A DNA stretch of 64,000 nucleotides from Candidatus Aenigmatarchaeota archaeon (GCA_016932615.1 JAFGCN010000007.1:83189-147188), one strand, 5' to 3'; counted from the first letter of the stretch, positions 1-64,000 are shown. Numbers and translations are program-made. Notes: a model not told the origin generated them from the letters alone.

Positions 1-1
1 A

Positions 2-502
2 TTCAAAGGAGAACGGGAAGAAAATGAAGAACACGGGGATTTCTTTATTAGGTTCAATGAAAAGATTGTTGGATTTGAGGTGTATATGCCAGAAGAACCT
101 CTTGCCCGTTCAACAAAAGAACTCAAAAAGAATACCTTTGAGCGTAAAGTGGTCAGAGGACAGAAACTAAGTGTTATGGGCGGAGGGCTTGCACGGAATA
201 GGCTGAATCGGGTTATTGAACGGGCGTTGAATGAAAAAAGCGACCAGTTTGAAGACAAAAGAGTGGAAAATTCTAAACTTCTCATAGTTTGCTGTCACTA
301 TCCCGGGGCATTTAGTTATTTAGACACTTTAACCAGTGAATATGATTCTCCCTTGGACGATAACCTACTCAAAAACAACCCTAATTGCTCTGCAATTCTG
401 ATAGATGGTGTCGAAAGAATAACGATTGTCAACAGTCATGCAAAACACCCCCTGGACGAAAAAATATTAGATCATCTCCAAGAGGTCTTTACAAGACAAT
501 AG
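2..502 (+). CDS. Hypothetical protein, 5' end outside window
   Basis: The reading frame is open to the window edge, so this is the C-terminal part (about 166 residues) of a longer protein. An internal GTG at 80 could be read as a start, but the frame continues upstream with ordinary coding sequence, so truncation by the window is more likely. It is soluble and charged, with a hydrophobic strand LLIVCC near residue 97 and a second, SAILI, near residue 131, separated by a loop. I do not recognise the family. It is convergent with the RidA gene 22 bases downstream. Confidence 0.6.
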   Translation, partial: FKGEREENEEHGDFFIRFNEKIVGFEVYMPEEPLARSTKELKKNTFERKVVRGQKLSVMGGGLARNRLNRVIERALNEKSDQFEDKRVENSKLLIVCCHYPGAFSYLDTLTSEYDSPLDDNLLKNNPNCSAILIDGVERITIVNSHAKHPLDEKILDHLQEVFTRQ

Positions 503-524
503 ACCTTTCATAAAACTAATCCTT

Positions 525-926
525 CTAGTCAGGAAGTATCGCAGTCACTTCAATCTCAATATCTATCTTGTCTATTGGGGACAATGCCTGGACAGTTATT
601 CTGGCAGGCTCTTCTCCTTTTTTGAAGTAGTTCCTATAGACTTCGTTCATGTCCCTGAAGTCCCGCTTGACATCCCTCATATAAATCACGACTTTGACAA
701 CATTATCCAGGCAAGAGCCAGATGATTCTAGCAGGAACTTAATATTCTCAAGCGCCTGGCGGGTCTGTTCCTGGATAGTTCCTCCAAGGATTTTATGCTC
801 TGTCAGGTCGGCGGAAAGCTGGCTCGAAAGAAAGATAAAATTGCCTGCCTTGACTGCGTGATTGAATGGGCTTGGCGGAACAGCTATTCCGGGAATTCTG
901 ACAATCTCCTTTTTCATTTGAGGCAT
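525..926 (-). CDS. ridA: RidA family reactive-intermediate deaminase
   Basis: RidA (YjgF/YER057c) proteins are small trimeric enzymes that hydrolyse reactive enamine/imine products of PLP enzymes. The protein shows the family features: a strand with FLSSQL near the N-terminus, ENIKFLLESSG helix, VVKVVIYMRD strand, and the EPARITVQ segment carrying the conserved Arg. Length of about 133 residues is typical. Two ATG codons (926 and 917) are possible; I chose 926 because most genes here start directly after a short AT-rich leader ending in TTATG. A longer in-frame extension to 971 lacks family similarity. Monocistronic as far as can be seen. Confidence 0.85.
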   Translation of the reverse strand: MPQMKKEIVRIPGIAVPPSPFNHAVKAGNFIFLSSQLSADLTEHKILGGTIQEQTRQALENIKFLLESSGSCLDNVVKVVIYMRDVKRDFRDMNEVYRNYFKKGEEPARITVQALSPIDKIDIEIEVTAILPD

Positions 927-982
927 AATACACGAGAAACAAAGAATAGAATAGCTCTTGACGAAAGTCAAAAAATCTGCAA

Positions 983-1555
983 TTACTTGCCCCTTCCCCT
1001 GTGAACTGCCTGTGAAGGCCGAAGCTTCTCGGCCCCTTTGCCTTTATTAAGAAGGCCTCTGGACTTCTTCCCGGAGCCGGTAAGACCTCTGAAGACCCTT
1101 CCCCTGTGCTGGGACTCGGCAATCCAGTTGATGGATTTGTCTGCCAGAATCTGGGGGTGGTTTTTATCCACAAGTATGACCTCATACCAGTGGTGCTTTC
1201 CGTCCTCGCCAACCCAGTAAGAATTCAGAATCTCAAGGTTTTTGTACTTCCTTGCCACCCTTTCCTCAAGAATCCACTGCTTTGACTTCTTTGCAGGAAT
1301 TTTGGTACCAATTTTAAGCGGCTTTCGACCTTTTTTAACCCTTGGCCTGCGCCTTGTGCCCTTGTCAATTCTTGCCCTTACAAGGACAAATCCGGGTTTT
1401 GCCTTGTACCCAAGCGCGTGCGCCCTGTCAGGCCTTGTGGGGTCCTCGATCTTGACAAGCGCGCCCTGTGTTCTCCAGGTTATAAGCCGGTCTTTCCAGA
1501 AAGGGCTCTCTTTGGGTTTTTTCCACAACTTCGCCAGGATACTTGCTAGTGCCAT
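983..1555 (-). CDS. rpl15e: Large ribosomal subunit protein eL15
   Basis: L15e is an archaeal/eukaryotic 60S-type ribosomal protein that binds 23S rRNA. The 190 residues match the usual length of about 194. The start at [12 protein letters not shown] follows the family (ATG at 1555); 74 residues of open frame upstream are not coding. Visible hallmarks are the WR...[22 protein letters not shown]-type N-terminal region, very basic composition ([12 protein letters not shown]), and the tail ending HRGRGK. It lies head-to-head with the Nudix gene, which starts 55 bases away, so the two share an AT-rich promoter region. Confidence 0.93.
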
Positions 1556-1610
1556 AACTTTTGATAAAAATTTAATATTCTTAAGCACAATACCTAAGTA
1601 TAAGTAATTT

Positions 1611-2060
1611 ATGCGCGAGGAGGGCACTGATAAGCTGGAAGTCCACGTGGCGGGAATCTGCTTTCTTGGGGATTCGGTCCTTATTGCCAAAAGGTCCGCT
1701 TCAAGAGCCATTTTTCCGGGGTTTTGGGAGTGCGGCGGCGGACAGGTCAAAAGCGGGGAAAGCTTTGAGGGGGCCATAAAAAGGCAGATTAGGGAAGAAT
1801 TCGGGGCAGTTATAAAGCCGCTCTTTGCCCTGGCTGCCTATGAGATACCTGCCCTGGGCGAGAAACAAGTGAAGATTCCGGGAGTCCGGTTTGCCTGCCA
1901 GGTGGAGAGCTTTCTGAATGGAAGGGGGCCGGAAATCAGCGAAGAGCACACTGAATGGAAAATCCAGAAGGCCACGGAGCTTGACGGGCTGAAATTCATA
2001 CCCGGACTGAAGCAGGACATAGCCCGCGCACACCTTAGGATAAAGGAACTGACCGTTTAG
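1611..2060 (+). CDS. Nudix hydrolase
   Basis: Nudix proteins hydrolyse nucleoside diphosphates linked to another moiety; the substrate cannot be read from sequence. The Nudix box lies at residues 44-66: G44, E50, R58, then Q59 where the motif normally has Glu, then E62 and E63 and G65. The two adjacent Glu that coordinate metal are present, so activity is plausible. The 149-residue length is normal. The gene starts directly after AATTT with almost no leader and is divergent from rpl15e. DNA or nucleotide-pool cleaning (MutT-like) is one option among many. Confidence 0.85.
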
Positions 2061-2083
2061 CCCTCAAAAATGCAAAGGCAAGG

Positions 2084-2090
2084 TATTTAA
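2084..2090 (+). promoter_or_regulatory. TATA box for the 92-aa membrane protein gene
   Basis: TATTTAA sits 22-28 bases before the ATG at 2112, the spacing expected for an archaeal promoter driving a leaderless transcript. Confidence 0.5.
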
Positions 2091-2111
2091 CCTCTTAAGC
2101 CAATTATATCT

Positions 2112-2390
2112 ATGAACGCATGGGTAAAACTGATAATCGGCTTGCTTGTAACAGCGGCAGGGCTTGCCTGGTATGTCTGGGGGAGTGTGTTTGGGAGCTA
2201 TATAAATGTTTCTGACGGGGTTTCCTCGTTTGACGCGCTCCTGATACTTTTAGCCGGCGGATTTGGGGCTTTTCTGGTCCTTATGGGGCTCTTGGTCACC
2301 TGGATTGAAATGGAAGACCTGAGGGACTCCAAAAGCCAGAAAAAGGAGCCCGAAGTCCAGGAAGAGAAAAAACCAAAGAAGAAGAGATAG
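2112..2390 (+). CDS. Small two-TM membrane protein
   Basis: A 92-residue protein with two hydrophobic segments (about residues 5-27 and 41-64) and a highly charged tail rich in Glu and Lys ending KKKR, which should be cytoplasmic. No family is recognised. It starts at ATG immediately after ATATCT and has a TATA box at 2084-2090. The DUF4013 membrane gene follows 48 bases later on the same strand. Confidence 0.65.
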   Translation: MNAWVKLIIGLLVTAAGLAWYVWGSVFGSYINVSDGVSSFDALLILLAGGFGAFLVLMGLLVTWIEMEDLRDSKSQKKEPEVQEEKKPKKKR

Positions 2391-2438
2391 CCTGCATGCA
2401 ACGGGTTTTGTTTTTTATATAGCTGGATACAATCACTT

Positions 2439-3071
2439 ATGGTAGATTTTACCAAAGCGATAAAGCGACCTTTTAGCGACTTCAACAAACTGCTTATTGG
2501 AATCGTCCTGAACATAGTCCCGATTATAAACTTCATTGCTATCGGCTACCAATTGAACTGCGCAAAAAGCGCGATGGGAAGGAAGTTTGACCTGCCGGAG
2601 TGGAAGGACTGGGGAAACCTCTTCATAAAAGGCCTTCTGTCCCTGGCAATCGCCTTCATATACATGCTCATACCTCTTGGAATAATGGCAGTGGCCGGCG
2701 GTGCAATGCTCGTCTCAATTTTCACAAGCATCGCAACTGGCGCCAGCGTAAACTCGGGAGCGCTCCTTGGCGCAGGAATGGGAATGGCCTTCGGGGCAGT
2801 TCTGCTGCTCTTCGCCCTCTACATCCTTCCAATGGCAATAATGAAATATGTTGCAGCAGACCGTTTCGGCTCGGCTTTCGGCATTGGAGAGGTACTTAGA
2901 AAAGCGTTCAGCGTGAAATATCTTGTTTCATGGCTTGTGGCGAGTATATACGGGCTACTCATCGTGGGGGTACTTTCCCTGGTCCCTATAATCGGCCCAT
3001 TCATCGGCTCGTTCATAGCAGGGCTTACGGCAATGACAATCTTTGGCCAGACTTACTCAGAACTCAAATAG
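2439..3071 (+). CDS. DUF4013-type membrane protein
   Basis: A 210-residue integral membrane protein with an amphipathic N-terminus (IKRPFSDFNKLLIG), then several hydrophobic spans. The opening pattern, INFIAIGY followed by P-W-DWGNLFIKGL, is that of the archaeal DUF4013 family of unknown function. Gly/Ala-rich spans at about residues 60-130 and a C-terminal GPFIGSFIAGL hairpin are visible. It follows another membrane protein gene and is convergent with trpS. Confidence 0.75.
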   Translation: MVDFTKAIKRPFSDFNKLLIGIVLNIVPIINFIAIGYQLNCAKSAMGRKFDLPEWKDWGNLFIKGLLSLAIAFIYMLIPLGIMAVAGGAMLVSIFTSIATGASVNSGALLGAGMGMAFGAVLLLFALYILPMAIMKYVAADRFGSAFGIGEVLRKAFSVKYLVSWLVASIYGLLIVGVLSLVPIIGPFIGSFIAGLTAMTIFGQTYSELK

Positions 3072-3111
3072 ACCCTTATTTTTTGATTTTTAGCAAAATT
3101 GAATGCCTGGG

Positions 3112-4236
3112 CTATGGCTTGAGCATGAAATCCTCAACAAGGTCTCTTGCTGCCTCACGCCTCTTCTGGTGTTCTTCAAGGAAGGCATTAAGCTTGTCAA
3201 TTAGAATCGCCTTAATCTCTCCGGTCAGCATTTTTCCGCTGCGGTAGTCGTCATGAATTGCCTTCAGCTTTTTGTCGTCCTCCTCAAAAAAGGTCAGCCA
3301 CTGGTACGGAACATCGATGTCTGTGTTTCCCCCAATTTTCCTGTGCTCCTCGACTGTCGGCTGCCCGCCAGAAAAAGCATACTTGTTTACCTTGTTCTTT
3401 ACGGTTTTCGGGTCGTCAGTCGTGTAGATTGCAGTCTTTGCGTCTGAGGCAGACATCTTGCCATCTGACCCCATTCCAGCAAGTCCCGGCAGGAACCTGC
3501 ACTGGATTGACGCGGGCTTGTAGTAGCCCAGCTTTGGAATGACATCTCTTGACACCCTAAAATGCGGGTCCTGGTCTATCGCATGAGGTATCAGGCAGGG
3601 GAGGTTTTTCTTCTTCAGGACGGATGGCAAAAAAGCAGGAACCGCCTGCATGGAGGTGTAGAAAATTGCCCCAATATTGGTCTCGTTTGTGAACCCAAAA
3701 GACGCCTTTGCTGTCGAGAAGGTTATCCTCTTTGCAACCTTCAGGGCTTCGGGATACATAAGGTTTGCATGGCGCGTGTTTACGATAAAGTGAGTCTTCT
3801 TTTTGTCAAAGCCAAGTGCTATAACATCAAGCATGTTTTCGTAAGTGTACTTTTTCGTGTCATCAAGCGTCATCTCGTACTTGAACAGGAACTTCTCATC
3901 ATCGGGAAACTGGAAATAAAGCTCTACTCCAAACTTGTCCTGGAGCCACTTCGTGAAAATCCACGGGACAAGGTGGCCTATGTGGGTGTTTCCTGAAGGA
4001 GACCTTCCTGTGTAAAGAAAAAACTTGTTTCCCTTTTCATACTCGTCCAGAATCCAGCCCAAGTCCCTGTGGGCAAAGAAAATCCCCCTCCTCAGGAAGT
4101 GGTGAAGCGCTCCTGTGCGCTTCTGTATCCTCTCAAGCATCTTGCCATCTATTTTCGAAACGCCAAACTCCCTTATAAGCGCATCATAGTCTATGTTTCC
4201 CTTCACCTCCCACGGAGTCACAACTGCTTTTTCCAT
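3112..4236 (-). CDS. trpS: Tryptophanyl-tRNA synthetase
   Basis: Class I aminoacyl-tRNA synthetase that charges tRNA-Trp. The ATP-binding HIGH motif is at residues 85-88 within SGNTHIGH and the KMSAS loop at 260-264. The N-terminal TPWEV...DYDALI segment and the 374-residue length are those of the archaeal/eukaryotic TrpRS type rather than the bacterial one. The start at ATG 4236 gives the expected N-terminus. The neighbour upstream is the giant membrane-anchored protein on the same strand, 48 bases away; no operon logic is evident. Confidence 0.95.
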   Translation of the reverse strand: MEKAVVTPWEVKGNIDYDALIREFGVSKIDGKMLERIQKRTGALHHFLRRGIFFAHRDLGWILDEYEKGNKFFLYTGRSPSGNTHIGHLVPWIFTKWLQDKFGVELYFQFPDDEKFLFKYEMTLDDTKKYTYENMLDVIALGFDKKKTHFIVNTRHANLMYPEALKVAKRITFSTAKASFGFTNETNIGAIFYTSMQAVPAFLPSVLKKKNLPCLIPHAIDQDPHFRVSRDVIPKLGYYKPASIQCRFLPGLAGMGSDGKMSASDAKTAIYTTDDPKTVKNKVNKYAFSGGQPTVEEHRKIGGNTDIDVPYQWLTFFEEDDKKLKAIHDDYRSGKMLTGEIKAILIDKLNAFLEEHQKRREAARDLVEDFMLKP

Positions 4237-4284
4237 AATTTGGCTTTTCAGATAATTTAAGAAACAGCACTAGGTCCTGCGGCG

Positions 4285-7200
4285 CTAGTCCGTGAAATAA
4301 TTCTCGAAATAGATGTTGTTTGGCCAGTAGCCCTCCTGCTTCTCTTCGGACACTGCCTGTTCGCCGTACCACATTATGAAGTTTCCTGCCATGCAGCTTA
4401 CAAACCCGCCGATGCCGCTTGCGGCACCGCTTCCCGCGGTCGTGATGTCAATTGCCACTTCAAGCCCCATATCTATGACTGTTGCAGCCAGAACCCAACC
4501 ACCCGCCTTTACATCCGCCCAGGCAGTTGGGGAAGAATAGCAAAAGCCGGTCGCTGCATTTCCAGCGCCCATTTCATCAGTAGCATAGTACTTTATCTTG
4601 ATGCATGGGGTTTTCTCACCCTGCTCAAAAACCAGAGGAAGGTTGTACCAGTAAAGCTTTCCAATTTCTCCGTTAGGGTCTATGTCCTGTCCCCCATCGG
4701 ACTTTTTTGGCAGGATTATCTTACCGGACTGGGAAAGCTGGTTTTGTATCCTGTGGGCATTTGAGTCCAAAAATAGGTTTGCTTTGGCTTCCGTGTCAAA
4801 GCCCCATTCGATGGAGTCCACTGTCGAAACAATGTAAAACGCCTTCTTGCCGCCATACTGGACATCTATCCTGCAAGCCCCTTCACCGGTAGCCAGGTAC
4901 GTTCCAATGTCATTTGTGCTTGTCCTCTGGCAGACGCCGGCTGTGCCTTCAGACCAGACAAGCCCTGAAGTAACCTCATTTCCGTCTTCGCCATAAGCCC
5001 TAAAAGCCCTTGATGTCCCGCCGCGAAAAGTGCCCTCAACTTCTGGCTCTATATAAATTTCACCCCCTATGGGCGCAAAGTCAAGACCCATCACTGAGCC
5101 AAGGTTATTTCGAACCAAGGGAAAGGTAAGCGTGCTATACTCCTCACAGGAATCGAAGTGCAGAACCTCGCCCTGAATCGGGCTGGACGAGCCGTCTTCC
5201 TTTGAAAGAACCCATGATAGGCAACACCACTCATTTGCCTTGATGTTTTCCTTTCCGTCCAGCGTGTCCTTCACCAGGTTTGAAGCGCCGATATTTTCCC
5301 AATGCGCGCACTTGAGCCAAAGCTGGCTTTCGTCTATGCAGGTGTGGTACTTGAAGGGAACTGATGGCAAAACTATCGGGTCAAAGGATATTTCCTTGCC
5401 TTTGGCCTCGTCCAGGTTGTTTACGATTGATGCTTCGAGTGGAAGGACAAAGTCCCACTCTCCAAGAGTATCCATTAGCTTATCCACCTTAGAAAGCTCA
5501 TCCTCACGGGTACCATCTCCCGAAGGCCATTGGTCACCCTTGGTATCCTTAATTTGATTTATTCTGTCACGTGTTTTTTCGGAAAGGTCTGCATAATACT
5601 CCCCAAAGTAGTCATCCCACCTTCCGACGCTGAAGGTAACCATTCCCGAGTCAGTCAGGTCAAAAGAAAGGTCGCACCTTCCAAGGTCATCCTTGCAGAT
5701 AAGAGGCACAAGCACTCGCAGGTTTTCGTCAAGGACTTCCGCTTCCCCGGAAAAGCTTGCATACGACCTCTTCTTAGTAAGCGTGCATTTCAGGCGCACC
5801 TCATCTCCAATAAAGTCTTCGATGGTGCACTTGACCTCAAAGATGTCCGGCGAAGAAGTGTCAATATAATACTGCTCCTGCATTATGCAGTCGCATGCAG
5901 TCCTCTCAATTTTCACCTTTCCTGAGCATGGGCTTGCGGTGTAGAACTTAGAGGTGGTCTTTCCGCCAAAAAGCTTTGTGCCAAAACTGTTTAGCGTTGC
6001 AATGCTCCAGGAGCTGGAACTTCCAGATATAAGTGCTGCGTCCGCAGGGGTCTTGTCAAGCTCGATGTAGTCTATGCCAACTGCCTTGCAGTCATCAAGC
6101 GGAAGAATGCTTATCGAAGGGTTAACTGCAGACTTCAGGCAGAGCGCGTTTCCTGAGCAGGGATAAAACTTGTACTGCGCCTGGTCAAAAAGCGAAACCT
6201 CGAGCGTGTTGAACATAAACGAAGCCCCGTACGACGTAGTTGCCCAACGGCCTTCTCTTATAAGCCCCGACTTTGCAATCTGCCCAAGCCGCTCGACTCC
6301 CATGACGCTTGAATATGCAGCTATTGCGGGAAGCCCAAAGCGCCTTGTTTCTATCGCATCAAGATAGACGCGGGAATATTCTATCGGCTGAGGCCCCGCC
6401 TTTATTGTCGTGCCGCGAATATCAACTTCTGTGGTGGGTAATTTGTTATCGTCCAGGAGATGCCTTGACAAAGATTCCATCTGGCGGAAGTTTTCGTTTA
6501 TCGCCTGAGTGTCCTGAAATACCTCCACAAAATTCTGCCACTCGCCGTCTATCTCGCCCTTTGAATCGGTAAATATCCTTTTTACAACCCGGACGTCTGC
6601 TTTGCTTATCTCATCACCTGCCCCAACCCGCCTCACAAGCCCCCCTAAGAACTCTTCTTCGGCGTCACTGAGAGTATTTCCATCCGGCCCAAGTATACGG
6701 CGGTTTACAAGCGGGTTTGAGCCGGACCCAAGAATTTGCGTGTGCTTTTCTATGTCTTTGGCAAGTATATCTGAAGATGCGCTGTAAAGCTGCTTAGCAT
6801 CATCTGAATTTTTGAGCTGAGAAACAATGTTCTTGTAGCCGCCTTCCGTAAGCTCCTTATTGGTTTTGAGGCCATCAAGCTGCTTTATCAGCCTATTTGC
6901 AGCAGAAGTGTCACCTCCTTCCCTTGCCAAGACTGACTTAAGGGAATTGATTCCCGTAGAGCTGTCGGAAATAATTTCCTCAGTCTTGCTGAAAGCCGTC
7001 AAATGGCGACCAACAGGCGAGACCATTGGCGGGTCCACTGCAACCGAAAGGGCTTTTTTCGGGAAAAACCTGTTGAAAACTTTTCCAAGACTCTGGTCAT
7101 AAGCCCCCTTGCCTTTAGACAAAACATTCCTGCCATTTCTGACAAGCCAGGTTTTTTCGACAGTTTCCCTAACAGTCCCGCCAGCGACGCGGGCAGTAAT

Positions 7201-7815
7201 ATAAATAGAATCATAATCCCTGAGCAGCCGGTCAAGCGCGCGGTTTTTCTGGTAAATCTCGGTCATGTCGTCCACGCTTCCTGCTTTTCTTGCAATTCTT
7301 GCCCCCAGGTTCTTCATGTCTCCAAGAACCGGAACTGCAGAAGTGCTAAGGCATATCGCGGCATCGGAAAATTTCATGGCCTGGCTGGTCGTCCTTTCTG
7401 CCGCAACACTGCTCCAGCCCGTCCAACCGGAATCCTCGCCGACAGGAAAGTCCTCATAATACAGCACATACCAGGGGTCGCCAAAAGAGTCGAGAGCTGC
7501 CATATACCTGAGCGCATCCGAGGTCGCGGCAAAGTCCCCACTTGCAATCGAGCCCATCAGGGAAAGCGGATGCTTTGAAATCCCGCTCGATGAAAGGCGC
7601 TGTGGAAAATTGACAGAAACCTCCTGTGTGGCTCCAGTAACGCAGACCTGGTTTATCGCAGTCTGCATATTCCGGGCAGTTATCTCCGCCTGCTGCTCAT
7701 ACTGAAAAGCCCCTGCCTGCCCAAGAACCTTAAAGACCGCCATGAAAATCACGACCGAGACTACAAGCCCAAAGAGAATCAGAAGCGGCGGATAAGCCCC
7801 TTTCAGTTCATTCAT
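4285..7815 (-). CDS. Giant N-terminally membrane-anchored protein
   Basis: This 1176-residue protein begins MNELKGAYPP followed by one strong transmembrane span (about residues 11-31), after which QYEQQAEITARNMQ resembles the helical stalk of pilin-like or secretion-associated proteins. The remainder is a long, mostly extracellular-looking chain with many Cys residues (for instance around 565-700 and 870-905) and Gly/Ser/Thr-rich beta-type stretches. A last hydrophobic, Gly-rich stretch lies near residues 1115-1155. It is divergent from a type II/IV secretion ATPase with only 39 bases between starts, so co-regulation is likely. I infer a surface or secretion-system component; no family is recognised. 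Confidence 0.75.
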   Translation of the reverse strand: MNELKGAYPPLLILFGLVVSVVIFMAVFKVLGQAGAFQYEQQAEITARNMQTAINQVCVTGATQEVSVNFPQRLSSSGISKHPLSLMGSIASGDFAATSDALRYMAALDSFGDPWYVLYYEDFPVGEDSGWTGWSSVAAERTTSQAMKFSDAAICLSTSAVPVLGDMKNLGARIARKAGSVDDMTEIYQKNRALDRLLRDYDSIYITARVAGGTVRETVEKTWLVRNGRNVLSKGKGAYDQSLGKVFNRFFPKKALSVAVDPPMVSPVGRHLTAFSKTEEIISDSSTGINSLKSVLAREGGDTSAANRLIKQLDGLKTNKELTEGGYKNIVSQLKNSDDAKQLYSASSDILAKDIEKHTQILGSGSNPLVNRRILGPDGNTLSDAEEEFLGGLVRRVGAGDEISKADVRVVKRIFTDSKGEIDGEWQNFVEVFQDTQAINENFRQMESLSRHLLDDNKLPTTEVDIRGTTIKAGPQPIEYSRVYLDAIETRRFGLPAIAAYSSVMGVERLGQIAKSGLIREGRWATTSYGASFMFNTLEVSLFDQAQYKFYPCSGNALCLKSAVNPSISILPLDDCKAVGIDYIELDKTPADAALISGSSSSWSIATLNSFGTKLFGGKTTSKFYTASPCSGKVKIERTACDCIMQEQYYIDTSSPDIFEVKCTIEDFIGDEVRLKCTLTKKRSYASFSGEAEVLDENLRVLVPLICKDDLGRCDLSFDLTDSGMVTFSVGRWDDYFGEYYADLSEKTRDRINQIKDTKGDQWPSGDGTREDELSKVDKLMDTLGEWDFVLPLEASIVNNLDEAKGKEISFDPIVLPSVPFKYHTCIDESQLWLKCAHWENIGASNLVKDTLDGKENIKANEWCCLSWVLSKEDGSSSPIQGEVLHFDSCEEYSTLTFPLVRNNLGSVMGLDFAPIGGEIYIEPEVEGTFRGGTSRAFRAYGEDGNEVTSGLVWSEGTAGVCQRTSTNDIGTYLATGEGACRIDVQYGGKKAFYIVSTVDSIEWGFDTEAKANLFLDSNAHRIQNQLSQSGKIILPKKSDGGQDIDPNGEIGKLYWYNLPLVFEQGEKTPCIKIKYYATDEMGAGNAATGFCYSSPTAWADVKAGGWVLAATVIDMGLEVAIDITTAGSGAASGIGGFVSCMAGNFIMWYGEQAVSEEKQEGYWPNNIYFENYFTD

Positions 7816-7854
7816 AAAAATAGGTCTTAATTATAGATTATACCCTATCTAATT

Positions 7855-9336
7855 ATGTTCAGGCCAGAGGAATCGCCGCAGCTTGTCGAATTTCCAAAAG
7901 ACTTGCAAAAAACGGATACGACTTACCTTCTCTTAAGGCCTTTTGCAAAAGCGCATTTATTTTACAGAAACGGGGAAATTCATTACGAGATTATTGAGCC
8001 GGAGCTTACCCGGGATGATGAAGTGATGCTTGAAAAGCTTCACCAAGGGCTTTTGCAGACCATAGACATTTCACCGGAAGAAGTAAAAGACCCGGATGAG
8101 CTTATGAAATACCTTAACGAAAAAATAAAGCGCCTGCTGGAAGAATACGGAATCTCAATTTCTGAAAAGCACTTTGAAAAGCTCATGTACTATATCTACC
8201 GCAACTTTGTGGGGCTTAACGAAATCGAAGCCGTGATGCATGACGAGTACATCGAGGACATAAACTGCAACGGCACGAAAACTCCTCTCTATGTAAAGCA
8301 CAGAATTCTTGGAAACCTCAGGTCAAACATCTGCTTTACTGAAAACGAAAAGCTGAAGAACTTCATAATCAAGCTTGCCCAGAGGTGCGACAAATATATT
8401 ACCTACTCGGACCCCTTCCTGGAGGGAAGCCTGCCTGACGGAAGCCGAGTCCAGGGAACCATATCCGACGAGGTTTCCCCAAGAGGCCCAAACTTTTCCA
8501 TAAGGAAATTCAGGCATACCCCTTTTTCGCCGACAGAACTTCTTCACTCAAAAACAATTTCCCCACAGGCAATGGCATACCTCTGGTACCTCATCGAGAA
8601 GGGCTCAAATATACTCATCATAGGCGGCTCAGGCGCCGGAAAGACAACGCTCCTGAACGTGATTGCAACTTTTATCCCGGAAAAGTCTAAAGTGGTTTCT
8701 ATAGAGGACACGCGCGAGATAAAGCTTTTCCATGAAAACTGGACCGCTACAGTTGCAAGAGCTTCCATTGGAGGAATGCGCCTCGGGGAAGTCGGGCTTG
8801 AGGAGCTTTTGAGGGAAAGCTTCAGGGAAAACCCCGACCATGTCCTGGTTGGCGAAGTGAGGGGAAAAGAAACCTACATAATGTTCCAGGGCATGGCTTC
8901 AGGACACCCCACAATGGCAACATTTCACTCTGAGGACATCGACTCAGTCTTAAACCGCCTCAAAACGCCGCCCATAAACCTTCCCGGCTCCCTAATCGAG
9001 CTTCTTGACGTAGTCGTGACAATTGACCGGATTGAATCCCAAAACCACCTTCAGAGAAGAGTTTCAAAAATAGAGGAATTCCGGCAGATTGATGAAAGGA
9101 CCGGAAAGGCGGTAACTACCGTGGTTTCCTCCTGGAACAGCAAAGATGATTCTTTTGAAGACGGGCTTGAGAGCTTTGCCCTCGCGGCACTTGCAAAAAA
9201 ATCAGGCCTGGATATAAAAGATGTCAGGAGAGAAATCGAAAAAAGAAAGGCCTTCCTTGAAAAGCTGTCAAAGGAAATGGTGCTCGATATTGGCCAGGTG
9301 CACAGGGAGATACAAACTTATTATTCGAAAAGTTAA
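7855..9336 (+). CDS. Type II/IV secretion system ATPase (ArlI/TadA-like)
   Basis: A 493-residue member of the GspE/VirB11 superfamily that powers archaellum, pilus or secretion assembly at the cytoplasmic face of the membrane. The N-domain precedes the RecA core; Walker A is GGSGAGKT at residues 257-264, and the Walker B/Asp-box region is HVLVGEVRGKE starting near 329, followed by the His box (ASGHPTMATFHSE). The archaeal-type region SPRGPNFSIRKF is present. The partner membrane protein (ArlJ/TadC) is not adjacent. The divergent giant anchored protein is the probable functional neighbour, and an OB-fold gene follows three bases after the stop. Confidence 0.93.
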   Translation: MFRPEESPQLVEFPKDLQKTDTTYLLLRPFAKAHLFYRNGEIHYEIIEPELTRDDEVMLEKLHQGLLQTIDISPEEVKDPDELMKYLNEKIKRLLEEYGISISEKHFEKLMYYIYRNFVGLNEIEAVMHDEYIEDINCNGTKTPLYVKHRILGNLRSNICFTENEKLKNFIIKLAQRCDKYITYSDPFLEGSLPDGSRVQGTISDEVSPRGPNFSIRKFRHTPFSPTELLHSKTISPQAMAYLWYLIEKGSNILIIGGSGAGKTTLLNVIATFIPEKSKVVSIEDTREIKLFHENWTATVARASIGGMRLGEVGLEELLRESFRENPDHVLVGEVRGKETYIMFQGMASGHPTMATFHSEDIDSVLNRLKTPPINLPGSLIELLDVVVTIDRIESQNHLQRRVSKIEEFRQIDERTGKAVTTVVSSWNSKDDSFEDGLESFALAALAKKSGLDIKDVRREIEKRKAFLEKLSKEMVLDIGQVHREIQTYYSKS

Positions 9337-9339
9337 ATT

Positions 9340-9651
9340 ATGGCTGGCTTTAAGACCGAGCCCTCAGTATGGAGGCGGGTATCAGAAATAAATCCAAATC
9401 TTGACACCAGAGTGAGAATCTTAGGAAAAATTATCGATCCCCAGGAGGGGTTTTTCGTGATGGACGATGGAAGCGGGAACATCACGGTCTCCTATTCTGA
9501 CGAGTCCCCAAAGCCGGAAGAGCTAAAGCAGGGGCTGCTTGTAAGGGTAATCGGTTTTGTAATACCCAGCGAACCCATAGAGCTTCAGGCAGAAATCATA
9601 CACGACATGAGCAAGTTGAACACCAAGTACCTGGACATTCTGAGAAGCTGA
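9340..9651 (+). CDS. Small OB-fold nucleic-acid-binding-like protein
   Basis: A 103-residue protein whose strands (TRVRILGKII, GFFVMDDGSGNITVSY, LVRVIGFV, IELQAEIIHDM) follow the OB-fold seen in RPA-like and replication-factor-A small subunits. It begins three bases after the secretion ATPase stop, so it is probably cotranscribed with it, though the two functions are not obviously related. It might bind single-stranded DNA or act as an unrelated beta-barrel. The last part, DMSKLNTKYLDILRS, is a short helix. Confidence 0.7.
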   Translation: MAGFKTEPSVWRRVSEINPNLDTRVRILGKIIDPQEGFFVMDDGSGNITVSYSDESPKPEELKQGLLVRVIGFVIPSEPIELQAEIIHDMSKLNTKYLDILRS

Positions 9652-9685
9652 TATTGGGTGCTGAAACCTATATATTGATGTGTAA

Positions 9686-10309
9686 CTAATGCTTCTTAAG
9701 TTTTTTACGAAGCTCTGCAAAAATCTTTTTCTCGTCCTTCTCGTTGAACGGGAGAAGGCATATAAATGTCAGATAGCCCTCAAAGGCCCCTTTTTGCCAG
9801 ACAATCGGCCGCTGGAAGAACTTCTCTGACAAGTAGCCGCAGTCTATTCCAAGCGCGCAGGTGCAGTGGCGAAGCAGGTCCGGGTTCTTGCAGGGCTTTC
9901 CCTGCGCCCTCCTGCAGGGCGAACAGATGCGGCACGACCTCGCAGAAATGTATTTTGAGCCGGAAAACTCCTCTAAAGACCGCATAAGCTTATCTATCCG
10001 GGCTTCCGAGACGCTTTCAAGTTCCCGGTATGCAGGAATTTCTGCGGTTTTAAGGCCTTCAGCGGGCTTTACGCAAAAGCTGATGGCAAGAATGTGGCTG
10101 AATTTGCGCGTGTACTTGTTAAAACTAGTGCCATGGGGCGGGCAACTGTGGTTTTTCCCGTAATTTGAGCAACCCTTGCGGCAGGCCTCCTCAAATAATT
10201 CCTTTAGGATAAAAACCTCGTCCTTTGATATCTTCCTTCCAAGAACGCTCGCCTCCACCCCATTCCCGGCATCACCCAAGAGTAATGTGCCTTTAACGTC
10301 AAACCTCAT
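9686..10309 (-). CDS. DUF2284 metal-binding protein
   Basis: A 207-residue protein with the Cys pattern of DUF2284: CRKGCSNYGKNHSCPP near residue 50 and a second cluster CRICSPCRRAQGKPC near 127, followed by RHCTCALGIDCG. These Cys sets suggest iron-sulphur or zinc binding; the biochemical role of the family is not established. The gene is monocistronic, convergent with the OB-fold gene and divergent from the CNNM transporter. Confidence 0.8.
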   Translation of the reverse strand: MRFDVKGTLLLGDAGNGVEASVLGRKISKDEVFILKELFEEACRKGCSNYGKNHSCPPHGTSFNKYTRKFSHILAISFCVKPAEGLKTAEIPAYRELESVSEARIDKLMRSLEEFSGSKYISARSCRICSPCRRAQGKPCKNPDLLRHCTCALGIDCGYLSEKFFQRPIVWQKGAFEGYLTFICLLPFNEKDEKKIFAELRKKLKKH

Positions 10310-10342
10310 AGAATTACACTATTTTAAAGCTTATCTAATTAT

Positions 10343-11350
10343 ATGTCCTACCTCCTGATAGCCACCCTGCTTGTTTTCTCAGGAGTGTTTTCGGGGCTCA
10401 CACTTGGGTTTTTCAGCTTAAACAAGGCAGATTTGGAGCGAAAGGCCCAGCTCGGCGACAAGCAGGCAAAAAAGATATACTCTGTGCGCAAAAACGGAAA
10501 CCTTCTTCTTTGCACCCTTATTGTGGCAAATGTGGCGGTAAACACCACATTATCCATACTTCTTGGAAACCTGCTCTTTGGTATGCTTGCAAACATAACC
10601 GCAACAGCCCTTATAGTCATATTTGGCGAGATAATACCCCAGGCGCTATTTTCAAGGCACGCCCTGCATATCGGCTCGAAATTTGCCTGGTTTGTACAGA
10701 TTTTCATGTACTTTCTCTACCCCATATGCTGGCCAATTTCAAAAGTGCTTGATCGGTATCTGGGAGATGAAATGCCGACCATCTATTCCAAAAAGGAACT
10801 GATGAAAATTATCGAGGAGCACGAAAACGCAGATGAAAAAATTATCGATGCCGATGAAGAGAAAATACTAAAAGGCGCCCTCTCGTTTTCGGAAAAGATT
10901 GCCCGAAACATTATGACTCCAAGAACCGCGGTAAAAATGCTGGACTTTGGCCAAAAGCTCGACAAATCCACGCTCCTTTGGATTAAAAACTCCGGCTACT
11001 CGAGGGTGCCGGTTTACAAAAAAGACAAGGATAACATTGTAGGGATTCTCTACACAAGGGACATTCTTGGGAAGGATACTAGAAAGCTGACTGCCGGAAA
11101 AGTGGCAAGAAAAAACGTGTTTTTTGTTGAGGGCGACAAGCCCCTCGACGACCTGTTCAATGCCTTCAAGAAAACAAAGTGCCACCTTTTTGTCGTGCTT
11201 AATGAATTCAGCGAATTTGCAGGCATTGTCACCATAGAAGATGTCATAGAAGAAATAGTCGGGGAGAGAATACCTGACGAGTTCAAGGGGGAATCCAAAC
11301 CTGAGGCCATACCTTCCAAAAAGACCAGTAGAAATCTAAGGCGAGTCTGA
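10343..11350 (+). CDS. CNNM/CorC-type transporter with CBS pair
   Basis: A 335-residue membrane protein. The first 150 residues hold the DUF21 (CNNM) transmembrane domain with the family segment FGEIIPQALFSRHA, followed by a CBS pair opening with IMTPRTAVKML and ending VTIEDVIEEIVG. The C-terminal CorC/HlyC domain seen in longer homologues is absent. Family members move Mg2+ or modulate ion homeostasis and sense adenine nucleotides through CBS domains. Its TGA stop overlaps the ATG of the XPF-type nuclease gene, indicating a two-gene operon. Confidence 0.9.
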   Translation: MSYLLIATLLVFSGVFSGLTLGFFSLNKADLERKAQLGDKQAKKIYSVRKNGNLLLCTLIVANVAVNTTLSILLGNLLFGMLANITATALIVIFGEIIPQALFSRHALHIGSKFAWFVQIFMYFLYPICWPISKVLDRYLGDEMPTIYSKKELMKIIEEHENADEKIIDADEEKILKGALSFSEKIARNIMTPRTAVKMLDFGQKLDKSTLLWIKNSGYSRVPVYKKDKDNIVGILYTRDILGKDTRKLTAGKVARKNVFFVEGDKPLDDLFNAFKKTKCHLFVVLNEFSEFAGIVTIEDVIEEIVGERIPDEFKGESKPEAIPSKKTSRNLRRV

Positions 11351-12105
11351 TGCTAGAGACGGAAAAGTGCAGGGTGAAAGTCGACAAGAGGGAAATAAAA
11401 AGCGGAATTGTGGACTACCTCAAGACAAACAACTGCATCGTCGAGGAAGAGCAGCTTCAGATTGCGGACTATATCGTTTCGGACAGGGTAGCAATAGAAA
11501 GAAAGACCTACTCCGACCTCATTTCTTCAATAATGGACGGGCGAATCTTTCCACAGGCGCGCGAACTCGCAAACAATTTTGAAAAGCCCCTTCTCCTTGT
11601 CGAAGGTTTCGAGTGCTATATCGGATTTAATGAAAATGTAGTTTTTGGCGCCATTTCCGCAATAGCCGTCGACTTTGGAATATCAACAGTCTGGACAAAA
11701 AACAAGATAGAAAGCGCTAAATTCATACAGACGGTTGCCAAAAGAGAGCAGCTGGACAGGAAGAGGTCATTTCCCCTGCGCATCAAGAAAAAGCCAAAGA
11801 ACCTTCGAGAAGAGCAGGAAATTCTGGTTGCAGGCCTCCCTTGCGTTAACTCTGTCCTGTCAAAGCGGCTGCTTGACAAGTTTGGAAATCCCCGGAAAGT
11901 GTTTACGGCAACAAAAGAGGAGCTTATGGAAATTGAATGCTTGGGCGAAAAGAAAGCAACCAAGTTTTTGGAGATTCTGGAAGGCAGAAGAGAAGGAGCA
12001 AATTGTGAAGGCAGCAGGGAGGAAAAACTCAAAGAAACGGAAGAATCTACACCGCAGGATGCGGAAAGCAAAAACCCAAAAAAGACAGAAACTTCTGTCA
12101 CATGA
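11350..12105 (+). CDS. XPF/ERCC4-type structure-specific nuclease (no helicase domain)
   Basis: The ERCC4 nuclease core is seen as VDKRE near residue 11, ADY at 39-41 and the catalytic ERKxxxD motif at E50-R51-K52...D56. Tandem helix-hairpin-helix motifs follow at about 152-205 (LPCVNSVLSKRLL... ECLGEKKATKFLEIL). This is the helicase-less, crenarchaeal XPF-like layout rather than full-length Hef. The last 45 residues are charged and low-complexity; no clear PCNA-interaction (PIP) motif is seen at the end. It likely cuts branched DNA in repair. The ATG overlaps the upstream transporter stop (TGATG), and the 3' end overlaps the convergent gene by eight bases. Confidence 0.9.
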   Translation: MLETEKCRVKVDKREIKSGIVDYLKTNNCIVEEEQLQIADYIVSDRVAIERKTYSDLISSIMDGRIFPQARELANNFEKPLLLVEGFECYIGFNENVVFGAISAIAVDFGISTVWTKNKIESAKFIQTVAKREQLDRKRSFPLRIKKKPKNLREEQEILVAGLPCVNSVLSKRLLDKFGNPRKVFTATKEELMEIECLGEKKATKFLEILEGRREGANCEGSREEKLKETEESTPQDAESKNPKKTETSVT

Positions 12106-13315
12106 AAAGCGCCGCCACCTCGTCCTTTGGATAAACATACTCGTAGGCAAGAACTTTATCAAGGCGCTTTAGCTTGTTGTTGTAAAGCGTATCCTGCACT
12201 ACAAGCTCAACTCCAATCGAACTTGGCGGAGCGGTGTCGACAATATTGTCTATCTCTGCCAGGACTTTTTCATAGTTTTCAACACCTTTCAGCTTTTCCT
12301 TGTTTCGTGTGATTATCCACTCTCCGCCCTCAGAAGAGCCCTTCCTGCTTCCCACAACGGTTATCGCGTCGACTTTAGGGTTACTTGCGTTCGTGCCGCA
12401 GCCAGCATAAATAAGGATTGCGTCAGGCAGGTCCACATCATATGCAGGGACCTTGCCGCACTCGTAGAAGACACGGGTCTCCTTTGTCTCGGGGTCATAC
12501 TCCAGGACGCTCCACTGGAACGGGCCTTCGAAAATCGGCTCCTTGAGAGGCTTTCCCAATGGGTCCTTGTTAAGCATGTTCTGCCAGGTAAGGCCAGTTA
12601 TGTCACCCACTTTTTCCATTGCAGCTTCGGGGTAGTTGAAAAAATAGTGCTTGTGCGGCTTTATGCCCGGAGGCGCCTTTTCTCTTGCCGTCAGCATGTC
12701 AGAAAGCCGATAAGGATAATCAAACTCGCTTCCAGGGTGCTGGTTTATCATGGAATATGCGTCCGGTATTCCGCCAGCGTTAACCTTTCTGAGGTTCTTT
12801 GCCGACCGACCGTAAACCGCTTCGCCGTTTTCACCCTCAAATGCAGACTCGGCATCACGCTCACTGCGCGCCTTGCCTGGCGCAATAAGCTGCGCATAGG
12901 TCTGCGTGTTCTTCCAGAGATTTCCCACATCAAAAAAGATCTCGTGAAGCTCAAAATCCTTGCCTTCTGAAGCCTCCTTGAAGTACCTGCAAAGCTCTTT
13001 ACTTATTCCCATCGAATCATCGGGAAATGACCCTTCGGTCTTCACACCAGCGGTGTAAAGTATGGGCAGTTCAGGCCACCTTGAAAAAAACCGCTCTGCC
13101 AAAGGGTTTGGGCAATATTTGCTGCCAGAAACGGGCTTTTCCCGCCCCCCAGAGAGGTTTTCCCTGGATTGGCTTTTTTGGCCCAGATTATGCTCTCCTG
13201 AGAAGGGGGCATATTTTGAAGAGCCCTTGCCTAAACGGGAAAATATAGTCTCAGAAACATACTTTTCAGCGTTGCCTAAAGCGTTCCCGATTTTCTCCAA
13301 ATAGCCCCTTTGCAT
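12098..13315 (-). CDS. Conserved-looking hypothetical protein, 405 aa
   Basis: A soluble protein of 405 residues with no signal peptide or membrane segment. The first 80 residues are Ser/Gly/Lys-rich and probably disordered; the remainder looks globular, with hydrophobic strands such as DAILIYAGCG near residue 300 and IGVELVVQDTLY near 375. I do not recognise any domain. The ATG follows a TATA-like element (CATAAAATC) about 25 bases upstream. It is convergent with the nuclease gene. Confidence 0.7.
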   Translation of the reverse strand: MQRGYLEKIGNALGNAEKYVSETIFSRLGKGSSKYAPFSGEHNLGQKSQSRENLSGGREKPVSGSKYCPNPLAERFFSRWPELPILYTAGVKTEGSFPDDSMGISKELCRYFKEASEGKDFELHEIFFDVGNLWKNTQTYAQLIAPGKARSERDAESAFEGENGEAVYGRSAKNLRKVNAGGIPDAYSMINQHPGSEFDYPYRLSDMLTAREKAPPGIKPHKHYFFNYPEAAMEKVGDITGLTWQNMLNKDPLGKPLKEPIFEGPFQWSVLEYDPETKETRVFYECGKVPAYDVDLPDAILIYAGCGTNASNPKVDAITVVGSRKGSSEGGEWIITRNKEKLKGVENYEKVLAEIDNIVDTAPPSSIGVELVVQDTLYNNKLKRLDKVLAYEYVYPKDEVAALFM

Positions 13316-13459
13316 ATACTATCCTAGATTTTATGCTATTTATAGTTTTTTTGTTTCTTGATAGTGACAACTAAAACCCAAAAATAGGAAACTTTCAAAA
13401 ATAAAATACCTGGCTGATGCAAGCATTGGGGTATTGAAAAAATAAATTTCCCTTTTCTT

Positions 13460-14155
13460 TTAGGACGCAACGCCAAACTTCCTATATAGCTCTTCAAGCT
13501 CCTTCTTGAATGCTTCCCGGTTTGCCTTGTTGCCTCTATATTCTCCAGGAACCTTGAATATCTTGTCAAGGATTTCCCTTGCCCAGAAAGGCGGCTCCGC
13601 GATGAACGGCTGCACATTCTCGTAGTGGCTCTTTTCACTGTAGGAATCCTTGCTCGGCACTCCTGCGATAATAAGGTCTGAGCCTTCCGGCTTCTCGTAT
13701 GCCCAGTCCCTCACCACTCTTGAAGCATGGTCCTTGCTTGTGACCGGAAGCAGGGTTCTTACACCCAATTGGTCCGCCATCTTGACCATCTTCTTTACGT
13801 TCTCGCTTGTCTTCAGGGATTCCTCCTCAAGGATAAGGTAGTCCTTTATCTCATGGTAAAGGTCAGGAAGGTATTTCTGGAGCCAGCTTTTCATGGCCTG
13901 CGCCTCAGTTACGCCGTTTTTCTTGGTGCCGCCGGAAATCACGAAGTAGGTGTCAATATCGTGGTCTTCAAGGTAATCTACCACCTTTTGGGCCATTTTA
14001 AGCCGGTCCTCGACTACCTCTGCCCATGGCATGTATCCCGAAGGCACGTTCTCGCTATATCCATGCACAAGCACCATTGTGTCGGCCTTGCTGTTTATTG
14101 GGTTATATGCCACAAACTGCATGGTGCCTGCCTCTTTCTTTTCTGTTTTGCTCAT
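13460..14155 (-). CDS. DUF218 (YdcF/SanA-like) protein
   Basis: DUF218 proteins share a Rossmann-like fold; some bind S-adenosylmethionine and bacterial ones are linked to envelope biology. The hallmark order is visible: a first strand DTMVLVHGYS, then DIDTYFVISGG, the E-A-x-AM helix (VTEAQAMKSWL), and EEESLKTSEN matching the E-x-S-x-xT-x-EN motif. Archaeal members are cytoplasmic, and no signal peptide is seen here. I chose ATG 14155 (MSKTEKKE); the extension upstream to 14248 overlaps the promoter and reads into the GNAT gene. Confidence 0.8.
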   Translation of the reverse strand: MSKTEKKEAGTMQFVAYNPINSKADTMVLVHGYSENVPSGYMPWAEVVEDRLKMAQKVVDYLEDHDIDTYFVISGGTKKNGVTEAQAMKSWLQKYLPDLYHEIKDYLILEEESLKTSENVKKMVKMADQLGVRTLLPVTSKDHASRVVRDWAYEKPEGSDLIIAGVPSKDSYSEKSHYENVQPFIAEPPFWAREILDKIFKVPGEYRGNKANREAFKKELEELYRKFGVAS

Positions 14156-14204
14156 TAGTTTATACCTCGTTAAACAATATATTATTTTTGGGTGGTATTT
14201 ATTC

Positions 14205-14795
14205 TCAAATCTTGGGCGGCTTTGTGGCCTTAGAGTTATATCTGCCAACCTCTACACCATATCCCTGCTCCCTGAAAAAAGCCGCAGTTTCATCGCTGTT
14301 GGTAAAGTCTGACCTCATAATCCTGCCTTCATTAAGCCCTTCAAAGACCCCAAGCATAGCCGAGCCCACCCCCTTTTTTCTGGCACCCGGCTCTACCAGC
14401 ATTCCAAACGATACCTCGCCGCTGCTGGAATCGGTTCTTATCGAATATATGGCCCCTATAGTAGCCCCAGCGCCCCCCTCACCATCCACTACATAAACAT
14501 GAAATGGGTTGCGATAAGCAGTCTTCACATGAGCCAAATCCTCGCAGGAGTGGACATTGTGCAAAGCCAGAAAACTCCTTGCCGGCTCAGGCAATCTTCT
14601 GGGAACGCCTTCAGGGTCGGTAAGGTCAAGTATGGTTGTGCATGTGTTTGCCCCTGCCAGCAAGGCATTTAGCCCACGGTAGGTTTCAGTAAGGGCATTA
14701 AATGCCCGGTATGTGCCCCCAGGAAACTTAGGCGTTGGGAGCGGCTCGACATGATAGGCCGACAGTTCTGGAGGCCGAGAAACTCCTTTTTTCAT
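14205..14795 (-). CDS. GNAT family acetyltransferase
   Basis: A 196-residue protein whose C-terminal half carries the GNAT acetyl-CoA-binding core: a strand SFGMLVEPG followed by RKKGVGSAM (the R/Q-x-x-G-x-G/A loop), and FFREQGYGVE near the end. The N-terminal 70 residues are less typical. The substrate is unknown. The start at ATG 14795 follows GGTAAT and is supported by a TATA box at 14821-14830. Confidence 0.8.
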   Translation of the reverse strand: MKKGVSRPPELSAYHVEPLPTPKFPGGTYRAFNALTETYRGLNALLAGANTCTTILDLTDPEGVPRRLPEPARSFLALHNVHSCEDLAHVKTAYRNPFHVYVVDGEGGAGATIGAIYSIRTDSSSGEVSFGMLVEPGARKKGVGSAMLGVFEGLNEGRIMRSDFTNSDETAAFFREQGYGVEVGRYNSKATKPPKI

Positions 14796-14820
14796 ATTAC
14801 CACAAATAAGAAAGCCCAGT

Positions 14821-14830
14821 CTTAAATAAT
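14821..14830 (-). promoter_or_regulatory. TATA box for the GNAT gene
   Basis: On the minus strand this reads ATTATTTAAG and lies 26-35 bases upstream of the ATG at 14795. Confidence 0.5.
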
Positions 14831-14955
14831 CCCCTCCAAGTGCCCCCAAAGCAGCAAATTAATTGGGCAAATAATAAGCAACTCCCAAAATCCACTTTTG
14901 GCGGGAAAGTCACCATCCTGCTACGGTTACAATAAAAATACTTTTGTAGTTTATT

Positions 14956-16797
14956 ATGGGTACGCAAGGAGTTCTAAGCGACTCTGGCGAGGAAAATTAT
15001 ATCCCCCTGAAAACTTCTGCAAACTACCTGTTCGAGGTTTCCTGGGAAGTCTGCAACAAGGTGGGTGGGATATACACGGTAATAATGTCCAAAGTAGGGC
15101 CTATGAAAGAATATTATGGGAACCGATACTTCACGGTAGGCCCATTTTTCCCCAAGAAAATAGCAGGGGTTTTCGAGGAAAGGGCTCCCCCGGAAGAATT
15201 CAAGAGGGTCTTTGAAAAGCTTGAGCGGGAGGGCATAAAATGCTATTACGGCCGCTGGCTCATATCCGGAGAGCCAAACACAATACTCATAGATTATAGC
15301 GGGTTTACTGCAAAAACAAATGACATAAAAAACCAACTCTGGCAAAACTTCAGGATAGACTCCCTGGGAACCCAGTTCCATGATTTTGACGAGCCGATGG
15401 TATGGTCTTACGCCGCCGGAAAGCTTATCGAAACATTCAAAAACGAAGTGGACAGCAGCGTTGTAGTGGCACAGTTCCATGAGTGGCTGTCGGGAGGGGG
15501 ACTCTTATACCTGAAGCAAAGGGGAGCGCCGGTAGCAACAGTATTTACGACGCACGCAACGATGCTTGGCAGATCCCTTAGCGGACACGACATCAGCATC
15601 TATGACAAGCTTGACGAGCTTGAGCCGGACAGGAAGGCATTCGAGTTTGGAATACAGGCAAAGCACCTTACAGAAAAGCAGTGCGCAATGAACGCCGACG
15701 CCTTTACTACAGTGAGCGAAACTACTGGGACGGAGGCAAGCTACCTTCTGGGCAAAAAGCCAGACATAATCCTCCCAAACGGGCTTGACATCAGCAAGTT
15801 CCCTACCTTTGAAGAGGGCTCCATAAAGCACAAGCTATACAAAGACAGGATGAAGGAATTCCTGCTCTACTACTTTTTCCCTTACCAATCGTTTGACCTC
15901 GAGCAGACGCTATTTTACTTTCTCTGCAGCAGGTACGAGTTTCACGTAAAGGGGATGGACATTTACATAGAGGCCCTTGGAAGGGTAAATGAATGGCTCA
16001 AGAAAGAGGAATCTGAAAAAACAATAGTGGCCTTCTTCTGGGTCCCTGGCAATGTCCGGGGCATAAAGCAGGAGCTTCTTGAAAACAAAACGCTTTTTGA
16101 GGATGTAAAGGATGAAGTGGATGACCGGGCAAACGACATAAAAAACCGGGTGATAACTCTTCTGGTGTCCCAAAAGGAAGTAAACGAAAAAACCCTGTTC
16201 GAGCAGGACTTTTTGGAAAAGACCAAAAGAAGCGTCCTTAGCTTAATGAAAAGCGGGGTTCCCTCCCTTACAACTCACGACCTGTATGACGAACAGAGCG
16301 ACACGATACTAAACTCATTCAAAAATGCAGGATTGTTGAACCGCAAAGAAGATAGGGTAAAAGCAATATTCTATCCCATCTACCTATCCGGGGCAGACGG
16401 TCTCCTGGACCTGAGCTATTATGAAGCCATTCAGGGAGCGCACCTTGGAGTATTCCCTTCATTTTACGAGCCATGGGGATACACGCCCCTTGAAGCAGCA
16501 GCGCTTGGAGTGCCATCGGTTACAACTGACCTTTCCGGATTTGGAAGGTACATTAAAGAGAAGGGAAAGCGCAGCAAATACCCCGGAATTTATATACTCG
16601 AGAGGATGAACAAGAAAAGGGAGGAAGAAATCAGCGCGCTTTCCAGGATACTTTACGAGTACAGCCAGCTTTCAAAATCAGACCGGACCAAAAACAAGAT
16701 AGAGGCAAAACGTCTTTCACTTCTGGCAGACTGGCAAAAGCTGGTGAGGCATTATATCGAAGCGCATAACCTTGCAGTCGGAAGGAGATTTTCCTGA
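14956..16797 (+). CDS. Eukaryote-type (GT3) glycogen synthase
   Basis: Transfers glucose from UDP-glucose (GT3 enzymes) to the end of an alpha-1,4-glucan. The N-terminal LFEVSWEVCNKVGGIYTVI, HEWLSGGG near residue 175, and FYEPWGYTPLEAAALG near 503 (holding the two catalytic Glu) match the GT3 family of fungi and animals rather than bacterial/plant GT5 GlgA. Length is 613 residues, shorter than the yeast and human enzymes because the regulated phosphorylated tails are missing. It starts directly after TTTATTATG, and no glycogen-branching or phosphorylase gene is adjacent. Confidence 0.92.
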   Translation: MGTQGVLSDSGEENYIPLKTSANYLFEVSWEVCNKVGGIYTVIMSKVGPMKEYYGNRYFTVGPFFPKKIAGVFEERAPPEEFKRVFEKLEREGIKCYYGRWLISGEPNTILIDYSGFTAKTNDIKNQLWQNFRIDSLGTQFHDFDEPMVWSYAAGKLIETFKNEVDSSVVVAQFHEWLSGGGLLYLKQRGAPVATVFTTHATMLGRSLSGHDISIYDKLDELEPDRKAFEFGIQAKHLTEKQCAMNADAFTTVSETTGTEASYLLGKKPDIILPNGLDISKFPTFEEGSIKHKLYKDRMKEFLLYYFFPYQSFDLEQTLFYFLCSRYEFHVKGMDIYIEALGRVNEWLKKEESEKTIVAFFWVPGNVRGIKQELLENKTLFEDVKDEVDDRANDIKNRVITLLVSQKEVNEKTLFEQDFLEKTKRSVLSLMKSGVPSLTTHDLYDEQSDTILNSFKNAGLLNRKEDRVKAIFYPIYLSGADGLLDLSYYEAIQGAHLGVFPSFYEPWGYTPLEAAALGVPSVTTDLSGFGRYIKEKGKRSKYPGIYILERMNKKREEEISALSRILYEYSQLSKSDRTKNKIEAKRLSLLADWQKLVRHYIEAHNLAVGRRFS

Positions 16798-16837
16798 GCG
16801 AGAGCATTTTTCTTTGGTTTTTCCAAGCAAATTCAAA

Positions 16838-18196
16838 TTAAGACCTTTTTCTGTATTTCTCTCTATGTAACGGGCCATTGTTTTTGTCCCCGTCAACAAG
16901 GTTTCCTGACTCATCAAAGATTGCATATGAGATCCTCTTTCCCGCCTCGAAAAGAGCGTCATATGGGCCTGCTTGTTTTGGAGAATATCGGTAATTCTTT
17001 GGCGCAAAAGCAATCCTGCGGCTTTCCCTTATCAGCACCTCAGACTCGTCTATGAAGTACTCAAAGAATTTTATCCAGAAAGGCCCTATAATAAGAGAAA
17101 TTGCGATAACCTGAATTACGAGCTGATAGCTGCTCTGGGTAATGAGCTGGTTTCCAAGCCCAATTGCTGCCAGGACAAAACTGAATTCCCCAATCTGCGC
17201 AAGAAGAGAGCCGCCGTACAAGCTCGTGCGCCAGGACTCACCGCTCCACTTGAAAATCAGGGCATTAAGGAAACTGTTGGTAAAAAACACCAGCATGAGC
17301 ATAATCACCACTGTAGGAAACTCTGAGGCAAGAAACTTCAGGTCGATAAGAAGCCCGATGGACATGAAGAAAATTGCGATAAACAGAATCTTGAACGGCT
17401 CCAAACTCTGCTGAACCCAGCGGGTTTCCCTGGTCGAAGCGATGAAAATTCCTGCGACAAAAGCGCCAAGGGCCGCAGAAAGGTGAAAAAATTCGCTAAG
17501 AGACGCTATGCCTAAACTGAACACGATTGAAGCAAGAACCTGCATCTCCGGGTCGCCCTTAAACCTATCGCTGAAAGGCAGAACCACTTCCCTCTTTCTC
17601 ATTATCCAAAGGACAAATGCAAGCGCAAAAAGGCACCCGAAAATCTGCAAGCTCAAAATTCCCCTGCTTACCGCCTCACCAGTCATCAGGGAAAGGACAA
17701 TTATCATAGGTATTACCGCCAGGTCCTGGACAATCAATATGCTTAAAACGTCCTGCCCGATTTTGCTGTCAACCTCTTTTCTTGCCTCCAGAATCTTCAC
17801 GACAACTGCAGTGCTGCTCAAGCTTATGACAAAGCCAAGCAGGATAATCATGCCCATCGGCCAGCCAAGAATAAGCCCGAAAAACCAGACCACCAGAACG
17901 CTCAGGAGAATCTGGAAAAAGGTGCCAAGTATTGCTATCCTCCAGCGCGTCACAAGCTCTGAAGGAGAAACGCTGAGCCCTATGAAAAAAAGTAGGAAGA
18001 CAACACCAATGTTTCCAAGACTCGTTACCGCCTCTGTGTCGGTGATTACCTTAAGCCCAAAAGGCCCAAGGATAAGCCCTGTAAGGATGTAGGCAATTAC
18101 CGACGGCTGCCTGAAGTACCTCAGGATAGCGCCCAGCACCAATGCAAGGAAGCTAAGCGTTACTAGAACGAGAAGATACGCGTCTCCGCCGACCAT
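16838..18196 (-). CDS. CPA2 family cation/proton antiporter
   Basis: A 452-residue membrane protein with about 12 spans. Early segments IAYILTGLILGPFGL and NIGVVFLLFFIGL are characteristic of KefB/NapA-type antiporters, as is the QDVLSILIVQDLAVIP stretch, which contains the transport Asp. No TrkA-N nucleotide-binding domain follows; the last 65 residues are a short charged cytoplasmic tail. It would exchange Na+ or K+ for H+. Convergent with the glycogen synthase gene and divergent from the IPP isomerase gene, with 39 bases between starts. Confidence 0.9.
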   Translation of the reverse strand: MVGGDAYLLVLVTLSFLALVLGAILRYFRQPSVIAYILTGLILGPFGLKVITDTEAVTSLGNIGVVFLLFFIGLSVSPSELVTRWRIAILGTFFQILLSVLVVWFFGLILGWPMGMIILLGFVISLSSTAVVVKILEARKEVDSKIGQDVLSILIVQDLAVIPMIIVLSLMTGEAVSRGILSLQIFGCLFALAFVLWIMRKREVVLPFSDRFKGDPEMQVLASIVFSLGIASLSEFFHLSAALGAFVAGIFIASTRETRWVQQSLEPFKILFIAIFFMSIGLLIDLKFLASEFPTVVIMLMLVFFTNSFLNALIFKWSGESWRTSLYGGSLLAQIGEFSFVLAAIGLGNQLITQSSYQLVIQVIAISLIIGPFWIKFFEYFIDESEVLIRESRRIAFAPKNYRYSPKQAGPYDALFEAGKRISYAIFDESGNLVDGDKNNGPLHREKYRKRS

Positions 18197-18235
18197 TCAT
18201 ATACTTCTTAGTAAACTTTAGGTTTTCCTACTATT

Positions 18236-19273
18236 ATGGACATAAAGACAAGAAAAGACGACCACATAAGAATCTGCCTTGAAGAGGAAGTAGAGCATAG
18301 ATATAATTACTGGGACGATATAATCCTGAAGCACCACGCACTTCCTGACTTTGATTTTGTTGAGGTTTCAAGCGAAACAACGTTCCTTGGAAAAAAGCTT
18401 GGCGCGCCCATCCTGATTGGCGCCATAAGCGGCGGAATCGAAAAGGCGGGGGGGCTTAACGAGATGCTTGCAAAAAGCGCGTGTGAAAGGAAAATCGGGC
18501 TTTGCATCGGCTCGCAAAGGCCGCTTTTGAAGCTCAGGGGAGATAAAGATGCTCTCAAAAGCTACAGTGTCGTTAAAAATTATGATTTGCCGCTTGTAAT
18601 CGGAAATATCGGGGCGCCACAGCTTCCCGCGCTTTGCGCGCCCGACACAGACCTGCTCTTTGAAAGCATCGGGGCGGATTTCCTGGCAGTTCACCTGAAC
18701 TACCCTCAGGAAATTGCCCAACCCGAAGGCGACCTTAATGCGCGCGGCGTTCTTGAAAAAATCTGCGAGATTGCAAAGTCCTACCCCGTCATCGTAAAGG
18801 AAGTCGGCTTTGGCATATCGGGGGAGGTTGCGCTCAAGCTGAAAGACGCAGGAGTAAAAGCAATCGATGTTTCGGGAACATCGGGCACAAACTGGGTCAT
18901 GGTCGAGTACTACCGGTCAAAAAGCGTAAAGTCCAAAAGGAAAATGAAAATTGCCGAAACTTTCAGAAACTGGGGAATTCCTGCACCCATCTGCCTGACG
19001 GAATGCAGAAAAACAGGCCTGCCACTTATTGCTTCATCCGGCATAAGAAACGGGCTGGATGCTGCCAAAGCGCTTACAGTTGGCGCATCCGCAGTCTCAA
19101 TTGCACGGCCAATCCTGAAAGCGGCTATGGCCGGAAAAGACGCGCTGGACGAGTATCTTGACGCCACAATCGAGGAGCTGAAAATCGCAATGTTTCTTAC
19201 GAACTCTGTCGGCGTGAAGGATTTGAGAAAGGCAAAGTTCTGGACGGTTGGAAAACTCAAAGAAATTATTTAG
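18236..19273 (+). CDS. fni: Type 2 isopentenyl-diphosphate isomerase
   Basis: FMN- and NADPH-dependent enzyme that interconverts IPP and DMAPP for archaeal lipid and isoprenoid synthesis. The N-terminal TRKDDHIRIC, the GAISGG flavin-site strand, GSQRPLL, the NIGAPQL strand, LAVHLNYPQE and the C-terminal phosphate-binding SSGIRNGLDAAK are all family hallmarks. The 345-residue length is usual. Together with the class II HMG-CoA reductase at 32.3 kb it supports a mevalonate route. Starts directly after TACTATT with no leader. Confidence 0.95.
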   Translation: MDIKTRKDDHIRICLEEEVEHRYNYWDDIILKHHALPDFDFVEVSSETTFLGKKLGAPILIGAISGGIEKAGGLNEMLAKSACERKIGLCIGSQRPLLKLRGDKDALKSYSVVKNYDLPLVIGNIGAPQLPALCAPDTDLLFESIGADFLAVHLNYPQEIAQPEGDLNARGVLEKICEIAKSYPVIVKEVGFGISGEVALKLKDAGVKAIDVSGTSGTNWVMVEYYRSKSVKSKRKMKIAETFRNWGIPAPICLTECRKTGLPLIASSGIRNGLDAAKALTVGASAVSIARPILKAAMAGKDALDEYLDATIEELKIAMFLTNSVGVKDLRKAKFWTVGKLKEII

Positions 19274-19300
19274 TAGCTACTCCTTTCAGGCAAACCCTTG

Positions 19301-19310
19301 AAATATATAA
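19301..19310 (+). promoter_or_regulatory. TATA box for the 47-aa membrane peptide gene
   Basis: AAATATATAA lies 17-26 bases before the ATG at 19327 in otherwise intergenic DNA, supporting expression of the short gene. Confidence 0.5.
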
Positions 19311-19326
19311 TCTCAGTAGCCAGATT

Positions 19327-19470
19327 ATGGAACCAACTGGCAAGAAATACCCTGGAAAAAGCAATAAGCACTTAATACTGGCCATTGCGGGTTTAGCAAT
19401 TTTGACCTTGGTAATTGTTTACCTAAGTTACAGCCCATATGCAGAATATCTTTGGTTTTTGCCAAAGTAA
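19327..19470 (+). CDS. Short single-TM protein, 47 aa
   Basis: An ATG in the same TTATGG context as most genes here opens 47 codons: a Lys/Gly-rich N-terminus (MEPTGKKYPGKSNKH), one hydrophobic span (about residues 16-34) and an aromatic C-terminus (SPYAEYLWFLPK). A good TATA box precedes it. The positive-inside rule places the N-terminus in the cytoplasm. No family is recognised. It lies between the IPP isomerase gene and a convergent methyltransferase gene. Confidence 0.55.
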   Translation: MEPTGKKYPGKSNKHLILAIAGLAILTLVIVYLSYSPYAEYLWFLPK

Positions 19471-19543
19471 ATACTTGACTAAAGCAAGTGGAGGGCTATT
19501 CTTAGAGCTACTTTTCAATAAGATCCTTCAACAAAATGCAATG

Positions 19544-20170
19544 CTAGGACTTAGACGCAAAAACGCTGATCCAGGTTCCATTGTTTTTGTTTTTTACCAA
19601 AACCTTCTCCACCTTAAATCCCGCTGAACCTAGCAACGCTTCAAATTCTTCCCGTGTGTAGAACGCAAAGAATTTCGCGCTTCCGTTGTAATAATCCTTC
19701 CTTACGAACTTTTCTCCCTCTCCCTGCTTTACTGAAATAAACATGAGGCCGCCCGACTTTAGAATTCTGCTAAATCCCTCCAGGGTGGATTTTGCCTGGT
19801 TTTTTGGTATGTGCAGAAAAGAAGCGGTCGCCCATAATCCGTCAAAGGAACTGCCCGGAAAATCCATATGCCTCATGTCCATGAAAATAACCTTGGCCTG
19901 GGGCACATTTTTCCGGGCAATCTCAAGAAATGCTTTCGACAGTTCTATTGCCGTTACATCAAGCCCTTTTTCAGAAAAATACTTTGCGTCCCGTCCGGGA
20001 CCGCACCCAATGTCAAGAACTCTTTTTCCGGGAACGCGCGCCACAAACTCGTCCATAATCTCCCTGAACTCTTCAAGCCCCGACCAGCCCTCACCATATA
20101 TTTCATCGTAGGTTTCGGCGTAGCCGTCATAAGTTTTTATCGTATCCGGTACAGGGTCTTTTGGTTCCAT
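19544..20170 (-). CDS. Class I SAM-dependent methyltransferase
   Basis: A 208-residue protein with the Rossmann methyltransferase motifs: motif I VLDIGCGPGRDAKYF near residue 52, the acidic end of strand 2 (VTAIELS), MDMRHMDFP, and FDGLWATASFLHIP for motifs post I/II. The N-terminal YAETYDEIYGE is common in small-molecule methyltransferases of the UbiE/Methyltransf_11 group. The substrate is unknown. Divergent from the HerA gene, 44 bases apart. Confidence 0.88.
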   Translation of the reverse strand: MEPKDPVPDTIKTYDGYAETYDEIYGEGWSGLEEFREIMDEFVARVPGKRVLDIGCGPGRDAKYFSEKGLDVTAIELSKAFLEIARKNVPQAKVIFMDMRHMDFPGSSFDGLWATASFLHIPKNQAKSTLEGFSRILKSGGLMFISVKQGEGEKFVRKDYYNGSAKFFAFYTREEFEALLGSAGFKVEKVLVKNKNNGTWISVFASKS

Positions 20171-20214
20171 ATAGAAGGTAGAGTTTCTTTTCCTAAAAAG
20201 AAAAAGATTCAGTT

Positions 20215-21471
20215 ATGCCAGAGATTATTGCCGGCAGAGACTGGGAAGACCTTAAGAAGTATGGAACCAAGGGGACGATTACTATTGGGAAAAACATTGT
20301 AGGCACCGGAGCTGAAGTTCACCTTACCACACCCATCATGGTCGATGTCCTTCGGCCACACGTCGTAGTCATTGTCGGCAAAAGGGGAACCGGAAAGTCC
20401 TATACTAGCCAGATTTTTGCAGAGGAAATGACAAAGCTTCCTGACGAAGTCCGGCTGAACCTGTGCGTCATCTCAATAGACACGCAGGGAATCTTCTGGA
20501 CAATGCGCTACCCCAACCACAAGCAAAGGGACCTCCTCTATGAATGGGGGCTGAAGCCCGAAAGCTTCGAGGCCTTCGAGTACGTACCTGTCGGCCATGT
20601 TAAAAAGTTCGAGGAAATGGGCGTAATTGTCGATGGCGGGTTTTCCTTCCGACCTAATGACCTCAACGCAAACGACTGGTGTTATACCTTCGGTCTTGCG
20701 GAAAACGACCTCGACGGAATCCTGCTTTCAAGGGTCGTAAACAAGATGCAGGGCAGCTACTCGATAACTGACATTGTCGAGCAGATAAGAAAAGAAGAGT
20801 TTGACGATAAGATCCGGGTAAAGCTCGAGAACATGTTCCTTAACGCAAACGACTGGGGAATTTTCTCACAGGACGGGATGGACATCTATGAATTCCTCAA
20901 GCCCGGAAAAGTTGTCATCTTTGATGTTTCCATGTTTGGCGGCGGAGTCGGCTGGAACGTAAAGAGTCTTGTCGTCGGGCTTCTTATGAAAAAAGTTTAT
21001 GAAGCAAGGGTTCTTGCAAGAAGGGAGGAAGAGCTTGCGACAATAGAGGACTCTGAAGACAAGAAGAGAAAAGTGCCGCTCTGCTGGCTTATGACTGACG
21101 AGGCGCATAACTTCATACCTTCCGAAGGCTCGACTGCGTCTTCCGACATAATACTTACAATCATCAGGCAGGGCCGTCAGCCGGGAATCTCCCAGTTGTT
21201 CATCACCCAGATGCCCGACAAGCTTCACCCCGATGTGCTTGCCCAGGCAGATGTTGTTATTTCCCACCGGCTTACCTCCCAAAGAGACATTGACGCGCTA
21301 AAAGCAATAATGCAGACCTACATGCTCTACTCGATTGAAAAATACCTTGACGAACTCCCTAAACTAAAGGGGGTTGCGCTGATCCTTGACGATAACTCAG
21401 AGAGGATGTACAAGATAAGGGTCCGGCCAAGGCAGTCCTGGCACGGCGGAGAAAGCCCTGTTGCGCTCTAG
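20215..21471 (+). CDS. HerA-like DNA translocase ATPase
   Basis: Hexameric FtsK/HerA-superfamily ATPase. Walker A is VGKRGTGKSYT near residue 54; Walker B LMTDEAHNF near 293; then the RQGRQPGIS arginine region and a sensor-like SQLFITQMP. An N-terminal HAS-barrel-like strand set (GTKGTITIG... GAEVHL) precedes the core. HerA normally works with the NurA nuclease in end resection, but no nurA gene lies beside it here, so this may belong to the wider HerA/DUF87 group with another task. The 418-residue length is somewhat short for canonical HerA. Confidence 0.85.
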   Translation: MPEIIAGRDWEDLKKYGTKGTITIGKNIVGTGAEVHLTTPIMVDVLRPHVVVIVGKRGTGKSYTSQIFAEEMTKLPDEVRLNLCVISIDTQGIFWTMRYPNHKQRDLLYEWGLKPESFEAFEYVPVGHVKKFEEMGVIVDGGFSFRPNDLNANDWCYTFGLAENDLDGILLSRVVNKMQGSYSITDIVEQIRKEEFDDKIRVKLENMFLNANDWGIFSQDGMDIYEFLKPGKVVIFDVSMFGGGVGWNVKSLVVGLLMKKVYEARVLARREEELATIEDSEDKKRKVPLCWLMTDEAHNFIPSEGSTASSDIILTIIRQGRQPGISQLFITQMPDKLHPDVLAQADVVISHRLTSQRDIDALKAIMQTYMLYSIEKYLDELPKLKGVALILDDNSERMYKIRVRPRQSWHGGESPVAL

Positions 21472-21519
21472 AGGGCAATTACAAGCAATACTAACTATAT
21501 TATAAATACCAGCTAGTTT

Positions 21520-22176
21520 ATGGACTGGAAGATTCCTGCCACAATAATGATACTCTTGGTGATACTTGGCATTGGGGCAATACCTCTCTTTTCACCCGAC
21601 TTTGGGACAAGCTTTGGCAGAAGCTTTTCCTCAATAGATGACATTGCCGGCTCCTTTTTTGAAAAGCAGCTTGAGTTCGAGGACAATGTCGCTTTCTCTA
21701 TGAGCGCAAAAGAAGTCCCAAAAATAAACACGCTTCTCCCGACGACGCTTTATCTGGACTCGAGCAAAAGCTATGAAATCCTGACCGACGGCAAAAATCT
21801 TACGCTGAAGGGCCTCCTCACAATCAACGGCTTCAAGGGGGACATAGACTTCAATGAAGGAAAAATCCTCGGAACATGCGACGGGATTGAAACCGAGTTT
21901 TTCGGCCTTGACGGCAAAATGGGAATCTCCATAGAAGGCCAGAGCTTCGACGAAATAGCAGTAAGCGATATCAAGATTACCCAGATTGACGTTAATGACG
22001 GCACGATAAGTACCACAAGGCCGCAGGTTATGGAGGCAAAGGTCGATACGGGTGCAAAAATCTACGGCTTTGTCGGAAAAATCACCTACAGCAAGGGAAC
22101 TGCGCAGCTTGAAGGCATAAGCTCCCTCATAAAGGCAAACAGCTTAACCATTGGGCTAAATGAGGCAAAGAAATAG
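21520..22176 (+). CDS. Membrane-anchored hypothetical protein
   Basis: A 218-residue protein with an N-terminal hydrophobic segment (about residues 5-25) acting as a signal anchor, then a Phe/Ser-rich linker and a beta-rich domain of repeated short strands (LTLKGLLTINGF, MGISIEGQSF, AKIYGFVGKIT). No catalytic motif or known family is seen. The extracytoplasmic domain could be a lipid- or polysaccharide-binding beta fold. It starts 48 bases after the HerA gene on the same strand and has its own TATA-like ATTATAAATA upstream. Confidence 0.7.
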   Translation: MDWKIPATIMILLVILGIGAIPLFSPDFGTSFGRSFSSIDDIAGSFFEKQLEFEDNVAFSMSAKEVPKINTLLPTTLYLDSSKSYEILTDGKNLTLKGLLTINGFKGDIDFNEGKILGTCDGIETEFFGLDGKMGISIEGQSFDEIAVSDIKITQIDVNDGTISTTRPQVMEAKVDTGAKIYGFVGKITYSKGTAQLEGISSLIKANSLTIGLNEAKK

Positions 22177-22205
22177 CGGGTTGACTTTCAGCGAGCAGTG
22201 CCGGG

Positions 22206-22577
22206 CTAAACCCTCAGGACGCGATAATGCACTTTTCCCTCCCTTACAAGCCCCCTTACCATCTTTTCCCTTTCAGTGAGTTTTGCCTCCCCCGACTTCA
22301 CTTCAAGCAGGACAATGCCCCGCGGCGAGTTTTCCGCAAGCCCATCAAAAACCACAAAGTCCACAGGAGAGCCAAGAAAACGGACATCCGTAGGGTTATA
22401 GCCAAAATCGGGCAAAACAGGCGCAAGCTGCTCTCGGAACTTGCCTTCCAGGACCGCCCTGCTCTTTTCGATAGCATCCTGCCTTATTTCGCGCTCCTTC
22501 ATGAGCCGGCTGGCGAGAATAGCCAAAAGGAAGAGGTTTGAAAGCCCCAAAAGGGCTATAAGCCCCCATTCGTTCAT
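22206..22577 (-). CDS. Membrane-tethered Holliday-junction-resolvase-like nuclease
   Basis: A 123-residue protein with one N-terminal transmembrane helix (about residues 5-23) followed by a small endonuclease-like fold. The signature FLGSPVDFVVFDG, then IVLLEVKSGEAKLTEREK, matches the archaeal family of predicted endonucleases distantly related to Holliday junction resolvases; the D and the E-x-K pair are the expected active-site residues. Its membrane tether is typical of that family, whose role is not known. Divergent from rpl44e, 25 bases apart. Confidence 0.8.
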   Translation of the reverse strand: MNEWGLIALLGLSNLFLLAILASRLMKEREIRQDAIEKSRAVLEGKFREQLAPVLPDFGYNPTDVRFLGSPVDFVVFDGLAENSPRGIVLLEVKSGEAKLTEREKMVRGLVREGKVHYRVLRV

Positions 22578-22578
22578 A

Positions 22579-22590
22579 ATTTATATTTTG
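22579..22590 (+). promoter_or_regulatory. TATA region for rpl44e
   Basis: AATTTATATTTT lies 13-24 bases before the rpl44e ATG at 22603. Confidence 0.4.
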
Positions 22591-22602
22591 CTTCAGTATT
22601 TT

Positions 22603-22881
22603 ATGAAAATACCGAAAGTCCAGCGCAGGTACTGCAAAAAATGCAAGAAATACACCGAACAAAAGGTAAAGAGAGTTAAAAACAAGCCCAGGCGAACCCT
22701 GGCCATAGGGCAGAGGAGATACCTTCGAAAAATGGTAGGTTACGGCGGCTTTCCAAAGAAGAACCCCAAGGGAAGGGGAAAACCCACTACAAAACTGGAC
22801 CTAAGGTACGAGTGCAAGGAGTGCAAAAAGCAGAACATTATCGGCTCCGGCTTTAGGATCAAGAAGGTTGAATTCGTATAG
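22603..22881 (+). CDS. rpl44e: Large ribosomal subunit protein eL42 (L44e)
   Basis: The 92-residue zinc-binding ribosomal protein found in archaea and eukaryotes. It shows the paired Cys knuckles at C11-C14 and C71-C74, the basic middle, and the conserved GYGGFPKKNPKGRGK segment near residues 46-60. The true start is ATG 22603 (MKIPKVQRRYC); the longer open frame upstream overlaps the divergent nuclease gene and is not coding. In many archaea this gene is followed by S27e; here a winged-helix-like gene follows instead. Confidence 0.95.
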   Translation: MKIPKVQRRYCKKCKKYTEQKVKRVKNKPRRTLAIGQRRYLRKMVGYGGFPKKNPKGRGKPTTKLDLRYECKECKKQNIIGSGFRIKKVEFV

Positions 22882-22903
22882 TTTTCTTAAAGAGGTTTGA
22901 AAT

Positions 22904-23188
22904 ATGGGAGGTCGTAATGGTGGAAAACTAACCGCAGACAACAACCCAACAGCTCTCTTAAGAGACCCTCTTGCAAGAGAGGTACTTGGCAGAGTTATAG
23001 ATGGCGATAAGGGAATACCACGAGTAGACATTTATAAAAGCTTTCCTGGCAAAGGCCATGACCAAATAGATAGCTACCTGAGAAGACTGAAGGGTGCTGG
23101 TTATATCGGGTTTGATGGAGATTCTGTTTATGCCGAAAACTCGGCCTTGACCTACTTCAGAAGATATCGTGAGAAATTCGACAGGTGA
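22904..23188 (+). CDS. Small winged-helix-like protein
   Basis: A 94-residue soluble protein. Its layout of helices (REVLGRVIDG, PRVDIYKSF, HDQIDSYLRRLKGAGYI) followed by a short beta wing (GFDGDSVYAENS) fits a winged helix-turn-helix fold, probably a transcription regulator or DNA-binding accessory protein. The start is ATG 22904, 22 bases after rpl44e, on the same strand. It is convergent with the membrane-bound regulator gene. Confidence 0.6.
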   Translation: MGGRNGGKLTADNNPTALLRDPLAREVLGRVIDGDKGIPRVDIYKSFPGKGHDQIDSYLRRLKGAGYIGFDGDSVYAENSALTYFRRYREKFDR

Positions 23189-23198
23189 GTATCCCAAA

Positions 23199-24071
23199 TC
23201 ACACCTTCAAAACAACCTCGTAAGTCCTTCCAATCCGCTTTCTCTCTATAAGCCCCCTGGATTCGAGATTCTTTGCAATCCGGCTGACGTGCGCCTTTGA
23301 AAAGCCGGTTTCCCTTGCGATTTTCTTCTGGGAAATCCTGTTTTCCTTCAAAAGAACGTCCAAAACCTTTCTTTCGTCTTCATTCAGGCCATATTCCTTC
23401 AGCGTGGGCTTTCTCCTGAGGTACTGCATCACCACAAGCAGCACTGCAAGCCCTATAAGGAAAAACATCAAAGCAGAGTAGTCCCTAGTTTCAGAAACGT
23501 TCTCGTAGCTCACGTAAAAGGAAAAAATCTCGCCGATTTTCGGCTCGCGCTTCCAGGTAAGGGATATTCGCCGCCCATCGGTTCCCTGTATCGCGTCAGT
23601 GGGATTATATGATTCAGATTCCTGCTCAAGAAATCCCTCATCAGACACCACATAGCCCTCGGGAAGCATAATTCTGATGTAAAACTCATCTGTTGGCGTG
23701 GAAAAGACATACTGGTCTGAAACCACGTAGAACGGCCCGTTCTGCTTTACAAGCCCTGCAAACTCATAGTATAGCTGAATTGAGGAAACGCTTATATTTT
23801 CGCAGCTTATCTCCATACCCGGAGAAACCCTTTTGGCGGTGCAGTCTATTGCAAGCCCTTCTGATAAGATGGTAAGGTTTCCCGCTGGGTGCAGTAGATA
23901 ATAGTTAAAGGAGTCCACCACTTCAGGGAAGGTAAGGTTTACTGTCTCATAAACCCGGTTATTTTCCTGGACATCCAGATAAACTTCATACTCCAGGTAC
24001 TTTGCAGGCCCTGCCCCCATTACGGGGCAAAGCACGAAAAGAAGGGCAACGAGCGCAAGGGCTTTTTCCAT
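23199..24071 (-). CDS. Membrane-bound winged-helix regulator
   Basis: The 290 residues read as four parts: an N-terminal signal peptide (residues 1-19, ending MGAG), an extracytoplasmic beta-rich domain of about 175 residues, one transmembrane helix (about 198-217) and a cytoplasmic MarR-like winged helix (about 225-290) with ENRISQKKIARETGFSKAHVSRI as helix-turn-helix. Such proteins are common in archaea and presumably relay an envelope signal directly to DNA. The target genes are unknown. Confidence 0.85.
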   Translation of the reverse strand: MEKALALVALLFVLCPVMGAGPAKYLEYEVYLDVQENNRVYETVNLTFPEVVDSFNYYLLHPAGNLTILSEGLAIDCTAKRVSPGMEISCENISVSSIQLYYEFAGLVKQNGPFYVVSDQYVFSTPTDEFYIRIMLPEGYVVSDEGFLEQESESYNPTDAIQGTDGRRISLTWKREPKIGEIFSFYVSYENVSETRDYSALMFFLIGLAVLLVVMQYLRRKPTLKEYGLNEDERKVLDVLLKENRISQKKIARETGFSKAHVSRIAKNLESRGLIERKRIGRTYEVVLKV

Positions 24072-24117
24072 AAGATTATGGGAGAATTCAAGTATTTAGC
24101 CAAAAAGGGCTGAAACA

Positions 24118-26097
24118 TTACTCTACAATTACAGGCAGACGCTGGGAAATTCCCCTCAAAAGCCGTTTTAGCTCCAAAAGGTCGTCTTCAAGGCAGACTA
24201 TTCTTGCCTCAAGCGGCTTTAGTTCAGGAGTCCTTACCTGCTCTATCCTGAGCCGAAGCTCGTCCCGGATTTTATCGAACTCGTCCCTTGTAGTAAGGTT
24301 CTTTAGCTTCTCATTTAGAATTATCAAAAGCTTATTCATCTCCTCATCGATTGTCTTTTCGACAACATCTCTCTTTATTCGCGCATATTCCTCTCCGAGC
24401 CGGTTTACCTGCTCGCCAAACATGTGAATCTTCTTTGACTGGGAAGCAAAATTATCCTGAAGCAGATTTTTAAGTTCTGCCTCAAGCTGCTCTCTCTGAA
24501 GCTTGTCTTCTTTGTGAAGCTCCTCGAGGGCATCGGCAAGAAAGCTCTCAATTCTCTTCGAGCGGTCCTCAAGCTTGTCTGCCTCTTCTTTTATGTTTTC
24601 CCTCAGGGCCTTATTGTGGCTGGCAGCTGCAATTTCAAGCTTGTGGCTTTCCGCTTCAAGCCGGGTTATTTCGTCTTTCATTTCCTCCCGAAGCTCGCCC
24701 CTGACTTGCTCAAGGTTCTTTTGAATGCAGTCTGACTCATCTTTGAGGTCTTTAGCCACCTTGGCTTTTGCCTCCTCAAGCGCTTGCTCAATCTTCGCCC
24801 CCCGCTCGCTAAGCCGCACTAGCTCCTGCTTGTTTTGCTTGAGTGTCTCCTCATTAAGCTGTCGTGTGGACTCGACATTTCTGCCTAGCTCAGTAAGCTC
24901 TTCAAGGTGCTTTGAGAAGTCTTTTTCAAGCGCATCAAACTTTTCAATTGAGGCCAGGACAGCGGACCGAAGCTCCCGGTAAAGCTCTTTATCCTGGGCA
25001 AGCTCCTTTCTAACCATCTCAAGCTCCTCAATGTCAGTTCTTATCTGCTTGAGCTGGTCCTCCCAATCCAGGTCGATATCCTCCGGCTTCATGCCTGCCT
25101 TTTCCAAAAGTTCCATTTTTTTGCGGCTTTCTAAAAGACCTGCCCTAAGCGAATTAATCTCCTCCCGTATCCTGCCAGCATCCGCCCCTCCGGCATCTTT
25201 CTCCAAAAGCTCCTTTTCGAGCTTTTCAAATGCCGACCGGTTGTGGGCAAGCTCATCCTTAAGCCCTATGACTGCACCCTTTACCTCTTCAAGCTCCCTA
25301 TCCAACTTGTCTTTTTCAGGCAAGCTACCTACAGCTTTTTCAAGAGAGGCCTTGCCTTTGGAGAGTTCTGACTTTAGGGCATCGATTTCCTTTCTGAGCA
25401 CATCAATTTCAGGAACGGACCCAGCCACAGCTTTTTCCTGGAGCTTTTTTTCGAAGCCGTCAAGAGCCAAGCGGTTCTGGGAGAGCTCATCCTTAAGCCC
25501 TCCAAGCTCTTTTTTAAGGGAAACAACTTCCCCGGAAAGCTTTTCCTTTTCAGAAAGCTTTTTTTCAAAGTCATCCAAAGCAGGATGGACTTTTGAAAGC
25601 TCTAACCTCATTTCACCGAGTTCCTTTTTTATTGGCTCAGAATCCAGCTGGCCTGCTTCCTGCACGCCCTTACTTTCCTTAACCTTCTCCAGAAGTTTTT
25701 TTTCAAGAGCCGCCATGCCCGACTTGTTTTTGGAAATTTCATCTTTCAACACTTCGATTTCTCCTTGCAGGTTGCCCTCTGCCTTACTGGCCTTCTCCTT
25801 TGAAGATAGGTCTTTCTCTAGCTTGCTAAGAGAGGACCAGTTTCTTGAAAGCTCATCCTTGAGTGAGCAGATTGACTTCTCAAGCTGCGCTACCTCTGCA
25901 GGCGTGCTGTAGCTTCCAGAAGCCCCTTTTTCTATTTTCTCGAGCGTTTTCTTTATGCCCTTGAGGGCTTTTATCTCCTTTTCGATGCCATCCAGCCGGA
26001 TATCGCCTTCAGCAAGGCGCTTTTCAATCTGAAAAAAATTGAGCTTCAGCCGCTCCTTCAATCTCTCCATGTCATCTGGGAGGGTCGCAGAATCCAT
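24118..26097 (-). CDS. Long coiled-coil protein, 659 aa
   Basis: Almost the whole protein is heptad-rich, Glu/Lys/Leu-dominated helix, with a repeated unit of the form LKDELS-NR-AL--FEKKL that recurs about every 50-60 residues between roughly residues 70 and 310. No ATPase head, membrane span or signal peptide is visible, so it is not a complete SMC protein. The last 40 residues (PELKPLEARIVCLEDDLLELKRLLRG) are also helical. It is divergent from ftsZ with 84 bases between starts. A structural or cytoskeletal role is inference from composition and position only. Confidence 0.8.
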   Translation of the reverse strand: MDSATLPDDMERLKERLKLNFFQIEKRLAEGDIRLDGIEKEIKALKGIKKTLEKIEKGASGSYSTPAEVAQLEKSICSLKDELSRNWSSLSKLEKDLSSKEKASKAEGNLQGEIEVLKDEISKNKSGMAALEKKLLEKVKESKGVQEAGQLDSEPIKKELGEMRLELSKVHPALDDFEKKLSEKEKLSGEVVSLKKELGGLKDELSQNRLALDGFEKKLQEKAVAGSVPEIDVLRKEIDALKSELSKGKASLEKAVGSLPEKDKLDRELEEVKGAVIGLKDELAHNRSAFEKLEKELLEKDAGGADAGRIREEINSLRAGLLESRKKMELLEKAGMKPEDIDLDWEDQLKQIRTDIEELEMVRKELAQDKELYRELRSAVLASIEKFDALEKDFSKHLEELTELGRNVESTRQLNEETLKQNKQELVRLSERGAKIEQALEEAKAKVAKDLKDESDCIQKNLEQVRGELREEMKDEITRLEAESHKLEIAAASHNKALRENIKEEADKLEDRSKRIESFLADALEELHKEDKLQREQLEAELKNLLQDNFASQSKKIHMFGEQVNRLGEEYARIKRDVVEKTIDEEMNKLLIILNEKLKNLTTRDEFDKIRDELRLRIEQVRTPELKPLEARIVCLEDDLLELKRLLRGISQRLPVIVE

Positions 26098-26155
26098 AAA
26101 TAATATTAAAGAGGATTTAATACTAGAGAATATAATTTCCAGCCGCCCAGAAGAA

Positions 26156-26164
26156 TATAAATAT
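26156..26164 (+). promoter_or_regulatory. TATA box for ftsZ
   Basis: TATAAATAT lies 18-26 bases before the ftsZ ATG at 26182, giving an essentially leaderless mRNA. Confidence 0.55.
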
Positions 26165-26181
26165 GTTTACATATAGGTATT

Positions 26182-27264
26182 ATGGTTGCCAAGAAGAACG
26201 ACACAGTTATCAAAAAAACGCAGGAAGAAACCGACCTTGAGACAATACTTGAGCAGCGGAAAGCAAGGATCAAGGTGGTTGGCGCTGGCGGGGCAGGAAA
26301 CAACACTGCAACCCGGCTTGTCGAAAGCGGAGCCCCAAAGGTCGAAGTAATTGCAATTAATACTGACGCTCAGCAGCTTCTCTACAGCAAAGCTGACAAA
26401 AAGATCCTTATAGGAAAAGTCCTTACGAGAGGCCTTGGCGCAGGAGCCGACCCTCTTGTGGGCGAGGAAGCGGCAAAAGAAAGCCGCGAAGACATCAAAA
26501 AGGCGCTTACCGGCGCAGACATGGTTTTTGTCACCTGCGGGCTTGGCGGCGGAACCGGAACCGGCTCGGCGCCTGTGGTGGCTGAAACCGCAAAGAAGCT
26601 TGGAGCCCTGACCGTGGGCGTTGTCACAATGCCCTTTACCATGGAAGGCCGGCACAGGATGAATAATGCCCTTGGAGGCCTAAGCAAGCTCCAAAAGCAC
26701 GTAGATACCCTTATAATTATCCCTAACGACAAGCTCCTTGAGATTGTCCCTGAAGTTTCTATTACGACCGCATTCAAGATTGCAGACGAAATTCTGGTTA
26801 ACGCCGTAAGGGGGGTTACCGACCTCATAATGCAGCCAGGTCTCGTAAACCTTGACTTTGCAGATGTAAAAGCGGTCATGACTGACGGCGGGCTTGCCAT
26901 GATTGGCCTGGGAAGCTCCGACACCGAAAACCGGGCAATAGAGGCCGTTGAAAGGGCCATAAACAATCCTCTTCTTGATGTTGACGTTGAAGGTGCCAGA
27001 GGCGCATTGATAAACATATGCGGCGGCTCGAGCATTACAATTAAGGAATGCCAGGAAATTGTTGAAAGAGTGTCCTCAGTCCTGGACCCCAATGCAAAGG
27101 TAATATGGGGGGCTGTCGTTGACAAGTCCCTTGGAGAAGCGGTAAACACGCTTGTAATAGTAACTGGGGTCAAGACGCTCGACAGATTTGAGGAAAAAGA
27201 GGTTATTCGCCAGACCAAGAAGAGGGAAATCGAAAACACCCTTGGTGTTGATGTGGTGGAATAA
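26182..27264 (+). CDS. ftsZ: Cell division protein FtsZ
   Basis: Tubulin-superfamily GTPase that forms the division ring. The GAGGAGNN strand-loop is at residues 34-41, the tubulin signature GLGGGTGTGSAP near 121, the NTD...QLL segment at 60-66, and the T7 loop region NLDFADVK near 229. The 360-residue protein ends ENTLGVDVVE, with a short C-terminal tail; a SepF gene at 53.3 kb gives the likely membrane anchor. The stop codon is directly followed by the ATG of the NifU-like gene. Confidence 0.97.
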   Translation: MVAKKNDTVIKKTQEETDLETILEQRKARIKVVGAGGAGNNTATRLVESGAPKVEVIAINTDAQQLLYSKADKKILIGKVLTRGLGAGADPLVGEEAAKESREDIKKALTGADMVFVTCGLGGGTGTGSAPVVAETAKKLGALTVGVVTMPFTMEGRHRMNNALGGLSKLQKHVDTLIIIPNDKLLEIVPEVSITTAFKIADEILVNAVRGVTDLIMQPGLVNLDFADVKAVMTDGGLAMIGLGSSDTENRAIEAVERAINNPLLDVDVEGARGALINICGGSSITIKECQEIVERVSSVLDPNAKVIWGAVVDKSLGEAVNTLVIVTGVKTLDRFEEKEVIRQTKKREIENTLGVDVVE

Positions 27265-27492
27265 ATGGAACTCGAAAATAAAATCCAGGAAATAAGAGAA
27301 GTACTAGTCGAAAATGGAAGTGATTTAGAGTTACTCCACTTTGATGAAAACGTTGGTGTCATCAAAATTGCGCTTAAGGGTGCCTGCTCATATTCTCCTT
27401 TCTCAAGGATTACCGCAACCGAGTTCATTGAAAAGAAATTGATGGAAGACCCAAAGATAAGCAAGGTCTACTTCCAGAACAGCCCATATTGA
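27265..27492 (+). CDS. NifU-C-like domain protein lacking the second Cys
   Basis: A 75-residue protein that aligns with the NifU C-terminal iron-sulphur scaffold domain: helix IREVLVENGSDLELL, strand VGVIKIALKGAC, helix ITATEFIEKKLMED, strand ISKVYFQ. The scaffold motif GACGSCPS is replaced by GACSYSPFS, so only one of the two cluster-binding Cys remains. It starts at the base after the ftsZ stop and is almost certainly cotranslated with it. Loss of the CxxC argues against ordinary cluster transfer. Confidence 0.75.
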   Translation: MELENKIQEIREVLVENGSDLELLHFDENVGVIKIALKGACSYSPFSRITATEFIEKKLMEDPKISKVYFQNSPY

Positions 27493-27542
27493 AAGGAATT
27501 ATCTATCCGACGCCTATTAAACAAAATCAGACATATCTAAGC

Positions 27543-28559
27543 ATGTCAAAAATACAGGAGCTTCTGTCAGGTCGAAATGAGAAGATAGATTATGACAAAC
27601 TGATTACAGATTACCCCTGGATCGTGGAAAATGGGCATAGCTGTGTCCTAAGCCCTGACAGTGATGGGCTGCTGTGCGGGCTCCTGATGTCTGACTTTCT
27701 GGACTGGAAAATCAAGGGCTTCTACGACGGAAAAATAATGCTCCTAGAAAATGGAACCTCTGCAAAAGATTGCATATATTTGGATATGGAAATATTCAGA
27801 AAATATATCCGAAGCTTTGGCCACCATATGGTGCGCTTTAACAAGAGGGAATGCCCTGTCAATTGGGACAATTTCAGAAACTGCATACAACCAAACAACT
27901 TGAGAAACTATGATGGCTTGCATGATTTTAGAGTGAAGTACCCGCTTGGCACAATCCACATGCTCCTAGGAATATTGGGCCACAGATTTAAGATAAGTGT
28001 GCCTGAAACTGCAACCGCACCCCTATTGTTTACGGACGGAACCTTCAACGTACTATTCAAGTATCCTGAAAACGTGCTTAACTGGTTAGCATACCTAAGA
28101 GCAGACGAACCTGAAAGCCCCCTGAAAACAGTATTTATGAACGAAAAATGCACTGTTCACGCACTGATGCAGGAAATGGATAAATTTTTCAGGGAGAGGG
28201 ATAACCTCAGCGTACACAATGAGCGAGGCGACCGTATGAGAATATCCTTGAAAGATGGAAGTCCCTTCAACATAGAGCTTGAAGACAAAACCGCCAACCT
28301 CTCCAAAGAAGCGGTAGAGAGGATAATAAAATTCATTCAACTGCTCTCCAAATACACGGGATGGAACTTCAAGGAATCCGCCTGGACTTGGGAGGGATTT
28401 TCACTCTACAAATTCACAAAAAGAGATTTCTCAAGAGACGGGCTAAGCGTCAATGGAAAGAACTTTAAAGGGCTCATGGAAAAAGAGCCCCTCTCATGGG
28501 CGATGACAAGCGGTCAGAACATAGAATACACGCTTGAAAACCCAAGCAAGCTACCTTAA
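27543..28559 (+). CDS. DHH-phosphoesterase-like protein
   Basis: A 338-residue protein. Near the N-terminus, SPDSDG (residues 37-42) resembles DHH motif I, YLDMEI (D81) motif II and FGHHM (H94-H95) motif III of the DHH/RecJ superfamily. The remaining 240 residues are not recognisable to me. I chose ATG 27543 because a TATA-like CTATTAAA lies about 28 bases upstream; a TTG at 27489 overlapping the previous gene would add 18 residues. DHH enzymes cleave phosphodiesters such as cyclic dinucleotides or single-stranded DNA, but the assignment rests on three short motifs. Confidence 0.5.
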   Translation: MSKIQELLSGRNEKIDYDKLITDYPWIVENGHSCVLSPDSDGLLCGLLMSDFLDWKIKGFYDGKIMLLENGTSAKDCIYLDMEIFRKYIRSFGHHMVRFNKRECPVNWDNFRNCIQPNNLRNYDGLHDFRVKYPLGTIHMLLGILGHRFKISVPETATAPLLFTDGTFNVLFKYPENVLNWLAYLRADEPESPLKTVFMNEKCTVHALMQEMDKFFRERDNLSVHNERGDRMRISLKDGSPFNIELEDKTANLSKEAVERIIKFIQLLSKYTGWNFKESAWTWEGFSLYKFTKRDFSRDGLSVNGKNFKGLMEKEPLSWAMTSGQNIEYTLENPSKLP

Positions 28560-29393
28560 CTCCAGCTTTTTCTGGGAGTCATCAAATTCTTCCTTCAACC
28601 TCCTGTGTGCAAGGTCGCAATACTCCTGGACAGAATCAAACCCCAAAAAATTCCGCCCAAGCCGCTTTGCCGCAACAGCCGTCGAGCCGCAGCCCATGAA
28701 CGGATCCAGAACAATGCCCTTGGGCGGGCAAAACACCTTGATGCAGTCACACGGAATTTTATCAGGAAAAACCGCAGGGTGTTGGCGCTTCAGGGGATTC
28801 TTGTCGCCAGCCATAAGATATTCCCACACTGTGCCAGGGCATTTCATCCCATTTATTGGGCGCTTCACTGTGCAGGTTGTAGTGCCATCCGTTCTCCTGT
28901 TGCCGCTTCCCTTCATTACCTTTCCGCCGTGCTTGGAAGGAATCTTAATTGGCTCCTTGTCAAAGTACTGTGGCTTTTTTCCCTTCAGAAAAACAGGCAT
29001 GTACTCATGGTCAACCCTAAATCTTTGTTTCCACCATGCACCTTCAACGCCATGCTTCCGGTAAATCAGGCACTCAAAGAGCTTAAAGCCAAGGTTGTCG
29101 CACCAGTCCAGCACGGTCTTAAAAGTTGTGAGGGATTTTCCAAAATCCTTCGTCTGGTCCTGAATAACCATTACTGCAACTCCCCCCTCCTTAAGCACGC
29201 GATAAATCTGCTCCCCTGTCGCGTGCAAGTCAAAAGTCAGGTTCCCTTTGTAAACCCTCACACCATCATACGGCGGCGAAGTTACCACAAGGTCAACGGA
29301 ATTCTTGGGGAGAAGCTTCATACCTTCGACACAATCCATACAATGCACTTTTCCAAGCTCCAAACCCCCCAGAAGGTTAGTTTTAACAGCCAT
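28551..29393 (-). CDS. DNA methyltransferase (beta class, N4-C or N6-A)
   Basis: Amino-group DNA methyltransferase. The catalytic TSPPY motif lies near residue 40 and the SAM-binding DPFMGCGST motif near residue 235, the order of the beta class; SPPY is commonly m4C. The target recognition region lies between them. No restriction endonuclease gene is adjacent, so it looks like an orphan or regulatory methyltransferase. I prefer ATG 29393 over the GTG two codons earlier. Its start overlaps the 3' end of the ribbon-helix-helix gene by 11 bases, indicating an operon. Confidence 0.88.
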   Translation of the reverse strand: MAVKTNLLGGLELGKVHCMDCVEGMKLLPKNSVDLVVTSPPYDGVRVYKGNLTFDLHATGEQIYRVLKEGGVAVMVIQDQTKDFGKSLTTFKTVLDWCDNLGFKLFECLIYRKHGVEGAWWKQRFRVDHEYMPVFLKGKKPQYFDKEPIKIPSKHGGKVMKGSGNRRTDGTTTCTVKRPINGMKCPGTVWEYLMAGDKNPLKRQHPAVFPDKIPCDCIKVFCPPKGIVLDPFMGCGSTAVAAKRLGRNFLGFDSVQEYCDLAHRRLKEEFDDSQKKLELR

Positions 29394-29523
29394 TTTCACT
29401 CAACTCCTTTCTCATAAACTCCTCGATTTTTCTGGATAAAATCAAGCAATTGGCTTTGCAATAATCCTGGTACTTGTCATAAACCAAGCCATCTATGCTT
29501 AGGGCAACCGTTTTTCGTACCAT
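29383..29523 (-). CDS. Ribbon-helix-helix protein, 46 aa
   Basis: A 46-residue protein reading MVRKTVALSIDGLVYDKYQ at the start, i.e. one beta strand then two helices (YDKYQDYCKAN, LSRKIEEFMRKEL), the pattern of ribbon-helix-helix DNA-binding proteins. The start is ATG 29523, with a strong TATA box 20-29 bases upstream; the long frame continuing to 29886 is antisense to pcm and is not coding. It overlaps the DNA methyltransferase start, so it may autoregulate the pair. Confidence 0.75.
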   Translation of the reverse strand: MVRKTVALSIDGLVYDKYQDYCKANCLILSRKIEEFMRKELSENGC

Positions 29524-29542
29524 ATAAATATATATGAGTTCA

Positions 29543-29552
29543 TATATAAAAG
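29543..29552 (-). promoter_or_regulatory. TATA box for the RHH/methyltransferase operon
   Basis: Reads CTTTTATATA on the minus strand, 20-29 bases upstream of ATG 29523. A further AT-rich palindromic stretch (29521-29540) separates it from the start codon and could host an operator for the encoded ribbon-helix-helix protein. Confidence 0.55.
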
Positions 29553-29608
29553 CTTGACCCTTGTTCAAAAGCCAAATGATTATATACTTCCCCGGAGAAG
29601 AGTGATTT

Positions 29609-30241
29609 ATGCTGGTCAGCACTCTTGTAAGCTCCGGGTGCCTGCGGACGCCCCGGATAATCGATGCCTTTCGCAAAATAAGGCGGGAGGATTTTCTGCC
29701 GCCCGAGATTAAGCATTTGTCGCCGCTAAATGCCCCGCTTCCAATCGGGGAAGGCCAGACCATCTCACAGCCCCTGACAGTCGCATTTATGTTCGAGCTT
29801 CTGGCGCCTGGTGCTGGGGACAGGATTCTGGATGTCGGGTCGGGTTCCGGATGGACTGCCGCGCTTTTGTCTGAAATCGTTGGCAAAAGCGGAAAAGTCT
29901 ATGCCATCGAAATACTCCCGAAAATCAAGGATTTTGGCGAGAAAAACGCAGCCAAATACGGCTTTGCCAAAAAGGGAATCCTGAAGTTCCACCTTGGAGA
30001 CGGCACAGCGGGGATTAAGGAAAAAGCGCCTTTCGACAAAATTCTAGTTTCCGCTTCCGCGCCTAATGTGCCCGGCTCCCTGAAAGACCAGCTTAAAATC
30101 GGGGGAGTGATGGTGATACCTGTGAAAAACAGTATCTTAAGGATTACAAAAAAGGAAGAAAATTGCTTTCTCCGGGAAGAATACCCGGGGTTTGTTTTTG
30201 TGCCCTTAATCAGTAAAAGTCAAGCCCCAAAAACTTCCTGA
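29609..30241 (+). CDS. pcm: Protein-L-isoaspartate O-methyltransferase
   Basis: Repairs isoaspartyl residues in aged proteins by SAM-dependent methylation. The IGEGQTISQP motif (residues 47-56), SAM motif ILDVGSGSGWTAAL, and VYAIEILP are diagnostic. The 210-residue length is normal. The 3' end overlaps the convergent EMC3-like gene by about 32 bases. It starts directly after AGTGATTT. Confidence 0.93.
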   Translation: MLVSTLVSSGCLRTPRIIDAFRKIRREDFLPPEIKHLSPLNAPLPIGEGQTISQPLTVAFMFELLAPGAGDRILDVGSGSGWTAALLSEIVGKSGKVYAIEILPKIKDFGEKNAAKYGFAKKGILKFHLGDGTAGIKEKAPFDKILVSASAPNVPGSLKDQLKIGGVMVIPVKNSILRITKKEENCFLREEYPGFVFVPLISKSQAPKTS

Positions 30242-30629
30242 AAACAAGCGTCGAAAGTACTGAGACCATTATGAAGACCCCAAACCAGCCGATTTGCGCC
30301 CCAATAAACGGCAAAGCGACAGGCAGGGTGACTACAAGCGCCTCAAAAGCGCTGGACAAAAACACCACTGCAAGGAGCACAGGAAGCGAGGAAAGCATCA
30401 TTGGCTTCATAGTCAGACCAAGCATCTTCTTTTGAAGATCTATCTGCTTTGAAAGCTTTGACAATTTCTTTTCCTCGGACTTTGTTTCTTTTATCTCCTT
30501 TTCAAGCTTCTTGATGTCTGCTTTTATTGACCTGACGAGATCAAGGTCTACCAGGCGTTTCTGTATAAGCAAAGTCAAAAGCGAAAGCCCTGACGTGCCC
30601 AAAACAAGCATCCAAAGTTCCGTAACCAT
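30210..30629 (-). CDS. EMC3/TMCO1-type membrane insertase (DUF106)
   Basis: Archaeal member of the Oxa1/YidC/EMC3/TMCO1 superfamily of membrane protein insertases. The 139 residues show one N-terminal span (about 5-24), a charged coiled-coil hairpin (residues 35-70, SIKADIKKLEKEIKETKS...), then MKPMM and two or three hydrophobic spans to the C-terminus. This is the usual layout and somewhat below the usual length. The gene overlaps the 3' end of pcm in convergent orientation and is transcribed away from tRNA-Val. Confidence 0.85.
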   Translation of the reverse strand: MVTELWMLVLGTSGLSLLTLLIQKRLVDLDLVRSIKADIKKLEKEIKETKSEEKKLSKLSKQIDLQKKMLGLTMKPMMLSSLPVLLAVVFLSSAFEALVVTLPVALPFIGAQIGWFGVFIMVSVLSTLVFRKFLGLDFY

Positions 30630-30743
30630 AACTTAAAAACCAAATATATATACCACACACAACCAATTAAAACAGCTAAAAAGATTATTTTCCAATCTAC
30701 TTATGGGCTCGTAGTCCAGCTCGGTTAAGACGTCTCCTTGACA

Positions 30744-30831
30744 TGAAGCTTTTCTTTTCAAAGAAAAGCCCCAGGCGCAAAAGAAACCGAATTCCTGCTT
30801 CGCAGGGATAATTTCCGCGCATGGCTCAAAA
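30744..30831 (+). repeat. tRNA-Val intron 1, cassette copy 1
   Basis: An 88-base intron holding the shared cassette: hairpin GCTTTTCTTT with AAGAAAAGC, linker CGCAAAAGAAAC, and second hairpin CCTGCTTCGCAGG (30794-30806). Confidence 0.75.
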
Positions 30832-30854
30832 TGGAGAAGATCCCCAGTTCAAAT

Positions 30855-30930
30855 GAAGCTTTTTCTTGCAAGAAAAAGCTCCATGACCAAAAAGAAGCAG
30901 ATTCGTGCTTCACACAATAAAAATGAAAAT
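30855..30930 (+). repeat. tRNA-Val intron 2 (T loop), cassette copy 2
   Basis: A 76-base intron with the cassette: perfect palindromic hairpin 30857-30880, linker GACCAAAAAGAAGC, and second hairpin GTGCTTCAC (30905-30913). It is the only copy in which the apex GCTTCGC is changed (GCTTCAC). Confidence 0.75.
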
Positions 30931-31030
30931 CTGGGCGGGCCCATATATTCAAAATATTTTGGAACTGTTTTCTTGAGGGGGCCTGACGGCGGCCCATTTT
31001 TCTTAAATTTTTGATAAATTCAACTGAGTT

Positions 31031-31672
31031 ATGGACCAAAAAGAGCTTGACAAAAAAATCTCACAAATTGCCGAAGAATCGGAAAAGATTATGGTTTCCT
31101 GCCCGAGAGCGGCCCACCATTTCGAGCACATAAAACGGGTGCTGAAGCTTGGCCTGGAGATTGGAAAAGAGGAAGGCGCAGACATGGCAATACTCAAGCC
31201 GGCGATATTGATGCATGACCTTGGCAGAACATGCGAAGACGGAAAGACCCACCACTCAAAATTCTCAGTAGACGTCGCAAAAAAAGTACTTGAAAAGGTG
31301 GACTACCCCAAAGAATACTGGGGGCCAATACTGTACGCAATCGAAAACCATTCCTGGAGAAGCACTGCCGAGAGAAAGGAGGCGCAAATACTGCAGGACG
31401 CTGACAAGCTGGATGCAATCGGAGCGATTGGCCTGGCACGCGGCTTTGCCTTCGGCGGCTCGAACAACTGGCCTGAGTATAACCCAGAGGACCCATTTCT
31501 CAAACAGGACCGGCCGATGGAAAACTATACGGTAGACCATATATACTGGAAGATACTGAGGCTGAAGCGAAAAATGCACACCAAAAAAGGAAAGGAACTC
31601 GCAGAAGAAAGGGAAAAATTCGTCAGGGAATTTCTCGACAGGATGGAAAAAGAACTCAATGGAGAACTATAA
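31031..31672 (+). CDS. HD-domain phosphohydrolase
   Basis: A 213-residue HD-superfamily protein. Metal-binding positions are visible as HFEHIKRV (about 30-37), MHDLGR with H62-D63, HH at 74-75, and DADKLDAIGAIG later. The order resembles the YedJ/YpgQ group of small HD phosphohydrolases, several of which act on nucleotides; the substrate here is unknown. It begins about 90 bases after tRNA-Val and has a TATA-like TTAAATTTTTGATAAATT upstream. Confidence 0.85.
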   Translation: MDQKELDKKISQIAEESEKIMVSCPRAAHHFEHIKRVLKLGLEIGKEEGADMAILKPAILMHDLGRTCEDGKTHHSKFSVDVAKKVLEKVDYPKEYWGPILYAIENHSWRSTAERKEAQILQDADKLDAIGAIGLARGFAFGGSNNWPEYNPEDPFLKQDRPMENYTVDHIYWKILRLKRKMHTKKGKELAEEREKFVREFLDRMEKELNGEL

Positions 31673-31698
31673 AACCCACCAAAATGCTTGCCGGAGAC

Positions 31699-31944
31699 CT
31701 AAATCTGCTTCAAAAGCTTGTCACAGTCCTTTATTATCGAGTCGCAGGCATCCTCTATCGCCTTTTTATTGTTTTTGCCTTCAACCAACATCTCCGCTTT
31801 TCCCAAAAAAGGGTGCTTTGTGCCGTAAGCGGCCCTTTCTACGCCTTTCTGCTCCCAAATCCTCTCGACGAGAAGGTTCAGAATGGTTGCAGATTCGTCG
31901 GTCTCGAGGACTACCTTTCCCTCCTTACTCTCAACAATTCTCAT
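31699..31944 (-). CDS. rpoL: RNA polymerase subunit Rpo11 (L)
   Basis: The 81-residue alpha-like subunit that dimerises with RpoD. It shows ATILNLLVERIWEQKGV, AAYGTKHPFLGKAEMLVEG and a C-terminal helix, all standard for archaeal RpoL (eukaryotic RPB11). The start is ATG 31944; the upstream open frame overlaps the divergent L11-like gene. Divergent from the L11 C-terminal-domain gene with 29 bases between starts. Confidence 0.92.
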   Translation of the reverse strand: MRIVESKEGKVVLETDESATILNLLVERIWEQKGVERAAYGTKHPFLGKAEMLVEGKNNKKAIEDACDSIIKDCDKLLKQI

Positions 31945-31973
31945 AAAGTATTTTAAAAAATTAAAGCTATATA

Positions 31974-32222
31974 ATGGCAACGGTTTCAGAATTGGTGAAA
32001 AAGGAAGCAAAGCTTCAAAAACTTGCAAGTAAAGAGACTCCACAGAACATAATGGGAAATATCCCTTTCGAGAAGATAAAGGAGATTGCAAAGAACAGGG
32101 AAATGCCAGGAAATACGCTTGAAGCCAAAATCCGGCAGATTGTCGGAACGTGCATGTCTTACAGGATAACCATCGACGGAAAAGACCCGAGGGAATTCAA
32201 GCATTACGGGCTTAAGGAGTAA
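31974..32222 (+). CDS. Stand-alone ribosomal protein uL11 C-terminal domain
   Basis: All 82 residues match the C-terminal, rRNA-binding half of uL11: the linker ELVKKEAKLQK, the GNIPFEKIKEIAK helix, LEAKIRQIVGTCMSYRITIDGKDPREF. The N-terminal domain (PGPPLGPALG region) is absent; the start codon falls where the two domains normally join, and the DNA upstream belongs to the divergent rpoL. An AT-rich promoter (TATTTTAAAA at about 31948-31957) precedes it. It is either a split or shortened uL11, or an extra paralogue. Confidence 0.8.
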   Translation: MATVSELVKKEAKLQKLASKETPQNIMGNIPFEKIKEIAKNREMPGNTLEAKIRQIVGTCMSYRITIDGKDPREFKHYGLKE

Positions 32223-32325
32223 TTTTAAGGTTTTGGCAGGTTTAAAGCGCCAGGGGTTGCCCTAGGGCTCTTAGAGGATCAGCCAAATACAGAAAAAAAG
32301 ATATAGGATTCTTACAAGTAACATA

Positions 32326-33477
32326 ATGCGCACTTCAGCAATAAGCGGATTCAGCCGGATGCCGCTTGAGGAAAAGATAAGGGTAGTTGAGAAGTTTTCG
32401 GGGCTTGACAGCGAAGACCTCAAAATCCTGGAAACTTACAGAAAGCTCCCCGACTACTCGGAGCTTGAAAACAATATCGGGCCATTCAAGATTGCGACAA
32501 ACTTCCTTGTAAACGGAAGGGACATTCTTGTCCCCATGGAAACTGAAGAGCCCTCAGTTGTCGCTGCTGCTTCGAGAGGGGCAAAGCTTGCGCGGCAGGG
32601 GGGCGGGTTTACCGGCGGCTACCTGGAATCAAAAACCGTCGGTATTGTGCAGCTGATTGATATCCCGGAGCTGGAAGAAGCAATAAGGAACATTTCCCGG
32701 AAAAAGCAGGAAATCCTGAGAGATGCTAACCGGACAAATGCTTTCATTTTTGAAAGGGGCGGAGGGGCAAAAGACCTGGAGGTAAAAACAGTTGAGACCG
32801 AAAAAGGAAAGCACCTTGTTGCATACCTAACCGTCGACACGCTTGACGCGATGGGGGCAAACATCATAAACACTATGCTTGAGGAAATCGCGCCTTATCT
32901 GTCGGAGCTTTCGGGAGGAAGGCCCAACCTGAAAATTGTGTCAAACTTTGCGCCAAGGCGCGTTGTGAAAATGTGCTGCAAAATCCCAATCGAAAAGCTC
33001 GCAATAGAGGATTTTCCGGGCGAAGAGGTTGCAAAAAGAATTGTCCAGGCAACGGCCCTTGCAAAGGTGGACGTTTACCGGGGCTCAACACATAACAAGG
33101 GGGCAATGAATGGAATAGATGCCGTAGTTCTTGCAACCGGAAATGACTTTAGGGCCGTTGAGGCGGGAGTTCATAGCTACGCCGCAAGAAACGGAAAATA
33201 TACCGCCATAACCGACTGGTGGCTTGACGGAAATTACATTAACGGAAAAATAGAAGTGCCCCTTGTCATTGGAACCGTGGGCGGCGCGACAGGGACAAAG
33301 AAGGGGCGGCTTGCTCTAAAGATACTTGGAATTAAAAAGGCAGAAGAGCTTGGCGCAATATGCGCGTCAGTCGGCCTTTCCAATAACTTTGCGGCAACTT
33401 CCGCCATAGTTTCTGTTGGAATACAGAAGGGGCACATGAAGATTCACCGTAAGTTTCTTGAAGGGAAGCCAAAATAA
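32326..33477 (+). CDS. mvaA: HMG-CoA reductase, class II type
   Basis: Reduces HMG-CoA to mevalonate. ENNIGPFKIATNFLVNG, VPMETEEPSVVAAAS, GYLESKTVG and DAMGANIINTM are hallmarks of the class II (bacterial-type, Pseudomonas mevalonii-like) enzyme; most archaea use class I, but class II occurs in some lineages. The 383-residue length is slightly short for class II. A TATA-like AAGATATAG lies about 25 bases before ATG 32326. Its TAA overlaps the ATG of the phosphatase gene. Confidence 0.93.
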   Translation: MRTSAISGFSRMPLEEKIRVVEKFSGLDSEDLKILETYRKLPDYSELENNIGPFKIATNFLVNGRDILVPMETEEPSVVAAASRGAKLARQGGGFTGGYLESKTVGIVQLIDIPELEEAIRNISRKKQEILRDANRTNAFIFERGGGAKDLEVKTVETEKGKHLVAYLTVDTLDAMGANIINTMLEEIAPYLSELSGGRPNLKIVSNFAPRRVVKMCCKIPIEKLAIEDFPGEEVAKRIVQATALAKVDVYRGSTHNKGAMNGIDAVVLATGNDFRAVEAGVHSYAARNGKYTAITDWWLDGNYINGKIEVPLVIGTVGGATGTKKGRLALKILGIKKAEELGAICASVGLSNNFAATSAIVSVGIQKGHMKIHRKFLEGKPK

Positions 33478-34019
33478 TGACTGAACTGACCTTCTTTGCC
33501 CACGGAACAACAACCGACAATGAAGCGGGGCTTGCTACGGGCTGGAACGGTGGGGAATTGTCTGAACTCGGCAAAAGGCAGTCCGAAGACCTGGAAAAAG
33601 CAATAGCTGAAAAGTTTGATTTAGTTTTCTGCTCGGACCTCAAAAGGGCCATTGATTCTGCCGAAATTGCTTTTGGAAAAAAATACCAAGTAATCCCTGA
33701 CAGGCGGCTGAGAGAGGTTAATTATGGCAATCTTACCGGAACAGAGTTTTCTGCTTTCAGCGAAAAGCTTGCTGACTTTATAGATGCCAAATTTCCCGGG
33801 GGTGAAAGCTACAAGGACGTTGAAAAAAGGGTTTCAGAGTTTTTGGGAGTTCTGAAAACAAATTATCCTGGAAAGAAAATCGCGATTGTTTCCCACCAGG
33901 GGCCGCAGCTTGCCCTTGAAGTCCTGATAAACAAAAAGAGCTGGAAAGAGGCACTCAGTGAAGATTGGAGAAGGAAAAAAGACTGGAAGCCCGGATGGAA
34001 ATATGTCCTTTCAGACTGA
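33477..34019 (+). CDS. Histidine phosphatase family protein with altered RHG motif
   Basis: A 180-residue phosphoglycerate-mutase-like protein. The catalytic RHG motif is AHG (A8-H9-G10), so the phosphohistidine His is kept but the flanking Arg is lost. Other site residues appear: CSDLKRAIDSAEIA with Arg, LREVNYG with Glu, and VSHQG with the second His. Activity may be reduced or altered. It overlaps the HMG-CoA reductase stop (TAATG) and is translationally coupled to it; a role in isoprenoid phosphate metabolism would be inference only. Confidence 0.82.
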   Translation: MTELTFFAHGTTTDNEAGLATGWNGGELSELGKRQSEDLEKAIAEKFDLVFCSDLKRAIDSAEIAFGKKYQVIPDRRLREVNYGNLTGTEFSAFSEKLADFIDAKFPGGESYKDVEKRVSEFLGVLKTNYPGKKIAIVSHQGPQLALEVLINKKSWKEALSEDWRRKKDWKPGWKYVLSD

Positions 34020-34033
34020 TTAAAGCAAAACGG

Positions 34034-34423
34034 TCATTTAAACCTTTTGACAATGTTTACATGCCCGTCCTCATCCCAGGAGCCAAGGCCAACAGTATTC
34101 AGTGCGGGGATAATCTTTATATCAGGATATAGTTTCCTAAGCGCATGAATGCTTGCGTCGCAGCCAAGAACAACCGCGACATCTCCGCCAAGCATCACTT
34201 CTCCAAGGTGCTTTATTCCACAGGGCATTCCTACGAGCGCCTGGCATACAATATTGTAGCCCTCCTGCTGAAGCTTGAAGGAAATTGCTTCCATCCCTTC
34301 TTTTCCCCCAGTTTCGCATTTTCTGGCGCATGTGTTGCAGGACACCACACAAATCCTATCATCTTTTCCAAGCTCATCTGTGATTGTGTCAAAGGGTTTT
34401 AATTCTGTAACAATCATAAACAT
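34034..34423 (-). CDS. MTHFR C-terminal-like Cys-rich protein
   Basis: A 129-residue protein matching the C-terminal zinc/Fe-S-binding domain that accompanies methylenetetrahydrofolate reductase: VVSCNTCARKCETGG (C29, C32, C36), CQALVGMPCGIKH and VVLGCDASI. It stands alone here, with no metF gene next to it. In acetogens and methanogens this domain is linked to folate one-carbon metabolism; its role as a solo protein is unknown. Convergent with the phosphatase gene. Confidence 0.75.
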   Translation of the reverse strand: MFMIVTELKPFDTITDELGKDDRICVVSCNTCARKCETGGKEGMEAISFKLQQEGYNIVCQALVGMPCGIKHLGEVMLGGDVAVVLGCDASIHALRKLYPDIKIIPALNTVGLGSWDEDGHVNIVKRFK

Positions 34424-34507
34424 TAACGATTTATATTAGCTTTAAGTACTCTGCTATAAGTCAATTGTCTAAGTCTGCCAAAATAGGTTATTTTGTTCTC
34501 TAAACTT

Positions 34508-35227
34508 ATGCTGATAAGAAAGGAAGAGTCAGTTCCAAAAAAGGCCGGAGAAAGACATACTGTGTGGGAATATGAATTTCCGTATAAAGACCTGGGATTC
34601 GCAACCGCCTATATGGACGGCAGGTACCCCGAGCAGAATCAAATAGTAAATTCTAAGTGCGACGAAGTCTATTTTGTGTTGGATGGAAATGCCCATGTAA
34701 GTTATGGGGGTAAAGAATCCGGATTAGAGCAGGGAGACTTGTTTTTCTTTGAAAAAGGCAACCCCTGCTCAGTGGATGCCCGAAACATGACGCTGATACT
34801 GGTCACTGCCCCCGCATGGTTTCCTGAGCAGTCTAAGTTGGAATCCTCACCAGGAAACTTCCTGCCTGGAAAATCCCAAAATCTGGTCAAAAAATCCAAC
34901 GCAGTTGAAATAAAAAATGGGCCAAACTGCACAGTCCATGAGCACTACTTTCCATCAAAAGACCTGGGATTTGCAACTGCCGATATGGAGGGAAGGTACC
35001 CCGACAAGGGCTTCGCTACAAACACCGCCTGCAGCCAGATTTATTACGTGCTTGAAGGGCAGGCAAAAGTTCACTACGAAGGAAAGGAATACCCGATGAA
35101 AGCAGGTGACGCATTCTTCTTTGAAAAAGGAAAGCCCTACTCCCTAGAATGCAGGGGTCTAAAAGTCGCAGTTGCAAATGCGCCTGCCTGGTACGCAGAC
35201 CAATACAAAATTGTGCCTGAAGAGTAA
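34508..35227 (+). CDS. Double-cupin protein
   Basis: Two tandem cupin domains of about 110 residues each, plainly duplicated: each has an ...LGFATA-M-GRYP segment, a VYFVLDG/IYYVLEG strand, VSYGGKE/VHYEGKE, GDLFFFEKG/GDAFFFEKG and an APAW segment. The first copy lacks obvious His ligands; the second has one or two. It may bind a small molecule rather than catalyse. The start is ATG 34508; a TTG 15 bases upstream is less likely. Confidence 0.8.
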   Translation: MLIRKEESVPKKAGERHTVWEYEFPYKDLGFATAYMDGRYPEQNQIVNSKCDEVYFVLDGNAHVSYGGKESGLEQGDLFFFEKGNPCSVDARNMTLILVTAPAWFPEQSKLESSPGNFLPGKSQNLVKKSNAVEIKNGPNCTVHEHYFPSKDLGFATADMEGRYPDKGFATNTACSQIYYVLEGQAKVHYEGKEYPMKAGDAFFFEKGKPYSLECRGLKVAVANAPAWYADQYKIVPEE

Positions 35228-35247
35228 ACGGCACTACAGTTATGCCG

Positions 35248-35877
35248 CTAGTCAAACATGCTAGCTGAAAACATAGGCATGCCTCGCCTTGGCGGGCCGT
35301 GCCCTGGAAGCAATGCATCCACATCAAGCTGCGCAAGCTTTTTCAGGGATGCCTTAAGCTCGTCTATGTTTCCGCTTGGAAGGTCTGTTCTTCCAAATCC
35401 GTCAGAAAAAAGCGTGTCTCCGGAAATTAAAATTCTCTTGTTTTTTTCGTAAAGGCAGATGCTCCCTCTTGTGTGGCCTGGAGTATGCAAAACCCTAAAC
35501 CGGTAGGAAGGAGTTTTTATCTCTATTCCTTCTTCCAGCAGCATGTCCGGCTCTAGCTTTATGGGGGGGCTTCCAAATAAATCTGCGCATGAGCCGATTC
35601 CAGACTTTAGCTTCTCTGCATCAAACTCATGGACACATATTAGGGCCTTTGTGTTTTGGCTGAACCATTCAGTTCCTCCAATGTGGTCAAAGTGGCCGTG
35701 AGTGCAGACAACTCGCTTCACCTTGCCAGGGCTTATTCCCTGCATTTTCATCTGCTCGAGTATTGCCGGAAAGTCGCTTTTAGTTCCGGTATCCACCAAA
35801 AGCTCTCCCTCAATCAAGTAGACATTGCTTGAAGAGCCAAATCCCCCAAACTGGAATATGCCACCCGGAATGTTCAT
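35248..35877 (-). CDS. Metallo-beta-lactamase fold hydrolase (glyoxalase II-like)
   Basis: A 209-residue metal hydrolase with H60-x-H62-x-D64-H65 (THGHFDHIGG), HTPGHTRGS, SGDTLFSDGFGRTDLP and LLPGHGP, a full dinuclear metal site. This is the small archaeal glyoxalase II-like group, which splits thioesters or other small substrates. Convergent with the double-cupin gene and divergent from the C39-like protein gene. Confidence 0.88.
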   Translation of the reverse strand: MNIPGGIFQFGGFGSSSNVYLIEGELLVDTGTKSDFPAILEQMKMQGISPGKVKRVVCTHGHFDHIGGTEWFSQNTKALICVHEFDAEKLKSGIGSCADLFGSPPIKLEPDMLLEEGIEIKTPSYRFRVLHTPGHTRGSICLYEKNKRILISGDTLFSDGFGRTDLPSGNIDELKASLKKLAQLDVDALLPGHGPPRRGMPMFSASMFD

Positions 35878-35911
35878 TAAATTACTTGCCTAAAATCTAG
35901 GTAAGTTTATC

Positions 35912-36493
35912 ATGGAAAACAGGAAATACATCCCCCTTATCCAAAAGCCGGACTGCTGCTCTGCTGCATGCCTTCAGATGATTCTTTTCAAAAGAGGATT
36001 CACTCGATTCACTCAGGAGAAAATTGCTAAAGAGCTGGGGCTGTATATAGGCCCTAAAAACAAAGATGCTTTTTCTGAAAAGCTGAAAGTCCGGTCAAAG
36101 AAGTCAGACATAAACGAGACCGTCAAAAGCGCCAGGAAGATAAATGAATTCTTCAGGAAGAATAGAATTCCACTTTCTGCCAGGGGATTCAAAATATCGC
36201 AGATTGAAAACCCTGAAGAGTTCATAAGGCAAGCCCTCGACAAAGATTATGACTTGTGGGCAGAGTTTTCAAATATGCCTATTTACGGAACTAGTGGAGG
36301 GCATGACTGCCTTATATCCGGGCTGAAAAAGAAAGGGCGCCAATGCTTTGCTGAATTGGTTGACCCATATTGGGGGCATAAGCAGGTATACCTTGTGCCG
36401 CTTGACAGATTAATCAAAGCGATGCAAAAAGAAAACTCTCCGCCTCCTGCCAGGGAAAGAGGCATAGTAGTTATCACAGGAAGGCCGTCCTAA
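35912..36493 (+). CDS. C39-like (papain-fold) cysteine peptidase family protein
   Basis: A 193-residue protein with Gln11 and Cys15/Cys16/Cys20 in LIQKPDCCSAACLQMIL, then GGHDCLISGL and LVDPYWGH, the Q-C...H...D order of the peptidase C39 fold. No signal peptide or transporter domain is visible, so it is cytoplasmic. C39 proteases cleave double-glycine leaders, but many C39-like proteins have other roles. The stop overlaps the convergent MFS gene by four bases. Confidence 0.7.
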   Translation: MENRKYIPLIQKPDCCSAACLQMILFKRGFTRFTQEKIAKELGLYIGPKNKDAFSEKLKVRSKKSDINETVKSARKINEFFRKNRIPLSARGFKISQIENPEEFIRQALDKDYDLWAEFSNMPIYGTSGGHDCLISGLKKKGRQCFAELVDPYWGHKQVYLVPLDRLIKAMQKENSPPPARERGIVVITGRPS

Positions 36494-37659
36494 GCAGACT
36501 TTTGAAACTTCCTGGCAAAGCATATCATCAGGAGGGCGCATATGATAAACAGCACCACCCTGACAGCAAATATCCAGGAAAATCCCAGATGCTCCATGAT
36601 AAGCCCTCCTGAAAACGAGCCTATTACACTGGCGATAAATGCATTATTGGTGACGAAGGCAATGTCACGGCCATTATTCTTTCCAGCAGAATCGAAAATC
36701 ATCTTCGTGACGGCAGTGGAGCCAAGCCCAAATGCTGCTGCCTGAAGAAAGAGAACACCTGCCGCAGCGAATGGGCTTTGATTAAATACCAAAAATACAT
36801 TGACCGGAATTATCAAAGCAAACGTGGAAGCGTATAAAAGCCCGGGGTGGAATCGGTCAGCAAATTTTCCAAAAAAGAGCTGGGATAGGTAATAGCCGCA
36901 CCACATAAAGCCAATCAAAAATCCGATAAGCCCTGCATCAGCTCCAAGATGCTTGAAATAAAGCGGAAAGCCAAAAGCAGTAATGGTCTGCCCTGCAATG
37001 TTCGAGATAAGAAGCACCAGGAAGAGGAACTTTATTTTCCAGGGAATACTTCCAAAGTCAAAGGCCTTCGAGATGCCTGAAGGCCTGCCACCGGATTTCG
37101 GTTTGGGCTTCTTAACCGTTTCCCTAAAGCCCATCGCCAAGAGAACAGAAAACATGCCAAAAAGGGCGCAGACAAGAAAAAGGTTTCGGTAGCCAAGCCA
37201 TAGCAGAAGAACACCCCCCAAAGCCATAGCAGCGACTACGGCCATGCCAGCAATCCCATTGTAACGGCCAGCAAGCTGCCCACGCTTGTTTTTCGGCATG
37301 ATGTCCGACAGGTATGCCCCAGAAGACGCACTTGATATCGCAAGGTATGACGACCAGAGGAGAGACGCAATTGTAAACTCCCAGGATTTAGTGAAAAAGG
37401 CAATTGCAATAAAATATGCCGAAAAGAGCACCGAGGAAAGTACGAGGTACGCCTTCCGCCCAACCGCATCCGAATGGGTGCCCACAAAATAATTGAGAAC
37501 AAGCCCCAGAACCGGACCGATTGCAAAGATGGCGCCAATCTCCGCGTAGCTTATCCCAAGCCCCTGAAGATAAAGCGGAAAAGTTACCGAAGCGATTCCC
37601 GCTGGAATAGAAAGCACAATCCCCCAGACAAGAAACTTTTGGAAATCGCCATTTGCCAT
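36490..37659 (-). CDS. MFS transporter
   Basis: A 389-residue transporter with about 12 transmembrane spans. The family loop between TM2 and TM3 is seen as GTHSDAVGRKAY, and a charged cytoplasmic loop (RETVKKPKPKSGGR) divides the two halves. Similar to drug/sugar efflux MFS proteins; the substrate is unknown. It is a close paralogue of the gene directly upstream (37683-38823), with the same N-terminal pattern GDF-KFL-W--V-SIPAG and the same NNGRD motif in the second half, so the pair arose by tandem duplication. Confidence 0.88.
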   Translation of the reverse strand: MANGDFQKFLVWGIVLSIPAGIASVTFPLYLQGLGISYAEIGAIFAIGPVLGLVLNYFVGTHSDAVGRKAYLVLSSVLFSAYFIAIAFFTKSWEFTIASLLWSSYLAISSASSGAYLSDIMPKNKRGQLAGRYNGIAGMAVVAAMALGGVLLLWLGYRNLFLVCALFGMFSVLLAMGFRETVKKPKPKSGGRPSGISKAFDFGSIPWKIKFLFLVLLISNIAGQTITAFGFPLYFKHLGADAGLIGFLIGFMWCGYYLSQLFFGKFADRFHPGLLYASTFALIIPVNVFLVFNQSPFAAAGVLFLQAAAFGLGSTAVTKMIFDSAGKNNGRDIAFVTNNAFIASVIGSFSGGLIMEHLGFSWIFAVRVVLFIICALLMICFARKFQKSA

Positions 37660-37682
37660 AATATGCCAATCAAGAAAAGAAA

Positions 37683-38823
37683 TCAGCCCCGTTGCAGATA
37701 ATATGCCGCCATAATCATGCAGGAGAAAAACCCAATAACCCTGAATATGAAGATGCCCGAAAAGCCAAAATTGGACATTATGATGCCAGCAATAAATGAG
37801 CCAGCAATTGTTGCAAGGTAATAAGCATTTGATATGAATGCCATGTCACGCCCATTATTTCTTCCGACCGAGTCAAACTGCATCCTCATAATGGACACGT
37901 TATAAAACCCAAAAAAACCTGACTGAATTACCATCAGCAAAAAAACAAGGTAGAGGTTATTCACAAAAACCAGCACAAGATTAATAGGAACGATGATAAG
38001 CAGCGACCGGATAAATATCCTGCGCGGGTCATTGGAATCGGCAACCTTTCCAAATACAATCTGGGAACCGTAATTTACTGCCCAGGCGATGCCTATGAAA
38101 ACACCCACCAAGCTCACGCTTGCGCCAAGGCTCTTGTAGAGGAGAGGGTAGCCAAACACGGTCAGGACATAGGTAGAAGTCATCCCAATAAACTGAAGCA
38201 AGAACATAAACTTTACCTCAAAAGGTATCTCCCTAAGATTGGAAATATTGTCCAAAAATCCTGTCTGGGCCTTCCTCCTTGTTTTTTTCTCTGAAAGCTT
38301 AAGTGACAGGAAAAAGCCGATGACTGAAAGGAGGGCACACGCAAAGAAAATATTCCGGTAGCTTAGGTAGGCAAGCAAAAACCCTGAGGAAAAGATTCCC
38401 AGTGCGTAGAAAGAGCCGGAAATGCCGCTCCAAAGGCCCATGTAATGGCCCCTCCGTTTTTTAGGCAGCTTGTCTGAAAGGTAAGACTGAGTGGAAGACG
38501 AGGAGAGGGCTGCCCCTGCAGAGTTTGCAAATGATGCAAAGACAAAATGCCAGACCTTTGAAGCAAATACCAGGATTGTATAATAGGCCAATTCTATTAC
38601 CGAAGAAAGTGCTATATATGGCTTCCTGCCGACAAAATCCGAGTGAGCCCCGACCAGATAATTTATTATGAGGCCAAATATTGCCCCTGCCCGAATATAA
38701 AACCCATTCCCGAATAATCAATCCCAAGCTCTGCCAGGTAGAGCGGAAGAAGTACAGAAACAAGCCCAGCCGGGATAGAAGCAAGAACATTCCAGAACAA
38801 AAGTTTCCTGAAGTCGCCTTCCA
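37683..38823 (-). pseudogene. MFS transporter, frameshifted paralogue
   Basis: From ATG 38823 the frame reads MEGDFRKLLFWNVLASIPAG and on to FIFG, then hits a stop. Shifting by one base at the G/C run around 38684-38693 restores ...AIFGLIINYLVGAHSDFVGRKPYIALSS and continues to 37683, matching the neighbouring MFS throughout. A single missing G explains it. The rebuilt protein would be about 380 residues, the length of its paralogue. Either a true loss-of-function lesion or a sequencing/assembly error. Confidence 0.8.
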
Positions 38824-38900
38824 TAAATTACCTGCGAGAAAAAATGCCTGGCCAAAAGCCCATTAGAGAACCAAAAAGCCAAAAAAAGCATTCAAAGAAT

Positions 38901-39047
38901 CTATCTGGGCACGTATGTGGGATATCTTGCCCCTGCCATTCCAACATTCTGGCACCTAAGCACCAGATTGCATCCAGAATCATATACTGGCCCGGTTTCT
39001 ATGGCAGCGGAAAGCCCAAAAGAGCCCTGTGTTAAGTCCCTTCTCAT
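38901..39047 (-). CDS. Possible small protein, 48 aa
   Basis: In the 304-base gap between rpoB1 and the MFS gene, the minus strand has a 48-codon frame starting ATG 39047 (MRRDLTQGSFGLSAA...) and ending RYPTYVPR. Two Cys, balanced composition and codons like its neighbours make it plausible, and GGGAATATC lies about 30 bases upstream. I recognise no family. The rest of the gap shows no other gene or RNA I can support. Confidence 0.35.
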   Translation of the reverse strand: MRRDLTQGSFGLSAAIETGPVYDSGCNLVLRCQNVGMAGARYPTYVPR

Positions 39048-39127
39048 AAATAAATCTTGCGCCAGAAGATATTCCCTAAAAACTGAATCGGCATTTGCCT
39101 AAAAAAGCGCTGAAATATGCAGGAATT

Positions 39128-40930
39128 CTACAATTCCTCTTCGACCTTAAGCTTGGGGTAGATTCCCATGGACATCATCTCATCCATGACGAGCTTGAAA
39201 GCGTAGCTCATCTTTACCCTCAGGATGTGGTCTGGCTTTCCGCAAAGAGGGCACTGAATGATTCCTTTTGGCTTGTTTTCGATTGCAACTGTCCCGCACT
39301 TCCTGCATACGGGTATCTCGGTTTCGTCAGAAGAGAACCTTTCCTTAAGCGCAAGCGCCGCTCCGTGAGCAAGAAGGCAATCTTTTTCCATCTCACCAAA
39401 CCTGAGGCCGCCTTCCCTTGCCTTTCCTTCTGTCGGCTGCCTCGTGAGGATGGTTGTAGGGCCTCTCGCCCTCATGAAATACTTGTCTGTAACCATGTGG
39501 TAAAGCCGTTGGTAATAGCACGGGCCGATAAGGACTTTGGCGTGCATCTTCTCTCCAGTTTCACCATTATATAGTTCCTCAACTCCAGTCGGGTCAAAGC
39601 CGGCTCCCTGAAGAACCTTAATTACCCCCTCTTCAGGGGCTTCATTGAACGGGCTTCCATCCATTACCTGGCCCGAAAGCGCTCCTGCTTTTCCATACAT
39701 AAGCTCAAGAAGCTGGCCGATAGTCATACGGGAAGGAATACCCAGCGGGTTGACAATAACATCGGGCACAATCCCTTCGGCCGTAAATGGCATGTCCTCT
39801 TCAGGGATAATCGCCCCGACGACACCCTTCTGCCCGTAACGGGAAGCAAACTTGTCGCCGATTTCAGGGATTCTTGTCTCCCTTACAACCGACTTTACGA
39901 GCCGGTCTCCGCTGTCAGTCTGGGTGACAAAAACCCTATCGACGATTCCGCGCTCGCCGAACTTTACTGTTGTTGAGGTGTCTCTCCTGTTTTCCGCCTC
40001 AAGAAGGAAACTCTCCATAGGGCCGTAAAACCTAAGTGGGGAAACCTTTCCGACAATAACCGCCCCGCCCTCAACCTCTGTTTCAGGAGAGGCAATGCCA
40101 TCCTCGCCAAGGTGCTTGTACTCCGCCTTTGACCGGAAGTTCTTGACTCCCTCGTCGGGGATGCAAATCTGGTCGCTTTCTATGCCCCAGTATTTCTTTT
40201 CTGCGGTAACGTAAGTCCTGAAGAACACCGACCTGAATATTCCCCTCTCGACGGAGGCCTTGTTCAGGATTACCGCATCCTCCATGTTGTATCCCTTGAA
40301 CGGCATTATGGCAATAACAACATTCTGGCCCTGGGGGTGCTTTTCAAGAAGCTTTGACCTAAAGGTAATTGTGTCTGCAATCGGGTGCTGAGGGTAAACA
40401 AGAAGGTACGCCTTAGTGTCGGGACGAAGCAGGTAATTTCTTGAGTAAAGACCAAGAGACTGCCCCATCATCTTAGCGCCGTAGTTTACACGGTCTGCAC
40501 GATTGTGCTGCGTGAAAGGCACCATGGAAGCAGAAATTCCCAGGACGACCATAGGGTTAAACTCAAGGTGCGTGTGCTCCTCGTTCAAATCCTCCATAGT
40601 AAGCGCAATATAGGCATTTTCCTCCTCCTCTGCGTCAAGGTACTCGATAACACCTTCCCTTACAAGGTCGTCCAAAACAATTTCCCCGGCGAGTATGCTC
40701 TTTATGTGTTCCTCGGTCAAAAGAGGCGCGCCCTTCCTGACAATTATAAGCGGCCTCCTAAGCCGGCTCTCGTCAATGTTCACCCTTATCTCATCAATAT
40801 CATCCAGATGGACAATATTCATCTCGTTTGCAACAAGCCCTTTTCTCCTGAGCTCCTTAAGCTCCTTTACAAAAGTCTTTGCTTTTGTCGTCTCGCCTAC
40901 GAGCCGCCCTTCAAAATAAACAGTTGTCAT
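39128..40930 (-). CDS. rpoB1: RNA polymerase subunit Rpo2C (B')
   Basis: The C-terminal part of the split B subunit, 600 residues. Visible landmarks are MMGQSLGLYSRNYLLRPDTK, GYNMEDAVILNK (part of the active-centre region), FASRYGQKGVVG, EGIVPDVIVNPLGIPSRMTIGQLLE, GKAREGGLRFGEMEKD and the C-terminal zinc ribbon CRKCGTV...CPLCGKP. The ATG overlaps the rpoB2 stop by four bases. The usual downstream rpoA1-rpoA2 genes are absent here; a small ORF and MFS genes follow instead. Confidence 0.97.
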   Translation of the reverse strand: MTTVYFEGRLVGETTKAKTFVKELKELRRKGLVANEMNIVHLDDIDEIRVNIDESRLRRPLIIVRKGAPLLTEEHIKSILAGEIVLDDLVREGVIEYLDAEEEENAYIALTMEDLNEEHTHLEFNPMVVLGISASMVPFTQHNRADRVNYGAKMMGQSLGLYSRNYLLRPDTKAYLLVYPQHPIADTITFRSKLLEKHPQGQNVVIAIMPFKGYNMEDAVILNKASVERGIFRSVFFRTYVTAEKKYWGIESDQICIPDEGVKNFRSKAEYKHLGEDGIASPETEVEGGAVIVGKVSPLRFYGPMESFLLEAENRRDTSTTVKFGERGIVDRVFVTQTDSGDRLVKSVVRETRIPEIGDKFASRYGQKGVVGAIIPEEDMPFTAEGIVPDVIVNPLGIPSRMTIGQLLELMYGKAGALSGQVMDGSPFNEAPEEGVIKVLQGAGFDPTGVEELYNGETGEKMHAKVLIGPCYYQRLYHMVTDKYFMRARGPTTILTRQPTEGKAREGGLRFGEMEKDCLLAHGAALALKERFSSDETEIPVCRKCGTVAIENKPKGIIQCPLCGKPDHILRVKMSYAFKLVMDEMMSMGIYPKLKVEEEL

Positions 40931-42405
40931 TTTTCAACCCTCTCAAGAACGGCATTCATTAATGTCTCTTTTTCTTCTTTACTGAGCCCTTCTGAAATTG
41001 TAACCATGCACGCAAGGTGCTTTCTAAGCCCGATTTTGACTCCTTCAGGGGTTTCCTGGGTGCAGTATTTTGCCCAGTGGGTTCCATGAAGCTCACGCGC
41101 CTCCGGGTGCTCCTGTGATGATGAAAGCATTGAAATAACAGCCCTCATGTTTGAAAGCCGGCGCACATAATTTACCCTGTCAAGCCGCTGAGCGACTCCA
41201 GCCCTTCCTCCGACCCACTGTCCGGTGGCCAGGGACGAAACAATCCTCCTTGTGATGTAGTTTGACTCGAACAATGCCTGGATTACAGGGTATTTCTTTC
41301 TCTTGGTAAGCCGCTGGTAATTGTACCTTACCCTGCTTGAAAGCCCATTCTTTCCAAGGAAAAGAGACCTCAGCAAAACGTCCATAAAGTAGCCGGAAAG
41401 CCGGATTCTCTTGTTTGCAAGGTGGTCTATGTCATCGCCCCTCTGGCTTTCCATGCCAATTTTTATGAGCCGCCTTGCGACATGAGCCAAATATTTTGCC
41501 TTTATCTGCTGGTCTTTTGGCTCGGTTCCAAGGTGGTGGAGCAAGAAGTTGTTAAGAAGGTTCTGGACCCTCTCCTCGGGGGTTTCCTTTCCCATGCCTT
41601 TGACGAACTTCTGAAGGAACGTAAGCGCGTCTTCCCTGGACTTTACCTCCTCGAACTCGTAGATGTTTGTAAGGACTTCATCCTCCATCTTGGGGGCCAC
41701 TGCCAGACTCTGGATTATCTGCTGGTCGGTTTCGAGCCCCAGCGCCCTTATTACAACAATAAGCGGCACGTTTCTGAGGTTTGAAAAGTTCATGTAGAGG
41801 ATTTTGTCTTTTCTTTCAATCATGTGCCTCTGGATGTACTGGTCCTTTTCGGAGTTAATCCTTGCCATCTCGTTCTTTTTCTCCTTTGTTGCTACAAGCC
41901 GGTTATTTGCAACCTCCTCGACGCCGATAATGACCTTTTCTGTTCCGTTGATTATAAAGTAGCCGCCAGGGTCCTGAGGGTCTTCGCCGATTTCGACCAA
42001 TTCTTCAGGAGTGAGCTTGGAAATGGGGTCAAGTGACGACTTGACCATTATTGGAAAGTCGCAAAGCTTGATTTTTTCCGGCTCCTGTGGGATTTCATTT
42101 GCGACCAAAACAGTCGTTACATAAAGAGGGCAGGAGTAGTTGAGGTTTCGGATTATCGCCTCCATAGGGGTAATCTTTCTCTCATAGCCGTCCGCCTCCT
42201 TTATGACCGGCTCTCCAAAGGATACTTTCCACAAAACAAGCTTTAAGTTGTCTTCAAGAGGAATCTGGCCAATAGAGTCGATAATCTGCTGGATTCCGCC
42301 AGTAACAAACTGGTTGTATGACCTTAAGTGGTGCTTTACGGCGATGTCTGAGAGCTCATTTTCAATAACGTGCCTGAAACCCTCAAAAAGCATCTTATCG
42401 TTCAT
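40927..42405 (-). CDS. rpoB2: RNA polymerase subunit Rpo2N (B'')
   Basis: The N-terminal part of the split B subunit, 492 residues. It has HLRSYNQFV near the start, the protrusion/lobe regions with DPQDPGGYFIINGTEKVIIGVEEVANN, and the fork region RLSGYFMDVLLRSLF...ALFESNYITRRIVSSLATGQW, ending with LHGTHWAKYCTQETPEG. The split falls at the standard archaeal point. It is followed by rpoB1 and preceded by rpoH with four-base ATGA overlaps, so the three are translationally coupled. Confidence 0.97.
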   Translation of the reverse strand: MNDKMLFEGFRHVIENELSDIAVKHHLRSYNQFVTGGIQQIIDSIGQIPLEDNLKLVLWKVSFGEPVIKEADGYERKITPMEAIIRNLNYSCPLYVTTVLVANEIPQEPEKIKLCDFPIMVKSSLDPISKLTPEELVEIGEDPQDPGGYFIINGTEKVIIGVEEVANNRLVATKEKKNEMARINSEKDQYIQRHMIERKDKILYMNFSNLRNVPLIVVIRALGLETDQQIIQSLAVAPKMEDEVLTNIYEFEEVKSREDALTFLQKFVKGMGKETPEERVQNLLNNFLLHHLGTEPKDQQIKAKYLAHVARRLIKIGMESQRGDDIDHLANKRIRLSGYFMDVLLRSLFLGKNGLSSRVRYNYQRLTKRKKYPVIQALFESNYITRRIVSSLATGQWVGGRAGVAQRLDRVNYVRRLSNMRAVISMLSSSQEHPEARELHGTHWAKYCTQETPEGVKIGLRKHLACMVTISEGLSKEEKETLMNAVLERVEK

Positions 42406-42644
42406 ACGGCCACCCTGTAATAAAGGTAAGTGCCCTCATCATCAAGGACATTCCTCCTTATTTCAAATAAATCCCCTACTTTTGGGTCAAAAACCCTGAT
42501 TGCGGGGTCTTTAACGCTGATTTTAGGCATGTTTTTCTCGGTCGCGCTGAACTTCTCAAAAATTGCCTGCTTTTCCTCCTCAGTGAGTTTCCTGTGCTCA
42601 GGAACCAGAAAATGCTCGTTAACCGGAATTTCTTTTTTTACCAT
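42402..42644 (-). CDS. rpoH: RNA polymerase subunit Rpo5 (H)
   Basis: The 80-residue subunit equal to the C-terminal domain of eukaryotic RPB5: VPEHRKLTEEEKQAIF, LPKISVKDPAIR-like KNMPKISVKDPAIRVF, and GDLFEIRR...YLYYRVAV. The start is ATG 42644; the open frame upstream to 42770 is an accident, since that DNA is the 3' part of tRNA-Lys. Only 11 bases separate the tRNA 3' end from this start codon. Confidence 0.95.
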   Translation of the reverse strand: MVKKEIPVNEHFLVPEHRKLTEEEKQAIFEKFSATEKNMPKISVKDPAIRVFDPKVGDLFEIRRNVLDDEGTYLYYRVAV

Positions 42645-42668
42645 GGTATGTTTTTTGGGCCCGACGCG

Positions 42669-42698
42669 ATTTTCGGTGGCGTCTTTTCGGACATCCTT
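42669..42698 (-). other. tRNA-Lys intron 3 (after T loop)
   Basis: A 30-base intron between the T loop and the 3' T-stem strand, the same site as intron 2 of tRNA-Val. Contains GTC and GAC able to form a small stem. Confidence 0.65.
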
Positions 42699-42705
42699 AT
42701 TCGAA

Positions 42706-42742
42706 TTCGCGGACAAGCACCCCTTTTTGGGAGATGTTTTCT
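42706..42742 (-). other. tRNA-Lys intron 2 (T stem/loop border)
   Basis: A 37-base intron between T-stem GCGCG and T-loop TTCGAAT, the same site as intron 2 of tRNA-Met. It folds weakly around CCC and GGG. No cassette. Confidence 0.65.
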
Positions 42743-42757
42743 CGCGCGACACCCGGA

Positions 42758-42861
42758 TATCTTTGTGCACCGTTTTTACCTGTCGTCATAGGGCATTATA
42801 TTAATACCCTCAAAACTTTTAAACTCGACATAGCCGCCTCCTATTTAAGGCGGAAATGCCC
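42758..42861 (-). other. tRNA-Lys intron 1 (anticodon loop)
   Basis: A 104-base intron after position 38. Ends fold as GGGCATT with AATGCCC enclosing a hairpin CCGCCT with AGGCGG. It lacks the shared cassette found in other tRNA introns of this window. Confidence 0.75.
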
Positions 42862-42950
42862 TTAAAAGTCCGGTGCTCTACCAGCCTGAGCTACGGGCCC
42901 ACTTATATACTTTGGAGGATAGTTTTAAATTCTGCAGGGAAGCGACTATT

Positions 42951-43550
42951 ATGGAAAGGATAGAAAAGGTATTCAAAAAGTTAAAGGATAAGAAACTGAT
43001 ACCTGTCTGGCTAAAACTTGAAAAAAGTACCTTTACCTCCAATTTCGGCTCCGGTCCAATAGACCGAATTCAAAAAAGAATCAGCTATAGCCCTAAGTAT
43101 GCTACCATTGCCGAAAATGCACTAATCTTCACCTTACTCCACGAAGCCCATCACGCCCAAAGCAAACAAAGAAGCGACCTAGTACTATTGCTGACCCCCC
43201 TACTCGGGTTAATTGGCTTATCCTTGGTCCATTATTACCAAATCCGATACTTGGAAATTGCACTCCAGCCAGGGGCACATATTTTATGGTCCATACTCAT
43301 ATTAGGACTTTTGTGGTTCTACTTTAAAAGTTGGTTGAAGCAGGACGAAATAGACGCTGACCTATGGGCAGCCATTCAGATGAAGGATAAGTTAAACATT
43401 AAAAAACCCAGCAATGCCCTCAAAGCCACCCTCAAAGAGCTAACTGTAGGGGCAAAGACGAACCGTCTGGTAAGAGTAATAGCCTCGTCCATAGACTATC
43501 ACCCCTCTGAAGAGGAAAGACTGAGACTAATTAGAGTATATGAGAGCTAA
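42951..43550 (+). CDS. Membrane-bound HExxH metallopeptidase-like protein
   Basis: A 199-residue protein with a zinc-binding HEAHH (H64, E65, H68) in a helix, followed by two transmembrane spans (about 76-95 and 105-124) and a downstream DEIDADLW helix offering a third ligand. This order resembles the M48/HtpX membrane peptidases in short form, although the family match is not exact. I chose ATG 42951, which has a TTTTAAAT box about 25 bases upstream; the longer frame runs into tRNA-Lys. Confidence 0.7.
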   Translation: MERIEKVFKKLKDKKLIPVWLKLEKSTFTSNFGSGPIDRIQKRISYSPKYATIAENALIFTLLHEAHHAQSKQRSDLVLLLTPLLGLIGLSLVHYYQIRYLEIALQPGAHILWSILILGLLWFYFKSWLKQDEIDADLWAAIQMKDKLNIKKPSNALKATLKELTVGAKTNRLVRVIASSIDYHPSEEERLRLIRVYES

Positions 43551-43602
43551 ACTCTTAACGCCCTCCAGATAATCGGTCATTTGCCCTTCTTCCGGGCAGC
43601 TA

Positions 43603-43815
43603 CTAGCGCGAGTCTCTAAGCCTCTCAACAATCACCTTCATCCTGCTTACATCAACAGAACCCTCTCTTTCAAGCACCTCTATACGCCTGAAAAGAGCTT
43701 CAGAAATACTGAGGGCATCAAGGTTCCATGGTTCAAGCCCTTCTTCAAGAATAATCTCCTTTAGGATATTTTCCCAGTTTGCTCCTTCCCTGATGAGATT
43801 TAAGGATTTGCCCAT
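43603..43815 (-). CDS. ScpA N-terminal-like small protein
   Basis: A 70-residue protein whose NWENILKEIILEEGLEPWNLDALSISEALF matches the start of the kleisin ScpA, the region that binds the SMC neck. The family continues for another 150-200 residues with a C-terminal winged helix, but here the frame stops at residue 70 and neither other frame continues it. No smc gene is in the window. A shortened kleisin, a regulator, or a remnant are all possible. Confidence 0.55.
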   Translation of the reverse strand: MGKSLNLIREGANWENILKEIILEEGLEPWNLDALSISEALFRRIEVLEREGSVDVSRMKVIVERLRDSR

Positions 43816-43843
43816 AATGAAACTCCCCCAAATAATCTTTCAA

Positions 43844-44215
43844 TTATTTTCCCCTCCTTCCTGCCTTTTTAGCCGCATTCACCGGCTCGATATTGACCCT
43901 TGCCAGGGATTCCGGCACCTCCAGCCCCTGAAGCTCAGGCGGGCGGTCACCCAGGAGCGGCTCAAGCTTCTTTCGAAGGTTTGTTGGCGTTTCTATTCCC
44001 CTCTCGTGAAGCTCGATTTCAAGCCCTAGGTTGTGGACTTTTCCGCCAAGGTACGAGCAGATGAAAAGAAAGAGTATAAATGCGGCGAAAAGGGCAATCA
44101 CAGATGCGCCAGAGAAGAAAAAAATGGCCATAATCGGGAAGATTATCGGAAAGACCATAATCAGAAGCCCCAGAAGGCGGACGAACTTTCCCAGATAGCG
44201 CATAGCCCGGCCCAT
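43844..44215 (-). CDS. Two-TM hypothetical protein, 123 aa
   Basis: Two adjacent hydrophobic spans at about residues 12-34 and 37-58 form a hairpin, followed by a cytoplasmic helical tail rich in Leu, Glu and Pro that ends basic (AAKKAGRRGK). No family is recognised. Its ATG overlaps the stop of the upstream 85-residue zinc-ribbon/TM gene by one base, so the two are coupled. Confidence 0.65.
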   Translation of the reverse strand: MGRAMRYLGKFVRLLGLLIMVFPIIFPIMAIFFFSGASVIALFAAFILFLFICSYLGGKVHNLGLEIELHERGIETPTNLRKKLEPLLGDRPPELQGLEVPESLARVNIEPVNAAKKAGRRGK

Positions 44216-44472
44216 CAGTTAGTAAGAACCTTCCAGATAACAAGCGAGAGAATAAACGCAATAACCGCTAAAACCCACACCTCATTTCTTTTTGCCGAAT
44301 GCTTCGGGTAAACTATCTTGTCAGATCCTTTTGGCTGAGACCAGGCGATTTTCTTGTTGCAAAGAAGGCAGCCCTGCTTCCAGTCCTGGACGTTTGAAGA
44401 ACTTACATGGTCTGAAACGGCCGCTCTTCCCCATTTGTGGAAACCAAGCCGGCAGCGAAGGGGCTTTCCCAT
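44215..44472 (-). CDS. Small zinc-ribbon membrane protein, 85 aa
   Basis: The N-terminal half carries CRLGFHKW and a later CLLCNKK, a Cys/His set expected to bind zinc; the C-terminal part is one transmembrane span (about residues 64-82). No function can be assigned. It lies 24 bases downstream of tRNA-Ser(CGA) on the same strand and is coupled to the next gene by a one-base overlap. Confidence 0.65.
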   Translation of the reverse strand: MGKPLRCRLGFHKWGRAAVSDHVSSSNVQDWKQGCLLCNKKIAWSQPKGSDKIVYPKHSAKRNEVWVLAVIAFILSLVIWKVLTN

Positions 44473-44496
44473 TATTAAGATACAATAAAAAATAAG

Positions 44497-44694
44497 CGCC
44501 GGGGGTGAGACTCGAACTCACGACCCTCACGGGACTGGTTTACTCATTTAATAATCGACTTCCCAAAAGGAAGGTAGAAAGCGTCAATAATATTTCGCGA
44601 AGCGCGAAACTGCTTTCTTTTGCTCCTGAAGCTTTTCTTTTGCAAAGAAAAGCTTCATTCGAGACCAGCGCATTAACCGCTCTGCCACCCCGGC
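44497..44694 (-). tRNA. tRNA-Ser(CGA) with one intron
   Basis: Spliced, it forms a class II tRNA: GCCGGGG with CCCCGGC, D arm GCAGAGCGGTTAATGC, anticodon stem CTGGT with ACCAG and loop CTCGAAA (anticodon CGA), long variable arm TCCCGTGAGGGTC, T arm GTGAG-TTCGAGT-CTCAC, discriminator G. One 117-base intron (44541-44657) follows position 37. CCA is not encoded. Confidence 0.9.
44541..44657 (-). repeat. tRNA-Ser(CGA) intron, cassette copy 3
   Basis: Contains the cassette: long palindromic hairpin (44627-44657), linker GAGCAAAAGAAAGC, second hairpin TTTCGCGCTTCGCGAAA (44593-44609). About 50 further bases of unrelated sequence precede the 3' exon. Confidence 0.75.
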
Positions 44695-44759
44695 ATAAAC
44701 ATATCCACAAGAAAAGAAAATAATCATAAACTGCACAAAGAGCTTATTAGTGCAGAGAT

Positions 44760-45134
44760 TCATCTCAGATATCTCCTGGCCGTCCTAGCCGCCGATTTTA
44801 TATGTCCACGGCCATTATAAAGCTCTCCAGCAGTCCGAAGGGCAAGCATACTCAAAAAAGCATATTTTAAGGGCGTATTGTCAACAGAGTAGTATGAAAG
44901 CGTTAGAAACGTTCCTGCAAAAGTTGCCCTTCGGGTTATTGTATTGACAACCATCTCACCATACATATCTTTTGAATAATCCTTGCTCTTTCCAAAAAAT
45001 TTTCCTTTTGTTTCAGGGGACATGACAATACCAGATACCCCTTGCCCAACCCCATCAAAAAAACTCTCAAGCAATACCCTACCCGGCTTCTTAGAGCCAT
45101 ATTCAGGCAACTCCATTAAGTCCATCTTTCCCAT
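44760..45134 (-). CDS. Hypothetical protein, 124 aa
   Basis: A basic 124-residue protein with a Gly-rich middle (FFDGVGQGVSGIV), a weakly hydrophobic stretch near residues 70-100 (FAGTFLTLSYYSV...YAFLSMLAL) that might be one or two membrane spans, and an Arg-rich C-terminus. No family is recognised. It starts 47 bases from the divergent YdjC-like gene. Confidence 0.6.
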   Translation of the reverse strand: MGKMDLMELPEYGSKKPGRVLLESFFDGVGQGVSGIVMSPETKGKFFGKSKDYSKDMYGEMVVNTITRRATFAGTFLTLSYYSVDNTPLKYAFLSMLALRTAGELYNGRGHIKSAARTARRYLR

Positions 45135-45181
45135 ACAAGAACTAAAAAATAAATATGAAACTATGTAAAGCGACTAGAATT

Positions 45182-45823
45182 ATGATAAAGCTCATAATCA
45201 ATGCTGACGACTTTGGCTATAGCCCCGTATTCAATGAGAAAATACTCGACCTTCTTGAAAGAGGCGTGATAAAATCAACAACGGTGATGGTCAACAGGCT
45301 TTATAAAACCCAGGAAAGGCAGATTAAGCGGCTAATCGCCCTTGAAAAGGCAGGAAGAATCGGGGTCGGGCTTCACATCGAATTTCCCTCAGGCCTGCCG
45401 ACAGAAGAAGATATGGACAACCAGTACAAAAAATTCAAGGAAATATTTGGCTTCAATCCTAGCCATATTGACCTCCACAAGAGAATTAGTGATGAATCTT
45501 TTGTAAAAACTGTGAGCGAATTTGCAAAGTCAAAAGGGCTCCCCGTAAGAAACCATGGCTTCAAGACAAAAGCAAAAATGACAACGCACCCCGCTTTTTA
45601 TAATCCAACCTGGGTCTTATATCTTTCAGAATGCAAGGATTTTCTTGAAAAGGCCAAAGATGGGGAATCGTGCGAAATAATAACCCACCCTGGCGAATAT
45701 GACCCTGATTCCAAATCGAAAGTTAATGAGATTAGGCAGAACAATTACTACGTCCTTCTCCTACTGGATAAATGGCTTAAACAGCAGAAAAATATCAAGG
45801 TAATCAGCTACAAGGAGCTTTAG
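45182..45823 (+). CDS. YdjC/ChbG family carbohydrate deacetylase
   Basis: A 213-residue TIM-barrel-like deacetylase of the YdjC group, which removes acetyl groups from chito-oligosaccharides or related sugars. The metal site is visible: INADDFGYSP (D8, D9), GLHIEF with His, HIDLHKR with two His, VRNHGF, and ITHPGEYD near the end. ATG 45182 follows GAATT; nine extra codons upstream are not family-like. No sugar operon surrounds it. Confidence 0.85.
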   Translation: MIKLIINADDFGYSPVFNEKILDLLERGVIKSTTVMVNRLYKTQERQIKRLIALEKAGRIGVGLHIEFPSGLPTEEDMDNQYKKFKEIFGFNPSHIDLHKRISDESFVKTVSEFAKSKGLPVRNHGFKTKAKMTTHPAFYNPTWVLYLSECKDFLEKAKDGESCEIITHPGEYDPDSKSKVNEIRQNNYYVLLLLDKWLKQQKNIKVISYKEL

Positions 45824-45829
45824 AAAAAA

Positions 45830-46512
45830 CTATCTTGAAATAGGGAGATATTTGGGGTTATTTCTGGGCAGGGAAAAATGGCTTAAATTATAGATTTCAG
45901 AGCACGTTTTTGCAAGGCCCTGAAAACCCGCAAAATAATCTATGATGTCCCGGCGAGAGCCATTGAATCCGATATCCTCTAGACCCTCCTCTGGAAAGTC
46001 AAACAGAACCCTAATCCAATCACTGCAATAATCAAAGGTTTCTTTTGGGGACATGATGCTCGTGAATTTGCTAATTTTGGCATTGCCTCTTTTGTTCAGT
46101 ACGTGACCCGCTTCATCCAAAAGCTTCGAATATTTTATCAAATAAAAATTCCATGGATTCTCAAAAAACTGAGAAGCCCTATCCGGAGAAAGGCCTATTG
46201 AGATACAATCTTCAGGTATATGATCAACCTTTGCATAAATTGGGCTATCTGGACTGCAGATCCTCTCTTTTCCAGAGAATCGCTGTTGGTTTTCGTCAAC
46301 AACCCAAACCAAAGGCGTATTTCGCCTCGAGTATCTGGAATCATATACTTCTTGCCTCCATCTTCTTTAAGCCAGCCCCCCATCCAAGCAAAAGATTGAT
46401 CTTCTCCTAAAAGCTTCGAATCAATGTGTGGAAGGGCAAACCAGCGAGTCATCTCTCCATCATATAAGCGTCTCCAGCCCGTCCTTTGCTCAGAATTCAT
46501 AAAATGAGACAA
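45830..46512 (-). pseudogene. Hypothetical protein gene with frameshift
   Basis: Two frames together read as one protein of about 225 residues. The first (from ATG 46512) gives MSHFMNSEQRTGWRRLYDG... to GGKKYM; the second continues with YSRRNTPLVWVVDENQQRF and runs to 45830. The switch is near 46340-46350, a single-base slip. The two frames overlap for about 120 bases and the first soon ends. No known domain, although WVVDENQQ and FDFPEEG look globular. Either a decayed gene or a base error. Confidence 0.6.
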
Positions 46513-46533
46513 TATTTCTAGTTAAAGCATATT

Positions 46534-47793
46534 ATGCTACAAGCCCCAAAAGGAACCAAGGACTACCTCCCGGCAGAGATGCGAAAAAGGCGATTCGTGA
46601 TGGATAGAATCCGGGAAGTTTTCGAGAAGTACGGCTACTCTGAAGTCTGCACCCCTGCCTTTGAGAATATTGAAGTCTTCGAGAAAAAAGGCGGGATTGG
46701 CGACGAAAACATAAAGGACATTTACAGGTTTCAGGACAAGTCCGAGAGATGGCTTGGCCTTCGCTTCGAGATGACTATAGTGATGCCACGGCTACTCATG
46801 GCAAACCCCAACCTGCCTAAGCCCATCAAGTGGTACTACGTCGCAAACCTGTGGAGGTATGAAGCCACAAGAAAGGGGAGGCAAAGGGAGTTCTGGCAGG
46901 CAGGCGTAGAAAACATGGGGAAAAAAGACGAGCTTGTTGACGCGGAAATCCTTGCGATAACCTATGATGCGCTTAAGGCAATCGGAATAGAAAACTTCAC
47001 GATGAAGGTAAATTCCCGAAAACTGATTTCAAAAATCGCGGACAAATACTCTATCAAGGACAAGACCGGATTTTTCCGGCTTATTGACAAGAAAGAAAAA
47101 ATGCCCCAAAAAATCTGGGCTGACGAGCTTTCAGGGTTTTTCAAAAAGGAAAAAGACGCAGAAGAATTCATGAATATTTCGAAGATGCCCTGGAAAGAGG
47201 CCAAAAAGGAACTGTCATCTTTTGCAAAAGAGGATATAGACTATCTCGAGAAAATACTTGACTACTCAAAATCCTTCGGAATTGACAAAAATAACCTAGA
47301 AATAGACCTGCTTCTCATGAGAGGGCTTGACTATTACACGGATTTTATTTTCGAGACTGTTGTGCCTGGCGAAAAAGACCTTGGCTCAATTGCAGGCGGC
47401 GGGAGGTACGACACGATGATGGAAAGCTTTGGCGCGCCTTCAACTCCTGCGACAGGGATGGCAATAGGGATTGAAAGGGTTATGGAGATTCTAGGAGACA
47501 AGCTGAAAACAGAAAGTCCGCTAGATGTTTTGATTCTTCCAATCGAGGAAACTTTCATGAAGAACGCAGTCGAGCTTGCAAAAAACCTGAGGGCCGAAGG
47601 AATAAAGTGCGACATCGAGATAATGCGAAGCAACTTCAAGAAGAAGATGGCTTATGCCTCAGACATTGGAGCCAGATTTGTCGCAATAATCGGAAAGGAC
47701 GAGGCCGAGAAAGGCCTTTACACGCTAAAGAATATGGAAACCAGTGAGCAGAAAACGGTTGCGCTGAAAGATACCCTAAAACTCCTTAAATAG
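46534..47793 (+). CDS. hisS: Histidyl-tRNA synthetase
   Basis: Class II synthetase of 419 residues. The N-terminal PKGTKDYLP, motif 2 LWRYEATRKGRQREFWQAG, the HisA box LLMRGLDYYTDFIFE, and motif 3 GGGRYDTMMESFG...TGMAIGIERVMEIL are all seen, as is the C-terminal anticodon-binding domain (DVLILPIEE...). Length matches the bacterial/archaeal short form. It starts after CATATT on the plus strand, 22 bases from the divergent frameshifted gene. Confidence 0.96.
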   Translation: MLQAPKGTKDYLPAEMRKRRFVMDRIREVFEKYGYSEVCTPAFENIEVFEKKGGIGDENIKDIYRFQDKSERWLGLRFEMTIVMPRLLMANPNLPKPIKWYYVANLWRYEATRKGRQREFWQAGVENMGKKDELVDAEILAITYDALKAIGIENFTMKVNSRKLISKIADKYSIKDKTGFFRLIDKKEKMPQKIWADELSGFFKKEKDAEEFMNISKMPWKEAKKELSSFAKEDIDYLEKILDYSKSFGIDKNNLEIDLLLMRGLDYYTDFIFETVVPGEKDLGSIAGGGRYDTMMESFGAPSTPATGMAIGIERVMEILGDKLKTESPLDVLILPIEETFMKNAVELAKNLRAEGIKCDIEIMRSNFKKKMAYASDIGARFVAIIGKDEAEKGLYTLKNMETSEQKTVALKDTLKLLK

Positions 47794-47859
47794 ACTGTCT
47801 AGAGATAACCAGAAAAATAACTTGAAACAAATGTAAAAAAATCAAAGGTGTGTTCTAAA

Positions 47860-48246
47860 CTACTTGAGCATATGGTCAAGCTCCTGGTCTACGACCTGAA
47901 GGAAGCTTACCTGGACTTTGAGGTAGTCGAGCGTGAGCTTCGTGCTTGGAAGGGATGACCCGCATTCCTTCTTTATCACGACTCCAAGTGCGTTGAAGTA
48001 TTCACTCCAGTTCTTTACGATCTTTTTTGCCAAAAGAAGGGTCCTCTTGTCGCTCTTTGATTCTGCAAGGAAGATGGAGCTTACAAGGCAGGTGAGCTCG
48101 TAGTTGTACTTGTTTACCGCCATCATGAACGGCCTTCCTGAATCCGGTGCTGCCTTAAGGCAGGCATCGCTTGAAGGAATCTTTAGCTTTGCTGCTTGCT
48201 TCTTAGCTGATGCATGCTTTTTCGGGGAAAGGGTTTTTAGTTTCAT
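47860..48246 (-). CDS. Lineage-specific helical protein A (128 aa)
   Basis: A Lys/Ala-rich N-terminus (KKHASAKKQAAKLK) is followed by a predicted helical core: AKKIVKNWSEYFNALGVVIKKE then a gap and LDYLKVQVSFLQVVDQEL. The same core appears in the gene at 48998-49360, so the two are paralogues. No family is recognised. The ATG overlaps the stop of the 219-residue gene upstream (ATGA), showing coupled translation. Confidence 0.65.
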   Translation of the reverse strand: MKLKTLSPKKHASAKKQAAKLKIPSSDACLKAAPDSGRPFMMAVNKYNYELTCLVSSIFLAESKSDKRTLLLAKKIVKNWSEYFNALGVVIKKECGSSLPSTKLTLDYLKVQVSFLQVVDQELDHMLK

Positions 48247-48902
48247 ACTGCGCCCTTGCTTACCACTGCGGGGGATGCTGCATAAAGTTGCTCCCTCATT
48301 TCTGGACTCACTTCAAGACCGCTCAATGCTGTTGCAAAAGAATCACCTGCGTCAAGTGCTTCTCCATAAGTCATAGCAGAGGGCACAGCATTCATTGCGC
48401 CTTTGAATCCAACCGGAACTACTTCACCAGCATGGGTATCTATTCCAGTACCAGCTATGCTGCCATAGGTTTCCCTAAAGCCCTGAGAAAGCTGCTCTTT
48501 TGCGCTGCCTATCGCCCCATCTGCAATACGCTTGGTCTCCTCGAATCCTTCAGCTGAAGCTATACCTTCTTCAATCGTTGTTTGGGCATATTGTCCTGAC
48601 TGGTCAAGGCGAGCCAATAAGGCATTGCCAAGCGCTTCCTTTGTTTCTCCAGGTGGCTCCATCATGTAAGCTCCTTCTAATTCCTGGACAGTTTCATAAC
48701 TCGACTCAAGGTTGCCGTATGCTTCTGCAGCCACTTTGCCATGACCGATAGCGCCGTCAACCACTGGCCTTGCCTGATCGTATCCCTGAACCAATGTGTC
48801 TTTAGCTCCTGCTGCTGCGTCCTTCAAAGGTTCTACATTTAAGTTCTCAAAGGCGCAATTAACCACTTTATATGCTTCTCCTAAGTCTTCTAGATTTATC
48901 AT
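48243..48902 (-). CDS. Hypothetical protein, 219 aa
   Basis: A soluble, Ala/Gly/Glu-rich protein with amphipathic helices and a low-complexity central part (DGAIGHGKVAAEAYG and DGAIGSAKEQLSQG are related internal repeats about 85 residues apart). No signal peptide or membrane span. I chose ATG 48902, which has a clear TATA box; the extra 18 codons upstream encode promoter sequence. It is the first gene of an operon with the 128-residue protein. Confidence 0.65.
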   Translation of the reverse strand: MINLEDLGEAYKVVNCAFENLNVEPLKDAAAGAKDTLVQGYDQARPVVDGAIGHGKVAAEAYGNLESSYETVQELEGAYMMEPPGETKEALGNALLARLDQSGQYAQTTIEEGIASAEGFEETKRIADGAIGSAKEQLSQGFRETYGSIAGTGIDTHAGEVVPVGFKGAMNAVPSAMTYGEALDAGDSFATALSGLEVSPEMREQLYAASPAVVSKGAV

Positions 48903-48918
48903 AAATATACCTTTCCTG

Positions 48919-48931
48919 ATATATATATAGC
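48919..48931 (-). promoter_or_regulatory. TATA box for the 219-aa/128-aa operon
   Basis: Reads GCTATATATATAT on the minus strand, 17-29 bases upstream of ATG 48902. Confidence 0.55.
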
Positions 48932-48997
48932 GTCCTTTCGAAATCGGAAAAATCATACTTCAAAACTTTCAGAATCCAAAAATAAAATCCCTTACAG

Positions 48998-49360
48998 CTA
49001 TTTCTTGGCTTTCTTTTTGGCGCCTTTCTTAGCAATCTCCTTTTTAAGCTCCTTTGATTTCAGTGTAAAAAGCTTGACCTGGCTTTCTATGTAGGCATTT
49101 GCAACTGCAACGCCCGCCTTATCGCCTTTTGAGTTTTTCTCGACCAAGGTCCTGAGCGCCTTAAAATAATCCACCCAGGTATCGGATATTTCCTTGGCGA
49201 TTTTCAAATTTTCAACGCCGCCTTCCCTTTCAACCTTGTCTATTGCCTCTATGCTCGCGGAGTAGCTGCTCGAAAAAACGCTATTGCTTGTGGATGCCGG
49301 AGGTACACTTACAGAAGGCTTGGGCGCTTTAGCAACCTTTGATACTTTTGGCTTTGCCAT
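48998..49360 (-). CDS. Lineage-specific helical protein B (120 aa)
   Basis: Paralogue of the 128-residue protein at 47860: both have a basic/Pro-rich N-terminus and the core AKEISDTWVDYFKALRTLVEKN...YIESQVKLFTLKSKEL. The C-terminus is very basic (KKGAKKKAKK), which suggests nucleic acid or membrane-surface binding. The start is ATG 49360 after GTTATAATT. Divergent from the two-TM gene, with 26 bases between starts. Confidence 0.65.
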   Translation of the reverse strand: MAKPKVSKVAKAPKPSVSVPPASTSNSVFSSSYSASIEAIDKVEREGGVENLKIAKEISDTWVDYFKALRTLVEKNSKGDKAGVAVANAYIESQVKLFTLKSKELKKEIAKKGAKKKAKK

Positions 49361-49386
49361 AATTATAACAAATACAATCCTAATAT

Positions 49387-50043
49387 ATGGACAAAAAGCC
49401 ACTCTATTCTAACAGCACAATTGTCCAGAATGCTTACGAATCGTCTGGAAAGAGTAGCGCAAAAGAAAGTTCTTCGTATTCAAGCGGCATGTACTCAAAG
49501 CTTTCCCCAAAAAAATCCGGAAGCAAAAAATGGGTTCTTCCTCTTGCAGTCGGGGCTGCCGGCATTGCTTACTCGATAAGCCAGATCCAGGGAATGGACG
49601 AAACAATGATTGAAACGCTTAAGCACACCGGAGGGATTGACCGTGTGACCTCTGCAGAATACCGGCAGATAATGGAAGCGGCCTCCGACAATATGCAAAC
49701 AGACGGATCTGACCCCGGGCTTTTGGATAAAGTCCAGAATGAGCTTGCGGGCACAAAAGTGTCTGTTGCCGAAAAATCTGTCCTTGCCAAGGTAGGAGAA
49801 GCCGCAAGCATCATGAATTCCGACCCCGAGGAAGCGCACAGGATTATTGAAGCGGAAAGGCAGGCGCATCCATACATCTTCCAGGCCAACCCGGAATATA
49901 ATCTGGTTGACCCAATTTTTACCCAGGAAATGGTTGAAAAGGTAAGGGCCGCAGGTGCAGGCGGGCTGGTAGGCCTTGCCGGAGCAAGCGCAGCGGCAGG
50001 CGCCTATGCTGAATCAAGAACCAAACACAAAAACCCCCTATAA
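49387..50043 (+). CDS. Two-TM hypothetical protein, 218 aa
   Basis: Layout: a Ser/Lys-rich disordered N-terminus (residues 1-45), a transmembrane span (about 47-63), an acidic loop domain of about 120 residues and a Gly/Ala-rich C-terminal span (about 190-208), then a short tail. The facing gene at 50088 has the same architecture. No family is recognised. Divergent from the 120-residue helical gene and convergent with the 50088 gene. Confidence 0.65.
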   Translation: MDKKPLYSNSTIVQNAYESSGKSSAKESSSYSSGMYSKLSPKKSGSKKWVLPLAVGAAGIAYSISQIQGMDETMIETLKHTGGIDRVTSAEYRQIMEAASDNMQTDGSDPGLLDKVQNELAGTKVSVAEKSVLAKVGEAASIMNSDPEEAHRIIEAERQAHPYIFQANPEYNLVDPIFTQEMVEKVRAAGAGGLVGLAGASAAAGAYAESRTKHKNPL

Positions 50044-50087
50044 ACCCACGTCCGGCAAACTACCAAAAATAACACCAATGAAAACAC

Positions 50088-50696
50088 TCAGTAAACTTTT
50101 GCCTTTGCCCCTACAGAAAACAGTTTTGCATTACTTTCAATTTTGGAATTCTGGGAAGCATCCGAACGCTCAAGGCACCTTTTGGCCATGCTTCCTCCAT
50201 ACACCAGCCCCAGAAGAGCTCCAATTTTATCAAGATTCCCAGTAATCCTCTGCCGAACTATTTCATCCATACCCATTCCCTGTGTGGTTATCACAGTACT
50301 GGTACTAATACCTGTACCTTCTGCAGCCCCCGTTGCAGTTACTGCCTTCTCAGGATCAATGCCCCCCAGATAAGAAGCCAAAGTATCCTGCAAACCTCCC
50401 GACTGGTTAGACTCAACGGAAGTTGCAAATGCCCCAATAGGATTAATGTATTGAGTTATCATAACAAGAGCATCGGGTATCGCTGTACTCAAATAAGGCA
50501 GATTATCGACTACCTCCCCGCCAGCCGCCCCCAAAAGAGCGCCGGTTATTGCAAGAGCGGGAAGCGCGGTCTGCTTGACAAGGGTCTTATAACCGCACTT
50601 CAGGGCGCTGGATACAGAACCGCTAGGGGGTTTTGAGCCATAAGCCCCTTCATCCGCTGCAGGGGGAGGAGCATAAGAACTGCCGGAATCAGACAT
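50088..50696 (-). CDS. Two-TM hypothetical protein, 202 aa
   Basis: Ser/Pro/Gly-rich N-terminal 35 residues (PPPAADEGAYG), a membrane span near 42-60, a loop domain with GAAEGTGISTSTVIT, then a second span near 163-178 and a basic/Ser tail. It resembles the convergent gene at 49387 in layout, and both have a short MDE motif (QGMDE, GMGMDE) although at different ends of the loop. No known function. Only 34 bases separate its start from tRNA-Met. Confidence 0.65.
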   Translation of the reverse strand: MSDSGSSYAPPPAADEGAYGSKPPSGSVSSALKCGYKTLVKQTALPALAITGALLGAAGGEVVDNLPYLSTAIPDALVMITQYINPIGAFATSVESNQSGGLQDTLASYLGGIDPEKAVTATGAAEGTGISTSTVITTQGMGMDEIVRQRITGNLDKIGALLGLVYGGSMAKRCLERSDASQNSKIESNAKLFSVGAKAKVY

Positions 50697-50750
50697 AATA
50701 TCATATCTTAAGGAAAGTATATAGAAATAGTGCCGGGGAAGGGATTTGAA

Positions 50751-50855
50751 TTCGAGGAAGCCTTATTCTTACCCAATTTCCCAGTAATATGCCTGCGAAG
50801 CAGGAATTACTTTCTTTGGAATTGAACACTTTCTTTCCCTGAAAGAAAGGGCTCA
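50751..50855 (-). repeat. tRNA-Met intron 2 (T arm), cassette copy 5
   Basis: A 105-base intron between T stem and T loop. Hairpin 50829-50849, linker TTCCAAAGAAAG, second hairpin CCTGCTTCGCAGG (50792-50804), which is identical to the second hairpin of tRNA-Val intron 1. Confidence 0.75.
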
Positions 50856-50870
50856 CCCTCGATCTCTGCG

Positions 50871-51011
50871 TTTCTCAAGACAAGTTTAGCGCGAAACTTT
50901 CATCGATTTCTCTCAAAGCTCACTAGCTAGCCAACTTAACGGTAGAATTACCGCGAAGCGGGAAACCGCTTCTTTTGACGTAAAGGACTTTTCTTCGCAA
51001 GAAAAGTCTTT
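50871..51011 (-). repeat. tRNA-Met intron 1, cassette copy 4
   Basis: A 141-base intron. The cassette occupies its 5' part: hairpin 50986-51008, linker CGTCAAAAGAAGC, second hairpin CCGCTTCGCGG (50951-50961). The last 60 bases contain a different stem, AAGTTT with AAACTT. Confidence 0.75.
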
Positions 51012-51071
51012 TTATGAGCGCAGCGCCTTAACCGCTTGGCCACCCCGGCATAATTTGCTATACGAAAAAGA

Positions 51072-51638
51072 TTAACATATATTTGCCTTCTCAAGGTCCC
51101 TTATAAACCCGCATTTTGTCTCGTCAAAGCCGCTTCGAAGCATTGCTATTGTGTCCTCAGAGAACTCCTTATGGTAGAGAGGGTCAAAAAACAGGGACAG
51201 GTTCGTAAAAAACGAGTGGTAGACCGAGAAAAGCTGGTTGAATTGGTAGCCCATGCGCGGGCTTTTGAGGCAGAGGTAAAAGGCAAGATTGTCCCAGATG
51301 TAAGCGCAGTCAAAGACAAACCTCTGGCATACTTTTGAGCTGTCATAGCCGCCATCAGTGTTTGAAAGCTCTGAAAGTATCTTGGACATAACGTCAAAGA
51401 GAAGGTAAAACCTATCATAAACCTGGGGGTCTTTTGCCTTAGGTATCTCGCTTGAAATAGCCCGGGAGATTGAATTGAGATAGTTTACCCTCTGCTCGAT
51501 ATCCCCAAAAGGATATATCCTACAGTGCCACTTGTCTCCTACCCGCTCACACCTTACGCTTCGGGACATCGAGCTTAACGCCTCGAAATAGTTCTCAAGA
51601 AACTCATCGATAAGCCCCAAAGCATCGGTCTTCATCAT
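51072..51638 (-). CDS. Hypothetical protein, 188 aa
   Basis: A soluble helical protein with many aromatic and Cys residues (FYLLFDVMSKIL, CQRFVFDCAYIWDNLAFYLCLK, YHSFFTNLSLFFDPLY). No family is recognised; the fold could be a four-helix bundle. It starts three bases after the stop of the double-HIT gene and is probably the last protein gene of the sepF-rpoP-HIT-HIT run, ending 22 bases before tRNA-Met. Confidence 0.65.
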   Translation of the reverse strand: MMKTDALGLIDEFLENYFEALSSMSRSVRCERVGDKWHCRIYPFGDIEQRVNYLNSISRAISSEIPKAKDPQVYDRFYLLFDVMSKILSELSNTDGGYDSSKVCQRFVFDCAYIWDNLAFYLCLKSPRMGYQFNQLFSVYHSFFTNLSLFFDPLYHKEFSEDTIAMLRSGFDETKCGFIRDLEKANIC

Positions 51639-51641
51639 AAT

Positions 51642-52679
51642 CTACACATTCTTTACTTCGCTTATATTAAAAACGTCATCCTGATGCGCAAGATTAAACT
51701 CCTGCCATTCCCTCTCGGGGCTTTTCCGGCTCTTCGGCTTTGGCGAGGATCTTTCGGGCGGTTTTTCTTCCCCCCGTCCATCCTTTTTCTCCCCACTTCC
51801 CTTACCAGAGCCCATCTCGAAACGCACCTTTTCGGCAATCTTGTCTAGCTCACTAGGGTCTGCAGGGGCAGGGTTCCACATAAAATTGAGTCCATCTCCC
51901 TCAACTCTTGGAAAAACGTCAATACAGAAGCTCTTCTCAGTATTGCCGGCAATTATGTTCGTGCCTTGCGCTTTGAGTGCTTCAAAAGCGGCAGTTGCGG
52001 CAAAGCTTGCAACATAAAACAGGTGGACTGCTTCAGAGTCGGACAGTTCCCCGACTTTGGCAACCTCTCCCTTCGCATAAACTTTCACGTGGCCAAGCGC
52101 ACCCTTGCACATAATCGCCAAGGCCGCAGTATCGTCATAGATAACTTTAGTGTCTGCATACCGCGGTATGGGGTCGCTTTTTGCTTCCAAACCTGGCTTT
52201 AGGCCTGGATTTCGCTTGAAGTGGTTCTGGATCATTATCGGCAGGTTATGGGAGAATATTTCAAATATTTCCTGAAGCTTTGCCGGGTCCGGAACGATTT
52301 CGGGAACTCTAAAGCCGCCTCCCTCCGGGCTTGGAATCAGGTGAACCATAAAATGCTGCGACTGCTGGCCCGCCACTGCGCCGTTTGCAATGAAAATATC
52401 CAGATTCGGAGCGCCGGTTGCCCTTGCAGAAGCACCGCCCAGATTTTTTGCTACAGTAAACAGCCGGGCAAATGTTTCGACAGGAACCATTGGCAGAATC
52501 GGATAATGCTCCTTTGGCATAAGGAGAGTATGCCCCGGTGCCTTGGGGTTTATGTCAAGGACACCTACAAAGAGGTCGTCTTCATAAACCTTCCTGGAAG
52601 GGATCTCTCCAGACACTATTTTGCAAAAAGGGCAGGCCCCCCGGGCATCTTCGGCGCTTCTTGGCTGTTCTTCAGGCAT
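51642..52679 (-). CDS. Double HIT-domain protein with degenerate active sites
   Basis: The first 140 residues are a HIT domain (CPFCKIVSGEIPSRKVYEDD, LDINPKAPGHTLLMPKEHY), but the H-x-H-x-H triad reads H-F-M-V-H, so the catalytic His is Met. A second HIT-like domain follows (VYAKGEVAKVGELSD..., SFCIDVFPRVEGDG) with the His residues lost. A charged, Pro-rich tail of 60 residues ends the protein. Probably a nucleotide-binding rather than catalytic protein. It follows the canonical HIT gene by 26 bases on the same strand. Confidence 0.8.
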   Translation of the reverse strand: MPEEQPRSAEDARGACPFCKIVSGEIPSRKVYEDDLFVGVLDINPKAPGHTLLMPKEHYPILPMVPVETFARLFTVAKNLGGASARATGAPNLDIFIANGAVAGQQSQHFMVHLIPSPEGGGFRVPEIVPDPAKLQEIFEIFSHNLPIMIQNHFKRNPGLKPGLEAKSDPIPRYADTKVIYDDTAALAIMCKGALGHVKVYAKGEVAKVGELSDSEAVHLFYVASFAATAAFEALKAQGTNIIAGNTEKSFCIDVFPRVEGDGLNFMWNPAPADPSELDKIAEKVRFEMGSGKGSGEKKDGRGEEKPPERSSPKPKSRKSPEREWQEFNLAHQDDVFNISEVKNV

Positions 52680-52705
52680 AATTAAAATGGATTAAGAGTA
52701 ACTAT

Positions 52706-53134
52706 TCAGGGCGGGCTTTTTTGCGAAAATGCGCGGATTTTTTCGGCAATTTGGGGCAGGTCTTCCTTACGAAAGGGCATTTTAACGATTGCCTGAACCG
52801 ACTCTCCGCCATCACCAGCATAACGGGGAATTATATGGAAATGGACGTGCTGGACCTCCTGGCCGGCAATCTTTCCAACATTTGCCCCGATATTGCAAGC
52901 ATCAGTCCCCATAGCAGACATCACCTGGCTTGAAAGAGAATAGATAAATCCAAAGTATCCTTCCGCTTCGGAAAGGGGCATATCCAGCAGGGAAGCATAA
53001 TGCTTTTTCGGAATTATCACAGTGTGCCCCCTGGAAGAAGGGCTGATGTCAAGAAACGCAAGAAACCTCCCATCCTCGGCCACCTTCAGGGCAGGGATTT
53101 TTCCCGAAATAATGCTGCAAAACAGGCAGTCCAT
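52706..53134 (-). CDS. HIT family nucleotide hydrolase/transferase
   Basis: A canonical 142-residue HIT protein (Hint/GalT superfamily): N-terminal CLFCSIISGKIP, DISPSSRGHTVIIPKKHY and the intact triad QHVHFHIIPR. It likely cleaves a phosphoramidate or dinucleoside polyphosphate. It lies 25 bases after rpoP and precedes the degenerate double-HIT gene, so an active and an inactive HIT protein are side by side. Confidence 0.92.
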   Translation of the reverse strand: MDCLFCSIISGKIPALKVAEDGRFLAFLDISPSSRGHTVIIPKKHYASLLDMPLSEAEGYFGFIYSLSSQVMSAMGTDACNIGANVGKIAGQEVQHVHFHIIPRYAGDGGESVQAIVKMPFRKEDLPQIAEKIRAFSQKSPP

Positions 53135-53159
53135 AATAAATCACAAGCCAAATAAAACA

Positions 53160-53291
53160 TCACCTTGCTAGAATTGTCTTGGTTTCGCCGATTCGGTCTT
53201 TCATTAGTATCCTGAAACCGCAGGTCGGGCAGATTACGCTCTCTTCAATTTTTTCTACTTTGCCCTTACATTTTACGCATGTATATCCCAT
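53160..53291 (-). CDS. rpoP: RNA polymerase subunit Rpo12 (P)
   Basis: A 43-residue zinc-ribbon protein reading MGYTCVKCKGKVE at the start, then CPTCGFRILMKDR and KTILAR at the end. The four Cys (5, 8, 21, 24) and the GFRIL segment are those of archaeal RpoP/eukaryotic RPB12. Its ATG overlaps the sepF stop by one base (TAATG), so it is coupled to sepF. In many archaea rpoP follows the rpl37Ae gene; here it follows a division gene. Confidence 0.9.
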   Translation of the reverse strand: MGYTCVKCKGKVEKIEESVICPTCGFRILMKDRIGETKTILAR

Positions 53292-53647
53292 TATTCTTTA
53301 ATCCTTGAAACCATTACGTTGGGAGGACAAACGATGAGGATTGACTGAGGCCCCATTACTATATCCCCGTTTATCGCCGTAACCGTCTTCTTTATCCTTT
53401 CGATTGACCTTTTAAGCTCGCCTACATCCTTGTTTTTCATTTCGAGTGTCTCCGCCAAAACTATGCTTCCTTCCCGGATGTACTTCAGAATCTTTTCACA
53501 ATCCCGAAATTCGGTCAATTTTTCTATCCTAATCCGGATTTTTCCAGACTGCTGCCTTGGCTCCTCGATAATGCTGTCCAAATCAATATATTCATCGCTG
53601 TCTGACTCCTGGCGTGATGGCCTACCAAAGATTCGATCAAATACCAT
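53291..53647 (-). CDS. sepF: SepF, FtsZ membrane anchor
   Basis: A 118-residue protein with an N-terminal amphipathic membrane-binding helix (MVFDRIFGR), a short acidic linker (DEYIDLDSI) and the SepF core beta/alpha domain with IREGSIVLAETLEMKN, LKRSIERIKKTV, INGDIVMGPQSILIVCPPNV. Archaeal SepF tethers FtsZ to the membrane. The partner ftsZ is at 26.2 kb. A TATA box is at 53657-53668. Its stop overlaps the rpoP start. Confidence 0.93.
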   Translation of the reverse strand: MVFDRIFGRPSRQESDSDEYIDLDSIIEEPRQQSGKIRIRIEKLTEFRDCEKILKYIREGSIVLAETLEMKNKDVGELKRSIERIKKTVTAINGDIVMGPQSILIVCPPNVMVSRIKE

Positions 53648-53656
53648 AACTATACT

Positions 53657-53668
53657 TAAATATATAAA
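53657..53668 (-). promoter_or_regulatory. TATA box for sepF operon
   Basis: TTATATATTTAA on the minus strand, about 10-21 bases before ATG 53647; the AT-rich run extends to about 53672, and the box likely lies in its distal part. Confidence 0.4.
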
Positions 53669-53710
53669 TATCCCCTTCTGGTGGGCTTATTCAGAGTGGG
53701 CCAGTGGCTT

Positions 53711-53723
53711 GAAAATATATACT
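53711..53723 (+). promoter_or_regulatory. TATA box for the Yip1-like gene
   Basis: GAAAATATATACT lies 19-31 bases before the ATG at 53742. Confidence 0.45.
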
Positions 53724-53741
53724 ATATTGGCTATACTAATT

Positions 53742-54344
53742 ATGGAGATTTTCAGGCGGAGTTGGGGTGTCATCTCAGACCCCAGCCGGTTCTTCAGCAA
53801 AATAAAGAAGGAAAAGGGGCTCAAGAAGGCGTTTACTTACTTTTTTGTATTGTCCCTGTTTGGAACCGTCATGTCTTTTGCCGCAAATGAAATGCTTCTT
53901 GACTATGTTTACGGGCCGCTAATGAATGCTTATGGATTCTCAGCCCCCCAGCAGGAAGTTTCACAGCAGATTGTGGGCACCTGGTACGCAATAATGTTTT
54001 TCTCAGGCCTGCTCATAAGCTTTCTAATGGCAGGGCTAATCCACCTCTGGATTATGCTTTTTGGAGGCAAAGAGGAATATGAAAAGACCTATCAGATATA
54101 TGCTTACTCTAAGACTCCCAGCTTTCTTTTCGGCTGGATTCCATTTTTTTCAGTACTTGCTGAGGCGTACCACGTCGTTCTTTTAATTGCCGGGACGCAT
54201 AAAATTCAAGGAATCGAAAGGAACCGGGCAATCTGGATGTTTGCTGTGCCTTACCTCATATACATTGCAGTTTCGATAATCTTTCTCATGCAGTTCATGA
54301 ACTCTGACGCTATGAGCGTATTTTTGACCAATTCGACAATTTAA
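53742..54344 (+). CDS. Yip1-domain membrane protein
   Basis: A 200-residue membrane protein. The N-terminal ISDPSRFFSKIKKEKGLKKAF is the typical cytoplasmic start of archaeal Yip1/DUF1282 proteins, followed by four or five spans, with the conserved GLIHLWIMLFGG and YSKTPSFLFGWIPFF in the middle. Function in archaea is unknown. ATG 53742 follows CTAATT and has a TATA box; the long frame upstream overlaps sepF and is not coding. Confidence 0.8.
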   Translation: MEIFRRSWGVISDPSRFFSKIKKEKGLKKAFTYFFVLSLFGTVMSFAANEMLLDYVYGPLMNAYGFSAPQQEVSQQIVGTWYAIMFFSGLLISFLMAGLIHLWIMLFGGKEEYEKTYQIYAYSKTPSFLFGWIPFFSVLAEAYHVVLLIAGTHKIQGIERNRAIWMFAVPYLIYIAVSIIFLMQFMNSDAMSVFLTNSTI

Positions 54345-54944
54345 CTAAATGTTCTCTCCCTCCAGCAACTCACGCCTTAAATAGGCCTCTAGGGTACGAT
54401 AAAGCACATCTGCAGAAGCTCCCATCCCATGAAAATGACACCTTCTTTGGCTTCCATTTGCCTCAACTGAAGCGATGGCCTCCCCTCTAAAATTTCCGCC
54501 ATCGTGGTAATTGCCTAGCCAAATGAGACCCCTGGAAATAAAACTATCCCCCTCAGGCATGAGAAATGGCCTGCCCGAATAAATGAAAGAATAAACGCCT
54601 GGATCAGAGAAGCCCTGATTTCCAAGTTGGATTGATGACTCCGAACTCTTCTCTCCAGGAAAAATATGGAGACCCTCTACAGGAAATATCCCCAGATATA
54701 AGCTTCCCATTACAACAGGTTTAATCCTGTCTGAATTGTAATAAACTCCAAAGTTTGATTCATGTCTTTTGCCATCAGCCAGAAGCGGCACAGCTATTTG
54801 CTCAAAAAAATTTTGGGTGGAAAAATCTACATAATCTCCATTTCTTATCCTTACCCAAGAACCGCTATAACTTGCGCCATAGTCCATCAGATCCAATAGA
54901 CTTTGGAGCAAATCCTTTGGTCTGATTACTTTTTCAAATGCCAT
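54345..54944 (-). CDS. Hypothetical protein, 199 aa
   Basis: A soluble protein of mixed alpha/beta character with no recognised motif; YSGSWVRIRNGDYVDFS, MGSLYLGIFPVEG and LIWLGNYHDGGNFRGE look like strand-loop regions, and RCHFHGMGA holds two His. Starts just after a TATATTTT-like box. It is convergent with the Yip1-like gene and lies between that and tRNA-Ser(GCT). Confidence 0.65.
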   Translation of the reverse strand: MAFEKVIRPKDLLQSLLDLMDYGASYSGSWVRIRNGDYVDFSTQNFFEQIAVPLLADGKRHESNFGVYYNSDRIKPVVMGSLYLGIFPVEGLHIFPGEKSSESSIQLGNQGFSDPGVYSFIYSGRPFLMPEGDSFISRGLIWLGNYHDGGNFRGEAIASVEANGSQRRCHFHGMGASADVLYRTLEAYLRRELLEGENI

Positions 54945-55000
54945 AAGAATACCCCAAAATATACGTTTAGGTAGTTATTTCCTAATGCCCAAATTTTTAA

Positions 55001-55022
55001 TACGCTGGGGCCGGGATTCGAT
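55001..55022. repeat. 22-bp direct repeat, copy 1 (extra 3' exon of tRNA-Ser)
   Basis: Identical over 22 bases to 55112-55133, which is the 3' exon of tRNA-Ser(GCT) from T loop to discriminator plus two flanking bases. It lies 90 bases beyond the real 3' end and has no other tRNA parts near it. Confidence 0.85.
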
Positions 55023-55111
55023 GAAACCCTTTAAGGGCTAATTTGGTCAAAAGGTCTTCACCCCAAAGCAGGCAAAACATAAGCTTTCCGCAAAAATAAC
55101 CCTTTTTGAGC

Positions 55112-55133
55112 TACGCTGGGGCCGGGATTCGAT
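55112..55133. repeat. 22-bp direct repeat, copy 2 (within tRNA-Ser 3' end)
   Basis: The copy used by tRNA-Ser(GCT): T-loop end, 3' T stem, 3' acceptor strand and discriminator. The repeat start-to-start distance is 111 bases. Confidence 0.85.
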
Positions 55134-55290
55134 ACCGGAAATTACAGCCAAATTGCAGACCATTTCGCGAAGCGGAATAGTTTTTCTTTTGACGTTAAGG
55201 ACTTTTCTTTCATAAAGAAAGGTCTTTACCCGGGCTCCCAAAGGGAACATGCTTAGCAGGCATGCGCCTTAACCGCTCGGCCACCCCAGC
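55114..55290 (-). tRNA. tRNA-Ser(GCT) with one T-loop intron
   Basis: Exons give GCTGGGG with CCCCAGC, D arm GCCGAGCGGTTAAGGC, anticodon stem CATGC with GCATG and uninterrupted loop CTGCTAA (anticodon GCT), variable arm TTCCCTTTGGGAGC, T stem CCGGG with CCCGG, loop TTCGAAT, discriminator G. The only intron (55133-55227) lies inside the T loop after the first T (54/55). CCA is not encoded. A second copy of the 3' exon lies downstream. Confidence 0.88.
55133..55227 (-). repeat. tRNA-Ser(GCT) intron, cassette copy 6
   Basis: A 95-base T-loop intron. Hairpin 55200-55224, linker CGTCAAAAGAAAAAC (same first ten bases as tRNA-Met intron 1), second hairpin CGCTTCGCG near 55167-55175. Confidence 0.75.
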
Positions 55291-55332
55291 ATAACCTAAT
55301 TAAGGCAAAATAATTATATCCCTAGCTTAGTT

Positions 55333-56544
55333 ATGGCAGAACTCCTGAAGTTCGAAGATTTCAGCTACAGGGGGAAGACAGTCGGTCTTAGGGTTGACCT
55401 CAACCTCCCCTATGACCCAAAAACGAAAACCATTTCAGAAACCCCCCGGCTCATCGACCACGCAAAGACCATAAAACACCTCTCTGAAAGCGGCGCTAAA
55501 GTCATTTTGCTGGCGCACCAAGGGAGAAAGGGTGACGAGGACTTCATTTCCCTCGAAGACCACGCAAATCTTCTTGAAAAGCACCTCAGCCAGCCCGTCA
55601 GGTTCATAAAGCTTGACTCAGACTTCTCAGGCATAAGGGAGCTTAAGGAAGGTGAAGTTGCGCTTCTTGACAATGTGCGAAGCTTCGACGACGAAACAAA
55701 AGAACTTTCATCAGAGGAGCACGCAAAAAGCGCCCTTCCTTCAAAGCTGGCTCCCCTTCTCGACTGCTTCATCCTCGATGCTTTCTCGGTTGCACACAGG
55801 GCTCACGCAAGCGTAGTCGGATTTTCAACGCTTATCCCTTCAATTGCAGGGCCGGTTTTCTACAAGGAGTACGAATTCCTGGAAAGGTTCCTGCGGGAAA
55901 TACAGTTTTCGAAAAATGATGTGGTCGTGCTTGGCGGGGCAAAGCCAACCGAGCCGATAAACCTGATAAACCGGCTTTACGGAAAAGGAATCGAAACCGT
56001 CCTGACGACAGGCGTCATTTCTCTCCTGATACTGATGTCACGCGGCTACAAGCTGGGAAAAAGCGAAGAGTTTTTAAAAGAAAAAAAGTACCTAGACTAC
56101 CTGAAAGACATTGCCCCATTTGCAAAGGAAGAAAGTATTCTCTACCCCGTTGACGTCGCAGTTGAAAGAAACGGAAAGCGCGCCGAGATTGAAATAAAAG
56201 ACCTGCCCGTGGAAGAGCCAATACTTGACATCGGAAGCAAGACAATAGCCCTCTACTCGAAAATAATTTCCGAGGCAAATGTTGTTTGCATGAAAGGGCC
56301 TGCGGGAACTTATGAAAGGGCGGGCTTTGAAGAGGGGACAAAAAAACTCTTCGAGGCGATTGCTGACTCTGAGTGCATTTCCCTCATCGGGGGCGGAAAC
56401 TCCATTGACTGCCTGGAAAAGCTCAAAATTGACCCCGCTGCGTTCACTTACATAAGCTTAAGCGGGGGGGCATTTGTCGAATTCCTCAGCGGAACCGAGC
56501 TTCCTGGGATAGCTGCGCTAAAGGAAAGCTGCAGGAAGTTCTAA
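55333..56544 (+). CDS. pgk: Phosphoglycerate kinase
   Basis: Transfers phosphate between 1,3-bisphosphoglycerate and ADP in glycolysis. VGLRVDLNLPYD, LLAHQGRKGDE, LLDNVRSFDDE, the HRAHASVVGF segment, VVVLGGAKPTEP and the C-terminal IGGGNSIDCL...YISLSGGAFVEFL are all PGK motifs, the GR/AHQGR form being archaeal. The 403-residue length is usual. TATA-like AATTATA lies about 17-23 bases upstream of the ATG. Confidence 0.95.
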   Translation: MAELLKFEDFSYRGKTVGLRVDLNLPYDPKTKTISETPRLIDHAKTIKHLSESGAKVILLAHQGRKGDEDFISLEDHANLLEKHLSQPVRFIKLDSDFSGIRELKEGEVALLDNVRSFDDETKELSSEEHAKSALPSKLAPLLDCFILDAFSVAHRAHASVVGFSTLIPSIAGPVFYKEYEFLERFLREIQFSKNDVVVLGGAKPTEPINLINRLYGKGIETVLTTGVISLLILMSRGYKLGKSEEFLKEKKYLDYLKDIAPFAKEESILYPVDVAVERNGKRAEIEIKDLPVEEPILDIGSKTIALYSKIISEANVVCMKGPAGTYERAGFEEGTKKLFEAIADSECISLIGGGNSIDCLEKLKIDPAAFTYISLSGGAFVEFLSGTELPGIAALKESCRKF

Positions 56545-56627
56545 GCCAGCAGGCCTTTTTTCAGAATCTCTGATTCCAAATATTAACCTTATAGGCCTTA
56601 TCTGTAAAACTAGGCAATATATTATGT

Positions 56628-59363
56628 ATGCCGGAGGAAATAGTTCCCCCCAGGGAGCCTGCACCGAAAAAGGAAATTGCAGACTACTGCGTGCTAGAGC
56701 CATCTGAAGTTATAAGCCGATTCAAAAGCTCAGAGAAAGGGCTTAGCGAGGAAGAAGCGAAAAATCGGCTCGCAGAATACGGCTACAACGAGCTGCAGAA
56801 AAAGAAAAAGCACAAAGCGCTCCTGATATTCATCAGCCAGTTCAAAAGCCCTCTTGTCCTCCTCCTTGTCGGAGCAGGCATACTTTCACTGTTCATTGGG
56901 GAGATTCTGGACTCAGCCGCGATTTTTGCAATAATACTTCTTAATGCCATTCTAGGATTTTTTCAGGAGTACAAAGCGGATAAAGCCCTCCAGGCGCTCG
57001 AAAAAATATCCTCACCCATGGCAAGAGTCATGCGAGGCGGCAAAGAACTAAGAATTCCTGCAAGAGAAGTCGTTCCTGGGGATATAATTGTCCTTGAAGC
57101 AGGAGACGTTGTACCCGCAGATGCGCGCCTTATCAAGTCCTCGGGGCTCCAGATAGACGAAGCATCTCTTACGGGGGAATCGGTTCCATCATCCAAGACA
57201 ACCGACAAGTACGAAAGCCCGGTGTCTGTTGCAGACCAGGAGAATATGGCCTTCATGGGAACAATCGTCACTTACGGAAATGGGCTTGCCGTTGTGACAG
57301 CGACAGGAATGAAAACCGAGTTTGGAAAAATCGCCCAGTCGCTTCAGGAAACCGGAGACACAAAAACACCTCTCCAGGGAAAGTTCGAGGAGCTGTCAAA
57401 ACAGATAGGAATAATAGCCGCTCTTCTCGTAATACTTGTCTTAATCGTCGGCTCTATTCAGGGGGTCACATCAATCGAGAAGATGATACTCCTTTCGGTA
57501 GCCCTTATGGTCTCCACAGTTCCGAACTCTCTTCCGCTAGTTGTTACAATTGGCCTTTCCAGAGGCACGAAGCAGCTTGCAAAAGAAAACATGCTTATCA
57601 AAAGCCTCCCCGCTGCGGAAAGTCTCGGCTCTGCCACAATAATCTGCTCAGACAAAACCGGGACAATAACCAAAAACCAGATGACAGTAACAGACATATA
57701 CTTCAACCAAGCCACCTTAAGCGTTACCGGCTCTGGCTACCAGCCGGAAGGAAAGTTCATTTCCAACGAAGGAGAAATCGACCCCAAAAAGCTTGAAGGG
57801 CTTCTGAAAATCGGGCTTCTTTGCAACAACGCAAAGCTTAACAAAACCAGGGAAGGTTACGAGATAATCGGCGACCCCACAGAGGGCTCCCTCATAGCGC
57901 TTGCCAGAAAAGGGCTTCTTGACGAAAAGCATTACGAGGAAAATCTGATAAAGGTAAGTGAACTTCCATTTGACAGCGACAGAAAAAGAATGTCGGTCAT
58001 CTTCAAAGACAAAGAAACTGGCAAGCTTGAAGCATATATCAAGGGAGCGCCAGACCTTCTCCTGAAAAAGTGCAGCCGAATATATGAAAACGGAAGCTGC
58101 AGGGAACTTACAGAAAAAGACCGGGAGCGCATAATGGGCGTCAACACAAGCTTTGCCAAAAAAGCCCTGAGAGTCCTGGGCTTTGCGTTTCGCGAGATTC
58201 AGGAAGGCCAGCACACCAGCGAAAACGAAGTTGAAAAAGACCTGGTGTTTATGGGCCTTGTCGGCATGATAGACCCACCAAGAGAAGGAGTGGAAGAGGC
58301 AATAGCCAAGTGCAGGGAAGCAGGAATAAAGGTAATGATAATTACGGGCGACCACGCCCTGACTACAAAGGCAATAGCAGAGAAGATTGGCCTGTTTGGA
58401 GAAGGCGACATTGTAATAAGCGGGGAAGAACTGGACACAATAACTGACGGGGAGCTTGAAGCTAAAATTGAGAGTGTAAGAATTGTTGCCAGGGCCCTTC
58501 CCGTGCAAAAGCTTCGAATCGTTCAGGCGCTGCAGAAAAAAGGCCATATAGTTGCGATGACTGGGGACGGTGTTAACGATGCGCCAGCTCTCAAAAAAGC
58601 AGATATCGGCATTGCCATGGGCATAACCGGAACGGACGTTGCAAAAGAAGTTGCAGATGCAACGCTTGTGGATGACAATTTTGCAACAATAGTAAAGGCG
58701 ATAGAAACCGGAAGGAACATCTATGACAGCTTAATCCGGTCGGCAAAGTTTTTCCTTGCCTGCAATATGGGCGAGATAACTGCAGTCTTCAGCTCGATAC
58801 TTCTGAAGCTCCCCCTCCCGATGATACCCCTTCAGATACTGCTCATGAACATGCTGACAGATAACCTCCCCGCCCTCGGCCTCGGCTTTGAGCCGAATGA
58901 TGAAAGGGCGATGAAAAGGCCTCCGAGAAACCCAAAGGAGAAGCCAATCAGCAACAGGATGTACCTGTCGATTGTGGCATTCGGGCTGATAATGGGAATC
59001 GGCACACTGGTAATGTTCCAGGCGTACCTTGGAGAAGGGCTTATAAAGGCGCAAACCGTTGCATTTACGACGCTAGTCATATTCCAGATGTTCGCGGTAA
59101 TCAGCAGCAGGACACTTTACCCTTCCATAAAGCACCTAAACCTACTTTCAAACAAATACCTGCTCTGCACGATAATTCTCTCCGTGGGAATACAGGCCGC
59201 AGTAGTTTATTGGGGGCCACTTCAGGCGGTATTCGGCACGGTTTCCCTGGCTGCTGCAGACTGGATAAAGATTGTCGGTTTTTCGTCTCTTGGGTTTGTC
59301 CTGATGGAAGCAAGCAAATACGCCATGCCTGACGGCAGAGCAAAAAGGGAAGCAGGAAAATAA
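56628..59363 (+). CDS. P-type cation ATPase (P2-type)
   Basis: A 911-residue pump of the Ca2+/Na+/H+ P2 group. The A-domain TGES is at residue 182, the phosphorylated Asp in SDKTGTITKNQMT at 342, and GDGVNDAP near 647. Ten spans fit: two pairs before the P domain and six after. The M4 motif that is PEGLP in Ca2+ pumps is PNSLP here, so the key Glu is missing and ion specificity is uncertain. Two ATGs lie at 56624 and 56628; the frame requires 56628. Confidence 0.92.
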   Translation: MPEEIVPPREPAPKKEIADYCVLEPSEVISRFKSSEKGLSEEEAKNRLAEYGYNELQKKKKHKALLIFISQFKSPLVLLLVGAGILSLFIGEILDSAAIFAIILLNAILGFFQEYKADKALQALEKISSPMARVMRGGKELRIPAREVVPGDIIVLEAGDVVPADARLIKSSGLQIDEASLTGESVPSSKTTDKYESPVSVADQENMAFMGTIVTYGNGLAVVTATGMKTEFGKIAQSLQETGDTKTPLQGKFEELSKQIGIIAALLVILVLIVGSIQGVTSIEKMILLSVALMVSTVPNSLPLVVTIGLSRGTKQLAKENMLIKSLPAAESLGSATIICSDKTGTITKNQMTVTDIYFNQATLSVTGSGYQPEGKFISNEGEIDPKKLEGLLKIGLLCNNAKLNKTREGYEIIGDPTEGSLIALARKGLLDEKHYEENLIKVSELPFDSDRKRMSVIFKDKETGKLEAYIKGAPDLLLKKCSRIYENGSCRELTEKDRERIMGVNTSFAKKALRVLGFAFREIQEGQHTSENEVEKDLVFMGLVGMIDPPREGVEEAIAKCREAGIKVMIITGDHALTTKAIAEKIGLFGEGDIVISGEELDTITDGELEAKIESVRIVARALPVQKLRIVQALQKKGHIVAMTGDGVNDAPALKKADIGIAMGITGTDVAKEVADATLVDDNFATIVKAIETGRNIYDSLIRSAKFFLACNMGEITAVFSSILLKLPLPMIPLQILLMNMLTDNLPALGLGFEPNDERAMKRPPRNPKEKPISNRMYLSIVAFGLIMGIGTLVMFQAYLGEGLIKAQTVAFTTLVIFQMFAVISSRTLYPSIKHLNLLSNKYLLCTIILSVGIQAAVVYWGPLQAVFGTVSLAAADWIKIVGFSSLGFVLMEASKYAMPDGRAKREAGK

Positions 59364-59402
59364 TCCTTAAACCTTGGCATACCCAATAAATAAGAAATTA
59401 TT

Positions 59403-59888
59403 ATGGATGCTGCAAATGACCTTAGGGTTAAGGAAAGAAACGCAGACTATCTTTACGAAAGCTTTCAGAGGGCATATGGCCGGCGTGACTTTGCCGAAGC
59501 ATGCAACTATCTTTGGAAGGCCAACCTGACAATAATCTCTGCACTGGGGGCCATGGACGGAATGGATGTGCGGGACATTGCCGGGGCGAAAGCGTTCCTA
59601 TACAGATTCCTGAAAAGGGGGGACATAAGCAACCCGGAGATATCTTCCCTTGAGGTAATCTACGCAAACCGCGCCAGAAGCTCTGGTGATGAGCCGATGC
59701 TTACCCTGCATATCGAAAGGTGCGAAAAGCTGCTCAGAAAGCTAAAGGTTCTCCTGAAGGACTACATACTAAACGGTCCAATGAATAACTTCGGTAGCCC
59801 GGGAAATACCGGAAATGAAAGCTCAGCAGAGGGCGGGAATGCCGCCACGGAACCCGAAGATGGGCAGGGCTTTGCTTTTCCGCAATAG
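59403..59888 (+). CDS. Helical hypothetical protein, 161 aa
   Basis: The first 125 residues are helical (YESFQRAYGRRDFAEACNYLWKANLTIISALGAM, then two more helices), a layout somewhat like HEPN or PaREP1 proteins but without a clear R-x4-6-H motif. The tail is Gly/Asn/Glu-rich and disordered. I do not assign a function. It begins 39 bases after the P-type ATPase gene on the same strand and is convergent with the PGI-like gene. Confidence 0.6.
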   Translation: MDAANDLRVKERNADYLYESFQRAYGRRDFAEACNYLWKANLTIISALGAMDGMDVRDIAGAKAFLYRFLKRGDISNPEISSLEVIYANRARSSGDEPMLTLHIERCEKLLRKLKVLLKDYILNGPMNNFGSPGNTGNESSAEGGNAATEPEDGQGFAFPQ

Positions 59889-59939
59889 ATGCCTTTCAAA
59901 TCTCCATCCTGCTTATTGAGTGCTGGCATTCAGGCAGAA

Positions 59940-61817
59940 CTAGCGCCGGGCTTTTCCTGTCGCCTTTTGCTCCAGCAGGCGGCCGGTAATTTCCCTGACA
60001 TGTTTTACCTCCGAATTCGAATTTGGGTCCTGCCCGGTTATAGCGCAGTAGTGCACGACCAGGTCCTCCCAAAGGCAGGAAAGGGCAGAAGCAACTTCCA
60101 GGCCCATCTTATCAATCTCTATCGAGATTGTAGGCATTACACCCTGGCACTTCAATATATTCGGGTGCGCAAGGCAATATTCTATATCATTTATGTCAAG
60201 CCCGAGGTGAAGCTTATCGTGAAGATCCTCCTCCAGGAGCTTTGTTTCGTCTTCAGAGCTCCCGGACCTTCTGGATACAAGCCCAAGAGCTACCTGGCAA
60301 TGGCTCTGGGCAAACACGCCCTCCATAGAAACATGAGCGTCCCGGGGAAACTCATTGAAGTTCATCACAAGAGGATATTCGGGTTTCTTGTTTGCACCCT
60401 CCATGAAAAGCTGCCTTAGCTCATAAAAGGTCGGCTTTAATAGTTCCCTATTGTTGTACATGCAGCTAAGGTCATGCCTTTTTCCCAGGACAACACACAC
60501 AAACAAAAAGCGCGCAAGGCCCACGGCAAGCCCCTTCTCCTTATTCGAAAAATCAAGCAGCAGGTCATACTTGTCGGTAATGCGCGCATATTTTTCAGCG
60601 TCCATTCCCGCCAGAATCATTGGCCCATATGTCATTGGAGTAAGGCGCCTCATAAGCCGCCCACCTATCCGTGCCTCGATGCCTCTTACTTCAACAGGAA
60701 GTCCTCTCTGCACTTTAAGGAATTCAGCAAACTCCTTCAGGGGGCCCTTGTTTGCGTAAGCAATTCTTCTCGTAAACCTCCGGCAGGTAAGCTCCACTAT
60801 CTTGAGCGTTTCCTGCGTTTCTCCGCTCCGGCTGAATTCGATTACCAGGGTATTGTCATTGTTTGCTTCTTTTGGCAGGTTCTTTATATCTCCGGGGCTG
60901 TCAATAACAATCCACTTCACTGCAGTGTCCCCCGACAACCGATGGATTGCCGCAAGCCCATGAGAGAAAAGCTCGTTTCCCCCTATTCCGGAAGAAATCA
61001 GGTAATCCACTTTGAGGCCTTTGGAATAAAATTCTCTCTGCAGGTATTCTTCATAGAACTGCTTCTCTTTTTTGAACTCCTCTTCAAAATACTTCATCAC
61101 GCCGCCCCGGTAATTGTAGCTTCTTTTGGCAGTTGAATTTGCCACTGCCTCAAAATGGTCCCGGACTGCCTCCCAAATGCCCTTGTCGACTGCCAGCCCC
61201 TCTCCAGGAAACGTTACTTTAATCTCAATCAGCCCTTCCGTGTAGGACAGTGCGGAGCTGTCAAACAGGTCCTCGGCGCGAATCAGAATCTTTTCACCTG
61301 TCGCTTCCTTTTCGAGGTTTTTCAGCCGATAGGAAGTTCCGATGAGAACAAAAAGCGGGAAGCCCTTTAGAAGCCGGCTCAAGTCACGGGGGTCCTTGAA
61401 ACTTGAAAGCGCAAGCTTTTCCATGAACACTGCCTGCTCGATCGAATTAATAAATATATCCACTATCCGATCCGCACTGACATCCTGCTCCTGTGCTGCC
61501 TCCCGGATAAGATTTGCCAATTCATCCAGCCCGGCATCACCAGAGAACTCTTTTGGCTTTTCCGACATAACGTCTTCGGTTATGTGGCTTAAAAGGCGCT
61601 GGCGCTTAAGCTCCTCAAGTACAACCTGCGTATTCCTGCCTCCAGACTCAGCAACATCCACAACAAGCTGGTGCGGCATAAGAGAGGACAAAAAAATCCT
61701 TGCGATCTCTCCGCCCGGGACACCAATCTTTTCCGAAAGGCCTTTAAGCTCCCTCAAAAATTCTCCTTCGGCTTGAAGGCCAGCGGAATCCTGCTGCATC
61801 TCGGGCGGTTTTTCCAT
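59940..61817 (-). CDS. SIS-domain phosphoglucose isomerase-like protein with long N-terminal extension
   Basis: Residues from about 260 on match the PGI family: GIGGNELFSHGLAA at 277-290, EFSRSGETQETL at 327-338, KGPLKEFA, and a C-terminal QDPNSNSEVKHVRE. The first 240 residues are an extension that does not resemble PGI, with helix-rich segments and strand PLFVLIGT near 154. Total length 625 is greater than archaeal PGIs. It presumably interconverts glucose-6-P and fructose-6-P or mannose-6-P. The cupin-type isomerase is two genes upstream on the same strand. Confidence 0.8.
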   Translation of the reverse strand: MEKPPEMQQDSAGLQAEGEFLRELKGLSEKIGVPGGEIARIFLSSLMPHQLVVDVAESGGRNTQVVLEELKRQRLLSHITEDVMSEKPKEFSGDAGLDELANLIREAAQEQDVSADRIVDIFINSIEQAVFMEKLALSSFKDPRDLSRLLKGFPLFVLIGTSYRLKNLEKEATGEKILIRAEDLFDSSALSYTEGLIEIKVTFPGEGLAVDKGIWEAVRDHFEAVANSTAKRSYNYRGGVMKYFEEEFKKEKQFYEEYLQREFYSKGLKVDYLISSGIGGNELFSHGLAAIHRLSGDTAVKWIVIDSPGDIKNLPKEANNDNTLVIEFSRSGETQETLKIVELTCRRFTRRIAYANKGPLKEFAEFLKVQRGLPVEVRGIEARIGGRLMRRLTPMTYGPMILAGMDAEKYARITDKYDLLLDFSNKEKGLAVGLARFLFVCVVLGKRHDLSCMYNNRELLKPTFYELRQLFMEGANKKPEYPLVMNFNEFPRDAHVSMEGVFAQSHCQVALGLVSRRSGSSEDETKLLEEDLHDKLHLGLDINDIEYCLAHPNILKCQGVMPTISIEIDKMGLEVASALSCLWEDLVVHYCAITGQDPNSNSEVKHVREITGRLLEQKATGKARR

Positions 61818-61906
61818 AATATATTCCTTATTTTAACAATCGGCATTATTTCGCTTCCAGGAATTTGGAAAAATTCTAAAGTAGCTTAATAGAAAGGCAA
61901 GGGCAC

Positions 61907-62158
61907 CTATCCCAAATCAACTTCGCAATCCTGCGTGAGTTTTGCGTCAACATCCACGAACTTCCCGTTAAGCCGCACCTTTGGCACTTCCATTCCTCTG
62001 GCCTTCTTGAAGCCCATCGTGCCGATTGACCTTAAAACTTCAGCGATGTCCGGAGTTATGCTGGTGTTAAGGACTCTCCAGCAGGCGGTGTCGAGCCGTA
62101 TCCCTGAAGGAACCTCAAACTCCTGCTCTTTTACCCTAAGCTTGATTATGTCTCTCAT
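61907..62158 (-). CDS. Small protein, possible beta-grasp, 83 aa
   Basis: Begins MRDIIKLRVKEQEFEVPSG and ends with VRLNGKFVDVDAKLTQDCEVDLG; the end pattern (strand, NGK turn, strand, D-L loop, CEVDL) is reminiscent of ThiS/TGS beta-grasp folds, but no GG terminus is present. The helical middle has C26. I treat it as unknown. It sits between two unrelated phosphoglucose isomerase genes, with 14 bases to the cupin gene upstream, so an operon is likely. Confidence 0.55.
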   Translation of the reverse strand: MRDIIKLRVKEQEFEVPSGIRLDTACWRVLNTSITPDIAEVLRSIGTMGFKKARGMEVPKVRLNGKFVDVDAKLTQDCEVDLG

Positions 62159-62172
62159 GGGATAAGCAAAAA

Positions 62173-62886
62173 TTACTGGACGCCGGATCCCGATAGCCGG
62201 ATCGAAGGGTCTTTAAGAAACGCAAGCTTCTCAAGGTCCGCCGCAAAGCCATAGATGTCATCCAGCTTCTTGCATTTTATCTGCCTTATATCCGGAACAA
62301 GCCCGTAGCGGTGGTTCTTGACCCAACCGTCCTTCGTGAAAAAGTAAGAGCCGCCGCAAAGCCGCTTTATCGGCTCGTAAATTGAAGTAAATCCATCGGC
62401 CACCCAGCTTGCCAGCACAAGGCGCCTTTTTGGCGAAGGATTTATTATAATGTGGCCGTAGTTTGGCGGCACGACAAAAACTTCACCCACTCTGCCTTTT
62501 GCAAAAGCGACATCCTGAATGTTATTTTGGTTGAAATTATCCACCTTCTGTATGAGAAAAATCGCTTCGCCCTCCAGAACCTGGTAAACCTCCGGAAAGC
62601 TATATTCATCCACTGCTATAGGGTTGTAGTGGCCGAATGTCTTTGTATACTCTTCCCCCAGCATCTGCCCGGGGACAACAGTAATGTTGTACCTTAGACC
62701 TGACTGCTTTATCCTGGAAGCATCTTCCTTTTTGAAGATATTGCGATAGATATAATAAACCGGAGCCGTGGATTTTTGCGCCCAGTTGTTCTCAAGCCAT
62801 CCCTTATCAAAAACCAGTTCCTTCATGTCGGATAGGCGCCTTATGTCAACAACCCTGTTTTTTGTTTCATCAAGTTGCCAAAGCAT
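62173..62886 (-). CDS. Cupin-type phosphoglucose isomerase
   Basis: Archaeal cupin PGI (cPGI) family, 237 residues. The metal motif appears as TKTFGHYNP with His, the strand EVYQVLEGEAIFLIQ with Glu, and VVPPNYGHIIIN with the last His. It reversibly converts glucose-6-P to fructose-6-P. It is unrelated in fold to the SIS-type gene at 59.9 kb, with which it shares strand and probably transcript. It begins at ATG 62886, divergent from a small basic protein gene. Confidence 0.9.
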   Translation of the reverse strand: MLWQLDETKNRVVDIRRLSDMKELVFDKGWLENNWAQKSTAPVYYIYRNIFKKEDASRIKQSGLRYNITVVPGQMLGEEYTKTFGHYNPIAVDEYSFPEVYQVLEGEAIFLIQKVDNFNQNNIQDVAFAKGRVGEVFVVPPNYGHIIINPSPKRRLVLASWVADGFTSIYEPIKRLCGGSYFFTKDGWVKNHRYGLVPDIRQIKCKKLDDIYGFAADLEKLAFLKDPSIRLSGSGVQ

Positions 62887-62938
62887 AATATTACTATTCT
62901 AATAAAATGCTTTATTAAAAATAATCCTAAAGAGGGTT

Positions 62939-63280
62939 ATGCAATTTTTCAAAAAAGTTCCAGGCCTGAGAAAAATCAAGAATTTCTTTGCGCTAAGAAA
63001 ATTCAAAAATAGGTTTAACCGGTCTTTTAAGGATCTCCAAAGCTCGCTTTCAACTGAAACCACAGCGGACGACAGGTTCCGGCTCTCTGAAATGCGCGAC
63101 GCTCTTGTCGAGATAAAAAAAGCCGACCCCGAAGGATACGGCACGCTTGACCTTGAGAAAAAATATTCCCGCGCAGTGCAGATGGTCGAAAAAAGCCACC
63201 TTCGGGCAGGAGAAAGGGACAAAAAATACTGGAAAGAGCTAAAGGACAAGAAGATTTACGACCTCAAGCGATACCTTTAG
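62939..63280 (+). CDS. Small basic helical protein, 113 aa
   Basis: A strongly basic N-terminus (KKVPGLRKIKNFFALRKFKNRFNR) is followed by charged helices (MRDALVEIKKADPEG, LEKKYSRAVQMVEKS, DKKYWKELKDKKIYDLKRYL). No family is recognised; RNA binding is a guess from composition and its position 39 bases before nop5 on the same strand. Confidence 0.6.
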   Translation: MQFFKKVPGLRKIKNFFALRKFKNRFNRSFKDLQSSLSTETTADDRFRLSEMRDALVEIKKADPEGYGTLDLEKKYSRAVQMVEKSHLRAGERDKKYWKELKDKKIYDLKRYL

Positions 63281-63319
63281 GTGAATTCCGGAGAAAGTAT
63301 AATCAAAAAAATCAATTTT

Positions 63320-64000
63320 ATGGCAGAGAAAATCAAAGTTCCTTTTGGAATAATAGAAGGCGGGCGGCTGGACGAGCAATTCAGCAAAGACCCAAAAAAA
63401 GCGGCAGGGGAGTTTTTGTCAAGCCCCTGCAGGACCGCTCCAACTTCCCCTGAAGCCGAAAAGCTGTTCCCTTACGAAAATTATCCCTTGTGGCTTAACG
63501 CGTTCGGGCTTGAGCTTGCCCGGCTGAAGCTGGAATCTGGCGACGGGGAAGAGGAAAAGCTGATACTTCTTGCAAGAACCTATGATGAGATGACCCACTT
63601 CTCGAAAGTCCTTAAAAACAGGGAAAAAATTCTCAAGAACTATGAAAGCTACGAGGCATTATCCAAAACAACAGAAAAGATGAGGGACAAAATCGAAAAG
63701 AAAATCCGCACTCTTGCAGAAAAAGCTGCCCCGAACACATCAGGGCTTCTGGGCCCAATCCTTAGCGCCCGGATTATATCAAAAGCAAACGGGCTTGAGC
63801 GGCTCTCGAAGATGCCGGTCTCGAAGATACAGGTTCTTGGAGCAGAAAAGTCACTTTTCAGGTATCTGAAAGAAAAAGAGGAGGGAAAGGAAAGCAAAAA
63901 CCCAAAATATGGGGTGATTTACATGTCGCCCTTCATAATAAACGCACCTCAAAAATCCAGAGGGAAGGTCGCCCGCGCCCTTGCTTCCAAAATCATGGTT
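63320..64000 (+). CDS. Nop5 (C/D box sRNP core protein), 3' end outside window
   Basis: The scaffold protein of archaeal C/D box RNPs that holds fibrillarin and L7Ae for rRNA 2'-O-methylation. The first 227 codons are present: the N-terminal domain, the coiled coil, then the Nop domain with APNTSGLLGPILSARIISKANGLERL, MPVSKIQVLGAEKSLFRYLK and YGVIYMSPFI. The insertion KEKEEGKESKNPK between LFRYL and YGVIY is longer than usual. The gene runs off the window; fibrillarin usually follows. Confidence 0.93.
   Translation, partial: MAEKIKVPFGIIEGGRLDEQFSKDPKKAAGEFLSSPCRTAPTSPEAEKLFPYENYPLWLNAFGLELARLKLESGDGEEEKLILLARTYDEMTHFSKVLKNREKILKNYESYEALSKTTEKMRDKIEKKIRTLAEKAAPNTSGLLGPILSARIISKANGLERLSKMPVSKIQVLGAEKSLFRYLKEKEEGKESKNPKYGVIYMSPFIINAPQKSRGKVARALASKIMV

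Follow-up and report, generated by a model that had tools for sequence, protein, structure and literature searches.

Introns shared by unrelated tRNA genes of a Candidatus Aenigmatarchaeota archaeon are probably copies of a miniature mobile element with a predicted triple-stranded core

Six introns interrupt four tRNA genes in a 64,000-nt stretch of DNA (hereafter, the window) from a Candidatus Aenigmatarchaeota archaeon (GCA_016932615.1 JAFGCN010000007.1:83189-147188), and we consider them to be probable copies of a miniature, non-autonomous mobile element. A previous, sequence-only reading of the window had described them as one family with a common layout, i.e., an AT-rich hairpin, a linker and a second hairpin with the apex GCTTCGC (GCTTCAC in one copy), inserted at three positions of the tRNA. 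All six introns (76-141 nt) were indeed located with hairpin, linker and second hairpin in that order, and the variant apex proved to be that of Val-2. When the introns were cut out in silico, ARAGORN called all four spliced tRNAs (Val-GAC, Ser-CGA, Met-CAT and Ser-GCT), while neither plain ARAGORN nor an Rfam scan of the unspliced window returned any of the four. A relaxed ARAGORN run was discarded, as it produced 357 spurious genes.

The three sites, in a tRNA numbering that is our own, are 37/38, 54/55 and 59/60. The tRNA-Val(GAC) gene (30705..30943, + strand; 75 nt once spliced) carries two family introns, Val-1 at 37/38 (30744..30831; hairpin 30749-30768, mirror linker 30778-30786) and Val-2 at 59/60 (30854..30929; hairpin 30859-30878, mirror linker 30888-30896, both with runs of 5). 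On the - strand, the tRNA-Ser(CGA) gene (44497..44694) has one at 37/38 (44541..44657; hairpin 44632-44652, mirror linker 44614-44622), the tRNA(CAU) gene (Met-CAT; 50731..51049) has Met-1 at 37/38 (50872..51012; hairpin 50988-51006, mirror linker 50970-50977) and Met-2 at 54/55 (50750..50854; hairpin 50829-50849, mirror linker 50811-50818, both with runs of 3), and the tRNA-Ser(GCT) gene (55114..55290) has one at 54/55 (55133..55227; hairpin 55202-55221, linker from 55191 down). The match is imperfect in this last intron (runs 3/4/4), where 3 U in the 5' arm face 4 A in the 3' arm and in the linker. Bulge-helix-bulge junctions, mostly lacking the inner helix, were read by eye in five of the six introns, with the central helices UUGA:UCAA in Val-1 (bulges CA^U and AA^U), UUCA:UGAA in Val-2 (bulges AA^U and AA^U), CUCG:UGAG in Ser-CGA, UCGAGG:CCUCGA in Met-2 and CCGG:CCGG in Ser-GCT. 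A splicing endonuclease domain (PF01974) is present in the genome that holds the window (G000, 97% complete) at G000:C18, with an E-value of 2.9e-26, and we infer that this type of enzyme removes the introns from the tRNAs.

The likeness among the introns exceeds that expected of shuffled sequence. Pairwise alignment scores summed to 608, as against 247 ± 11.5 for 200 dinucleotide shuffles (maximum 284), and 12 of the 15 pairs exceeded the 99th percentile of the null. Further copies in the genome, on which the sequence-only reading had staked itself, proved to be numerous: the hairpin CTTTTCTT..AAGAAAAG matched exactly at 17 places compared with 0 for its reversed control, at least 33 copies bear the mirror, and family introns occupy ~22 tRNA loci. 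This survey comprised the fetched exact-hairpin places together with the other tRNA matches in the home genome. Since a MAFFT alignment misaligned copies of unequal run length, pattern and descriptor searches took the place of a covariance model. Most of the tRNA genes found in the home genome are interrupted by family introns, and only a few of its tRNAs reached the Rfam gathering score. These data support a single family with many copies. The two-hairpin core proposed for it, however, held within the home genome only; the GCTTCGC hairpin is a feature of the home-genome copies, and the core common to different genomes consists of the hairpin and a mirror-image third strand.

This third strand is the linker CAAAAGAA, whose nature the sequence-only reading had not remarked on: it is no mere A-rich spacer but mirrors the 3' arm of the hairpin. 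A hairpin arm C-UUUU-C-UUU is accompanied by a linker C-AAAA-G-AAA, UUUUU by AAAAA and UUU by AAA, so that run lengths (2-6) vary together in all three strands. Run length was equal across the three strands in 26 of 29 home-genome copies (permuted mean 9.7, maximum 18) and in 65 of 90 unbaited copies from elsewhere, the other 25 being mismatched (permuted mean 26.6, maximum 41); none of 10,000 permutations reached the observed equality in either set, and the test set no condition on the linker. A partner-swap test, which counts every palindromic hairpin on both strands and picks hairpins irrespective of the linker, agreed with this result. In L006, L013 and L109, two C-G pairs in the hairpin are answered by two linker G at the mirrored places, the match in L109 extending over 13 nt. 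We rejected the alternative that the linker pairs antiparallel with the 5' arm, since this breaks down at most run lengths, those of 5, 3 and 2 included. Since the match is a mirror image, the linker is not a product of templated duplication. The most parsimonious reading of the three-strand covariation is the signature of a triple helix. On the tRNA strand, the third strand would consist of purines and run antiparallel to the purine arm; on the opposite strand, it would be of the classical pyrimidine kind, making U-A-U and C-G-C triples. Complementarity between the hairpin loop and the bases following the linker also exceeded that of swapped partners (z = 7.5), and a loop pseudoknot of at least 3 pairs was predicted in 66 of 248 copies (32.5 expected), supporting its presence in a subset only. 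An outer helix formed with the flank scored 3.54, against 2.83 for swapped partners (sd 0.05). A triple helix predicted from sequence alone is a rare case, and the prediction is usable for finding more copies.

The sequence-only reading had further held that the introns spread, rather than descending with their host tRNAs, and had named introns at identical sites in all relatives as evidence to the contrary. At the syntenic tRNA-Ser beside pgk, compared across nine related genomes, we found 0-2 introns at differing positions: the gene of G148 is intronless, and the other eight carry one or two introns of differing sequence, located in the D loop, anticodon loop or T arm. Considering that the anticodon of this tRNA also varies among the relatives (GCT or CGA), gene replacement is possible besides intron movement. 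Among related genomes, copies were located within tRNAs, next to them and also between protein genes, and they face either way; those that adjoin ORFs, too, include both orientations. Direct repeats of at least 15 bp flanked 25 of 249 copies compared with 2 of 1,097 anchors placed at random (Fisher test, p = 4e-17), and repeats of at least 20 bp flanked 11 of 249 compared with 0 of 1,097; clear repeats thus survive at only ~10% of copies. Across 28 distinct repeat-flanked copies the repeat measures 14-72 bp (median 19) and the insert 52-285 bp, although the repeats of L066 (72 bp), L078 and L115 may be tandem duplications. Separate insertions within one related genome (G120, 95% complete) have repeats of 42, 21, 16 and 18 bp. 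The smallest clean example, L169, has a 42-bp repeat at an ORF start bracketing a 53-bp insert; this site, like L175, has received two successive insertions, and L177 is nested within the hairpin arm of another copy.

Where copies adjoin a tRNA, the repeat often covers everything from the T loop to the 3' end of the tRNA, which therefore stays whole. A 16-bp repeat at tRNA-Val is an instance of repeats in the home genome (L012), and repeat comparison revealed another of 22 bp in the window, with one copy inside the tRNA-Ser(GCT) gene (55112..55133, - strand) and the second, corresponding to the T-loop to 3' end of tRNA-Ser, downstream of it (55001..55022, - strand). The 89-bp insert between them (55023..55111, no strand assigned) reads by eye as ACCCUUU..AAAAGGU..CCCCAAAG on the + strand and is probably a decayed family copy in the opposite orientation. 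Terminal inverted repeats were not detected (own ends 11.50, swapped ends 10.86 ± 0.51). A search between direct repeats, up to several kb, for a longer autonomous relative gave nothing convincing above ~290 bp, the fetched loci contained no long element with the same ends, and a left extension unique to one G120 copy had no second site in that genome, so that no transduction was seen. We infer that the direct repeats are target-site duplications made by a mobile element of ~50-290 bp that lacks terminal inverted repeats. Together with the turnover beside pgk, the repeats are a clear sign of movement. The proposed spread thus withstood comparison, but an intron cassette alone does not describe the family, since copies also occur outside tRNAs, in both orientations and with long, variable repeats.

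A strict pattern scanned over 84,980 species matched at least 115 places. Among the 80 matches listed, 71 were archaeal, mostly from DPANN with Altiarchaeota and some Euryarchaeota, and nine were bacterial, from Saccharibacteria, Clostridia, an Oscillospiraceae bacterium and Mongoliibacter. Some of the bacterial matches possibly arose by chance, but run lengths agree in copies at a Clostridia locus (L042), being 5 in one case and 4 in another, and the family apparently reaches into a few bacteria. Three matches in viral contigs were chance-like in appearance. In Aenigmatarchaeota, 32 of 156 genomes matched while all reversed controls gave zero, with 16 copies in G000, 15 in G120 and 1-4 in the others. 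All genomes compared are unclosed assemblies.

According to the mechanism that we propose, the conserved core of ~45-50 nt would comprise a pyrimidine 5' arm (C-Un-C-Um), its complementary arm, a spacer of ~9-13 nt and, lastly, a strand of purines (C-An-G-Am). This strand would fold back on the hairpin and match it one base triple after another, and some copies would add pairing between the hairpin loop and the bases that follow the purine strand. New copies would enter DNA in either orientation, with a target duplication of 14-72 bp. Where genomes are compact, insertions would survive if the duplicated target leaves both neighbours whole or, alternatively, if they fall in a tRNA loop where exon and intron ends can form a bulge-helix-bulge that is cut by the tRNA splicing endonuclease. 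The tRNA introns are hence best read as insertions tolerated by the archaeal splicing endonuclease, and the triple strand, which would be kept by selection for mobility, may be the signal recognised for it. More tentatively, we suggest a new class of mobile nucleic acid, down to ~50 nt in size, in which a self-formed triple strand would serve as mobility signal, moved without a resident reverse transcriptase by a candidate activity whose target duplications are long and variable. Such a class would supply DPANN archaea with tRNA introns at the DNA level and would extend into bacteria. We see this larger claim as falling somewhat short of an even chance, and the mobilising machinery might be of a known type after all.

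Several other explanations bear on the same observations. Reverse splicing, as proposed for archaeal tRNA introns, would have the splicing enzymes put excised intron RNA into another tRNA loop, followed by DNA copying and recombination. It fits the home genome, where every exact-pattern copy read is inside a tRNA gene or next to one, the copies within tRNAs nearly all point the same way, and the 3' ends of introns are complementary to the exon (UGAA to the UUCA of T loops). However, it predicts neither direct repeats nor copies outside RNA genes and is disfavoured by both, the copies outside tRNAs having long direct repeats and both orientations; RVT_1 is also absent from the home genome, and we regard this route as unlikely. 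Equally unlikely, in our estimate, is a SINE-like retroelement. Its RNA would be the opposite strand, a telomerase-like pseudoknot carrying U-A-U and C-G-C triples close to the 3' terminus, and its insertion by target-primed reverse transcription would account for variable duplications and a variable far end. A pyrimidine third strand parallel to the purine arm is the classical RNA triplex, and this is what the opposite strand would form. The constant end of the copies is the hairpin side, duplication length varies, and the outer-stem mismatches of the home genome are A.C, which the opposite strand would present as G.U. Beyond the home genome, however, wobble types (G.U and A.C) are balanced, and the folding energies of the two strands gave conflicting signs. 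RVT_1 occurs in 26 of 156 Aenigmatarchaeota genomes but was not found in either of the two richest in copies, G000 and G120, which are 97% and 95% complete.

A conserved functional RNA that does not move, such as a 3'-end stabiliser, terminator or small RNA whose likeness stems from function, is rather less probable again. The AR5 copies (L054) close behind stop codons, the Saccharibacteria copies that follow tRNAs and precede terminator-like hairpins, and the excess of T-arm motifs on the same strand (93, compared with 23 on the opposite strand) are in its favour, but such an RNA would not be expected to show direct repeats, nested copies, presence/absence turnover or both orientations beside ORFs. 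Least probable, and very doubtful, are remnants of integrase-driven elements that used tRNA 3' ends as attachment sites, leaving attL and attR as the repeats. Many repeats do extend from the T loop as far as the 3' end of the tRNA (L107, L116, L140 and window positions 55001-55133), yet equal repeats also flank copies away from tRNAs (the ORF start of L169; L032, L064 and L079), where one would expect no attachment sequence, and the inserts are ~50-290 bp with the same core. Type III antitoxin RNAs, which contain triplexes, were dismissed, as the copies are dispersed and mostly single, not arrays of the kind expected beside a toxin.

Similar introns have spread among tRNAs in Thermoproteales (the transposing introns of Fujishima et al. 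2010), and the source that describes them calls the transposition mechanism of archaeal tRNA introns unknown (PMC4090602). The present introns share with those, as described there, several positions in unrelated tRNAs, bulge-helix-bulge splicing and multiple introns per tRNA, but differ from that description in having a three-strand core, in belonging mainly to DPANN, and in that copies are also present outside tRNAs, where they take both orientations and have long direct repeats. Disruption of the Caldiarchaeum tRNA-Thr was linked to a 1.8 kb candidate mobile element coding for a recombinase (PMC3293823). There, as might apply here, a mobile element at a tRNA was made responsible for the gain of introns and for the scattering of tRNA fragments; our inserts, however, are ~50-290 bp and non-coding. 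Like the MITEs and small interspersed palindromic repeats of prokaryotes, as far as these are characterised in PMC10969869, the copies are short, non-coding, structured, dispersed and repeat-flanked; unlike MITEs, they have no terminal inverted repeats, no fixed duplication length (14-72 bp overall and four lengths within G120) and a covarying third strand. Of the features of SINE-like elements, variable target duplications are present and a reverse transcriptase is not (no RVT_1 in G000 or G120, both incomplete genomes). The direct repeats set the copies apart from IS200/IS605-derived palindromes, which insert without target duplication, and the varying lengths within one genome from casposon/Cas1 integration, in which duplication length is constant for each enzyme. 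In telomerase-RNA and MALAT1-type triple helices, a pseudoknot loop lies along a U-A stem. The topology here would be alike if the opposite strand is the active one, the third strand being predicted from sequence, while sequence, context and organisms differ. In the sequences searched, Rfam matched the surrounding tRNA and rRNA at the gathering threshold but not the element, and no group I or II intron was matched in Rfam. Openly accessible literature, with subscription papers outside its scope, yielded no description of such elements. Since the element lacks features that define MITEs, retroelements, IS200/IS605 derivatives and casposons, as far as these were tested, we judge the element to be new, seemingly a small mobile element not previously described.

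The family introns in tRNA genes cause plain tRNA finders to fail on these genomes. The three-strand covariation spans several archaeal phyla and apparently some bacteria. As a way for archaeal tRNA genes to gain introns, insertion into DNA that duplicates the target and is followed by splicing would be direct and testable.

Downstream of the tRNA-Val gene, the window carries a partial second tRNA-Val 3' end (GGCGGCCCATTTT; 30930-31000), which resembles the repeat-flanked insertions, i.e., element copies lying between direct repeats that are read as target-site duplications. At another tRNA-Val locus (L012, 222-401), a 5' fragment of the gene, carrying its own family element, lies directly upstream of an intact tRNA-Val that is itself interrupted by a family intron in the T loop. 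Extra tRNA 3' ends were also observed downstream of the tRNAs at loci L026 (~96, minus strand) and L013 (~200); in both cases they are accompanied by a family element that is oppositely oriented. At 55001-55133 in the window, a 22-bp direct repeat, corresponding to tRNA-Ser(GCT) from the T loop through the 3' end, brackets an 89-bp insert that is separate from the six family introns.

Divergent relatives of the family element occur in the tRNAs of L022 and L024, and in L024 the mirror match between the linker and the larger hairpin has been lost. The tRNAs of L019, L021, and L025 are interrupted by introns without the family core. The core is also present in Saccharibacteria (L034, L041, L073, and L081), where the first three loci share the order tRNA, core, terminator-like hairpin.

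In the related, copy-rich genome G120, element copies at L199 (G120:C4, ~67900-68150) contain additional hairpins within the spacer and the loop of the right-hand hairpin, suggesting nested growth.
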